39,129 bases of DNA from Gemmatimonadota bacterium. GTDB taxonomy: Bacteria; Gemmatimonadota; Gemmatimonadetes; Gemmatimonadales; Gemmatimonadaceae. The stretch covers positions 6,774-45,902 of the forward strand of contig QHUA01000003.1 of the NCBI GenBank assembly GCA_003221805.1. The letters are read 5' to 3'. Both the position numbers and the translations under genes were made by a program. The notes beneath the pieces were generated by a model. The model ran no database searches, had not been told where the DNA came from, and worked only from the letters and a program-made list of their open reading frames with translations. Shown in pieces: positions 1 to 39,129 of the stretch (its first letter is position 1; every line of letters starts with the position of its first letter).

Positions 1-681
1 GTCGCACTCCCATCACTGGTGCCCGTCGAGGCCAGCGTCGAAATACCGCCGGCAAAAGGACCTCAGCTCGAGCCCGAAGTTCTGGCTGACATCGAAGGAG
101 TTCACGAAGAGGCCGGGATGCTCGGTGGTCCGCTTAGCGAAACCGTAGCCGACGTTACGAGGAGAATTCCGGCGGCGGCCGCCAAGGTTGCGAAAGCGAC
201 GACCGCGGTAACGAAGCCGATTGCCAACGGTGTCGAATCAATTCCCTCGACGATCGCGCGAGCCACCGCCCACGAAGCTATCAAGATGAAGAGAGGAATC
301 ATTCCTCTCATTCCGGCGAAGTTCGCGCGAGCTCAGGAGGGTGTCACGATCTCCGTCTCACTCACGCAATACTGCGTGCAGGGCGAGACGCGCCGGGGAC
401 GTCAGACGCGTCACGGTATCGTCGCCGCCGACCCGCGCATTTTCCCGCTCTCGCGCTACGTCGAAGTCTTCCTCGGCAAAGAGTATCTCGGCCGCTACCT
501 CGTCGACGACACCGGCGGCAATGTGCTCGGCGCCACTCTCGACATCTGGAATCCGGATTGCAAGGAGGCGGCACGCTTTGGTCGCCACTGGGGGAGCGCA
601 ACACTCGTCGCGAGAGAAGTCGAGGAGGTTCCCAACGACTCGGTGGCGCCAACTCGCTGGGACGGACTCACCAAGCGGTAA
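1..681 (+). CDS. 3D-domain exported protein, 5' partial
   Basis: The reading frame is open to the left edge of the window, so the true start lies outside; the first possible start inside is GTG at 19. The residues before it (ALPSLVPVEA-like) could be the end of a signal peptide. Residues about 20-105 (counted from 19) are Ala/Pro/Val-rich and look like a flexible linker. Residues about 108-205 form a 3D domain (double-psi beta-barrel related to MltA/RlpA): GIVAADPRIFPL, then DDTGGNVLGATLDIW with the conserved aspartates, then AARFGRHWG. Proteins with this domain are usually exported and act on, or bind, peptidoglycan; a lytic-transglycosylase-like role is inference. A hairpin that could terminate transcription follows. 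The domain call is firm, the function open. Confidence 0.75.
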   Translation, partial: VALPSLVPVEASVEIPPAKGPQLEPEVLADIEGVHEEAGMLGGPLSETVADVTRRIPAAAAKVAKATTAVTKPIANGVESIPSTIARATAHEAIKMKRGIIPLIPAKFARAQEGVTISVSLTQYCVQGETRRGRQTRHGIVAADPRIFPLSRYVEVFLGKEYLGRYLVDDTGGNVLGATLDIWNPDCKEAARFGRHWGSATLVAREVEEVPNDSVAPTRWDGLTKR

Positions 682-698
682 TCCAAAGGAGAAAAAAC

Positions 699-735
699 AA
701 CTGCAACTGAAGACTACCAGCGCAGTTGCTTTCCC
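699..735 (+). terminator. Candidate terminator after 3D-domain gene
   Basis: GCAACTG (703-709) pairs with CAGTTGC (723-729) around a 13-nt loop, followed by TTTCCC and a later TTCTTTTGC run. The stem is short and the T-tract is interrupted, so termination is possible but not strong. The flanking word AACTGCAACTGAA (699-711) also occurs on the opposite strand in the right arm of the inverted-repeat element at 24593-24782, so this may be a decayed piece of that repeat. Confidence 0.35.
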
Positions 736-786
736 GGCCCTTCTTTTGCTCGATTCCAGCCACGAAAATCCAAACCAGGAAGAGTC

Positions 787-966
787 ATGTCCTCGTTCAG
801 CACCTACCTGATCGGATTCATCGTTCTCATTATCGGCTTGGCGATCGCCGCAATTCTGGTCGGCGTTTCGCAGACCTGGGTGATTGTCGGAGCGATCATT
901 CTGATCGGAATCGCCATTGTAACCGCCACAACCCGAACGAAGACCAAAGACCCGCCGGTCACTTAG
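787..966 (+). CDS. Small two-helix membrane protein
   Basis: This 59-residue ORF starts at ATG 787 after a purine-rich ribosome binding site (AGGAAGAG at 778-785). It begins MSSFSTYLIGFIVLIIGLAI. Two hydrophobic segments (about residues 7-27 and 31-48) are separated by a short VSQTW turn, and a basic/polar tail (TTRTKTKDPPVT) follows. The layout predicts an inner-membrane hairpin with both ends on the same side. It stands alone between the 3D-domain gene and the sigma-factor gene. I do not recognise a named family; short proteins of this shape are common and mostly uncharacterised. Good ribosome binding site, clean length and codon pattern support a real gene. Confidence 0.6.
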   Translation: MSSFSTYLIGFIVLIIGLAIAAILVGVSQTWVIVGAIILIGIAIVTATTRTKTKDPPVT

Positions 967-984
967 TGGCATGAAACGTGGCTG

Positions 985-1014
985 TTGACGGCTGAGTGCG
1001 CCCGTAGTTATCCT
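985..1014 (+). promoter_or_regulatory. Candidate promoter of sigma-factor gene
   Basis: TTGACG at 985-990 and TATCCT at 1009-1014 are separated by 18 bp. This would give a leader of roughly 60 nt before ATG 1082, which has an AAGAGGC ribosome binding site just upstream. The -10 box matches the consensus only partly. Confidence 0.35.
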
Positions 1015-1081
1015 GCGCGTCCAGCAAAAAGGGGCGCGCCACCCAGGCACGTCCGTCCATAGTGTCTCTACCAAGAGGCGT

Positions 1082-1969
1082 ATGCAGACCACGGGCGAGA
1101 GTAGATCCAAAGGTTTCTTCCGTTCGTCCCCTTCCACCGCTTTCGACCAGTACCTCCAAGACATACAGAAACTCCCCCTGATTACCGACGCCGAGGAAGA
1201 GCGTCGACTCGCACGCCGCGCTCAGGCGGGCGACGAGAAAGCAGCAGAGCGGCTGGTCACCGCAAATCTCCGATTCGTAATTTCATACGTAAAGAAGTAT
1301 CAGGGCCACGGACTCGACCTCGGGGAGCTCGTGGCGATCGGCAACGAAGGTCTTCTCAAAGCAGTTAGAAAGTTCGATCCGGATCAGGGCGTCAAGTTCA
1401 TTTCATACGCGGTGTGGTGGGTCCGGCAGGCAGTACTGAAGGCACTTGCAGAGCAGACACGGAGCGTGAGGATCCCGCTCAACCAGAATTCGCAGCTGAT
1501 CAAGCTCGCCCGCGCACAGACGGTTCTCTCCCAGGTTCTCAAGCGCGATCCTACTGACAACGAAATCGGCCGGCTCCTCGAGGAAACCCCCGATGCGGTT
1601 CGTTCGGCAAAGCAGATGTCGGCGACGGAAATCTCGCTCGACGCTCCCATCGATCGCTCTGATCGTGAAGCCTGCACACTCGGCGAGCGTTTCGCCGGAG
1701 TCGACGGTGCCGAGATCGAAGACGTGACGGACTTCCACCTGATGCGCGAGTTCATCGATCGCGTTTTCCGGAAGTACCTGACGCCGCGCGAGAGAAAGAT
1801 CCTTCATCTCTACTATGGCCTCGAGCAGGGTTCGGACGCGATGACGCTGGAGAAGATCGGCGCCCTGATGGGGGTTACCCGCGAGCGGATCCGCCAGATA
1901 AGGGAACGCGCCTTCGAGAAGCTGCGCGAATCTCCCGACGGATCAGCGCTGGCTGGTTTTTGGAACTAA
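1082..1969 (+). CDS. Primary-type sigma-70 factor (RpoD/SigA-like, no region 1.1)
   Basis: This 295-residue sigma factor directs core RNA polymerase to -35/-10 promoters. Region 1.2 spans about residues 20-50 (AFDQYLQDIQKLPLITDAEE). Region 2 follows, with NLRFVISYVKKY, then the 2.3/2.4 helix FDPDQGVKFISYAVWWVRQA, the counterpart of the -10-reading helix of RpoD. Region 3 includes SVRIPLNQ. Region 4.2 has the helix-turn-helix around MTLEKIGALMGVTRERIRQI at about 250-280. At under 300 residues it lacks region 1.1 and the non-conserved region, as in group 2 sigma factors or the short SigA-like factors of several phyla. Whether it is the housekeeping factor or an additional one cannot be decided from this window. 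Start ATG 1082 has an AAGAGGC ribosome binding site. A terminator and a repeat array follow directly. Confidence 0.93.
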   Translation: MQTTGESRSKGFFRSSPSTAFDQYLQDIQKLPLITDAEEERRLARRAQAGDEKAAERLVTANLRFVISYVKKYQGHGLDLGELVAIGNEGLLKAVRKFDPDQGVKFISYAVWWVRQAVLKALAEQTRSVRIPLNQNSQLIKLARAQTVLSQVLKRDPTDNEIGRLLEETPDAVRSAKQMSATEISLDAPIDRSDREACTLGERFAGVDGAEIEDVTDFHLMREFIDRVFRKYLTPRERKILHLYYGLEQGSDAMTLEKIGALMGVTRERIRQIRERAFEKLRESPDGSALAGFWN

Positions 1970-1970
1970 A

Positions 1971-2148
1971 GAGGGGCGAGGGACGAGGGGCGAGGGATGA
2001 GGGAAGAGCGAAGAGGAAGCAAACGCAGTTTGAAGAGACGCCGGCCAAATCGAGTCGGCGTCTTTCTTGTATAGAGGCACCATGTCCCTCGCCCCTCGTC
2101 CCTCGCCCCTCCTCCCTCGCCCCTCGTCCCTCTTCCCGCTTCCCCCTT
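1971..2148. repeat. Inverted array of GAGGGNN heptamers
   Basis: The left arm (1971-2019) is seven tandem heptamers of the form GAGGGNN (GAGGGGC, GAGGGAC, GAGGGGC, GAGGGAT, GAGGGAA, then degenerate). The right arm (2086-2148) is nine heptamers in the opposite orientation (CCCTCGC, CCCTCGT and variants). Positions 1971-1996 and 2086-2111 are perfect 26-bp inverted complements. The left arm begins 2 nt after the sigma-factor stop codon, and the last heptamer of the right arm overlaps the TTG start codon of the lipid kinase at 2147. The left arm carries four or more G3 runs with 3-4 nt loops, a canonical G-quadruplex pattern on the coding strand. The loop contains a separate terminator hairpin. 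Confidence 0.9.
2033..2070 (+). terminator. Intrinsic terminator of sigma-factor gene
   Basis: AGACGCCG (2036-2043) and CGGCGTCT (2056-2063) form a perfect 8-bp GC-rich stem with a 12-nt loop, followed by TTCTTGT. It lies 64 nt after the sigma-factor stop codon, inside the loop of the surrounding heptamer array. Confidence 0.65.
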
Positions 2149-3052
2149 GGCAACAATTCAGCGGCCCGCAACGACGCTTAAGGCCTTCCTCAACTCGGAG
2201 TGCGGCAACGCCGAAGCCGCACGCGAAGCTCTCGAAAACGTTGGATTCGAGCTGGTCGAGGTAAAGCCAAACGAGATTGAATCTCGCCTCAAAGAGGCGA
2301 TCGACGGCGGGACCAAACGGATTCTGGTTGCGGGAGGCGATGGCACCATTGCCACCGCGGCTGCTCTGGTTGCGAATACAGAGATCGAGCTGGCGATTGT
2401 CCCCGGCGGAACGCTCAACCACTTCGCCAGGGATCACAACATTCCGACCGACCTCGCCAAGGCAGCTCTCGTGGCTGCTGGCGAAGGCACCGTCACCGGT
2501 GCCGACATCGGCTACGTCAACGACTGCGCCTTTCTCAACACCAGCTCGATCGGCGCTTACGTCACCTTCGTCCGCGACCGGGAGCAACTCCAGAAGCGTG
2601 TCGGCTACACGATCGCCAGCCTCGTCGCCTTCCTCAAAACTCTGGCCCAGCTGCGTAATTTCACAGTCTCGCTTGAAGTCAACGGCCAGAAGAAGACCTA
2701 CCGTTCGACCCTCGTTTTCATCGGTGTCGGCGAGCGGGAGCTCAAAATGCCGGCACTCGGCAGTCGCGTGAAAAACGGCAAGCGCGGACTCCACGTCATG
2801 ATCGTGCGGGGAAGAAAACGCGCGCGTCTCTTCTCGCTGGCGCTCGCTGCCATCGCCAAGGGAACGAAGGAGGCCGAGCACCTCCCGGAATTCGACGATT
2901 TTGTCGTCGATCGCTGCCGCATCGATCTCAATTGGCCTATCGCAGTCATTGGTCTCGACGGTGAACTGAAGCGCATGACTACGCCACTCGACTATCGAAT
3001 CGAGCGCGACGCGCTCCGACTCGTAGTCGCCCCGCCGGAGGGAGACGAATAG
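2147..3052 (+). CDS. Diacylglycerol/lipid kinase family protein (DagK/YegS-type)
   Basis: This 301-residue protein has the DAGK catalytic fold. Residues 59-69 contain ILVAGGDGTIA, with the GGDGT nucleotide-binding loop at 63-67. PGGTLNHFARD follows at 86-96, then DIGYVNDCAFLNTSSIG near 120-137, all hallmarks of the lipid kinase/NAD-kinase-like superfamily. It should phosphorylate a lipid hydroxyl (diacylglycerol, sphingoid or related) on the cytoplasmic face of the membrane; the substrate is unknown. The only start that fits the length of the family is TTG 2147, which has no visible ribosome binding site. The bases before it are the C/T-rich heptamer array, and the start codon overlaps the last heptamer. 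The usual N-terminal strand (IxNPxSG) is degenerate here (LKAFLNSECGNA). glcD follows 13 nt after the stop codon. Confidence 0.85.
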   Translation: MATIQRPATTLKAFLNSECGNAEAAREALENVGFELVEVKPNEIESRLKEAIDGGTKRILVAGGDGTIATAAALVANTEIELAIVPGGTLNHFARDHNIPTDLAKAALVAAGEGTVTGADIGYVNDCAFLNTSSIGAYVTFVRDREQLQKRVGYTIASLVAFLKTLAQLRNFTVSLEVNGQKKTYRSTLVFIGVGERELKMPALGSRVKNGKRGLHVMIVRGRKRARLFSLALAAIAKGTKEAEHLPEFDDFVVDRCRIDLNWPIAVIGLDGELKRMTTPLDYRIERDALRLVVAPPEGDE

Positions 3053-3065
3053 CTAGATTCAGCTG

Positions 3066-4535
3066 ATGGTCGCCGAGCGTCTGGCTGAGATCGTTGGTCC
3101 GGCCCACGTACTGAGTCGTCAGAGCGAGCTGCTCGTCTATAACTCCGACGGCTTACCCGGTTACCGGCGGCAGCCGCGGCTGGCAGTTTTCCCCGGCACC
3201 CGCGACGAAGCCATCGCCGTCGTTCGATTTCTCGCCGCGGAACGTCTGCCGTTCGTGCCACGCGGTGCGGGGACTGGCTTGTCCGGGGGCGCACTCGCTG
3301 ATGACATCGTCGTCGTCGGGCTTCATCGGCTCAAGAAGATCATCTCGCTCGACGTCGAGAACCGGCGGGCAACCGTCGAACCGGGAGTCGTCAATCTCCG
3401 ACTGAACAAGCACGTCGCCCCACACGGATTGCTGTACGCACCCGATCCCTCCAGCGAAGCGGCGTGCACGATCGGCGGAAACGTCGCCGAGAACGCCGGC
3501 GGCCCCCACTGTCTCAAGTACGGCGTGACGCTCAATCACGTCCTCGCGATGACGGTAGTTTTGCCGAGTGGTGAGATCGTGGAGCTGGGGAGCAAGGTTG
3601 GTGAGCGTGACGGCTATGATCTGCGCGGAGCGTTCATCGGCTCGGAAGGATGCTTCGGTCTCGCGCTCGAGATTACGGTGAAGCTCACACCAAAGCCGCA
3701 GGCCGTCCGCACCCTGCTGGCCGACTTTACATCGGTGGACAAAGCGGCACACGTGACCTCGGCGATCATTGCATCGGGAATCGTCCCCGCGGCGCTCGAG
3801 TTCATGGATGGAGCGACGATCCGCGTCGTCGAGGATTCGATCTACGCCGCCGGATACCCGAGGGATGCGGAAGCAATTCTGCTCATCGAGCTCGATGGAT
3901 TAGAGGCGGGCGTGGTAGCGGATCAGGAGACCGTCCGTCGCATTTGTCTCGACGGCGGTGCGCGCCAGGTAAGGGTGGCGCGAGACGACGCCGAGCGCAT
4001 GAAGCTGTGGCAGGGAAGAAAAAAAGCTTTCGGCGCCATGGGTCGCCTCGCTCCGCATCTCATCGTCCAGGACGCAGTGATTCCCCGCACGAAGCTGCCC
4101 GAGATTCTCGCCACCATCCACGCCGTCAGCGAGAAATACAGTGTGATGGTGTGCAACGTGTTCCACGCCGGCGACGGAAATCTCCATCCCAACATCGCCT
4201 ACAGCGCCGACGATCCCGCCGAGAGTGAGCGGGTTCACAAGGCGATGGTGGAAATCATGCAGGCGTGCATCGCCGCGGGCGGAAGCATCACCGGCGAGCA
4301 CGGCGTCGGCCTCGACAAGTTGGGCTACATGGAATCGATCTTCTCCGAGACTTCGCTCAACGCGATGTGTGAGCTACGCGGAGTGTTCGATCCCGAGCGT
4401 CGATCGAATCCCGGCAAGGTGGTGCCGGTTCACGCCTGCAAGGAATGGCACGGCATACCCGGCTCGGCAAAATCGCGTGGCGCGCGGGAAGCTTCACCGC
4501 TGGAGGCAGAGCCATCGCGTCCAATCGCCCGATGA
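3066..4535 (+). CDS. glcD: Glycolate oxidase, FAD-linked subunit GlcD
   Basis: This 489-residue flavoprotein of the FAD-linked oxidase (VAO/PCMH) family oxidises glycolate, or a related 2-hydroxy acid, to glyoxylate. The FAD-binding domain holds PRGAGTGLSGGA (65-76) and the stretch from PDPSS to GGNVAENAGG (127-146). The C-terminal oxidase domain contains HAGDGNLHPN near 367 and GEHGVGLDKLGYM near 410, both typical of GlcD and D-lactate dehydrogenases. About 30 residues of low-conservation tail follow the normal end of the family. The stop overlaps the glcE start by ATGA, and glcF follows at once, so the three-gene set supports glycolate oxidase over a lone D-lactate dehydrogenase. A TAGATT box lies 6 nt before ATG 3066, possibly a -10 element for a leaderless transcript. 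Confidence 0.92.
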   Translation: MVAERLAEIVGPAHVLSRQSELLVYNSDGLPGYRRQPRLAVFPGTRDEAIAVVRFLAAERLPFVPRGAGTGLSGGALADDIVVVGLHRLKKIISLDVENRRATVEPGVVNLRLNKHVAPHGLLYAPDPSSEAACTIGGNVAENAGGPHCLKYGVTLNHVLAMTVVLPSGEIVELGSKVGERDGYDLRGAFIGSEGCFGLALEITVKLTPKPQAVRTLLADFTSVDKAAHVTSAIIASGIVPAALEFMDGATIRVVEDSIYAAGYPRDAEAILLIELDGLEAGVVADQETVRRICLDGGARQVRVARDDAERMKLWQGRKKAFGAMGRLAPHLIVQDAVIPRTKLPEILATIHAVSEKYSVMVCNVFHAGDGNLHPNIAYSADDPAESERVHKAMVEIMQACIAAGGSITGEHGVGLDKLGYMESIFSETSLNAMCELRGVFDPERRSNPGKVVPVHACKEWHGIPGSAKSRGAREASPLEAEPSRPIAR

Positions 4536-5668
4536 GCACCGAGCGAGTAGCGGCGGCAATCCGCGACAGTGTCGCGGCGAGTCGACCGCTGCGTATCTCC
4601 GGTAGAGGGATGTGGCTGGACGCCGGTCGTCCGGTGCGAGCGGATGCGACTCTCTCTCTGAAAGACGACAGCGGCGTCGTCAGCTACGTCCCTGGCGACC
4701 TGACCCTCACCGTGCGGGCCGGCACTCCGCTCGCCGAAATTGCCGACGTTACGAGTGAGCGCGATCAATGGCTGCCCCTCGATCCATATGGCTCGCCCGA
4801 TGGAAGCATCGGAGCAACTCTGGCGACGGCGTCGGCCGGTCCACTCGCCTCCAGCTTCGGATTGGCGCGCGATCTCGTGCTCGGTGTCGAGTTCGTGAAC
4901 GGCAGCGGAGAAACCATCCGCGGCGGTGGAAAAGTCGTGAAGAATGTCGCCGGATTCGACCTGTCCCGACTGCTTACAGGATCCTGGGGAACGCTGGGCG
5001 TGATTACAGAAGCCACGCTTCGTTTGTACGCGCGGCCGGCGGTGGACCGGACTTTCGTCATCGACCTCGGCGGACCGGAGAAGCACGTCACCTCGATTGT
5101 GCGCGCCATCGTCACGTCCCCACTCGCTCCCTATGCGCTGTTGCTATTGAGCGCTTCGGCGGCGCGCTCGATCGGCGTCGGGGAAAGTCCGGCGTGCCTG
5201 ATTCGTTTCGGCGGCAACGAAGCCGTCGTCAGAGCACAGGTGGGTGCGCTTTCTCAACTTTCCCGACCTGAGGAGCTCGAAACGAAGATCTGGCTCGCCG
5301 TGCGTCAACTGGATGGCAACTCTCACTCAACGATCAGAATCTCGAGCCTGCCACAGCGCGTTGTGGCGCACGCCGCGCGGATGCTGCACGAGGACATCCC
5401 ATTCATTCGAACTTCCATCGATCCTCGGCGCGGCATTCTCAGAATCGCCGTCGATTCTGATGGCGAGGTTGATCAGAGGGAGCTACGGGCCGATTTGCGC
5501 GTGACTGAAGAGAATGGCGGCGGGGCCAGCGAAGTGATCTTCGAGAAGCTGCCGCCGGAGGTGTGGGCCCAGGTGTCGCCGAGCGTGGTGGCCGACGGAT
5601 TGTCGCGCGGAATCAGGACAGCGTATGACCCTCACAACGTTTTGAACCCCGGCATTCTGGGCGACTGA
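4532..5668 (+). CDS. glcE: Glycolate oxidase, FAD-binding subunit GlcE
   Basis: This 378-residue protein is the second flavin-domain subunit of the glycolate oxidase complex. It starts at ATG 4532, overlapping the glcD stop codon by ATGA; the frame extends further upstream inside glcD but without family similarity. The PCMH-type FAD fold shows SYVPGDLTLTVRAGTPLAEI near 50-70, then DPYGSPDGSIGATLATASAG, and GGKVVKNVAGFDLSRLLTGS near 130-150, which is the most characteristic GlcE motif. The C-terminus ends in AYDPHNVLNPG, as expected. It works with GlcD and GlcF to pass electrons from 2-hydroxy acids to the membrane quinone pool. Translational coupling with both neighbours indicates stoichiometric production. 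Confidence 0.92.
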   Translation: MSTERVAAAIRDSVAASRPLRISGRGMWLDAGRPVRADATLSLKDDSGVVSYVPGDLTLTVRAGTPLAEIADVTSERDQWLPLDPYGSPDGSIGATLATASAGPLASSFGLARDLVLGVEFVNGSGETIRGGGKVVKNVAGFDLSRLLTGSWGTLGVITEATLRLYARPAVDRTFVIDLGGPEKHVTSIVRAIVTSPLAPYALLLLSASAARSIGVGESPACLIRFGGNEAVVRAQVGALSQLSRPEELETKIWLAVRQLDGNSHSTIRISSLPQRVVAHAARMLHEDIPFIRTSIDPRRGILRIAVDSDGEVDQRELRADLRVTEENGGGASEVIFEKLPPEVWAQVSPSVVADGLSRGIRTAYDPHNVLNPGILGD

Positions 5669-5669
5669 T

Positions 5670-6995
5670 TTGACAGCGACTCCCGCCACTCCGCCGCCCC
5701 GCGCTCATCCCGATCCGCTCCCGCACGATGCGATGCCGGGATGCGCGCTTCCCAATACGCCGCTCGCCGGCGCGCTGCCCGGTATCAACGCGTGCGTGCA
5801 CTGTGGGTTCTGTCTCCAGTCTTGCCCCACCTACCTCAATCTCGAGGACGAGAACGACAGTCCGCGCGGCAGAATTTTCCTGATGCGATCACTGCTCGAA
5901 GGCACCGTCAAGCCGGACGACGCCAGCGTGCAGCTTCACATCGATCAGTGTCTTGGATGCAGGGCATGCGAGCCGGTCTGCCCCAGCGGTGTCCCCTATG
6001 GTCAGCTGCTCGAAGCCACGCGCGCAACTCTCTACGAGTATCGACCGACGCCGTTCATCGCTCGGCTGATCTTGTTCGTCTTCGCCCGGGAATGGCTGCT
6101 TCGTCCGGCGATGTTTTTCTCGCGCGCACTCGCTGCCACTCCGATTCCCACGCTGCTCTCCGGTATCAAGGGCCGACTGGGGTTCGCAATGGCAATGCTC
6201 GCTTCGACCGGCCGTTCGATCGAGCGGTCAAATTACAAGCCCGTCACGCGCGGGGAGCGTGGAACCGTGGCGACGCTGCGCGGGTGCGTGATGGAAGGAT
6301 TGTTCAGTACGACCAATCGTGCGACGGAGCGCGTACTCACCGTCAACGGCTACTCGATCGTTGGAGCGCCCGGCCAGAAATGTTGCGGCGCACTGCACGC
6401 GCACGCGGGTCATCTCGAGGACGCTCGAGCGTTAGCCCGAAGAAATATCGTCGCGTTCGAGCGTTCCGGCGCCACGTTCATCGCTGTCAACGCCGCTGGC
6501 TGTGGCGCGATCATGAAGGAGTACGGTCATCTGCTTAAGGATGATCCGGAGTGGCACCAGCGAGCAGTGAATCTGAGCGCGCGAGTGCGGGATGTCAGTG
6601 AGCTCCTCGCCGCAGCGGGTCCGCGAGAGGGTGGACCGCTGCCGGTGAAAGTCACGTACGACGCGCCTTGTCATTTGATCCACGCGCAGCGCGTGAACGA
6701 GGCGCCGCTGTCCGTGCTCACCGCCATTCCCGGTCTGGAGCTCGTTCCTCTCCACGATTTCGATCAATGCTGCGGCAGCGCCGGTATCTACAATCTGATC
6801 GAGCCCGATACTTCGGACGCAGTTCTCGCTCCGAAGCTGGCGAACATCCGCGACACGCGTGCGTCCTGGGTGGCGACTGGAAATCCGGGTTGTCTGATGC
6901 AGATCGGCGCCGGATTGATTCGCGCCGAGATCAGCGCGCGCGCCATTCATCCGGTCGATCTACTCGACGCATCTTACGCCGCTTTCGGCCAGTAG
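5670..6995 (+). CDS. glcF: Glycolate oxidase, iron-sulfur subunit GlcF
   Basis: This 441-residue protein carries two 4Fe-4S motifs, CVHCGFCLQSCP (42-53) and CLGCRACEPVCP (94-105). Two CCG domains follow, with KCCGALHAHAGH near 237 and QCCGSAGIYNL near 366. This is the heterodisulfide-reductase-like architecture of GlcF, the electron-transfer subunit of glycolate oxidase. The start TTG 5670 lies one base after the glcE stop codon; ATG 5733 (MPGCALPNTPLAG) is a reasonable alternative, since residues 1-21 are Pro/Ala-rich and poorly conserved. It closes the glcDEF operon, and ygfZ begins 33 nt downstream. Confidence 0.92.
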   Translation: MTATPATPPPRAHPDPLPHDAMPGCALPNTPLAGALPGINACVHCGFCLQSCPTYLNLEDENDSPRGRIFLMRSLLEGTVKPDDASVQLHIDQCLGCRACEPVCPSGVPYGQLLEATRATLYEYRPTPFIARLILFVFAREWLLRPAMFFSRALAATPIPTLLSGIKGRLGFAMAMLASTGRSIERSNYKPVTRGERGTVATLRGCVMEGLFSTTNRATERVLTVNGYSIVGAPGQKCCGALHAHAGHLEDARALARRNIVAFERSGATFIAVNAAGCGAIMKEYGHLLKDDPEWHQRAVNLSARVRDVSELLAAAGPREGGPLPVKVTYDAPCHLIHAQRVNEAPLSVLTAIPGLELVPLHDFDQCCGSAGIYNLIEPDTSDAVLAPKLANIRDTRASWVATGNPGCLMQIGAGLIRAEISARAIHPVDLLDASYAAFGQ

Positions 6996-7028
6996 CGCTC
7001 CCAAAGAGCACTGACTTAATTGCAGTTA

Positions 7029-8027
7029 ATGTCTGAGCTGAACGAGTACTCCGCGCTCCACAACGGTGCTCTTTTTTTTGACCGGAGCGACCGGATGCGC
7101 ATTCGCATCTCCGGTCCAAAGGCGGCGGAGCTCGTGGCGGGAATGGTGACGAATGATGTCTCCGCTCTGGTTCCCGGCGAGGGTCAGTACGCTGCGGCGC
7201 TGACGCCGAAAGGAAAGATAGTTGCCGACCTTCGCATCTTCGCGCTCGAGGATGCACTCTTGATCGATACATCCGCGCCGGCGGCGGCGGGCTGGAAAGA
7301 GATGATACAGAAGTACATCAACCCTCGCCTCGCCCCGTACCACGACGTGACCGAGGAGCTCGCCGACTTCGGCGTCTTCGGACGCTCCTCGCGCTCAGTC
7401 GTCTCGCGAGTTTTGGATGTCGACGACAATGATCTCCTGCCACTGGCGCCGTACGGGCACATTAGCCGCCCGTTCGCCGACGTCACCGTCATCATTGCCC
7501 GCGTTCCCGAGATCGACCTCGACGGATTCGAGATCTTCATCCCCGCGAGCGCCGTCGGCACACTGAAAGGAAAATTTCACTCGGCAGGAGTGGCCGAGGG
7601 CACACGTGAGACGTGGGAGATCGCGCGCATCGAGAGTGGCCGCCCGCAGTGGGGCGTGGACATGGACGATTCCACACTGCCGCAGGAAGCAAACTTCGAC
7701 GAGCTCGGTGCGATCTCGTACACGAAGGGCTGCTACATCGGTCAGGAAACGGTAGCGCGAGTCCACTTTCGCGGGCACGTCAATCGCTTTCTGCGCCGGC
7801 TTCGCTTCGTCACTCGGCCGGCGCCGCCCAAGGGCGCGGAGCTGGTCGATGAAACCGGAAAAGTGATTGGGGAGATTCGCAGCGCCGCTCTCTCACCGCG
7901 ATTTGGCGGCGTCGCTTTGGGAATGGTGCGACGCGAGGTCCCGCCTGGTACGACGCTGCAGGCCCGATGGCCGGATGGTGAGTGCAGCATTCAGATCGAG
8001 CAAAACGAAAAGGGCGCCACTGTTTAG
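7029..8027 (+). CDS. ygfZ: Folate-binding protein YgfZ (iron-sulfur cluster maintenance)
   Basis: This 332-residue member of the GcvT-like tetrahydrofolate-binding family carries the signature KGCYIGQE near residues 233-240, which contains the conserved cysteine. The N-terminus has IRISGPKAAELVAGMVTNDV, and the C-terminal barrel contains LGMVRREVPPG. YgfZ proteins help assemble or repair certain Fe-S enzymes in a folate-dependent way. Its place directly behind glcF, which carries two Fe-S clusters, suggests support for that complex, though this is inference from position. Start ATG 7029 is preferred over TTG 7020. The stop codon lies inside the loop of a strong terminator. Confidence 0.9.
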   Translation: MSELNEYSALHNGALFFDRSDRMRIRISGPKAAELVAGMVTNDVSALVPGEGQYAAALTPKGKIVADLRIFALEDALLIDTSAPAAAGWKEMIQKYINPRLAPYHDVTEELADFGVFGRSSRSVVSRVLDVDDNDLLPLAPYGHISRPFADVTVIIARVPEIDLDGFEIFIPASAVGTLKGKFHSAGVAEGTRETWEIARIESGRPQWGVDMDDSTLPQEANFDELGAISYTKGCYIGQETVARVHFRGHVNRFLRRLRFVTRPAPPKGAELVDETGKVIGEIRSAALSPRFGGVALGMVRREVPPGTTLQARWPDGECSIQIEQNEKGATV

Positions 8028-8042
8028 TGGCGCCCTTCGTTT
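8007..8042. terminator. Strong bidirectional intrinsic terminator
   Basis: GGGCGCCACT (8012-8021) pairs perfectly with AGTGGCGCCC (8026-8035) around a GTTT loop. AACGAAAA precedes it and TTCGTTT follows, so it works in both directions: for the glcDEF-ygfZ operon on the plus strand and for the lipoprotein gene on the minus strand. The ygfZ stop codon (8025-8027) sits at the loop and first stem base. Confidence 0.9.
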
Positions 8043-8089
8043 GATGGCCGCGACCCTGACGGCCGCGATCTGAGTTAGCGCGACAGCGC

Positions 8090-8305
8090 TTACTTCTTCT
8101 TCGTCGTCTTCTTGGTGGTCGTGGTCTTGGTGGTCGTGGTCGCCGTCGTCGAACTGGCGGTCGTGTCCATCTTCATGCCGGTATCCATCGCTGCCGGGGC
8201 CGGAGCCATAGCCGGAGCGGAGGTGTCGGCGGTTGCGGCTTCATCCTTCTTCGAGGTGCAGGCAGCTAGAACCAGGACGGCGGCGACAAGAGCCAGGCGC
8301 TTCAT
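8090..8305 (-). CDS. Small lipoprotein with Thr/Lys-rich tail
   Basis: This 71-residue protein has a clear lipoprotein signal peptide: MKRLALVAAVLVLAAC with the acylated cysteine at 16 (lipobox LAAC). The mature part is low complexity: an acidic/Ala-rich stretch (SKKDEAATADTSAPAMAPAP), a Met/Asp segment (DTGMKMDTT), then a C-terminal run made almost only of Thr and Lys (about residues 50-71). Start ATG 8305 has a good AAGGAG ribosome binding site (8313-8318) and a sigma-70 promoter upstream. The Lys-rich tail could bind anionic cell-surface polymers such as LPS or peptidoglycan, but that is a guess. No family is recognised. Confidence 0.75.
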   Translation of the reverse strand: MKRLALVAAVLVLAACTSKKDEAATADTSAPAMAPAPAAMDTGMKMDTTASSTTATTTTKTTTTKKTTKKK

Positions 8306-8388
8306 TTACGATCTCCTTGAGAGGCAAACGTGGAATAAGTCGCCGGTCCGTGCACGCGGTCGCAGTGCCCGTTTTTGGCGCGGGCGAA

Positions 8389-8416
8389 ATTTTATCTCAT
8401 CCGGAAGCAGTGTCAA
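8389..8416 (-). promoter_or_regulatory. Sigma-70 promoter of the small lipoprotein gene
   Basis: On the minus strand a perfect TTGACA (8416-8411) and TAAAAT (8394-8389) are separated by 16 bp. This predicts a start near 8382 and a leader of about 75 nt to ATG 8305. The remainder of the 8306-8493 gap holds a TAGATT (8453-8458) that may serve as -10 box for the plus-strand gene at 8494. Confidence 0.65.
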
Positions 8417-8493
8417 GGGTAGTACTGGCTATCTGCGCTCTCGTGCGCGGGCTAGATTAACACTCACGTTGTGAATTTCCCTCGGAGAATCAG

Positions 8494-9942
8494 TTGTCCG
8501 TTTATCCAGAAACATTTGGCGCATTAAAACGGTCTGCGTTCGGATCACCGGAGCGCAGACAGCAATCCATAAAAGATGAGCTTCGCCAGAATCTCCTCAC
8601 TCGGCTCGCTACCCGCAAACCCATCTTCCATGGCGTGATCGGCTACGAAGAGACGGTCATGCCCCAGATCGTCAACGCACTTCTTAGCCGCCACAATTTC
8701 ATTCTGCTCGGACTCCGCGGCCAGGCGAAGTCGAGAATCCTTCGCGCGCTGACGACGCTACTCGATCCAGCGCTGCCAATCATCGCCGGCAGCGAAGTGA
8801 ACGACAATCCGTTCGCGCCGATCTCGAAGTACGGAAAGAGTCTTGTAAATGAAGCGGGAGATGACACGCCGATCTCCTGGCTCGATCCCGATCAACGTTA
8901 CGTCGAAAAGCTCGCCACACCCGACGTCACCGTCGCCGACATCATCGGTGATCTCGATCCGATCAAGGCTGCGCGCGGCGGCCACATCCTCGGCGACGAG
9001 CTCACGATGCACTATGGCATGCTGCCGAGGGCGAATCGTGGAATCTTCGCTCTGAACGAGCTCCCCGATCTCGCCGGTAAGGTGCAGGTCAGCTTGTTCA
9101 ACATCATGCAGGAAGGCGATGTCCAGATCAAAGGATATCCGGTGCGCCTGCCGCTCGATGTCATGCTCTGCTTCACCGCCAATCCGGAAGACTACACTGC
9201 CCGCGGCAAGATCATCACGCCGCTCAAGGATCGCATCGGCAGTGAGGTGACGACACACTATCCCGAATCCGTCGAGCTCGGCATGACGATTACCACTCAG
9301 GAGGCGTGGACCGCTCGCGGTGCCGGCAAGGTGCGCGTCCCCGACTTCATCGCCGAGGTGATCGAGCGCGTCGCGTTCGAGGCGCGCATGGACAAGCGGA
9401 TCGACAAGCGATCCGGCGTCTCGCAGCGTATGCCCATCAGCGTTCTCGAAAACGTGGTGTCGAACGCCGAGCGTCGCGCCATTCACACCGGCGAGCGCGA
9501 CATCGTGCCGCGCATCGCCGACATCTACGCAGCGCTGCCGGCGATAACCGGCAAGATCGAGCTCGAATACGAGGGAGAGCTGGTTGGCGGCCATAACATC
9601 GCGCGCGAGCTGATTCGTCGCGCCGCCGACGCGACTTACCAGGATCGGGCGGGCGGCATCAACACCGACGAGATCATCATGTGGTTCGATGTCGGCGGCG
9701 CCCTGCAGGTCACTGACGACGTTCCGGTCGAAGCGGTGGTCGAGGGATTTGGCAGCGTGCCCGGTCTGATGCAGGTGGTGAACACCGCTGGCCTCTCACC
9801 GATGGATGATTTGCCGGTTGTCGCCGCGGGATGCGAGCTGGTGCTCGAGTCACTGGTCGCGCGCAAGAAGATCACCCGGTCCGATGCGGGAACCTACGGT
9901 AGGGCAGTAGAAGAAAAGCGCCGCCGTCCCTATCAGGACTAA
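8494..9942 (+). CDS. ChlI/MoxR-like AAA+ ATPase
   Basis: This 482-residue AAA+ protein resembles the magnesium-chelatase ChlI/MoxR clade. Walker A is GLRGQAKS (73-80). The Walker B position reads [11 protein letters not shown] (183-193), with Asn-Glu where most relatives have Asp-Glu. Sensor 1 is CFTANPEDY (226-234), and LKDRIGSEV (244-252) carries the arginine-finger region. An acidic insert with [15 protein letters not shown] precedes the core. ChlI/MoxR ATPases usually act with a VWA-domain partner as remodelling or maturation chaperones, but no VWA gene is in the window. TTG 8494 is the start, with a GGAG ribosome binding site at 8484-8487. The next gene begins 3 nt after the stop codon, so the two are co-transcribed. 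The target is unknown. Confidence 0.85.
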
Positions 9943-9945
9943 CCG

Positions 9946-10572
9946 TTGGCGATCCTCACCGTCTCGCGGCTTTACGGGTCGGGAGGCTCCGAGGTCGCCG
10001 CCATTGTCGCCAAAACCTTAGGCTGGTCCCTGCTCGACAACGCCGTCGTCGACGCAGTCGCCGCGCGAATGGGACTGAGCGTTGCCGAGGTCCAGGCGCG
10101 TGAAGAGCGCGTGCCATCGCTGGTGGAGCGACTGACGGCGGCGATGGCGATGGGATCGCAGGAATGGGTGTCGCCGATGGCGGCGGCGAAGCGTCCGACC
10201 GACGAGCAGCTGATCGAGGTCACCCGCCACATCATCGACGAAGCCATCGCCCGTGGTCCGGTCGTCGTTGTCGGTCGTGGTACGCAGGAGATGCTCGCCG
10301 AGCGCGAAGATACGCTCCACGTATTCTGTTATGCCCCCCGCAAAGCGCTGATCGCACGCACGATGCTGCGCGAGGGTGTGAGCGCCGAAGAGGCGGCCGG
10401 TCTCGTCGACGAGATCAACAAGCAGCGCGACCAGTGGGTGCGGTTGCACTGGGAGCGCGATCGCCGTGCGCACGAGAACTATGATCTCAGCGTCAACACG
10501 GAGCGCCTCGGAATTCAGGGCGCTGCCGATCTCATTGTGATTGCCGCCCGCAAGCGTTTCGGCTTGAGTTAA
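9946..10572 (+). CDS. Cytidylate-kinase-like P-loop protein
   Basis: This 208-residue protein matches the cytidylate kinase-like family: it opens MAILTVSRLYGSGGSEVAAI, with the SRxYGSGGxE variant P-loop at residues 7-15. A central GPVVVVGRGTQEML and a C-terminal region with the DLSVNTERLG segment complete the fold. Family members have a nucleotide-monophosphate-kinase-like architecture, but most have no established substrate and are not the essential Cmk. TTG 9946 is the start, 3 nt after the AAA+ gene stop codon; the tag gene starts 2 nt after its own stop codon. The tight spacing argues for an operon 8494-11159, and possibly to 11989. Confidence 0.83.
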   Translation: MAILTVSRLYGSGGSEVAAIVAKTLGWSLLDNAVVDAVAARMGLSVAEVQAREERVPSLVERLTAAMAMGSQEWVSPMAAAKRPTDEQLIEVTRHIIDEAIARGPVVVVGRGTQEMLAEREDTLHVFCYAPRKALIARTMLREGVSAEEAAGLVDEINKQRDQWVRLHWERDRRAHENYDLSVNTERLGIQGAADLIVIAARKRFGLS

Positions 10573-10574
10573 AA

Positions 10575-11159
10575 GTGGACCACCTCATTCGCTGCAGCTG
10601 GGCTCGATCGCCGCTGATGATCGCGTACCACGATGGGGAGTGGGGCGTCCCGGTTCACGACGACAGGATTCACTTCGAGTTTCTGACGCTGGAGGGAGCG
10701 CAAGCCGGCCTCAGTTGGGAAACGATTCTCAAGAAGCGAGAATCCTATCGCAAAGCGTTCGCTGAATTCGATCCGGCCCGCGTGGCTCGCTTCACTTCGG
10801 CGCGCGTCAAACGCCTCCTGGAAAATCCCGGCATCGTGCGCAATCGACTGAAGGTGGCCAGTACGATCCAGAACGCGAAGGCTTTCGGCAGGTTGCAGAA
10901 GGAGTTTGAAAGCTTCGACTCCTACGTCTGGAGTTTTGTGGGCGGCACGCCGCGCGTGAACGACTGGCGTGCGCTCAACCAGATTCCGCCACGGACTGCC
11001 GAATCAGACTCGATGAGCCGCGATCTGGGCAAGCGTGGATTCAAGTTCGTCGGATCGACGATCTGTTACGCGTACATGCAGGCGGTGGGTCTGGTGAACG
11101 ATCACACTGTTGACTGCTTTCGCCGAGCAACGATTTTAGACGGAAGCCATCGCCACTGA
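10575..11159 (+). CDS. tag: DNA-3-methyladenine glycosylase I (Tag)
   Basis: This 194-residue HhH-superfamily base-excision enzyme removes 3-methyladenine from alkylated DNA. The zinc ligands of the Tag family are all visible: Cys7 and His19 (RCSW, AYHDGEWGVP) at the N-terminus, and His177 and Cys181 (NDHTVDC) at the C-terminus, almost the same numbering as in the E. coli enzyme (4, 17, 175, 179). EGAQAGLSWETILKKRESYR and FKFVGSTICYAYMQA are also typical. GTG 10575 is the start, 2 nt after the preceding gene. Together with imuA, imuB and dnaE2 it adds to the DNA-damage content of the window, but no copy of the mutasome operator lies upstream. Confidence 0.95.
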   Translation: MDHLIRCSWARSPLMIAYHDGEWGVPVHDDRIHFEFLTLEGAQAGLSWETILKKRESYRKAFAEFDPARVARFTSARVKRLLENPGIVRNRLKVASTIQNAKAFGRLQKEFESFDSYVWSFVGGTPRVNDWRALNQIPPRTAESDSMSRDLGKRGFKFVGSTICYAYMQAVGLVNDHTVDCFRRATILDGSHRH

Positions 11160-11186
11160 TTCGTAAACCTCGACTGCTAGGGGACA

Positions 11187-11555
11187 ATGGACGAATCCAA
11201 GACTGAGTCTGCGGCTCAGCAACGGTCCGGCAGAGGATTCATCGTCGGCTCGGCGATTCTCGTGGCCCTGAATGGACTTATCTCCATGGTCCATGCGCAT
11301 GGCCCCGGGAAAACGACGGCGCACATAATCGGTGCGTTCTTCGGCGGAGCGGTTGTCTTCGCATTGATCGGCTTGTTGCTGTACGGCGCGGTCCGCGCCA
11401 TAGGCAAGACCAACTCGGGTTCGACGGTTGCCAAGATCGTTTTCTGGATTCTTTTCGTCCTGCTCCTGCTCAATGCGGCAAGTCTTGTCGGGCGGGCAGT
11501 CAATCCGCGCGCGGCGTCGGCGCAAGCTGTCAATACTGTACCGATGAAATCATGA
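11187..11555 (+). CDS. Three-helix membrane protein, unknown function
   Basis: This 122-residue protein has a polar N-terminus (MDESKTESAAQQ) and three predicted membrane helices: about residues 18-36 (FIVGSAILVALNGLISMV), 48-70 (GAFFGGAVVFALIGLLLYGA) and 83-104 (IVFWILFVLLLLNAASLVG). A short HAHGPGKTT segment lies between helices one and two. ATG 11187 follows a GGGG-type ribosome binding site (TAGGGGACA). The stop overlaps the next start by ATGA (11552-11555), so it is translationally coupled to the VOC gene. No family is recognised. Confidence 0.72.
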   Translation: MDESKTESAAQQRSGRGFIVGSAILVALNGLISMVHAHGPGKTTAHIIGAFFGGAVVFALIGLLLYGAVRAIGKTNSGSTVAKIVFWILFVLLLLNAASLVGRAVNPRAASAQAVNTVPMKS

Positions 11556-11989
11556 CCGTCGCGACCGCCGAACCCAACGTTCAGCAGGCAGTGCCTTTCT
11601 TTATGGTGCGCGATATCGAAGCGTCGCTGCGCTTCTACATCGATGGGCTTGGATTCACGAAGACCATAGAATGGGTCAACGAGGGCAAGCTCCGTTGGTG
11701 CTGGCTCGAGCACGGCGGCGCAGCACTGATGCTGCAGGAGTTCTGGACGTCCGGACCTCATACCAATGTGCCCACAGACAGGCTCGGCGTCGGAGTCTCT
11801 GTTTGCTTCATGTGCAAGAACGCCGTCGCACTCTACCGCGAGTTCAAGTCGCGCGGCGTCGCCGCGAAAAGACCGTTCGTCGGCAACAGATTATGGGTAA
11901 CTCAGACAGTCGACCCCGACGGATACAAGCTCGACTTCGAGAGTCCGACCGACGCACCCGAGGAAAGTGAGCTCGGCGACGAACTCTAA
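11552..11989 (+). CDS. VOC (glyoxalase/bleomycin-resistance) family protein
   Basis: This 145-residue protein has the single-copy VOC fold: VQQAVPFFMVRDIEASLRFY near 10-29, a WCWLEHGGAALMLQEF strand pair near 50-65, and VTQTVDPDGYKLDFESPTD near the end, where DPDGYKLDFES holds the usual metal-ligand Glu. The family contains antibiotic-binding proteins, dioxygenases and isomerases; substrate and activity cannot be assigned. It is translationally coupled to the membrane protein upstream. No terminator is evident before the next gene at 12051. Confidence 0.85.
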   Translation: MTVATAEPNVQQAVPFFMVRDIEASLRFYIDGLGFTKTIEWVNEGKLRWCWLEHGGAALMLQEFWTSGPHTNVPTDRLGVGVSVCFMCKNAVALYREFKSRGVAAKRPFVGNRLWVTQTVDPDGYKLDFESPTDAPEESELGDEL

Positions 11990-12050
11990 ATCGGGCTGCG
12001 TGGCCGAATCTTTCCGTCGACGCAACACGTAACACGACGAAGCAAGAACA

Positions 12051-12617
12051 ATGATCTCACCGGCGACGACTGTTTCAACACTCTGGGGAGTTTGGCTCCT
12101 CGGCTGGCTCCTCAGCGCCGTGTCGACCAGAAAAACCGTCGCTGAGCAATCAAGCTCCGCCCGCATCGGTCACTCATTGTTCGTTTGGGTCGGAGCCGGT
12201 CTCCTTTTTTTCCACCCCCGCAGTCTGCCCGCACTGATGCAGCCGTTAATCCGCGAGACCTGGATCAGTTGGGTCGGAGTCGCCTTGGCCGCCACTGGTC
12301 TCGGTTTCGCCGGTTGGGCGCGGATCCATCTCGGTCGACTGTGGAGCGGACGCGTTACGCTGAAGGAAGATCATACGATCGTTCGCACCGGCCCCTACGG
12401 CTTAGTGCGCCATCCGATCTACACTGGTTTGCTACTGGCTCTTGTCGGTACGGTCCTCGCGCAAGTTACGGTCGCTGCAATCGCGGGACTTGCCCTGCTC
12501 GCGATCGGATTCCTGATCAAGATGCGGCAGGAAGAGCGCCTGCTAACCGGTCACTTTGGCGCTGCGTACGAGGCGTACCGGGCCGATGTCGCCACGCTGA
12601 TTCCTTACGTCTGGTGA
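12051..12617 (+). CDS. Isoprenylcysteine carboxyl methyltransferase-like membrane protein
   Basis: This 188-residue membrane protein resembles the ICMT/PEMT family. Hydrophobic segments lie near 7-25, 42-55, 72-93 and 125-152. The cofactor-binding signature GPYGLVRHPIYTGLL is at about 113-127, and the C-terminal EERLLTGHFGAAYEAYRADV near 163-182 is the second hallmark. Bacterial members methylate small molecules, lipids or isoprenoid-related substrates using S-adenosylmethionine; the substrate here is unknown. The 3' end overlaps the convergent acyl-CoA dehydrogenase gene by 13 bp. ATG 12051 has only a weak ribosome binding site. Confidence 0.85.
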   Translation: MISPATTVSTLWGVWLLGWLLSAVSTRKTVAEQSSSARIGHSLFVWVGAGLLFFHPRSLPALMQPLIRETWISWVGVALAATGLGFAGWARIHLGRLWSGRVTLKEDHTIVRTGPYGLVRHPIYTGLLLALVGTVLAQVTVAAIAGLALLAIGFLIKMRQEERLLTGHFGAAYEAYRADVATLIPYVW

Positions 12618-14284
12618 TCTGACTCAGCCAGGTGCGCCGAGTCCGCACGGTGCAGCTCGTCGCCTTCAACCAACGGAGCCAGATGACGCGCGCACCAACG
12701 TTGTGCCGCGACTATTGCGGGGCGATCGCGACTGGAGTGCGCATGTTCGATGAGAAGCGTCGCCGCTTCCGTGCGGGCGATCGCGTAGGCGAAGGATCGT
12801 GCGCCTGTCTGCTGGAACTCCTTCCCCGAACGAGACGCCCGTGTCGCATAATCCTCGATACGTTGCACGGCGCTGACGACTCGCTCGGCGGACGGATTGA
12901 GATCGGCAGCGCGGGCAGCACCTAGTCGGCGGCGGACATCCCCAGTCCACGCACCAAGCGCGTCGACACGGTCCATCGCCCTCAACGTGTCGAGGCTCAG
13001 AACGTTGGTCGTTCCTTCCCAGATCGAGAGCACCTGCGCGTCGCGCAGCAGGCGTGGAATCCCGGTGTCCTCGACGTAACCGGCGCCGCCAAACGATTCG
13101 ATGACTTCGCTCGCCAATGCTATCGCCCGCTTCGCCGTGTAAAGCTTGGCCACCGGAATCAGGAATCTCAGCAGGTGCAGCTCCGATTCAGTAGCCTCGC
13201 CACACTCTTCTTTCCCCAGCAGCTCCACGACGCGAAACGCGAGGAGAAACGCCGCGCGAAACTGGAGTCCCATCTCAGCCAGCGTTTCGACGTGCAGAGG
13301 ATGTTCAATGAGCGGTTTTCCGAAGGCGACGCGGTGCCTCGCGTAATCGGTCGCGAGCGCGATGGCGCGGCGCATCCCCGCTACGGCCGCCACCGCGTTG
13401 TACACACGGGTGACGTTGAATAGGGTGGCAATCTTCCGCACTCCCTCCCCCGTGCCACCGACGAGACGTGCCGGAGTACCTTCGAGCGTCAGCTCCGCCG
13501 TCGGCAGCGCGCGTGTACCGAGCTTGTCCTTCAGGCGATCGACGCGAATGTTGCGCAGCAATCCGTCGCGATCGCGGAGGGTGATGAGAAAGACGCTCAG
13601 TCCGGAGCCACCCACTGGCGCGCCCTCGATGCGAGCGAGAGTCATCGCCACCTGCGATGTCGTGGCGGAGGTGAACCACTTCAAGCCGTACAACCGGTAA
13701 TCATTTCCCGACTCACACCTCGCCATCGTCGATGTGCCGCCGACATCGGAGCCGCCGGTGCGCTCAGTCATCCATTGACCGGATGTCCAGAACTGGCGGG
13801 GATCGCGCGAGGTCAGATGCGCGAAGACCGGCCGGGTGGTCTCGTCGCCGTGCACTTCCAGAAAGCGCGCTGCTCCGTCAGTCATCGCCAGCGGGCAACT
13901 ATACAGGGCCGACGACGGCGCAAAGAGATACAGGCGCGCGAACTGGTCGATGCGGGAATGAACGCCGTGCGCGCGCTCGTAGGCCGTCGCGACGATTCCT
14001 TCTGTCGCCGAGATCCGATCGAGCTCGTGCCACGCATCACTCGTCTCGATTCGGTCGACGCGTTTGCCCCAAGCGTCGTACGGAACGTGCCGCGGCGGCG
14101 ATGCTTCAGCCTCTTCGCCCAGCGCAAGGATGTCAGTTGCAGCGCGATGGCCAAGTCGACGCAGATCTGGTTCGACTTCGGCGAGCATCTTCGCCGGCAA
14201 GCGCCAGCGCAGGTACGAGCGCAGAAGGGTATCGTCATCGTACTGATTCCCCAGTCTGGGGGCGTCTTGGATGAACTCGGACAT
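12605..14284 (-). CDS. AidB-like acyl-CoA dehydrogenase family protein
   Basis: This 559-residue flavoprotein, counted from ATG 14284 (MSEFIQDAPRLGNQYDDD), is longer than standard acyl-CoA dehydrogenases and resembles the AidB/ACAD11 type. It has WMTERTGGSDVGG (the flavin-contacting TExxGGSDV), a Gly-rich YGLKWFTSA, RVYNAVAAVAGMRRAIALA, and near the C-terminus FGGAGYVEDTGIPRLLRDAQ then LSIWEGTTNVLSLD. AidB of E. coli is part of the adaptive response to alkylation, but many AidB-like proteins are ordinary dehydrogenases, so the role is open. Alternative starts are ATG 14314, with a GGAGA ribosome binding site, and TTG 14329. A TATAAA lies 7 nt upstream of ATG 14284, which would fit a leaderless transcript. 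Confidence 0.85.
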   Translation of the reverse strand: MSEFIQDAPRLGNQYDDDTLLRSYLRWRLPAKMLAEVEPDLRRLGHRAATDILALGEEAEASPPRHVPYDAWGKRVDRIETSDAWHELDRISATEGIVATAYERAHGVHSRIDQFARLYLFAPSSALYSCPLAMTDGAARFLEVHGDETTRPVFAHLTSRDPRQFWTSGQWMTERTGGSDVGGTSTMARCESGNDYRLYGLKWFTSATTSQVAMTLARIEGAPVGGSGLSVFLITLRDRDGLLRNIRVDRLKDKLGTRALPTAELTLEGTPARLVGGTGEGVRKIATLFNVTRVYNAVAAVAGMRRAIALATDYARHRVAFGKPLIEHPLHVETLAEMGLQFRAAFLLAFRVVELLGKEECGEATESELHLLRFLIPVAKLYTAKRAIALASEVIESFGGAGYVEDTGIPRLLRDAQVLSIWEGTTNVLSLDTLRAMDRVDALGAWTGDVRRRLGAARAADLNPSAERVVSAVQRIEDYATRASRSGKEFQQTGARSFAYAIARTEAATLLIEHAHSSRDRPAIVAAQRWCARHLAPLVEGDELHRADSAHLAESDHQT

Positions 14285-14413
14285 GGGGTTCTTTATACCC
14301 AGCGGTGAGGTCATGCGCCAGTTCTCCAAAGCAGAGCTTCGCTAAGCACGTCAGTGACAACGGTCTACGTAATGCGGTTGTCGATTTGTGACTCTCGCAT
14401 TTGGTGTCAGACA

Positions 14414-14941
14414 ATGCCACTGCAGTACGAAAACCTGGATCCCACTACCCGCCGCTACGCCATCACCGAGCTCGATCACGATCTCTCGACCGGCGCATTT
14501 CACTCGTCGGAGCGACTGAGACCGGAGGCAGTCGCGGAATATCACCGGCTGCTACGCGAAGCAATCCGCTACTACGACGATCGATGGCTCGAGGAGCACG
14601 CATCCGATCTTCTCGTGGAAATTGAGGCGCGCCGCACGCGCACCGGTGGAACGACGACTGCTCGCGTTCCACAAATGGCCGCCCGCCTGCTCGCCGAGGG
14701 AGATTTCAATCGCTACTACATGCGCGGTCTTGCCCTGCGCGCCATCGACGAGGGCCGTCAGGTGCTCGAGGTCTATCGCGCACGACTCTCACTCGAGCCG
14801 CGTCGGGAATCAGCGAATCTGGAAGGGACTCGCGTTGCAGCGGCGGAGGTCCTCAATCAGCTCCGAGGTCCGCTCAGCGCCGAACCTGCTGCAGCCCCGC
14901 TGGGAAGGACGAACTCGGGGCTCAGTGTGAGGTTGGTATAA
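14414..14941 (+). CDS. Conserved hypothetical protein
   Basis: This 175-residue soluble, charged protein starts at ATG 14414 ([20 protein letters not shown]); an upstream ATG (14354) adds 20 residues of poor quality. The centre contains [20 protein letters not shown] followed by [12 protein letters not shown] and [20 protein letters not shown]. The protein ends in NSGLSVRLV. The pattern of charged helices, and my recollection of similar proteins in other phyla (LAEGEFNRFYIRG-like and NSGLSV-like segments), suggest a conserved family without known function. I cannot assign an activity. It lies alone, divergent from the acyl-CoA dehydrogenase, and a partial copy of the inverted-repeat element follows directly after its stop codon. 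Confidence 0.65.
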
Positions 14942-14942
14942 A

Positions 14943-15000
14943 TGCAGCTACAACAGAACGCGTGCGCGGTGTGAGTAGCACGCTTATCAGTTGCAGTTCG
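14943..15000 (+). repeat. Single diverged unit of the 24593-24782 inverted-repeat element
   Basis: Starting at about 14946 this sequence aligns without gaps for some 45 bases to the left arm of the 190-bp element from 24594. The best block is GCTACAACAGAACGCGTGCG and the GGTGTGAG after it, and TTATCAG is shared further on. By eye about 35 of 45 positions agree. It begins 2 nt after the stop codon of the hypothetical gene. The right arm and most of the inner part are absent. Confidence 0.6.
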
Positions 15001-15011
15001 CCGCTTTCCGC

Positions 15012-15716
15012 TTATCGGGGGTTGGTCGCCCAGATCGTCGACTCGGTGATGAACCCTCGATCCTCCAGCTCCAGCATGCTCACGACCAGCTCTCCGATGT
15101 CGGGCGCGTGCAGCTTCGATGGATTGTCCGCTCTCGGCTGTTTCGGAGTCGCGGCGCCAAAACTCGTCAGAACTTCGCTGGGGTTCACTTGCATCACGCG
15201 GATGTTGTACTGACGCAGCTCCGCCCTCCAGCACTCGGTCATTCCGTGTAGCGCGAACTTGCTGGCGCAGTACGCGGTTCCATTGGCGAATCCCCGCTGT
15301 CCGGCCGTCGATGAAATGTTGACGATGTTGCCGTAGTTGCGACCGACGAAGTGCCTGGCTGACTCTCGCGCCACCATCATTGCGCCGAGGACGTTGGTAC
15401 GCCACACACGAAAGAACTCGTCGCTCGTAAGCTCGACGAGTGGCTCGAAGGATCCGAAGCCGGCGTTGTTCACGAGGACATTGTAATCGTCAAACTCACT
15501 GACGACGATGTCGATCATTCGTAGCACGTCGTCTTCCTTGCTGACGTCCGCCACGATTGGCAGCGCGCCTAGTATCTTCGCGGACGCCTCGAGCTCGTCC
15601 TTGTGCCGCGCGCATATCGCCACCCGGGCGCCGCGCTCGCGAAGCACCCGTGCCGTCTCGAATCCAATTCCGCAGCTGGCTCCGGTTACCAGGGCTGCGG
15701 CGTTCTTCAGGTCCAT
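15012..15716 (-). CDS. Short-chain dehydrogenase/reductase
   Basis: This 234-residue NAD(P)-dependent oxidoreductase of the classical SDR type begins at ATG 15716 (MDLKNAAALVTGASCGIGFE). The cofactor loop TGASCGIG is at 11-18, NNAGFG near 85-90, and the catalytic Ser and Tyr-x-x-x-Lys are in NISSTAGQRG and AYCASKFAL (Ser about 136, Tyr about 149, Lys about 153). The layout resembles 3-oxoacyl-ACP reductase-like SDRs, but the substrate cannot be read from sequence. The start lies inside the end of the threonine aldolase gene (10-bp overlap), with a GGAG ribosome binding site, so the two are translationally coupled. Confidence 0.88.
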   Translation of the reverse strand: MDLKNAAALVTGASCGIGFETARVLRERGARVAICARHKDELEASAKILGALPIVADVSKEDDVLRMIDIVVSEFDDYNVLVNNAGFGSFEPLVELTSDEFFRVWRTNVLGAMMVARESARHFVGRNYGNIVNISSTAGQRGFANGTAYCASKFALHGMTECWRAELRQYNIRVMQVNPSEVLTSFGAATPKQPRADNPSKLHAPDIGELVVSMLELEDRGFITESTIWATNPR

Positions 15717-16771
15717 TGTTTCTCCTTCGCCCCGATCATCTGCCGCACCATCTCCGCAAAAACCGCCACATCCTCGGCGGTCGTGTCGAAAGAAGTGATG
15801 AGCCGCACTTCCGAGGTTTTCTCGTTCCAGACGTGAAAAGGCCACTGCGCCTGGAGTGCGGGAATTACTGCCGGGGGGAACGTCGCGAATACTTCGTTTG
15901 CCTCTACCTGTTGCGTCAGGTGGACGCTCGCGATGCTCCCGAGCTCGGCAGCCATTAGCCGGGCCATCTTGTTGGCGTGCATTGCACTTCTCTTCCAGAG
16001 ATCGTCGCTGAGCAGCGCGTTAAACTGGGCGGCGATGAAGCGCATCTTCGAGGCTAGCTGCATTCCCTGCATGCGCTTGAACTCGAAATCGTTCGCCAGG
16101 ACCTGCTTGAAGAAAACCACCGCTTCACCGGCGACGAGCCCGTTCTTGGTACCGCCGAACGAAAGCGCATCGACCCCCGACCCACTGGTGATCGCCGTCA
16201 GCGGAACATCCAGATAGGCGGCTGCGTTGAAGATCCGCGCGCCATCCATATGCAGCAGCAGCGAATGCGTGTGCGCATAATCAGCGATGACCCGAATTTC
16301 CTGCGGGGCGTAAACCGTACCATATTCCGTGGCTTGCGTGATGGAGATGGCCCGCGGCTGCACATGGTGCTCATTGCCGATGTCGTGCAGGTGCTCACGA
16401 ATTCCAGCGACGGTGATTTTGCCGTTGGGAGATGGGACCGTCAGCAGCTTGCAGCCGATGTGTTTCTCTGCGGCAGCGCATTCCGAGGTGTAGACGTGGG
16501 CGGTCTCGGCGCAGATGACCCCCTGATGGGACTGCACCATGCTGTTCAGACAGAGTACGTTCGCCGCCGTGCCGCTGAAAACCAGAAACACCTCGGCGTC
16601 TTCGCCAAGAGCGGCACGGATTCGGTCTTCAGCTTCGCGGGTGTACGGATCGTCACCGTACGCTGGAACGTGTCCGACGTTCGCGGCCGACATCGCCGCT
16701 AGAACTTCGGGGTGAACTCCCGCCCAATTGTCACTGGCGAATGCGCGTCCGGGCTTTTTCTCTTGCCGCAT
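15707..16771 (-). CDS. ltaE: Low-specificity threonine aldolase
   Basis: This 354-residue PLP-dependent enzyme of fold type I splits threonine or allo-threonine into glycine and acetaldehyde. It begins at ATG 16771 (MRQEKKPGRAFASDNWAGVH). ASDNWAGVHPEVLAAM and the GHVPAYGDDPYT segment are family typical. HMDGARIFNAAA at 174-185 contacts PLP, and the Schiff-base lysine is Lys209 in SFGGTKNGL. The frame is open far upstream because the heptamer repeat there lacks stop codons; those residues are not part of the protein. The 5' leader is the C/T-rich arm (in message sense) of that array. SDR follows with a 10-bp overlap. Confidence 0.92.
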   Translation of the reverse strand: MRQEKKPGRAFASDNWAGVHPEVLAAMSAANVGHVPAYGDDPYTREAEDRIRAALGEDAEVFLVFSGTAANVLCLNSMVQSHQGVICAETAHVYTSECAAAEKHIGCKLLTVPSPNGKITVAGIREHLHDIGNEHHVQPRAISITQATEYGTVYAPQEIRVIADYAHTHSLLLHMDGARIFNAAAYLDVPLTAITSGSGVDALSFGGTKNGLVAGEAVVFFKQVLANDFEFKRMQGMQLASKMRFIAAQFNALLSDDLWKRSAMHANKMARLMAAELGSIASVHLTQQVEANEVFATFPPAVIPALQAQWPFHVWNEKTSEVRLITSFDTTAEDVAVFAEMVRQMIGAKEKQWT

Positions 16772-16786
16772 CAGCCTACGATAACT

Positions 16787-16912
16787 GGGGGAAGAGGGAA
16801 GCGGGAAGAGGGACGCGGGATGTGGGCTGAGGTCGGTTTGCCGCTCGCCTTTCCCGCTTCCGCTTCCCGCTTCCCGCTTCCCGCTTCCCGCTTCCCGCTT
16901 CCCGCTTCCCGC
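16787..16912. repeat. Inverted array of GCGGGAA/TTCCCGC heptamers
   Basis: The left arm (16787-16828) is six heptamers of form GNGGGNN (GGGGGAA, GAGGGAA, GCGGGAA, GAGGGAC, GCGGGAT, GTGGGCT). The right arm (16851-16912) is TTCCCGC, a 6-mer variant TTCCGC, then seven perfect TTCCCGC copies. TTCCCGC is the exact complement of GCGGGAA, so the arms can fold back. The right arm ends 2 bp from the dnaE2 stop codon; the left arm ends 15 bp from the threonine aldolase start. Read in the sense of transcription (minus strand), the G-rich arm follows the dnaE2 stop codon and the C/T-rich arm precedes the next start, the same polarity as the array at 1971-2148. Confidence 0.92.
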
Positions 16913-16914
16913 CT

Positions 16915-19900
16915 CTAGTGGAAATCCCGACTGGCGTGAACCAGTTCCCTCACCTTCAGCTCGCTGAACTTTCTGCCGATGACGTTCCGCACGCCGTCGT
17001 CGCGCTCGAACTTCCCTTCCACCATCACGAAGGTCGAGAACCTCACCACCTCGGAATATTCCTCGGCCATTTTCTTGGAGACGATCACGTTGATGAAGCC
17101 GTGCTCGTCTTCCATCAACAGGAAGATGGTTCCTTTCGCGCTCTGCGGCTGCTGACGAATCGTCACCAGGCCAGCGGTGGTGATCCACTCGCCGCCTTTG
17201 AGCTTCTCCAGCTGCTTCGAGTCGAGGACTCCGGCGTGACGGAGCTTCTGCCGCAGGTGCTCCATCGGATGACCACTGACACTGATGCCGACGGAGAAAT
17301 AGTCGAGAAAGATCAGCTCGTCGCGTGAGAGGGGGCGCGGGTCGTACGATGTCTCTCGCGCCGGAGCGAGCGGCAAAGTGTCACCGACAGAGCGCATCGC
17401 CACCCACGCCGCGCGGCGACGATCCGGCTCCCAGCAGCCGAACGCGCCAGCACGCGCCAGCTGCAACGCGTCGGTTCGCTGCAGTTTCGCCCGTTGTATG
17501 ACGTCGTCGATCGACGTGAACCGATCCCACCCTCTGGCAGTCTTCAGTGCCTCGAGAGATTTCTCGCCCAGTCCACGGATGTGCCGCCAGCCGATACGCA
17601 GCGCCGGCCGGTCCGGATTGTCGGTCGGCTCCGTGGTGCACTCCCAGTCGCCCTCGCGCATGCAGGGCGGCAAGACTTTTAAACCGTGGCGGCGAGCATC
17701 GTGTATCAATGTTGACGGCGGATAGAATCCCATCGGATACGAGTTGAGCAGTCCGGCGTAGAACTCCGCCGTATAGTGCGCCTTGAGATATCCGGTCGCA
17801 TATGCAATCAGCGCGAAGCTCCAGGCGTGCGATTCAGGAAATCCGTAGTTCGCAAAGCTCTTGAGATCCTCGGCAATCCTCGTGGCGATGGACTCCTCAA
17901 CTCCCCGCTCCACCATCCGCGTGCGCAACTGCTCGAGCACCCGATGCAGCTTCTCTACTTTGCGGATGTGACCCATCGTGCGACGCAGCTCGTCCGCCTG
18001 CGCCGCCGAGTAGCCGCCGAGCTTCATGGCGATCGCCATCGCCTGCTCCTGGAAGATCGGAATTCCCTGCGTGCGCTTGAGAATCGGCTCCAGATCCGGA
18101 TGCAGATACGTCACGGGCTCCAGTCCACGCCGCCTCGCCGTGTACGGATGGACGAAGTTCGCCTGGATGGGGCCGGGACGAATCAGCGCCACTTGCACCA
18201 CGATGTCGTACAACCGCTCCGGCTTCGTATGTAGCACAGATGCGATCTGCGCCCTGCTCTCGATCTGGAACGTTCCGATCGTCTCACCGGTGGCGATGAG
18301 ATTGTAGGTCGCCTCGTCATCCGGCGGCAGCTTGTACATCTCGGGTCGAGTGCCGGTGCGCACCTCGATCATGTCGAAGGCGCGTCTCACCAGCGACAGC
18401 GCACCCAGCCCGAGGAAATCGAACTTGGGAATTCCAACAGCGTCGAGATCATCCTTGTCGAACTGGATGATGGTGCGACCCATCGTCGTATGCTCGACCG
18501 GCAAATAGTCGCCGAGTAAAGCAGACGACAAAACGAATCCACCGACGTGCGTCGAGCGCAGGCGTGGCACTCCCTCGAATGCAGCCATCGCGGCGAGAGT
18601 CGCTCGGCCACGTGGATTGTCGAAATCGATCCCCAGCTTCGGCGCCAATTCCTCCTCGACGTGCTTCGCTCCCTCGGCCGGATCGCTCCAGTGAATTCGC
18701 TTGGAGATTTTATCCGCCATCTCCACCGGGTAACCGAAGGCGCGCATCGAATCGCGAATTGCGTTCGGCCCGCGGTACATCTGGATGATGCAGGTGATCG
18801 CCGCCTGAGCGCGATTGTATTTCTCGTAGACGTAGTCGAGCACTTCCTCCCGCCGGTCGTGCTCGATGTCGACGTCGATGTCGGGCGCCTCGGTCTGGCC
18901 ATCGACGCGAATCTCCGACAGAAATCGCTCAAATAAAAGGCCGTGCCGCACCGGATCCACCGCCGTGATTGCGAGGCAGTAGGCCACCGCTGAATTCGCG
19001 GCGCTGCCGCGTCCCTGGCAGAGAATTCCCTTCCCCTTGGCGAAGTGCACCGCGTCCCACATCACTAAGAAAAACCCAGCAAAGCCGAGATTCCCTATGA
19101 CTCGCAGTTCGTGCTCGAGCTGCGCGGTCTGCTTCTCATCGACCTCGCCCCATCGCTCTCTCGCACCTTCGAAAACTTTCTCGCGCAGGAAGGTGTCGTC
19201 GTTATAACCGGCAGGAACAGGGAACCGGGGCAACGGTGGGCGAACCCACGCGAGATTGAAATCGCATTCGGCTGCGATGCGCTCGCTCTCCCGCAATCCC
19301 GATTCGCGACCTTTCCAGCGCTCCGCCATATCCTCTGGAGAGGCCAGTCGCCACTCACCATTCGGATGCAGCAGACCGCGGGCAACGGCATCGTCGATCG
19401 TCGTGTCGTAACGCAGCGACGTGAGAACATCGTGAACGAGCCGGCTGTCGTTGTCGATGTAGCGCGGCTCCTGACAAATCACCCACGGCACGCGATGTCG
19501 CTCGGCGAGCTCGATCAGCGCCGCCGCCAGCGCCGCTTCGTTCCCACTGGTGTGATGCAGCTGCACTTCGACGGCGAGCCTGTCGCCGAAAACTTCCCGC
19601 CACTGGCAGAGCGTGCGCTCTGCTCCCTTGAAGTCGTTATCGCGGAGACATGATGCGACCGGCCCTGATGCAGGACCGGTCAGCACCTGAACTCCTTCAC
19701 TCCGCTCCGCTACCTGCTGCCAGGAGATGCGCGGCCGTCCCCGCGTTTTCTTTCCATCTCCCTTCTTCCACGTCGAGAGCTCGCCCACCCGCGATCGGGT
19801 GACGAGAGAGGCGACGTTGTTGAACCCTGTTCTGCTGCGCGCCAAAAAAGCGACCGGACAGCCATCGACGTTAAGTTCGGCGCCGACGATCGGTCTGACA

Positions 19901-20073
19901 TTCTGCCGTCGCGCTTCCAATCCGAATCGAACAATTCCACCCAGATCGGCGGTATCAGTGATGCCGATGGCGCTGTAGCCAAGGCTTGCGGCACGGGTGA
20001 CTAAGGCTTCGGGTGAAGCGCCGCCATCGCCGAAAGAGAACGCCGTGTGGGCTCTGAGCTCGACGAATCCCAT
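16915..20073 (-). CDS. dnaE2: Error-prone DNA polymerase DnaE2
   Basis: This 1052-residue C-family polymerase, counted from ATG 20073 (MGFVELRAHTAFSFGDGG), is the catalytic subunit of the ImuA/ImuB/DnaE2 translesion mutasome. The PHP domain occupies the first 220 residues or so. The catalytic aspartates are kept: APDIDVDIEHDRRE near residue 398 gives two, and KFDFLGLG near 551 the third. The helix-hairpin-helix part (GWRHIRGLGEKSLEALK) and the OB fold (AKGTIFLLMEDEHGFINVIV) follow. The protein ends in SRDFH, the usual DnaE2 terminus. The frame extends upstream but the promoter lies there, so ATG 20073 is the start. The TATAAA -10 box is 7 nt before this ATG, which predicts a leaderless message. 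In many bacteria dnaE2 follows imuA-imuB; here it is alone. Confidence 0.95.
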   Translation of the reverse strand: MGFVELRAHTAFSFGDGGASPEALVTRAASLGYSAIGITDTADLGGIVRFGLEARRQNVRPIVGAELNVDGCPVAFLARSRTGFNNVASLVTRSRVGELSTWKKGDGKKTRGRPRISWQQVAERSEGVQVLTGPASGPVASCLRDNDFKGAERTLCQWREVFGDRLAVEVQLHHTSGNEAALAAALIELAERHRVPWVICQEPRYIDNDSRLVHDVLTSLRYDTTIDDAVARGLLHPNGEWRLASPEDMAERWKGRESGLRESERIAAECDFNLAWVRPPLPRFPVPAGYNDDTFLREKVFEGARERWGEVDEKQTAQLEHELRVIGNLGFAGFFLVMWDAVHFAKGKGILCQGRGSAANSAVAYCLAITAVDPVRHGLLFERFLSEIRVDGQTEAPDIDVDIEHDRREEVLDYVYEKYNRAQAAITCIIQMYRGPNAIRDSMRAFGYPVEMADKISKRIHWSDPAEGAKHVEEELAPKLGIDFDNPRGRATLAAMAAFEGVPRLRSTHVGGFVLSSALLGDYLPVEHTTMGRTIIQFDKDDLDAVGIPKFDFLGLGALSLVRRAFDMIEVRTGTRPEMYKLPPDDEATYNLIATGETIGTFQIESRAQIASVLHTKPERLYDIVVQVALIRPGPIQANFVHPYTARRRGLEPVTYLHPDLEPILKRTQGIPIFQEQAMAIAMKLGGYSAAQADELRRTMGHIRKVEKLHRVLEQLRTRMVERGVEESIATRIAEDLKSFANYGFPESHAWSFALIAYATGYLKAHYTAEFYAGLLNSYPMGFYPPSTLIHDARRHGLKVLPPCMREGDWECTTEPTDNPDRPALRIGWRHIRGLGEKSLEALKTARGWDRFTSIDDVIQRAKLQRTDALQLARAGAFGCWEPDRRRAAWVAMRSVGDTLPLAPARETSYDPRPLSRDELIFLDYFSVGISVSGHPMEHLRQKLRHAGVLDSKQLEKLKGGEWITTAGLVTIRQQPQSAKGTIFLLMEDEHGFINVIVSKKMAEEYSEVVRFSTFVMVEGKFERDDGVRNVIGRKFSELKVRELVHASRDFH

Positions 20074-20080
20074 GCTCCAG

Positions 20081-20107
20081 TTTATACCCGAACATATCCC
20101 GAAGCAA
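20081..20107 (-). promoter_or_regulatory. dnaE2 promoter with TTCGGG direct-repeat operator
   Basis: On the minus strand TTGCTT (20107-20102) and TATAAA (20086-20081) are 15 bp apart. The spacer holds TTCGGG (20103-20098, overlapping the -35 box) and TTCGGG (20092-20087), starting 11 bp apart: TTCGGGATATGTTCGGG. The same 17-mer occurs at imuA and a variant at imuB. The -10 box is 7 nt from the ATG, so the transcription start should fall at or next to the start codon. Confidence 0.8.
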
Positions 20108-20118
20108 GAGGGAGTTTT

Positions 20119-20147
20119 TTGCGATTCGGGCAGGGAGCGCGTAATAG
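20119..20147 (+). promoter_or_regulatory. Candidate promoter of the DUF2723 gene
   Basis: TTGCGA (20119-20124) and TAATAG (20142-20147) are separated by 17 bp, in the 148-bp divergent gap with dnaE2. One TTCGGG half-site directly follows the -35 box, as in the mutasome promoters, but there is no second copy 11 bp on. TAAAAT at 20180-20185 is an alternative -10 box. Confidence 0.35.
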
Positions 20148-20221
20148 GATGCGCGAACGCATCTCGGCCCACGGGTGACTAAAATTCATCGTCCGACCAA
20201 CACCGAAATCTCCACCACATA

Positions 20222-22513
20222 ATGGCAACGAAAGTCTCTCCAGTCAGTTCGAGCCGAAACGACTACCAGCCGGCCAGCAAAGCTTCTGCTTCAGTCCGCT
20301 CAGACGAGAGCGGCTACAAGCCTTCGTACGTTCCAGCCGCGATCGCAGCGGCGCTCGTCTTCATTCTCTACCTCGTCACACTGGCGCCCTCGGTGGCGAT
20401 GTGGGACACCGGCGAGTACATGGCCGCGGTAAAAGTTCTCGGCATTCCGCATCCGCCGGGCAATCCGTTCTTCGTCCTGCTCGGCCACGCCTTCGCTTCG
20501 TTGCCGATTCCGGTTTCTTACGCCGCGCGCATCAACATCATGGCCGCGCTTGCCAGCGCATTGTCGGCCGGGCTCTGGTTTCTCATTGCCGAGCGAATCG
20601 TGGCGCGCTGGATCGACGAGAAATGGCGGCGGCTGGTGGTCGCCAGTCTCGCCACGCTGATCGGTGCGACCGCGTTCACCGTCTGGAATCAGTCGGTCGT
20701 CAACGAAAAGGTCTACACCATGTCGCTGCTGTTCTTCACGATCGTCTCGTGGATCGTCATCGAGTGGATCGAGGAGCCCGACGCGCCAGGAGCCGATCGC
20801 CTCATCGTGCTGGTCTGCTTTCTACTCGGCCTCGGTTACGCGAATCACCCGGCAGGATTTCTTCCGCTTCCGGCGGCTGGTCTGGCGCTGCTCGTCACAC
20901 ACTGGCGCACGATTCTGCGTTGGAGGCTGGTTCTCGTTTGCCTTGGCGCGCTGATTCTTGGCCTGACGCCGTTCATCTTCGAGCCTGTTCGCGCCGCTTA
21001 TTTCCCGCCGATCAACGAAGGCGCGCCGACGGCGTGCGAGACGAAGCTCGAGGCGAGCTGCACGTTCACCAAGCTCACAGAAGATCGGTTGATGGCGAAC
21101 ATCAATCGCGAGCAGTACGGACAAAAGCTGGAGCGCGGAGCTTCGTATCCGGCCCAGGTCGGGATGTGGTGGCTGTACTTCAAGTGGCAGTGGCTGCGCG
21201 ATGAACATCAGGTGATGCAAGGTCTCCAGTTCGTCATCGCGTTCCTCTTCCTCGGACTTGGATTGCTAGGCGGATACGTGCATTGGGAACGAGACCGAAG
21301 GACATTCTGGTATTTCGGTCCGCTGATGTTCACGATGACGCTGGCGCTGATCTACTATCTGAACTTCAAGTACGGCTGGTCGCAGGACCCGGATCTCGGC
21401 AACAGCGTCGCGCGCGAAGTCCGTGACCGTGACTACTTCTACATCTGGAGCTTTTCCGCCTGGGGAGTCTGGGCGGCAATCGGGTTGAGCTTCCTGTGGG
21501 AGCAGCTGGCGTTAGTGATCGGCGGCGAAGCCAAAGCCAACGGGAAAACCGCACCAGAAAAGACGCCAGGGCGAACGCAACCCGCTGTGGCCAGCGGCCC
21601 ATGGCTGTCGCGGCGCAGTTTTCTGCTCGCAGCGCCGATACTTCTCATCGCGCTCATTCCGCTGGTGTCGAACTGGAAATACGCATCGCGCGCCGGTCAC
21701 TACTTCACTCAGCAATGGGCTCACGATTACCTCAATTCGCTCGAGCCGTACGCCATCGTCATCACCAACGGCGATAACGACACCTTCCCTCTCTGGTATG
21801 CACAGGAGGTCGAGGGCGTTCGTCGCGACGTAACCGTTGCGGTCACGACTTATCTCGACACCGACTGGTTCGTACGACAGATGATCCGCCGCCCGGTGGA
21901 GACGTACGACGCCGCTAAAGGCCCCGCGATATACCGCGACAAAGTGTGGAAGAAGCCGTCGGGTCCGCCTCTCAAGATGACGTTCGCGGAAGCGGACGCA
22001 ATTCCTGAATACATACAGATCAACCAGCCGCAGATCTTCCGACAGGGTAACATCACACTCAACATCGAGCCGGGATATCTCGTCCGCGATCAGCTGGTGC
22101 TGCTGCGACTGATCAAAGACGCTTTCCCGGAGCGGCCGATTTATGTCTCGACCGGTGGAGGAGCGGGGCTACATCTCGAGCCCTATCTGCTGTCACAGGG
22201 CTTCGTCCAAAAACTGGTGGATCACCCGATCCAGGATACGGCGGAGACGCCGCACATCCTCGGGTATAACGTGGACCTGCCACGCACGAAAGCACTGTGG
22301 GACACCGTTTATCACGCGCCGGAGGCTCTGATCAAGGAAGGCGACTGGATCGATCGCGCCTCGTTCGGCATCCCTTACACCTACGCATTCACCGGAGCCG
22401 TGCTGAATGAAGCGCTGAAGGCGCGCGGCGATGTGAAGGGCGGCGAAGCGGTAATGAATCGCGTCAGGCAGATCGTCAAAGCTGCGCGCATCGAGAATTT
22501 TCCGGGGATCTGA
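20222..22513 (+). CDS. DUF2723 multi-pass membrane protein (GT-C-like)
   Basis: This 763-residue protein has a polar Ser-rich N-terminus (about 1-35), then some ten membrane helices to about residue 480. The first loop contains SVAMWDTGEYMAA, the acidic motif expected for a GT-C-type glycosyltransferase, followed by HPPGNPFFVLLGHAF. The C-terminal soluble half contains ITNGDNDTFPLWYAQEVEGV and TYLDTDWFVRQM, segments that I recognise as hallmarks of the DUF2723 family, well represented in Bacteroidota and Gemmatimonadota. A role in transferring sugar from a lipid carrier to exported proteins or glycans is plausible from the GT-C fold but is inference. It is divergent from dnaE2 and convergent with the hydrolase gene 17 nt downstream; a small CCGTC/GACGG hairpin (22518-22530) lies in that gap. 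Confidence 0.88.
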   Translation: MATKVSPVSSSRNDYQPASKASASVRSDESGYKPSYVPAAIAAALVFILYLVTLAPSVAMWDTGEYMAAVKVLGIPHPPGNPFFVLLGHAFASLPIPVSYAARINIMAALASALSAGLWFLIAERIVARWIDEKWRRLVVASLATLIGATAFTVWNQSVVNEKVYTMSLLFFTIVSWIVIEWIEEPDAPGADRLIVLVCFLLGLGYANHPAGFLPLPAAGLALLVTHWRTILRWRLVLVCLGALILGLTPFIFEPVRAAYFPPINEGAPTACETKLEASCTFTKLTEDRLMANINREQYGQKLERGASYPAQVGMWWLYFKWQWLRDEHQVMQGLQFVIAFLFLGLGLLGGYVHWERDRRTFWYFGPLMFTMTLALIYYLNFKYGWSQDPDLGNSVAREVRDRDYFYIWSFSAWGVWAAIGLSFLWEQLALVIGGEAKANGKTAPEKTPGRTQPAVASGPWLSRRSFLLAAPILLIALIPLVSNWKYASRAGHYFTQQWAHDYLNSLEPYAIVITNGDNDTFPLWYAQEVEGVRRDVTVAVTTYLDTDWFVRQMIRRPVETYDAAKGPAIYRDKVWKKPSGPPLKMTFAEADAIPEYIQINQPQIFRQGNITLNIEPGYLVRDQLVLLRLIKDAFPERPIYVSTGGGAGLHLEPYLLSQGFVQKLVDHPIQDTAETPHILGYNVDLPRTKALWDTVYHAPEALIKEGDWIDRASFGIPYTYAFTGAVLNEALKARGDVKGGEAVMNRVRQIVKAARIENFPGI

Positions 22514-22530
22514 GCTCCCGTCAGCGACGG

Positions 22531-24573
22531 TTACTTCGTCCGCAGTCCGTATCGGTTCCAGACATCGATCATCCGGTTCCTTGCTGTCGTAGAATCCTCC
22601 GGCAGCAGGAATCGGCGCGCGATGAGAGACGACAGAGATTGGTCGACGCGCTGCAGGAATCGCGTCCTATCGCCGTAAAGCGCCTCGATGCTCGGACGCG
22701 AATCGTCGCTCGCCCGTCGCTCGACTTCCGTCCTCGGGAGTGGTATGAACGTCCCGCGAAAGCTCACCAGTCGGTCAGTTGCCGCCGGCATTCCGGTGCG
22801 AAGCTGCCACGGATAGTACGTCGCCAGCGGCGCAACTATCTCGATGCTGCGGATTCCGCCGAGCTCATTGCCGACGGAATCGACGCGCGACACGAATAGT
22901 AAGTAGGGTGCGCCAAGGGTCGGCGGCTCGCGGTCGATGATGCCAAGACTCCAGCGCGGACCGAAGTCCATTCGATACGGCTGATTGGGAATTCGAGCCA
23001 CCGGCAGATTCGGAATTCTGGGAAACTGCACGTCGGCGGGACGGACGAGGGTTTCCTGCGCGAGCGTGGGGTATGTCGATGCCGGCGGTTCCTTGTTCAA
23101 AGACACCCAGTCGATCAGCGACGACATCAACGCTCTCAACGCCAGGCGCTGATCGAGCGGATCTCCACGGTACCCGCTCGTGCCGCTGATTTGCTCGGAA
23201 TCGGGGAGCGGCCACGCGGACGGACTCGAATGTTGCGCCGACGAGATTACATAGCGTCGCTCAGTGGGGAGAAACCCGACATCCCGTTTTCCGTCGGGCG
23301 TGGTGTGGGTGAGCGAAGCAGCGCGTCCCCAGTACTCGTGCCCACCGTCGACGTAGAAAACCCTGGTCGCGCTGGAGCCGCGAAGATTGTCGCGCAGTCC
23401 GGCGCGCTGGCCGGTAACTGGGTCACTTGTCGGAACGCTGGTGAATGGAAAGACATCGGTCGGATAAAAGAACGTCGAATACGGCTGTGCATCGCGCGAC
23501 GGTTGTGCAAAGCGATGGTTGAAGCTGCCGCGTCCGGCGCCGGCGGTGTGAGCGAAGAAGCCGTCAAACGCGACACGACCCCGCTCGTCGGCGTTGAAAC
23601 CCTGATAGAGGTAGTGGCGGATGAATCTGCCCGTCTGCGAAACGCCGTACCCGATCCCGTACCGAACGTGCGCGATGGCCGATGAATCGTATTTGAGATA
23701 CGACATGATGTCGCGCACGGCGGCGAGACCCGTGCCGACCACCACTGGATCCTTGGCGCGATAAACGACCTCGTAGATTTTGCCCGGCGTGAACCCGTTC
23801 GCCATGTAAACCGATCGCGGATCGGCGACCGCTATCCCCGCGCTCAGTCGCGCAAACTGCCATTCGTTTCGCGGCACGATTGTGCGCGGTCCGGTTGGAC
23901 TGTCGCGGACGGTGAGCCTGTTGATGCGATCGCTCGGATTGGCGACGGGATAGCCGACCGCGGCGCCGAGGAAATGGCCGAGCGGAATCGTCCTGGTGGG
24001 AGCGTCGATGGTGATGTCGCTCCGCACCAGGCCGGTGATGGGACGCGCCGGCGAGCCGACGCGCGGCGGCTGGAAATGCAGTGAGTTCGCCCCGGGCGGA
24101 ACGTCCCACTGCCAGCCGAGCGCGACGATGGTGACGCCACGCTTCATGAGCAACGCGTCGCCGTAGAAATCCGCCGCCAGCGGTGACGAGCGCACGTTTC
24201 TGTCGAGATTGAAGACGAAGGTGGTCAAGCCTCCCCGATTGACGATGTCGACGACGGCGAGATCCGCGGCCGTGGCGTCTTTTGGCCGCAGCATGACGAA
24301 CTCACTCACGGCTTCGACTTCGCCATTGGAATTTCGCGGCGCCAGCTGCAGGTCGACTATCTGAGCGTTGGCCGGATTGGCAGGATCGAACGCGAAGTAC
24401 ACCCGCCCCGCGATGCGCTCATAGGTTCGACCGGCGAAGGTGCCGCTGATGTCGGCGCGGGAAATTATTTCGATGCGAACCACTCGCGCCGACGCGCTCG
24501 CCGCGCCGAGACACAGCGCGGCCACGATCAACAGTGAGAATGCGAGGTTTCGGAGGCCCGTGGTTGATTTCAT
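22531..24573 (-). CDS. Secreted alpha/beta hydrolase domain protein
   Basis: This 680-residue protein starts with a Sec signal peptide (basic MKSTTGLRN, hydrophobic core FSLLIVAALCLGA, AxA-like cleavage near residue 29). The mature part resembles the large alpha/beta-hydrolase_10 type family. The nucleophile elbow is GYGVSQTGRF near residue 311 (Gly-x-Ser-x-x-Gly), followed by HYLYQGFNADERGRVAFDGF. A His candidate lies in VISSAQHSSPSAWPLP. It is likely an exported esterase or related hydrolase; the substrate is unknown. ATG 24573 is well supported by the signal peptide. The 211-bp gap upstream is almost filled by a 190-bp inverted-repeat element, so its promoter must lie in or beyond that element. 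Confidence 0.85.
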   Translation of the reverse strand: MKSTTGLRNLAFSLLIVAALCLGAASASARVVRIEIISRADISGTFAGRTYERIAGRVYFAFDPANPANAQIVDLQLAPRNSNGEVEAVSEFVMLRPKDATAADLAVVDIVNRGGLTTFVFNLDRNVRSSPLAADFYGDALLMKRGVTIVALGWQWDVPPGANSLHFQPPRVGSPARPITGLVRSDITIDAPTRTIPLGHFLGAAVGYPVANPSDRINRLTVRDSPTGPRTIVPRNEWQFARLSAGIAVADPRSVYMANGFTPGKIYEVVYRAKDPVVVGTGLAAVRDIMSYLKYDSSAIAHVRYGIGYGVSQTGRFIRHYLYQGFNADERGRVAFDGFFAHTAGAGRGSFNHRFAQPSRDAQPYSTFFYPTDVFPFTSVPTSDPVTGQRAGLRDNLRGSSATRVFYVDGGHEYWGRAASLTHTTPDGKRDVGFLPTERRYVISSAQHSSPSAWPLPDSEQISGTSGYRGDPLDQRLALRALMSSLIDWVSLNKEPPASTYPTLAQETLVRPADVQFPRIPNLPVARIPNQPYRMDFGPRWSLGIIDREPPTLGAPYLLFVSRVDSVGNELGGIRSIEIVAPLATYYPWQLRTGMPAATDRLVSFRGTFIPLPRTEVERRASDDSRPSIEALYGDRTRFLQRVDQSLSSLIARRFLLPEDSTTARNRMIDVWNRYGLRTK

Positions 24574-24592
24574 GGTCTAGTGGACTGGAGAG

Positions 24593-24782
24593 AAACTACA
24601 ACTGAACGGGTGCGAGGTGTGAGAAGTTTAGTTATCAGGTGTCAGTTCACTACGCCCTGACTTACCTCCGCGCGTGATAGCCACTGCTTGTGCTTGGAAT
24701 GGCGCTTAGAGACGTCACGACGTCGTGAACTGAGAACTGGGAACTATGCCACTCACACCTCGCACCCGTTCAGTTGCAGTTT
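24593..24782. repeat. 190-bp inverted-repeat (MITE-like) element
   Basis: The terminal arms 24593-24623 and 24752-24782 are inverted complements over 31 bp with one mismatch; the core is AACTGAACGGGTGCGAGG. An inner pair, CAGTTCACTACG (24643-24654) and CGTCGTGAACTG (24721-24732), adds 11 of 12 bp, so the whole element can fold into a long hairpin. Three GAACTNN heptamers run from 24727 to 24747. No ORF lies inside. It fills the gap between the imuB stop codon (24785) and the hydrolase start (24573). A diverged single arm is found at 14943-15000. Confidence 0.85.
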
Positions 24783-24784
24783 TG

Positions 24785-26125
24785 TCAGTCCCACCAACCA
24801 TGCAGGTACCACGCATCATCCCGTGCATCTCGAAATAGCCACACCATCATCCCGTCGTCGGTGACACAGCGGAAGTATTCCCGTGCGTACGGCTCGGTCC
24901 ACTGCCCTCCCGAGACGCGATCCGGTCCGGCGGCGGACACCAGCGTCAACCACTCCTTGTCGCGGTACTGCACCGGCATCTGATGATCGCGGCGGCGCCC
25001 GGTCGTCACGGCGACGCGACGCGGCTCGGGCAATAATTGCAGCGTCAGACGCGGAGCAGCGGTCGCCTTCACCACTCGCTCCCTCAATTGAATCCTCGCC
25101 GAAGCCTGCGCCGGCTCCTGACTGATCCACTCCGTGCGACGATCGATCAGCGGATGCTGCGTGTTGCGCGGCGTCACCACTACCGCACCCTGGTCATCGA
25201 GCAGTTGCGCGATCGTTTCTTCCGCCGCTCGCGCCGTCGCGAATCCGCGGTCGAAAATGTCTCCCTGCCGCTCCACTTCGCCGGTGACGGCTTCGACACG
25301 CATCGTGATTCCGACAACGCCGTCGGGCAGAGTGATTCTTTCCAGGTGCGTGCGTATCAGCCGCATCCACGCCTTGTGACTCGCCGTCGATCGCGCCGGA
25401 CGGACCAGATGCTCGTAAGTCTCCTGATTCGCCAGCGAGAAACTCATCGTCATCTCGCGCGCGCACTGCCCGCGCGACTGCAGATCCGTCGTGATGTTGC
25501 CGACGAGCGCGTTGATGATGAAGACGAGCCGCTCCGGATCCTTGAGCGTGTAGTCCACCCAGTCGAGAGATGCCGACGGCAGCGACCGGGGCACGCTGGT
25601 GAAAATCCGGCGCGAATCATCCGCTCTCGACAATCTCCACAGACGCGCGCCCTCGGCGCCGAAACGAACTTCCACCGATTCGAGATCGAGCCTGGCCAAG
25701 TCGGCGCAGCACTCGATGCCGATGCCGTCGAGCAATGACGAGAGAGCGAGCGATGGCTCGAGAACACTGATCGGAAAGTGAGCCAGATAATCGCGCTCGG
25801 TGCCGTGGGCGATGTTGATGAAGCCACCCCTGCCATGGAGTGAAGCCACTTCGGCACTGATCGGAACGATGGAGATGGCAGACCTCACCTTCTCCACTCC
25901 CTTCTCGTGATAGACCTCGACCAGATCTCTCGCCAGTGGCTCGGCGCTCATCCCCCGCCCATCAGCCCAGACGACTCCTTTCGATCCGATCGTCACGCGC
26001 GGAGCTATCGTGAGAAGCGGCGCGACGAGCTCCTGCAGTAGCTCATTCTCGGGCGGGGCTTCGTCGAGAAGGGACAGGGTGGGAGGCGGGACGGCGGACG
26101 GAGTCCAAAGGCAGATGAAGCTCAT
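24785..26125 (-). CDS. imuB: ImuB-like inactive Y-family polymerase, mutasome subunit
   Basis: This 446-residue protein, counted from ATG 26125 (MSFICLWTP), matches ImuB in overall layout. The N-terminal two thirds is a divergent Y-family polymerase fold that lacks the catalytic Asp/Glu set, as expected for an ImuB adapter. The C-terminal part has the ImuB pattern LTLQLLPEPRRVAV, then WTEPYAREYFRC and WYLHGWWD at the end. ERQGDIFDRGF at about 285-295 contains QGDIF, a plausible beta-clamp-binding pentapeptide (compare QLDLF). ImuB bridges ImuA, DnaE2 and the sliding clamp. The TTG at 26149 lies in the -10 box and cannot be the start. It has its own mutasome-type promoter rather than sharing an operon with imuA. 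Confidence 0.88.
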   Translation of the reverse strand: MSFICLWTPSAVPPPTLSLLDEAPPENELLQELVAPLLTIAPRVTIGSKGVVWADGRGMSAEPLARDLVEVYHEKGVEKVRSAISIVPISAEVASLHGRGGFINIAHGTERDYLAHFPISVLEPSLALSSLLDGIGIECCADLARLDLESVEVRFGAEGARLWRLSRADDSRRIFTSVPRSLPSASLDWVDYTLKDPERLVFIINALVGNITTDLQSRGQCAREMTMSFSLANQETYEHLVRPARSTASHKAWMRLIRTHLERITLPDGVVGITMRVEAVTGEVERQGDIFDRGFATARAAEETIAQLLDDQGAVVVTPRNTQHPLIDRRTEWISQEPAQASARIQLRERVVKATAAPRLTLQLLPEPRRVAVTTGRRRDHQMPVQYRDKEWLTLVSAAGPDRVSGGQWTEPYAREYFRCVTDDGMMVWLFRDARDDAWYLHGWWD

Positions 26126-26148
26126 TTCGATACCAGTCGGGCAATCCA

Positions 26149-26177
26149 ACTATATACCGAAGATACCCCGAAAGCAA
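26149..26177 (-). promoter_or_regulatory. imuB promoter with direct-repeat operator
   Basis: On the minus strand TTGCTT (26177-26172) and TATAGT (26154-26149) are 17 bp apart. The spacer contains TTCGGG (26172-26167) and TTCGGT (26161-26156), 11 bp start to start. The expected transcription start near 26142 gives a leader of about 16 nt to ATG 26125. The -35 box lies in the T-rich tail of the preceding operon's terminator. Confidence 0.75.
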
Positions 26178-26214
26178 AGAAAACTAAAGACTACCAGCTG
26201 GGAGTCTTCAGTTT
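26172..26214 (-). terminator. Terminator of the ArsR/AHSA1 operon
   Basis: In minus-strand sense AAACTGAAGACT (26214-26203) pairs with AGTCTTTAGTTT (26192-26181), 11 of 12 bp, with the membrane-protein stop codon in the loop, followed by TCTTTGCTTT. The T-rich tail contains the TTGCTT -35 box of imuB. Confidence 0.7.
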
Positions 26215-26622
26215 GCTTTTCCCTTCGTAGATCTTCCCCCCAATCCAGGCGCAAGGTATCGAGACGAGAACGAGCGCGATCGGATACCAGTGGGGACCGA
26301 ACGCCGGTCCCTTGTTCCACGTCGCAACGGTGGCTACGGTACTGACGAGAACGCCAAGGACACCGAGGTAAAGCGCATGCGTCATTGGCCGATTGGGCGC
26401 GAGTCGGGCCGTGACGTAACAGCCAATGATGCTGGCGATCACACGGTAAGTCGTCGCCCAGGCGAACAATCCGTCGCTCATCCCCTGGCCATAGGGCGGG
26501 AAGACGCCGGTCACGTGCATGACGGCGTCCATCCCCATTGAGAGAATGACGATGACGATGAAGCCGGCGAGCACCGCCCACACACTTCTGCTTTTGCTCG
26601 GTCGCGTCTCGGTTCCGTTCAT
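26191..26622 (-). CDS. Four-helix membrane protein in ArsR/AHSA1 operon
   Basis: This 143-residue protein has a polar N-terminus (MNGTETRPSKSRS), then four predicted helices: about 14-34 (VWAVLAGFIVIVILSMGMDA), 55-75 (WATTYRVIASIIGCYVTARL), 83-101 (ALYLGVLGVLVSTVATVAT) and 108-128 (GPHWYPIALVLVSIPCAWIG). It overlaps the AHSA1-gene stop codon by ATGA, so it is coupled to it and under the same ArsR-type control. I do not assign a function. Transcription ends in a hairpin overlapping its stop codon. Confidence 0.75.
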   Translation of the reverse strand: MNGTETRPSKSRSVWAVLAGFIVIVILSMGMDAVMHVTGVFPPYGQGMSDGLFAWATTYRVIASIIGCYVTARLAPNRPMTHALYLGVLGVLVSTVATVATWNKGPAFGPHWYPIALVLVSIPCAWIGGKIYEGKSKLKTPSW

Positions 26623-27134
26623 GACTTGGCCCCGGCTTTCGCTCGCTCCTTGGTCGACATCGTCGACAGGATTTCGGCGAGCTTGTTGTAGCTCTGAGCG
26701 ACGCCGCTTTCCATCGGGCTCTTGAGTACGCCATCACGGGTCTGCTTCGATACGTAAAGGATCGTTTGCGTCAGCGTCGTCTTGCCGCCACGCTCGACGA
26801 ACGTCACGGTGTCGAGCCCTTCGCCCTCGTACCATGGGGAGTCGAACTTCTCCGTGTTGACGATTCGTTGGTTGGGAACGATCTCCTTATAGACGCCACC
26901 CATTCCCATCTCGGCACCCTCTTTCCGCCAGACGAAGCGGAAACGACCGCCGACGCGCAAGTCGATCTCACACACCGGAAGCGTCCAGCCGCCAAACACT
27001 CCAAGCCAACGTTTGAGCAGCTCGGGCCTGGTGAAAGCGTCGTAAACCTGGTTACGCGGCGCGTTGAAGACACGCGTCATCATGATCTCGCGGTCTCCCT
27101 TCGCTTCGACTTTCAGAGTTCCATCGTTCGACAT
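26619..27134 (-). CDS. AHSA1/SRPBCC-domain protein
   Basis: This 171-residue protein has the Bet v1-like fold of AHSA1-type proteins: IMMTRVFNAPRNQVYDAFTR near 17-36, then LLKRWLGVFGGWTLPVCEID, DLRVGGRFRFVW and TVTFVERGGKTTLTQTILY. These small-ligand-binding or stress-linked proteins are very often encoded next to an ArsR regulator, exactly as here; the ligand is generally unknown. ATG 27134 has a good AAAGGAGA ribosome binding site and lies 12 nt after the arsR-type gene. The C-terminus (STKERAKAGAKS) is a short basic tail. Confidence 0.88.
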   Translation of the reverse strand: MSNDGTLKVEAKGDREIMMTRVFNAPRNQVYDAFTRPELLKRWLGVFGGWTLPVCEIDLRVGGRFRFVWRKEGAEMGMGGVYKEIVPNQRIVNTEKFDSPWYEGEGLDTVTFVERGGKTTLTQTILYVSKQTRDGVLKSPMESGVAQSYNKLAEILSTMSTKERAKAGAKS

Positions 27135-27146
27135 TGGTATTCTCCT

Positions 27147-27497
27147 TTAGCGTTTTTGTATGCGCTTCTTCGTGGCTTTCATTTCCTCGAGGAGCTCGTC
27201 GAGATTTCGAAAGCTCCCCTCCCAGAACCGGCGATAGTTCTCCAGCCACCGCGTTGCTTCGGCCAGGGGCTTGGGCTCGATCCGTGACGGCCGGCGTTGC
27301 GCGTCCCGCCCGCGCGAGATCAGACCGGCCCGCTCGAGAACCTTGAGGTGCTTCGAGACCGCGGGCTGGCTGATGTTGAACGGCCTCGCCAGATCATTGA
27401 CCGACGCTTCGCCGGTGGCGAGACGCGCCAGGATGGCCCGCCGGGTGGGGTCGGCGAGAGCGGTGAAGGTCGCGTTCAGTCGATCAGAGTGCGTCAT
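27147..27497 (-). CDS. ArsR-family transcriptional repressor
   Basis: This 116-residue winged-helix regulator begins DRLNATFTALADPTRRAILA, typical of the ArsR subgroup paired with AHSA1 proteins. The helix-turn-helix covers about residues 32-60 (SVNDLARPFNISQPAVSKHL), followed by the wing RGRDAQRRPSRIE. No metal-binding Cys motif is present, so a metal inducer is unlikely. It heads the operon 27497-26191. Two tandem 12-bp palindromes overlap its promoter, which points to autorepression of the whole operon. Confidence 0.92.
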   Translation of the reverse strand: MTHSDRLNATFTALADPTRRAILARLATGEASVNDLARPFNISQPAVSKHLKVLERAGLISRGRDAQRRPSRIEPKPLAEATRWLENYRRFWEGSFRNLDELLEEMKATKKRIQKR

Positions 27498-27501
27498 GTA
27501 T

Positions 27502-27557
27502 AACCGTATGGTTGTAGAACCTAAGGGTTATATATAAGCCACGACCGCGTTCGTCAA
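27502..27557 (-). promoter_or_regulatory. arsR-type promoter with two tandem palindromic operators
   Basis: On the minus strand TTGACG (27557-27552) and TATATA (27534-27529) are 17 bp apart. Two palindromes of the form AACC-N4-GGTT follow: AACCCTTAGGTT (27529-27518) across the transcription start and AACCATACGGTT (27513-27502) just downstream, 16 bp centre to centre. Binding there would block initiation. The leader to ATG 27497 is about 25 nt. Confidence 0.75.
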
Positions 27558-27604
27558 GGGGTCCGTTGGGAAAAGGCACGGCACCCCCGCCTTCGGCAGC
27601 CGTT

Positions 27605-27610
27605 TAGATT
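27605..27610 (+). promoter_or_regulatory. Candidate -10 box of the DinB-like gene
   Basis: TAGATT lies 6 nt before GTG 27617, so the message could be leaderless. No convincing -35 box was found at the usual distance. Confidence 0.3.
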
Positions 27611-27616
27611 TCATGG

Positions 27617-28156
27617 GTGCACGCGCGATTAGCCGAGACGATGAGCTTCGTCGAAGAAAAGCGCCACGAACTGCTCAAAAGCTTTGAGGGCGTCGACGGT
27701 GAAAAACTTTGCCGGCGCACGGTCCCCGATAGCTGGTCGGTTGCCGAGATCCTTGAGCACTTGCGGATGGTCGAAACAGGCGTTGCGCGCCTGGTCACCA
27801 AACGCGCCGGTCAGGCAAGAGCGGCCGGACTGCCCAGCGAGAAAGAGACGTCGTCGGTGATGTCATCCTTTGACAAGCACGCTGCTTACCTGGATGCCAC
27901 AGTGCTCAAGTCCCCTATCATGGTGCAACCGCGTGCTGACATCGACATCAATGAGGCGCTCGAAGGCCTCGAAAGCTCGCGCGAGGCTTTACGCGCCGCG
28001 GTCGTAACCGCCGACGGTCTGGCTCTGGGCGAGATCAAACACACCCACGTCGTCCTCGGCGAGCTCGATCTCTACCAGTGGCTGATCTTCGTCGGCCAAC
28101 ACGAAAGCCGGCACAAGAAGCAGATCGAGCGTACACTCCAATCCATACCTGAATGA
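27617..28156 (+). CDS. DinB/YfiT-like putative metal-dependent protein
   Basis: This 179-residue protein fits the DinB-like four-helix-bundle superfamily: FVEEKRHELLKSFEGVDGEK at the N-terminus, then PDSWSVAEILEHLRMVETGV with the first conserved His, and HTHVVLGELDLYQWLIFVGQ followed by HESRHKKQIERT with the remaining His residues expected to bind a metal. Members include thiol transferases and hydrolases acting with low-molecular-weight thiols; the substrate is unknown. GTG 27617 gives the full first helix; ATG 27641 would remove eight residues. The stop overlaps the DUF411 start by ATGA. The name DinB refers to a Bacillus damage-inducible gene and does not imply a polymerase. Confidence 0.82.
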   Translation: MHARLAETMSFVEEKRHELLKSFEGVDGEKLCRRTVPDSWSVAEILEHLRMVETGVARLVTKRAGQARAAGLPSEKETSSVMSSFDKHAAYLDATVLKSPIMVQPRADIDINEALEGLESSREALRAAVVTADGLALGEIKHTHVVLGELDLYQWLIFVGQHESRHKKQIERTLQSIPE

Positions 28157-28623
28157 AATCTTCAACGAGACTGGTCGCGCTCGTCGCGGCCTTGAGCACC
28201 CTTGCCCTCACCACCGCCGCGGTTCGTGACATCCGAGCCGGCGACGCGACCAGGAAGCCCACGATCACCGTCTACAAGGATCCCAGCTGCGGCTGCTGCA
28301 AGAACTGGATTCTGTATCTGACCCGGCACGGCTACACCGTCGTCGCCAAGGACACGCCGGACATGCCGGGCGTCAAGCGGACGCTGGGAGTACCCGCGGG
28401 ACTGACCGCCTGTCACACCGGCGTCGTGAACGGTTATCTGATCGAGGGCCATGTGTCAGCCGAGGACATCGACCGTCTGCTGGCGCAAAAGCCGAAGATC
28501 GCGGGCCTGGCGGTGCCCGGAATGCCGGCGAGCTCGCCCGGAATGGACGGCCCGCGAACCAAGGGCTACCAAGTCCTCGCCTTCGACAAGAACGGCAAGA
28601 CGACGGTCTTTGCGACCCACTGA
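28153..28623 (+). CDS. DUF411 metal-binding exported protein
   Basis: This 156-residue protein has a signal peptide (MKSSTRLVALVAALSTLALT, cleavage near residue 23-30). The mature domain is DUF411: YKDPSCGCCKNW with cysteines at 46, 48 and 49, then LGVPAGLTACHTGVVNGYLI with Cys87 and His88, EGHVSAEDI with His100, and LAVPGMPASSPGM near the end. DUF411 proteins are thioredoxin-like and often linked with copper handling in the periplasm, which suits the Cys/His/Met-rich motifs. It is translationally coupled to the DinB-like gene. No other copper gene is in the window. Confidence 0.9.
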   Translation: MKSSTRLVALVAALSTLALTTAAVRDIRAGDATRKPTITVYKDPSCGCCKNWILYLTRHGYTVVAKDTPDMPGVKRTLGVPAGLTACHTGVVNGYLIEGHVSAEDIDRLLAQKPKIAGLAVPGMPASSPGMDGPRTKGYQVLAFDKNGKTTVFATH

Positions 28624-28673
28624 CGGTGCCTTAGACGGCTCTTAGCGGGGAACCTCCGACAGGCATGGAACAC

Positions 28674-28702
28674 TTGCGGGGTGGTGGATGTTTATATATA
28701 CA
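28674..28702 (+). promoter_or_regulatory. Promoter of the GNAT gene
   Basis: TTGCGG (28674-28679) and TATACA (28697-28702) are 17 bp apart. The -10 box ends 6 nt before ATG 28709, so the transcript probably begins at or near the start codon. Confidence 0.5.
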
Positions 28703-28708
28703 TTCGCC

Positions 28709-29284
28709 ATGCATAATTCCCCAAGCGCAGCCCGGCCTCTAAGCGTCGCCAAGACTGTCACCGCGTCATCGACGACGGTGAGGCGTGCCGTGCGCGCTGA
28801 CGCCGGACAGATTCTCGAGCTGGTGAATCCGTACGCTGCTCAGGGATTGATGCTGCCGAGGACGCTGGATCAGATCGCCTCGCGCATCGACAGCTACGTC
28901 GTCGCAGCCGATGCGGGCGGGCGGGTGATCGCCTGTGCCGCGCTCGAGGAGTATTCGCCGTCTTTGGCCGAAGTTTCGTCGGTCGCGGTGGCCCCTGCGC
29001 ACCATGGCAATGGGCTCGGGACTCAAGTAGTGCTGGGCGTCGAGCGAGTCGCTCGCTCGAGGGACATCGAGGAGCTGTTTGCCCTGAGTCTCACCGACCA
29101 GTTCTTTCTCTCGCTTTCCTACAAGCCAACGACGATTTCACGGTACCCGGAGAAGCTAGCGCGCTACGACGCGCTATCGCGTTCGGGCGTCGATATCGTT
29201 CCCAAGCGTTGTTTCCAGAAGACCCTTGGGAAGGAGTGGAATCCGCCGCGACTAGTATCTCGGCGTAGGGCGCGCGGCGCCTAG
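28709..29284 (+). CDS. GNAT acetyltransferase, N-acetylglutamate-synthase-like
   Basis: This 191-residue GNAT protein counts from ATG 28709 (MHNSPSAARPL); ATG 28688 lies in the spacer of the promoter. Residues 25-110 hold VRRAVRADAGQILELVNPYA, QGLMLPRTLDQI and SLAEVSSVAVAPAHHGNGLG, the last containing the acetyl-CoA loop. This pattern is that of the short single-domain N-acetylglutamate synthases (ArgA of the mycobacterial type). The end (RYPEKLARYDALSRSGVDIV) replaces the more Cys-rich C-terminus that I expect in that family, so an arginine-biosynthesis role is probable but not certain. The stop codon is the first part of a long hairpin. Confidence 0.8.
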   Translation: MHNSPSAARPLSVAKTVTASSTTVRRAVRADAGQILELVNPYAAQGLMLPRTLDQIASRIDSYVVAADAGGRVIACAALEEYSPSLAEVSSVAVAPAHHGNGLGTQVVLGVERVARSRDIEELFALSLTDQFFLSLSYKPTTISRYPEKLARYDALSRSGVDIVPKRCFQKTLGKEWNPPRLVSRRRARGA

Positions 29285-29400
29285 TTCGCGAATACAAAAA
29301 CTAAAGCGGGGAGCAGTAAGCTTTGTCAGCTAAGTGCTCGGAGCTAAGCTCCGAGCTCTGAGGCTGACTAGGCTTAAAGCTCCCCGCTTTTGTATTGAAC
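29284..29400. terminator. Long multi-stem hairpin between convergent genes
   Basis: Nested perfect stems: GTTC/GAAC (29284-29287 with 29397-29400), AATACAAAA/TTTTGTATT (29291-29299 with 29388-29396), GCGGGGAGC/GCTCCCCGC (29306-29314 with 29379-29387), AAGC/GCTT (29318-29321 with 29372-29375), GTCAGC/GCTGAC (29325-29330 with 29363-29368) and GCTCGGAGC/GCTCCGAGC (29336-29344 with 29348-29356) around a TAA loop. GC-rich stem followed by TTTTGTATT on either strand suits a bidirectional terminator, but it is far larger and more regular than usual; a structured RNA or mobile hairpin element is possible. Confidence 0.8.
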
Positions 29401-29438
29401 CAAGCCCGATCGTGCCAAGATCAACTGGCCGCCTTGAC

Positions 29439-30704
29439 TTAGCGCTCGACGATATCCTGGAGCGCCTGCCGTATCGCCGGATCAGAGTTTCGTGACAGCG
29501 CGGAGATCGCCCGGCGTTTGAGCTGGTAGTTCTGCTCGTTGCGCGCGATCCACACCAACTTGTCCGTCGCTGCCTTGTCGGCAAGCCGTGAGTAGATACC
29601 GATAAGCGTGCTGCGCAGCTGAGTATCCTGAGTGGGATCGTAAAGCGCGAGCAGTGTCGGCGTCGTCGCGCCGGAGCGGGACAGGTACTCGAGAGCCCGG
29701 CGGCGATTCTCCGGCGGTTGTTTGTCGTCGCGGACGATCCCCATCAGCCATTGGACATTCTCGGTCCCCCCAAGATCTGCGACCGACGCCAGCACCGCAT
29801 CGCGCGAGCGATCGCCGGTGAGGCGCGGATACTGAGAGCGAATCAGATTCGCGTCCTGTCCGGTCACGTAGTTACGGCCAAGCCCGCGGATCGCTACCGC
29901 GAGCAGCTCGTCGGGAAGATCCGTTCTTTGAACGGTCGAACGCAGGAATTGACGCGCGCGCGGATCACCGGAGTTCGCGAGCACCCGCATGCTCTCGCGT
30001 CCGACCCACGAAGTTGTATTGCTGTTGGCGAGTTGGACGAGAGATGGGATTCCGGCGCCGTGATCGAGACGCGATAGCACCGACAGTGCCTGCGTCCGTA
30101 CCTGCTGCGCATCGTTCTCGTTGGTAGCAATCTGCAGAAGCGCCGCGCCGACCCGATCGAGCTGGCGTGAGTCGCTCTTCGCCAGACCCCAGAGCGCCGC
30201 CCGCCGCGTCTCGAGCGGCCTCGTCTGATCTCGTCCGATATCGAGCAGGCGTGAAGTCACTTCGACGCTATCACCAAGCAGCGCGGCGGAAATCGCATCG
30301 CGACCAACGCGACCATCGGCGCGAGCGGCGACAGTGAGGAGATAATCCGCGGCTTCGGCCGGGGCGACTGTCCCAAGGTCGGTCACGCCGGCATCGACGG
30401 TTCCAACTCCGACGTACATGCGAAGCGCAACGACGTTGCGATCAGCGAGATCGAGCACGACGCGAACCGGGCCCGTCTGACATTGCTCCGTCGACGAGCT
30501 CGAGTAGAACCCGTAGAAATTCCCGGGACCAGTCGAGATGTATGTGCGTCCGTCACCGCACACGCCCGGCCGCGCCTTGTAGCTGAATTGCACCGAACGA
30601 TCCGACGCCGACGCGATGCGGCTGGCGAGCGTCTGCGCGCCCGATACCGAGTTGACCGCGAGGAGCGCGAGAACGGTCGCCGTCGCGACACGGAGTTTGG
30701 TCAT
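29439..30704 (-). CDS. Exported HEAT-repeat protein (second of a tandem pair)
   Basis: This 421-residue protein has a signal peptide (MTKLRVATATVLALLAVNSV, cleavage near 23). A unique segment (about 25-115) with two cysteines (GVCGDGRTY, STEQCQTG) precedes the repeats. From about 130 to the end it is built of HEAT-like helical repeats, for example VRTQALSVLSRLDHGAGIPS and PENRRRALEYLSRSG. The C-terminus (RRAISALSRNSDPAIRQALQ) closely parallels that of the upstream gene (RRYAISALSRKNDPRTKKLL), so the two arose by duplication. It overlaps the upstream stop codon by ATGA. Probably a periplasmic protein-binding scaffold; the partner is unknown. Confidence 0.83.
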   Translation of the reverse strand: MTKLRVATATVLALLAVNSVSGAQTLASRIASASDRSVQFSYKARPGVCGDGRTYISTGPGNFYGFYSSSSTEQCQTGPVRVVLDLADRNVVALRMYVGVGTVDAGVTDLGTVAPAEAADYLLTVAARADGRVGRDAISAALLGDSVEVTSRLLDIGRDQTRPLETRRAALWGLAKSDSRQLDRVGAALLQIATNENDAQQVRTQALSVLSRLDHGAGIPSLVQLANSNTTSWVGRESMRVLANSGDPRARQFLRSTVQRTDLPDELLAVAIRGLGRNYVTGQDANLIRSQYPRLTGDRSRDAVLASVADLGGTENVQWLMGIVRDDKQPPENRRRALEYLSRSGATTPTLLALYDPTQDTQLRSTLIGIYSRLADKAATDKLVWIARNEQNYQLKRRAISALSRNSDPAIRQALQDIVER

Positions 30705-32572
30705 TTGTCGATGATCTCCAGTAGAAGCTTCTTGGTTCGCGGATCGTTCTTGCGCGAGAGCGCGGAAATCGCGTAGCGCCTCATGTCGGGATCGGTTCCA
30801 TTGCGCGCGATCTCGAGGAGCTTGTCAGTTGCCTGCGGCTCGTCGCGACGCGAGTACAACGCGATCAGCTGCTCCCGCAGCTGCCGGCTGTCGGCGACGT
30901 CGTACATCTTCGTCAGATCCGCGATCGGAATCGTCGAGCGGCCGGCATAACGCAAGGCGCTGGCGCGCACTTCCGACGGCTCGTTCTGGTTTCGCGCGAT
31001 CGAGAGCAGCCACTGATCGTTGTCGTTACCGCCAATGCGGGCGGCCGCACGAACTGCGGCGGCCTTGAGACGAGGGGATTCGAGCTTCGGGTAGATCGAC
31101 CGGATGTAGGCGTTGTCGGGCGTGTGCTCGGCGTCGACACTCGACAGCGCGGTCATGCGCAGGCTTTCAGGGATGTCGTTTCTCTCGATGATGTTGCGCA
31201 GGCTCTGGCGGGCGCGTGGATTGTCGCTCCTGCCCAGCGCCTCGATGGCAGCGCGCTGCAGCTGCTCGTTGCCGGGGGTGCGTGCCATTTCTTCGATGGT
31301 GGCGACCGGCTGGTCGCCCGGCATCGCCGCGAGGAAACGCAGCGCGTCGGCGCGTACCCTGATATCGGGGTCGTTACGAGCAGCGCCCATCACCAGATTC
31401 CTTGCTTCGTCGTCGGTGCGGCGACCAAGGATGTAGACCGCCGCGCGACGGAGGGTCGCCGAGCAGTCGTCGCGACGGGCGAGCAGGCGAGCCAGAATTG
31501 GCGTCGTCGACTCGGGATCGGTTTGACCGAGTGAGTTCAATGCCTCGACGCGGACGGCCAGATCTTCGCGATCACATGAAGCGCCGGGTTGCGTAGCCGC
31601 CTGATTTAGGGCTTTTCGCGCGTCGCCATCTCCCTGCGCGGCGAGAGCGGCCCGGATGCGGGTCGCCAGGACGGGCGCATCGGTCTTGAGCGAGGCGAGG
31701 CGATAGTTGGCCCCGGTATCCTGGAGCGTCGCCAGAGCAGTCCGCAGATCGTTGCTGCCACCGATGCGATAGAGAGCGAAGGCCTTCCAGTACCGGGCGT
31801 CTGCCGCGTAAGCCGAATTCGGAAATCTCTGCGTGATGTCGCCGAAGAGTTCGGCCGCGCGCCGATATTCTCCGCGGTTCAGCGCCTCACGAGCGAGACG
31901 ATAAAGAGAATCGGCGGGGTCCGACTGACTATAGGACTCTGGTGGATTGCTCGTGATTCCGCCGAACTGGCGCTCGAACGGAGACAGTCCCTGCACGCGT
32001 GCGAACGCGTCCTTGCTGAACGCGATCGCCGGTGCGATCGGCGCCAGTTCCATCGCGCCGAGTGGCGCCATCATTGGCTCCATCGGCGGCAGCGGCGCCA
32101 TCTCCGGCATTGGAGTCATCTCGGGCATCGGCGGCATCTCTGGCATCGGCGCCAATTCCGGCAGCGGTGGGAGGTCGGGCACCGGTGGCACGGTCGGCAT
32201 CGCGAAGTCGAAGTCAATGTCCGGCATCGATTCCCAAACGCGATCCATTGCCAGCGCGGCGGGCGCGAGGTCGAAGTCCATGTCTGGCATCTCGATCGGT
32301 GGAATCGGCGGGATCGGCGGGATCGGCGTAACTAGATCGAAGTCCATGTCCTTCAGCGCGTCGAGACGATCCTCGAGGTCGAGGAGATCCGATCGCCACA
32401 CTTTGGGCAGCAGTGGCGCTCGCTTCGCTTTGGGGGCGGGAGTCGGTTGCACCGGTTTGACTTCCGGCGAAGGCGGCGCGGGAACTGGTGCCGGCTCCGG
32501 CGTCGGATTCTGCGCTCCACTGGAGAGAGCGCTGGCAGCCAGTGCGACGGCGATGAAAGTTGCTCTGATCAT
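30701..32572 (-). CDS. Exported Pro/Met-repeat, TPR and HEAT-repeat protein
   Basis: This 623-residue protein counts from ATG 32572 (MIRATFIAVALAASALSSGA), a clear signal peptide with a GGGAAGG-type ribosome binding site. A Pro-rich stretch follows (about 22-55), then an unusual region (about 70-200) with repeated MDFDL/DIDFDF units, IPPIPPIPPI and MPEMxPMPEM runs. Next comes a TPR-like pair (ALNRGEYRRAAELFGDITQR and ARYWKAFALYRIG) similar to the end of YbgF/CpoB proteins. HEAT repeats fill the C-terminal half (for example LRRAAVYILGRRTDDEARNL). The gene lies 13 nt after the anti-sigma candidate and is coupled to its paralogue downstream. Likely a periplasmic scaffold or sensor in the ECF signalling operon; the role is inferred from context. 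Confidence 0.8.
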   Translation of the reverse strand: MIRATFIAVALAASALSSGAQNPTPEPAPVPAPPSPEVKPVQPTPAPKAKRAPLLPKVWRSDLLDLEDRLDALKDMDFDLVTPIPPIPPIPPIEMPDMDFDLAPAALAMDRVWESMPDIDFDFAMPTVPPVPDLPPLPELAPMPEMPPMPEMTPMPEMAPLPPMEPMMAPLGAMELAPIAPAIAFSKDAFARVQGLSPFERQFGGITSNPPESYSQSDPADSLYRLAREALNRGEYRRAAELFGDITQRFPNSAYAADARYWKAFALYRIGGSNDLRTALATLQDTGANYRLASLKTDAPVLATRIRAALAAQGDGDARKALNQAATQPGASCDREDLAVRVEALNSLGQTDPESTTPILARLLARRDDCSATLRRAAVYILGRRTDDEARNLVMGAARNDPDIRVRADALRFLAAMPGDQPVATIEEMARTPGNEQLQRAAIEALGRSDNPRARQSLRNIIERNDIPESLRMTALSSVDAEHTPDNAYIRSIYPKLESPRLKAAAVRAAARIGGNDNDQWLLSIARNQNEPSEVRASALRYAGRSTIPIADLTKMYDVADSRQLREQLIALYSRRDEPQATDKLLEIARNGTDPDMRRYAISALSRKNDPRTKKLLLEIIDK

Positions 32573-32585
32573 CCTTCCCCTTCCC

Positions 32586-33236
32586 TCATTCTGAGGATTG
32601 AGTTGTGGCAACCGCGGAGTTGAGACGCGAGATGACGTCTCCCTGTTCAACAGCCTGATGAATTAGATCGAGATCACCCTTGTTTCGTTCGCCGCGGAGT
32701 CTGGCGATCTGAACTAGAACGAGCTCCAGATCCTCGAGGAGCGAGCGGAGCTTCGGATCCTGGGTCGCCGCGGGTGAGTCGATGAGCAGGCGAGTCGTGA
32801 CGAGCAGGTCTGCCGCCTTGTTGGCGAACGTGGCGTCTGCTTGCTGAGTGCCGGCCTTGGCCGGCAACGAGATGAGGAGCGCCGCCGCCTGGCCGAGGTA
32901 CTGGTTGGTCTGGTCGCGATAGGCGTCGGCGACGGCGGAAGTGTCGTATAAAGGCAGCTGGGTGCTGGAGGCGGGCGGCCGGGAGCCAAGCGTGGACTCA
33001 GGCGTCGGACCGGCGCTCCTTGTCGGCATGTATCGGCCGATGCCAATGCCGACGAGAAGCGCGGCGGCCGCGGCGAGCCACGGCGTGCTCTGCGTCCAAA
33101 CCCGGGAGGTCGATGCTGTCCGCGCGTTGAAGTGGGCGTTCTCGATCACCCGCCACATCTCTTCGAGTGGCGGGTCCGGAACCTTGAAGTCGTCGGGAAG
33201 GTTGCGGATCAGATCGTCAAAACGGTCGTCGTCCAT
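32586..33236 (-). CDS. Putative membrane anti-sigma factor
   Basis: This 216-residue protein starts at ATG 33236 (MDDDRFDDLIRNLPDDFKVP), 5 nt after the ECF sigma stop codon and with an AAGGAG ribosome binding site inside the sigma gene end. The N-terminal 45 residues are acidic and cytoplasmic. One membrane helix lies at about 50-68 (PWLAAAAALLVGIGIGRYMP). The C-terminal 145 residues are predicted helical and periplasmic. No HxxxCxxC zinc motif is present, so it is not a classical ZAS anti-sigma. The call rests on position directly behind the sigma gene and on the single-helix topology. Confidence 0.65.
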   Translation of the reverse strand: MDDDRFDDLIRNLPDDFKVPDPPLEEMWRVIENAHFNARTASTSRVWTQSTPWLAAAAALLVGIGIGRYMPTRSAGPTPESTLGSRPPASSTQLPLYDTSAVADAYRDQTNQYLGQAAALLISLPAKAGTQQADATFANKAADLLVTTRLLIDSPAATQDPKLRSLLEDLELVLVQIARLRGERNKGDLDLIHQAVEQGDVISRLNSAVATTQSSE

Positions 33237-33241
33237 CTTCG

Positions 33242-33820
33242 CTACTCCTTGAATGCAGCGAGTGCTTCTCGCAGCTGCGCTCTGGCCGCGGAGAGCCGAC
33301 TCTTGCACGTCCCCTCGGGGACGCCCAGAATCTCGGCGATTTCCGCGTGCGTATATCCCTCAATGTCGTGCATAATCAGCGTCGTTCGATAAGCATCAGA
33401 TAGTTCTTCCACTGCTCGGGCGATGCTCTCCTTGAGATCCGGCTCCGCTTCCGGAGCGGTCTCGATCGAATGTGCTTCGTCGAGCGTGACTTCACGTGCA
33501 ATTCTTACTTCGCTCCGTCTTGCGTTTGAAACTACCGTGACCGTGATCCGGTGCAGCCAGGTCGAGAATGCAGCGTCGCCGCGGAATTGCGCGAGCCTGG
33601 AGAAAGCGCGGATGAACGTGTCCTGCGTGAATTCCCGCGCTTTTTCCGGGTCACCGCTCAGTCGATACGCGAGCGAGTAAACCCGGGGCGCGTGCGTGTC
33701 GTACAGCGCACGCCCGGCCAACCGATCTCCCGCGATGACCCGGGCGATGAGCTGTCTTTCGTTCACGCGGGGTGTTATCCGCCGACCTTGGTCGCGACCA
33801 TTGGCTAATAACTTCGACAC
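33242..33820 (-). CDS. ECF sigma factor (RpoE-type)
   Basis: This 192-residue factor has only regions 2 and 4. Region 2 runs from about 25 to 105 (LSGDPEKAREFTQDTFIRAF, AAFSTWLHRITVTVVSNARR). Region 4 runs from about 135 to 185 (ELSDAYRTTLIMHDIEGYTH, AEIAEILGVPEGTCKSRLSA). The acidic linker (ETAPEAEPDLKE) is normal. The start is GTG 33820; GTG 33766 (VNERQLIARV) is equally possible and lies closer to the usual family start. It heads an operon with the anti-sigma candidate and two exported HEAT proteins, a plausible cell-envelope stress circuit. A clear self-recognised promoter was not found. Confidence 0.92.
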   Translation of the reverse strand: MSKLLANGRDQGRRITPRVNERQLIARVIAGDRLAGRALYDTHAPRVYSLAYRLSGDPEKAREFTQDTFIRAFSRLAQFRGDAAFSTWLHRITVTVVSNARRSEVRIAREVTLDEAHSIETAPEAEPDLKESIARAVEELSDAYRTTLIMHDIEGYTHAEIAEILGVPEGTCKSRLSAARAQLREALAAFKE

Positions 33821-33878
33821 ACCGACCGTACGGATCGTTCGGTAGTCTGGTTACTGGCCCGCAGTTCCCAGCTCGGAA

Positions 33879-34577
33879 TCAGTTTTTGTAGGTCACTCCT
33901 CGCCTATCCTTGATCCCCGGCTCCAGCCCAATCCTCAGGTCGTAGGGCACGACAGAGACAGGAAAGTCTGCGCTCCGATTCCAGCCCAGTGAGCGGGCGC
34001 GGACGCGGATCATTACTTCCTGCGCCTCGGCGGGGTCGCCGAATGGAGTCTTCTTCCAGCGATAGGTATCGCGCAGAATCTGCGACGTCATGCGCAGACT
34101 CGCCATCGATGCGTGTGAAGTGAGAGTGACGAGCGCGCCTCCTCCCTCACGCGCGGCGCGAGAGAGCCGCACCGTCTCGGTACCCTCGGGCTCGATCCCC
34201 GAGAGAACGACGAGAGCAAATCCTCCACAGCGAAGCAGCTCCTCCGCTCCACGGAGCCCGTGCTTGCGACTGCGCGGCCGAAAGAGAATCGGCCCTTCTT
34301 CCCAGAACGGACCAGCAACGGTGCCGAGTCCATCGATCCATACCGCCCTCTCACCCTGGGCGACGGTGGTGTGGCAGGCAGCACGTAGCACCGCCGTCGC
34401 ACCACCTTGCGGCATCCAGACAGTCAGTCGGCTGCGAGGCAGGCCATGTCCGGGGAGGATTGCATCGAGCGCCTCGATGCCCGTCGCCACTGGTTCCGCT
34501 GTTCGGTGAGTGACCGGTGTCGCATCTGGAAATCGATGCTCGATGAGTGCGCGGATAGCGGCATTTCGATCGGACAT
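33879..34577 (-). CDS. imuA: ImuA-like RecA-fold protein, mutasome subunit
   Basis: This 232-residue protein matches the ImuA/SulA-like group of RecA-fold proteins. RTAEPVATGIEALDAILPGH (about 25-44) and GLPRSRLTVWMPQGGATAVL (45-64) align with the RecA-like N-terminus. The Walker A site is degenerate: MPQGGATAVL lacks the GKT/S signature. EELLRCGGFALVVLSGIEPE and VRLSRAAREGGGALVTLT are the following core strands. ImuA works with ImuB and DnaE2 in damage-induced translesion synthesis. Start ATG 34577 lies 9 nt after the -10 box. The usual neighbour imuB is 7.8 kb away. It runs divergently from the lipoprotein gene, with only 66 bp between them. Confidence 0.82.
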   Translation of the reverse strand: MSDRNAAIRALIEHRFPDATPVTHRTAEPVATGIEALDAILPGHGLPRSRLTVWMPQGGATAVLRAACHTTVAQGERAVWIDGLGTVAGPFWEEGPILFRPRSRKHGLRGAEELLRCGGFALVVLSGIEPEGTETVRLSRAAREGGGALVTLTSHASMASLRMTSQILRDTYRWKKTPFGDPAEAQEVMIRVRARSLGWNRSADFPVSVVPYDLRIGLEPGIKDRRGVTYKN

Positions 34578-34586
34578 AGCTCTGCT

Positions 34587-34615
34587 AGAATAGCCCGAAC
34601 ATATCCCGAAAGCAA
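34587..34615 (-). promoter_or_regulatory. imuA promoter with TTCGGG direct-repeat operator
   Basis: On the minus strand TTGCTT (34615-34610) and TATTCT (34592-34587) are 17 bp apart. The spacer holds TTCGGG (34610-34605) and TTCGGG (34599-34594), 11 bp start to start, giving TTCGGGATATGTTCGGG, identical to the dnaE2 copy. The -10 box ends 9 nt before the ATG, leaving a leader of 0-3 nt. Confidence 0.8.
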
Positions 34616-34631
34616 GAGCTACGCCGTCGAC

Positions 34632-34637
34632 TATAGT
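34632..34637 (+). promoter_or_regulatory. Candidate -10 box of the 34644 lipoprotein gene
   Basis: TATAGT lies 6 nt before ATG 34644, again compatible with a leaderless message. No good -35 box is visible; the divergent imuA operator lies 22 bp upstream and could affect this gene too. Confidence 0.35.
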
Positions 34638-34643
34638 TCCGGG

Positions 34644-35810
34644 ATGCCTAGAAGCTGGTTCAATAGATACTCGTCCATAAGCGTGCTCATTCCTTTCGCG
34701 CTAATCACGTCCGTCGCTTGCGCCGCCAACAAGGACGCGCGGCCCACGCCGGTCGGAGAGGTCATACCACCCCAAGCATCGCCGGCCAGCGTCGCATCAG
34801 CGGCAGAAGTCGCGGGGAGAACGACCTCTTCCAGCGCGCCCGCGACCGGGCGAACAGCATCGAGTACCGCCACTGGCACCAGCAAGGATTCAACGTCGAA
34901 AGACCCGCCGATCACCGTCCCGTCGGTGAAGGGACGGACCAAGAAAGACAGCATTGCCCTGGTAAAAGCGGTCAGAACGGGAATGCAGAGCACTGCCTGG
35001 CCAGTTCACACCGCCCCGCAGCTACCCCTGGCAATACTTCCGGCGCACCGCATCGTCGCCTTCTACGGAAATCCTCTCTCCAAAAGGATGGGCATACTCG
35101 GTGAGCTGCCACCGGATCAGATGCTGGCTCGGTTCGACAAGGAAATCGCCGCCTGGACGAAAGCGGACCCGACACATCCGGTGCAGCCGGCGTTCCATCT
35201 CATCGCCGTCGTCGCCCAGGGCTTTCCCGGAAAGGATGGGAAATACAGGCTGCGCATGACCGACAGTCTGATCAACATGGTTTACGGTTGGGCACAGAAG
35301 AAGAATGCAATTCTTTTTCTCGACGTTCAGGTAGGCCAGAGCACGGTTCAGGAGGAATTGCCGCGGTTGGTGCCGTTCCTCTCGCGTCCCAACGTGATGC
35401 TCGGCATCGATCCCGAATTCTCGATGAAGTTCGGTGACAAACCGGGCACGAGGATCGGGACGATGAGCTCGAAGGACGTGAACTACGCGATCAACCTGCT
35501 GTCGGGTCTGGTGAAGCAGTACAAGCTTCCACCCAAGGTGCTGATCGTGCATCGCTTCACGCGAAAAATGCTGACCGATGCCAAGGGCATTAAGCTCGAT
35601 CCAAACGTCCAGGTTGTGATCAACATGGATGGCTGGGGCCAGCCGTGGCTGAAGTACGATTCATATCGCGCCTACGTGGAAGCGGAGCCCGTGCAATTCA
35701 CCGGATTCAAGCTGTTCTACCACAACGACACCAAGAAGGGCGACCCGCTGCTCACTCCGCCTGAAGTACTAATGCTCAACCCGAAGCCGCTCTACATTCA
35801 GTACCAGTAG
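34644..35810 (+). CDS. Lipoprotein, putative TIM-barrel-like domain
   Basis: This 388-residue protein starts at ATG 34644 (MPRSWFNRYSSISVLIPFAL); the frame is open upstream but runs across the imuA promoter. The signal peptide ends in ITSVAC, with Cys26 as the probable acylated residue. Residues about 30-115 are a Ser/Thr/Ala/Pro-rich linker, a likely surface or periplasmic tether. The globular part starts near 130 (LPAHRIVAFYGNPLSKRMGI) and contains NAILFLDVQVGQ, RPNVMLGIDPEFSMKFG, PPKVLIVHRFT and VQVVINMDGWGQPW; the evenly spaced strands suggest a beta/alpha barrel, perhaps glycosidase-like. The family is not recognised with certainty, and no catalytic pair is assigned. Confidence 0.75.
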   Translation: MPRSWFNRYSSISVLIPFALITSVACAANKDARPTPVGEVIPPQASPASVASAAEVAGRTTSSSAPATGRTASSTATGTSKDSTSKDPPITVPSVKGRTKKDSIALVKAVRTGMQSTAWPVHTAPQLPLAILPAHRIVAFYGNPLSKRMGILGELPPDQMLARFDKEIAAWTKADPTHPVQPAFHLIAVVAQGFPGKDGKYRLRMTDSLINMVYGWAQKKNAILFLDVQVGQSTVQEELPRLVPFLSRPNVMLGIDPEFSMKFGDKPGTRIGTMSSKDVNYAINLLSGLVKQYKLPPKVLIVHRFTRKMLTDAKGIKLDPNVQVVINMDGWGQPWLKYDSYRAYVEAEPVQFTGFKLFYHNDTKKGDPLLTPPEVLMLNPKPLYIQYQ

Positions 35811-35843
35811 CCAGTATCCGTAGCGCGCGGGGAGGGAGTGTCA

Positions 35844-37142
35844 ATGACGACGAGGCGGGAGTTTCTTTCGGGGCTGGCCGCTGCCGGCCTCTCGGCACAA
35901 CCCATCTTTCGCGAGAGTGCGATCAGGTCGCTGTTCCGTGCTCACGCCATAGCCGGCGATCGACCGGCTTCTGCGGTTGCCGACGACGAATCGTACTGGG
36001 CCGAGATCCAGCGCGCGTTCGACGCCGATCGGACGATGATCAATCTCAATAACGGCGGCTGCAGCCCGACGCCGAGTCACGTGCTCGAGGCGATGATCCG
36101 GGATCTGCGATTCTCCAACGAGCTGCCTGTCGAGCACATGTGGCGCGTGCTCGAACCGCGGATCGAGAGCGTCCGGCGCGATCTCGCCAGCGAATTCGGC
36201 TGTGATCCGGAAGAGATGGCGATCACGCGCAATGCGTCCGAGTCCAACGAGATCATGATCATGGGATTGGATCTCAAAGCCGGCGACGAAGTGGTGGTCA
36301 CGAATCAGAACTATCCGCGGATGCTTACCGCGTGGGACCAGCGCGCGCGACGCGAGGGAATCGTCGTCAAGCAGGTCTCGTTCAAGGTCCCACCCCCGTC
36401 AGACAATTATCTGGTCGACCAGTTCAAGGCAGCCGTCACTCCGCGCACCAAGGTCATCGAAGTAACTCATATCACCAATCTCACCGGCCAGATAATGCCG
36501 GTCCGTCAGCTGGTGGACTTCGCACGACCCCGCGGCATCGAAGTGTTCGTCGACGGGGCACACGCGTTCGCGCACTTTCCGTTCAAGCGCGATGATTTAC
36601 AGTGCGACTACTATGGAACGAGCCTCCACAAGTGGCTGCTGGCCCCAGTGGGCACCGGGTTCCTCTATGTGCGCAGGGACAGGCAGAAGAACCTCTGGCC
36701 GCTGATGGCGGCGGACAAGAAACAGGACAACGACATCCGCAAGTACGAGGAGATCGGCACCCATCCTGCGGCAAACCACAACGCGATTTCCGCGGCGTTG
36801 GCCTTTCATCGCGGTATCGGTGCGGAGCGCAAAGTCGCGCGGCTCCGCTATCTGAGAGACAGGTGGGCGAAGCGACTGGTAGCGGAGAGCCCGCGCGTCA
36901 CTGTTCTGACGCCGCTGGACAACAGACAATCGGGAGCGATCGCGCTATTTCAGGTCGATGGGATCGACAACGTCAAGCTCGGAGCGTGGCTGTTCAATCA
37001 GCATCGAATCGTGAACACGCCGATCGTGCATCCGGAGTTCAAGGGCATTCGTATCACGCCCAACGTATACACGACGCTGGACGAGATCGATGTGTTCACG
37101 GACAAAGTGCTCGAGGCGGTGAAGAAAGGAATTCCAGCCTAG
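35844..37142 (+). CDS. Tat-exported class V aminotransferase-like protein
   Basis: This 432-residue PLP-dependent protein starts at ATG 35844 with a GGGAGG ribosome binding site; GTG 35838 is two codons upstream. The N-terminus MTTRREFLSGLAAAGLS is a twin-arginine signal, so the enzyme acts outside the cytoplasm. The fold is that of isopenicillin-N epimerase/cysteine desulfurase-like proteins: INLNNGGCSPTPSHVLEAM, AITRNASESNEIMIMGLDL, VTHITNLTGQIMPV, FVDGAHAFAHFPF, and the Schiff-base lysine Lys263 in GTSLHKWLLAPVG. Epimerase, desulfurase or lyase activity cannot be told apart. A DUF885 gene with a similar Tat-like signal follows 10 nt later, suggesting joint action on an exported amino-acid or peptide substrate. 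Confidence 0.88.
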   Translation: MTTRREFLSGLAAAGLSAQPIFRESAIRSLFRAHAIAGDRPASAVADDESYWAEIQRAFDADRTMINLNNGGCSPTPSHVLEAMIRDLRFSNELPVEHMWRVLEPRIESVRRDLASEFGCDPEEMAITRNASESNEIMIMGLDLKAGDEVVVTNQNYPRMLTAWDQRARREGIVVKQVSFKVPPPSDNYLVDQFKAAVTPRTKVIEVTHITNLTGQIMPVRQLVDFARPRGIEVFVDGAHAFAHFPFKRDDLQCDYYGTSLHKWLLAPVGTGFLYVRRDRQKNLWPLMAADKKQDNDIRKYEEIGTHPAANHNAISAALAFHRGIGAERKVARLRYLRDRWAKRLVAESPRVTVLTPLDNRQSGAIALFQVDGIDNVKLGAWLFNQHRIVNTPIVHPEFKGIRITPNVYTTLDEIDVFTDKVLEAVKKGIPA

Positions 37143-37152
37143 GACAAATCAA

Positions 37153-39109
37153 ATGAAGCGACGCACGTTCGTGCAGCGCGGAGTAGTCGGCGCGTTCGGA
37201 TTCGGCGTGCTGCGGAAACTGGAGGCCCTGAAAGTTTCGTCGCTCGGGCAGCGGGTGTCGGACCCGCTCGGCCCCGGCGGAGACACGGCAGTCGCATCCG
37301 CCAACGAATTCACGACGTTGCGCGACAGGTACTTCCTGTTTCAGCTCGCTCGGAACCCCGTCACTTCAACCTACCTCGGCGGCGACGCGTACGATCCGTC
37401 GCTGCGTGACATCAACTCACGGCTGCGGGACTACAGTCGGGCAGCGCTCATGAGCGAATTGCGCTACTACACCGACACCCGGAACGCGCTCTCGCGAATC
37501 AACCCGCGCGCGCTTTCCGCAGCCGAATCGGTGGACCGCGCACTGATGGATGCGCAGCTCGAATTCCTGATCCGCCAGTTAGGCGGTAGTTACGAGCAGC
37601 GGTCGCTCGACAGTTACGTCGCCGAGCCGTTCCGTGGAATCGATTGGCAGATCCAGCAGATGACTGATGCCGGCAGGGGCCTGCTCGGCACTGAAGTCGA
37701 GTGGCAGCAAGTGGTCAATCGTGCGCTGACAACGCCGAGATACCTCGAGACCGCGCGCACCAATCTTCTCTCCGGCAAGCGAGCGGGACACATGCCCGAC
37801 AAGCGCATGGTCCAGCGCGATGGGATCGATGGCAGCAAAGCAAACGCCGAATATTTCAGAGAGACGCTGCCGGCGACGGCCCGCGGATTCATTGGTGGAC
37901 GCGCGTTCGGCCAGCAGATGCTCCCTCGAATTGCCAACGCCGGCGAGACGGCGGCAAAAGCCTGGGACGATTTCGCGTCGTTCCTGAGCACCAACTTCAA
38001 CGTGAACGAGACCGTCGATCGCTTCGCCTCCGGCGAGGCGGAGTACGAGTGGCGGGTTCACAACGTGCTGCGCGATCCACGCAGCGCCTCGCAGCTGTTT
38101 CAGTACGGCAAGGAGCAGGTTGATCTCTACACGAATCGCATCCACGAGATTGCGCGGGTCGTGGCTGCCGAGGCGAAGCTGGCGATGAACTTCGACGTGG
38201 CGCGGCGAAATGCATCGGTGCGCGCGGTGATGGATTACCTGTCCAAGGATTCACCGAGAAACGACGACCAGCTATTTCAGTGGTACAGGCAAGCTGGCGA
38301 TCGAGCGGTCGCTTACGGCCGTCAGTACGATCTCTTCGACATTCCGCCGACCTACAAGCTCGACGTGGTGCCAACGCCGCCCGTCCTGAGAAGCACAATC
38401 GATGCGGCGTACTATCCGGCACCGCCGTTCAAGAAAACGGGAGTGGGACAATTCTATCTCACTCCCACCGGCAACGATCCCGCCGCCCTCAAGCAAAACA
38501 ATCACGCCTCGGTGGCGGACACAGCGGTGCACGAAGAAGTACATGACGATGCACGCGGCGCAGATCTCCAACATCCGCTGGCTGACGCCGGGGGCGGTCG
38601 AGGATTCATCGTCGATGTGGAGTGACTCGATGGCGTCGGAGGGCTGGGCGCTGTACTGTGAGGAGCTGATGTCCGATCCGCGTCCCGGGCGCCGTTACGG
38701 CTTCTACAACGTGGGCGAATACCTGTACGAGCTGCAGGGGCAATTGCTGCGCGCGGTGCGCATCGTGGTCGACGTCGGCATCCACACCAAGCGCATGACA
38801 TTCGACGAAGCCGTGGACTATTTCACGGCGCACGTCGATTTCTTTCCGGGCGCCAGGCAAAGAGCGGCAACAGATCCAGCGGCGCGGGCAGAAGCGGAGG
38901 TGGCACAACGCGCGATTTACCGCTACTCGAAGTGGCCGACGCAGGCCATCACCTACAACCTTGGCAAGAATGCCATCGCAGGCCTGCGGGAGGCGTACAA
39001 GGCGAAGACCGGTCGCGCCTACTCAGAGAAGCATTTTCATCAGAAGTTCATGGGGATGGGAACGGTGCCTGTCGCTTATTTCCGCGAAGTGTTTCTGCAG
39101 ACTCCCTGA
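37153..39109 (+). pseudogene. DUF885 family protein, frameshifted in the metal-binding motif
   Basis: Together the two frames make a DUF885-type protein of about 650 residues. The N-terminus MKRRTFVQRGVVGAFGFG resembles a Tat signal. Frame 1 runs from 37153 through about 38535 and ends in ASVADTAVHEE, where the family has HExxPGH. The stop reached in this frame (38625) comes after about 30 out-of-frame residues. Family sequence resumes in the next frame at about 38540 with YMTMHAAQISNIRWLTPGAV, MWSDSMASEGWALYCEELM and a complete C-terminus ending at 39109. The frame change equals loss of 2 mod 3 bases, consistent with an 11- or 14-bp deletion that removed the PGH part. Either the gene is inactivated or the assembly has a local error. 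DUF885 members are often metallopeptidase-like. Confidence 0.75.
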
Positions 39110-39129
39110 GCATTCCACAACAATCAAAA

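Follow-up and report, generated by a model that had tools for sequence, protein, structure and literature searches.

LexA is a switch of the DNA-damage response, and the boxes to which it binds are usually palindromic, as in the GAAC-N4-GTTC palindrome of Gram-positive bacteria. A departure from this rule was reportedly described by Mazon et al. in Acidobacterium capsulatum, whose LexA box is said to be GTTC-N7-GTTC and to derive from lateral transfer. Alphaproteobacterial LexA is likewise assigned the box GTTC-N7-GTTC in an extract of PMC8565304, while the box of the Balneolaeota (TTACACATATTTTWTACATA) is presented in an extract of PMC7739468 as a direct repeat obtained by comparative genomics and confirmed by EMSA. 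Searches of an open-access library brought up no paper on a LexA box of the Gemmatimonadota, a little-studied soil phylum. The direct repeat TTCGG-N6-TTCGG described here is, as predicted from sequence, very probably the LexA operator of this phylum.

The window, a stretch of 39,129 nucleotides from a Gemmatimonadaceae genome, holds the genes of an ImuA-ImuB-DnaE2 mutasome, each with its own box and promoter; these are listed here with lexA of the same genome.

16915..20073, minus strand: dnaE2, error-prone DNA polymerase (NF004225, 1043.8 bits, cut-off 939)
20079..20107, minus strand: dnaE2 promoter, read by eye; -35 TTGCTT at 20102-20107, 17-bp spacer, -10 TAAACT at 20079-20084
20087..20103, minus strand: predicted LexA box of dnaE2, TTCGGGATATGTTCGGG
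24785..26125, minus strand: imuB, an inactive relative of Y-family polymerases, its start probably the ATG at 26125
26149..26177, minus strand: imuB promoter, read by eye; -35 TTGCTT at 26172-26177, 17-bp spacer, -10 TATAGT at 26149-26154
26156..26172, minus strand: predicted LexA box of imuB, TTCGGGGTATCTTCGGT
33879..34577, minus strand: imuA, RecA-like mutasome factor (NF033429 ImuA, E 1.1e-8, 35.2 bits, under the cut-off of 150)
34587..34615, minus strand: imuA promoter, read by eye; -35 TTGCTT at 34610-34615, 17-bp spacer, -10 TATTCT at 34587-34592
34594..34610, minus strand: predicted LexA box of imuA, TTCGGGATATGTTCGGG
G000:C15:16774-17379, minus strand, outside the window: lexA (LexA1)

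Only DnaE2 stands above the cut-off of its model. ImuB matches DNA polymerase IV models (E 4e-10) and Pfam IMS_C (E 0.029), in each case under the cut-off, and a Pfam search with ImuA gave no match; in most relatives compared, imuA adjoins imuB, and in relatives imuB lies between imuA and dnaE2. The dnaE2 ATG at 20073 falls almost on the predicted transcription start, and a longer open reading frame, to 20172, crosses the promoter. An alternative reading of that promoter by eye has its -10 at 20081-20086 (TATAAA) behind a 15-bp spacer.

The first-pass annotation of this DNA had described a shared repeat inside the three promoters, and it is indeed there: every copy matches TTCGG-N6-TTCGG exactly, as reading the sequences bears out, and this count of three was not equalled by any of 300 first-order Markov sequences, which averaged 0.19. 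Copies with up to one mismatch are not enriched in the window (six against a mean of 5.03, with 43 of 100 shuffles reaching six). The dnaE2 and imuA boxes share one 17-mer, from which that of imuB differs, as also described, by two spacer bases and one base of the second half-site. The proposed promoter layout stands insofar as the box fills the 17-bp spacer, but TTGCTT does not precede the box: it overlaps it, by one T at imuA and imuB and by two at dnaE2. Because of this overlap, a combined search pattern of -35 followed by box missed these boxes; its one hit was an unrelated site.

Across the organism's own genome the exact pattern occurs 13 times against three for its reversed counterpart, and sites with up to two mismatches to TTCGGNNNATNTTCGGG number 77 against 22 for the reversed control. 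Two of the exact copies belong to lexA and one to uvrA, and four of the 13 lack a sensible target. Enrichment of the looser pattern is slight in another genome (G011), at 19 against 16 for its control. Target look-up covered 16 of 24 listed matches in one relative (G064) and 4 of 24 in a second (G010), and in G064 it added a ruvB-like gene, named by eye, to the uvrA and mutasome genes as boxed damage genes.

Two boxes stand immediately upstream of the organism's own lexA, where a different box might have been found, and two boxes likewise precede lexA in all 29 close loci read (of 30; L069 was dropped for a misread start), in each of the 50 named Gemmatimonadota loci for which upstream DNA was available, and in all 20 loci fetched from other orders or another class (15 of the 24 genomes of other orders in the same class, and all five genomes of the other class with a match). 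The survey of lexA upstream regions used 77 of 80 loci, the other three (L138, L154 and L176) lacking upstream DNA. In 61 of 65 lexA promoters the box lies between -35-like and -10-like hexamers (TTGnnn and TAnnnT, by consensus only and with no shuffled control), at a spacing of 17 in 60. N6 is the only spacing of the half-sites present in all 65, and a palindromic CCGAA/TTCGG arrangement occurs in none or one of the 65 at each spacing from 0 to 15.

Among relatives, all 24 recA promoters read match the box within one mismatch (L108 and L109 were left out as incomplete sequences). The expectation of a box at recA thus holds in relatives, but the organism's own assembly gave no recA in a RecA-family search. 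One match in that search, barely above the cut-off, was rejected as recA since it looks KaiC-like by eye; a second fell under the cut-off.

Boxes follow transcription units. An upstream box was found for 27 of 29 imuA homologues, the exact form being absent before L211 and L218. dnaE2 has one in all four genomes where it lies apart from imuB and in none of ten where the two adjoin; imuB has one in three of four cases when separate from imuA (the exception, in G013, is 1,087 bp away) and in none of 13 when adjacent, a class that includes the imuB genes of G016 (888 bp) and G040 (712 bp). These counts omit ten distant imuB matches (L236-L245) and eight distant dnaE2 matches (L260-L267). One omitted imuB, in G058, lies 3,964 bp from imuA and is preceded by a box at 343 bp from its match, which favours the unit reading; for the other nine, and for each of the eight dnaE2, the stretch inspected (up to 350 bp) contained no exact box. 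Five of those eight dnaE2 adjoin imuB by their match ends. Unboxed dnaE2 genes in G006 (at 1,151 bp from its imuB match), G009 and G010 (both with no imuB match) count against the reading, as do the unboxed imuB genes of G013, G016 and G040. In the window's genus, an imuA-imuB-dnaE2 operon would have been broken into separate units, each with its own box, and this split points to a gain of boxes during operon break-up.

Because boxes stand at lexA, recA, uvrA and the mutasome genes and follow transcription units, we regard the repeat as the predicted LexA box of the phylum, the first of the readings put forward in the first-pass annotation and the one that the boxes at lexA, uvrA and recA of relatives and the genomic count now support. 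The sequences and positions of the boxes, their conservation and the company they keep with lexA, recA and uvrA are read directly from the DNA. LexA would bind two half-sites of the same direction, one helical turn (11 bp) apart, with a dimer seated on the direct repeat; so placed, it would span the spacer of sigma-70-type promoters and block RNA polymerase. DNA damage would then lead through RecA filaments to self-cleavage of LexA, releasing lexA, recA, uvrA and the mutasome genes for induction. LexA1 is suited to such a role: it passes TIGR00498 (208.8 bits, cut-off 110.95) and, in an alignment judged by eye, agrees with its E. coli counterpart at the Ala-Gly cleavage site and at the Ser and Lys of the active site.

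The repeat might instead be the GTTC-N7-GTTC box of a laterally acquired alphaproteobacterial LexA system, an acquisition of the kind said to have been proposed for Acidobacterium capsulatum. Both boxes are direct repeats with an 11-bp period, a likeness that the first-pass annotation had rightly pointed out, and both half-sites contain TTC; however, the Gemmatimonadota half-site is TTCGG, with G fixed at base 5 and the preceding base free, and GTTC-N7-GTTC occurs in three of 77 lexA upstream regions, all Gemmatimonadota and all overlapping TTCGG boxes. The proteins differ as well: the recognition helix of LexA1 (NSLATVHEHL) is not of the SKSGIHRLI type seen in the two alphaproteobacterial LexAs compared, and in the tree both of these fall outside the Gemmatimonadota-Acidobacteriota group. 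The first tree joined long branches (LexA2, E. coli), so LexA2, E. coli, Streptomyces, L187 and L189 were left out of the final one. An alphaproteobacterial origin is thus very unlikely.

It is more improbable still that the boxes belong to another regulator that also controls lexA, whether LexA2 (G000:C196) or a damage regulator of an unrelated kind. The genome does encode two proteins with LexA HTH and S24 domains, LexA1 and LexA2, and co-location marks a regulon rather than the protein that binds it; yet lexA1 carries two boxes throughout, TTCG-N7-TT(C/T)G is absent from the 150 bp upstream of all 16 LexA2-type genes read, and genomes with a single LexA match at E 1e-20 (e.g., G001, G010 and G060) are boxed too. 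Chance repeats in GC-rich promoter spacers, serving no regulator, have a negligible probability: one-mismatch copies are frequent by chance in the window, but exact copies exceed expectation, stand at damage genes phylum-wide and appear where operons split.

Returning to LexA as the reader of the box, a single helix residue could set base 5 of each half-site, with Glu (VHEH) reading TTCGG and Lys (VHKH) reading TTCGC, and operators throughout the regulon could have changed with that residue in an ancestor of the main Gemmatimonadota class; we give this slightly less than an even chance. Glu goes with TTCGG in 65 of 65 promoters and Lys with TTCGC in 19 of 23 proteins (no box was recognised for the other four), and one Lys genome has a TTCGC box before umuDC as well. 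Against the proposal, the tree shows one change of this residue, a single evolutionary event; base 5 is T for two VYKH proteins (L182, L185); and no TTCGC box accompanies the Lys LexA (L177) of a Neomarinimicrobiota genome. Nor was TTCGS-N6-TTCGS enriched in four genomes with Lys, all from the other class (147 against 170 in the control, summed). Chemically, Glu may contact cytosine and Lys the guanine on the other strand, and the pairing of residue and base is offered as a natural one for testing.

The box provides an SOS operator that can be tested in a phylum widespread in soil, and damage-inducible and mutagenic genes there should be predictable from sequence. Among known systems, that of the Balneolaeota is similar in being a direct repeat of a little-studied phylum that comparative genomics brought to light; its half-site sequence is different, and it has EMSA confirmation, whereas the Gemmatimonadota box is predicted from sequence. 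Acidobacterium capsulatum reportedly offers a direct repeat in another phylum, in contrast to which the Acidobacteriota-like loci examined here carry TTCGC-N6-TT(C/T)G and a Lys-type, non-alphaproteobacterial helix. Gram-positive LexA shares with the Gemmatimonadota a half-site containing GTTC and a similar helix (STVHGHL against ATVHEHL), but its box is a palindrome, whereas both Gemmatimonadota half-sites point in the same direction. A direct-repeat LexA box would be paired with a Gram-positive-like recognition helix, a combination that bears on the repeated change of LexA targets in evolution.

In the window, dnaE2, imuB and imuA form three separate units on the minus strand, and the repeat that the first-pass annotation had claimed for their promoters can be read in each as TTCGG-N6-TTCGG, a direct repeat with an 11-bp period (the box), which we read as the LexA operator of Gemmatimonadota. 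Exact copies are above chance in both window and genome. The window holds three against a simulated mean of 0.19, a number reached by 0 of 300 simulated sequences. A genome-wide search of the kind which that annotation proposed gave 13 exact matches in the window's own genome (3.14 Mb, 247 contigs, 91.8% complete), which the closest named relatives of its LexA place in Gemmatimonadaceae, versus 3 for the reversed pattern, our control; at up to two mismatches to TTCGGNNNATNTTCGGG, genome matches number 77 versus 22, and the window taken alone has no excess at one mismatch. Three of the 13 are the window's own; two lie just upstream of lexA and one precedes uvrA, so that both of these suggested targets are hit. 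One match each precedes a radical SAM gene (nearest family Rv2578c, scoring below its cut-off), a 190-aa protein and a small ORF, the last two having no family match over a cut-off. A Rad52-family gene sits on the opposite strand near this small ORF. The remaining four (contigs C1, C2, C119 and C124) we take as chance; the C119 match is inside an ORF resembling leuS.

Promoters of lexA itself carry at least two boxes in 29 close loci read (of 30), in 50/50 named Gemmatimonadota loci with upstream DNA, and in 20/20 loci taken from further orders within the class or from another class, three sets that overlap in organisms; none of 27 loci from other groups has two boxes there. All 65 main-class lexA promoters from the latter two sets show the N6 spacing. 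Between 16 and 20 of them also show spacings of N10 to N12, which fits the distance between the two lexA boxes; mirror-image arrangements number 0 or 1 per spacing. All 24 recA promoters read come within one base of the box (a recA match was found in 25 of 30 genomes searched); by our own arithmetic, about 1% of such stretches would match as well by chance on one strand.

In 61 of the 65 lexA promoters the box lies between TTGnnn and TAnnnT hexamers, 60 of these with 17 bp between the hexamers. LexA1, the product of the doubly boxed lexA, has LexA HTH and S24 domains, scores above the LexA family cut-off and, compared by eye with solved E. coli LexA, lines up with it where cleavage occurs and at the Ser and Lys of the active site. 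By extension from established LexA biology, LexA would repress by promoter occlusion, and its RecA-driven cleavage would release the boxed genes.

Across eight relatives, TTCG-N7-TTCGG(G/T) has 182 matches versus 62 for the control, summed over genomes; the excess in one, G011, is small (19 versus 16). In twenty stretches around selected matches in relatives G064 and G010, genes named by eye include uvrA, imuA, two radical SAM genes and one that is ruvB-like; several of the matches fall within or next to genes that have no damage role. Two G064 loci about 53 kb apart on one contig (L278 and L279, C3) share an identical box and flanking ORF, and may represent a duplicated or mobile unit.

According to PMC3919608, which tabulates a Gemmatimonadetes genome with DnaE2, dnaE2 usually lies in LexA-regulated cassettes, contiguous or split. 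No paper on this motif was listed in the open PMC set, either under LexA of Gemmatimonadetes, Gemmatimonas or Gemmatimonadota or under LexA motifs generally.

An exact TTCG-N7-TTCG box stands at imuA in 27/29 homologues. With separate and adjoining genes divided at a gap of 1,000 bp from one match end to the next, and 10 imuB (L236-L245) and 8 dnaE2 (L260-L267) distant homologues kept outside the tables, imuB has its own box in 3/4 genomes where it lies apart from imuA versus 0/13 where it adjoins (Fisher p 0.006), and dnaE2 in 4/4 separate versus 0/10 adjacent (p 0.001), p-values that overstate independence because the genomes are related. The exception, G013, lacks an imuB box despite a 1,087-bp gap from imuA; G016 (888 bp) and G040 (712 bp) are likewise without one. 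Within the window's genus, imuB is unboxed beside imuA in G007, and boxed and apart from it in G000 (the window's genome), G004 and G048; imuB seems to have acquired its box upon operon splitting. Between imuB and imuA lie the following, recognized by eye, which apparently keep the mutasome genes of this lineage apart:

window 29439-33820: two HEAT-repeat-like ORFs and a sigma-factor-like/anti-sigma-like pair

A second LexA-like protein of the same genome, LexA2 (L015:1495-2142, contig C196), has a recognition helix unlike that of LexA1. No box lies within 150 bp upstream of LexA2-type genes in the 16 genomes read, so LexA2 may use another site. A mirror-image word, GTACGnTTTCGTAC, beside TTGACC is common to LexA2 upstream regions of the window's genus (L308, L309, L310) and is possibly LexA2's own operator.

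The recognition helix varies together with the fifth base of the half-site. Glu-type LexA (VHEH) goes with TTCGG in 65/65 cases; Lys-type LexA (VHKH) goes with TTCGC-N6-TT(C/T)G in 5/5 from another Gemmatimonadota class and at 14 of 16 Acidobacteriota-like loci (upstream regions L157, L158, L161, L163-L175; one is labelled Acidimicrobiia), for which it is a candidate LexA box. Since a single Glu/Lys change suffices on the LexA tree, this pairing counts as a lead and falls short of proof. A TTCGC-type box, TTCGCTTTTTATTCGC, directly precedes umuDC in another Gemmatimonadota class (L365:1035-2500; contig C48 of G208). Upstream of a Neomarinimicrobiota lexA (L177) is a tandem CGGTTTTTGTTCACT(T/A)ATTATA repeat, possibly a different LexA box. 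The Gemmatimonadota helix resembles that of Gram-positive LexA and differs from that of alphaproteobacterial LexA, two examples of which fall outside the Gemmatimonadota-Acidobacteriota group on a midpoint-rooted tree of a small sample.
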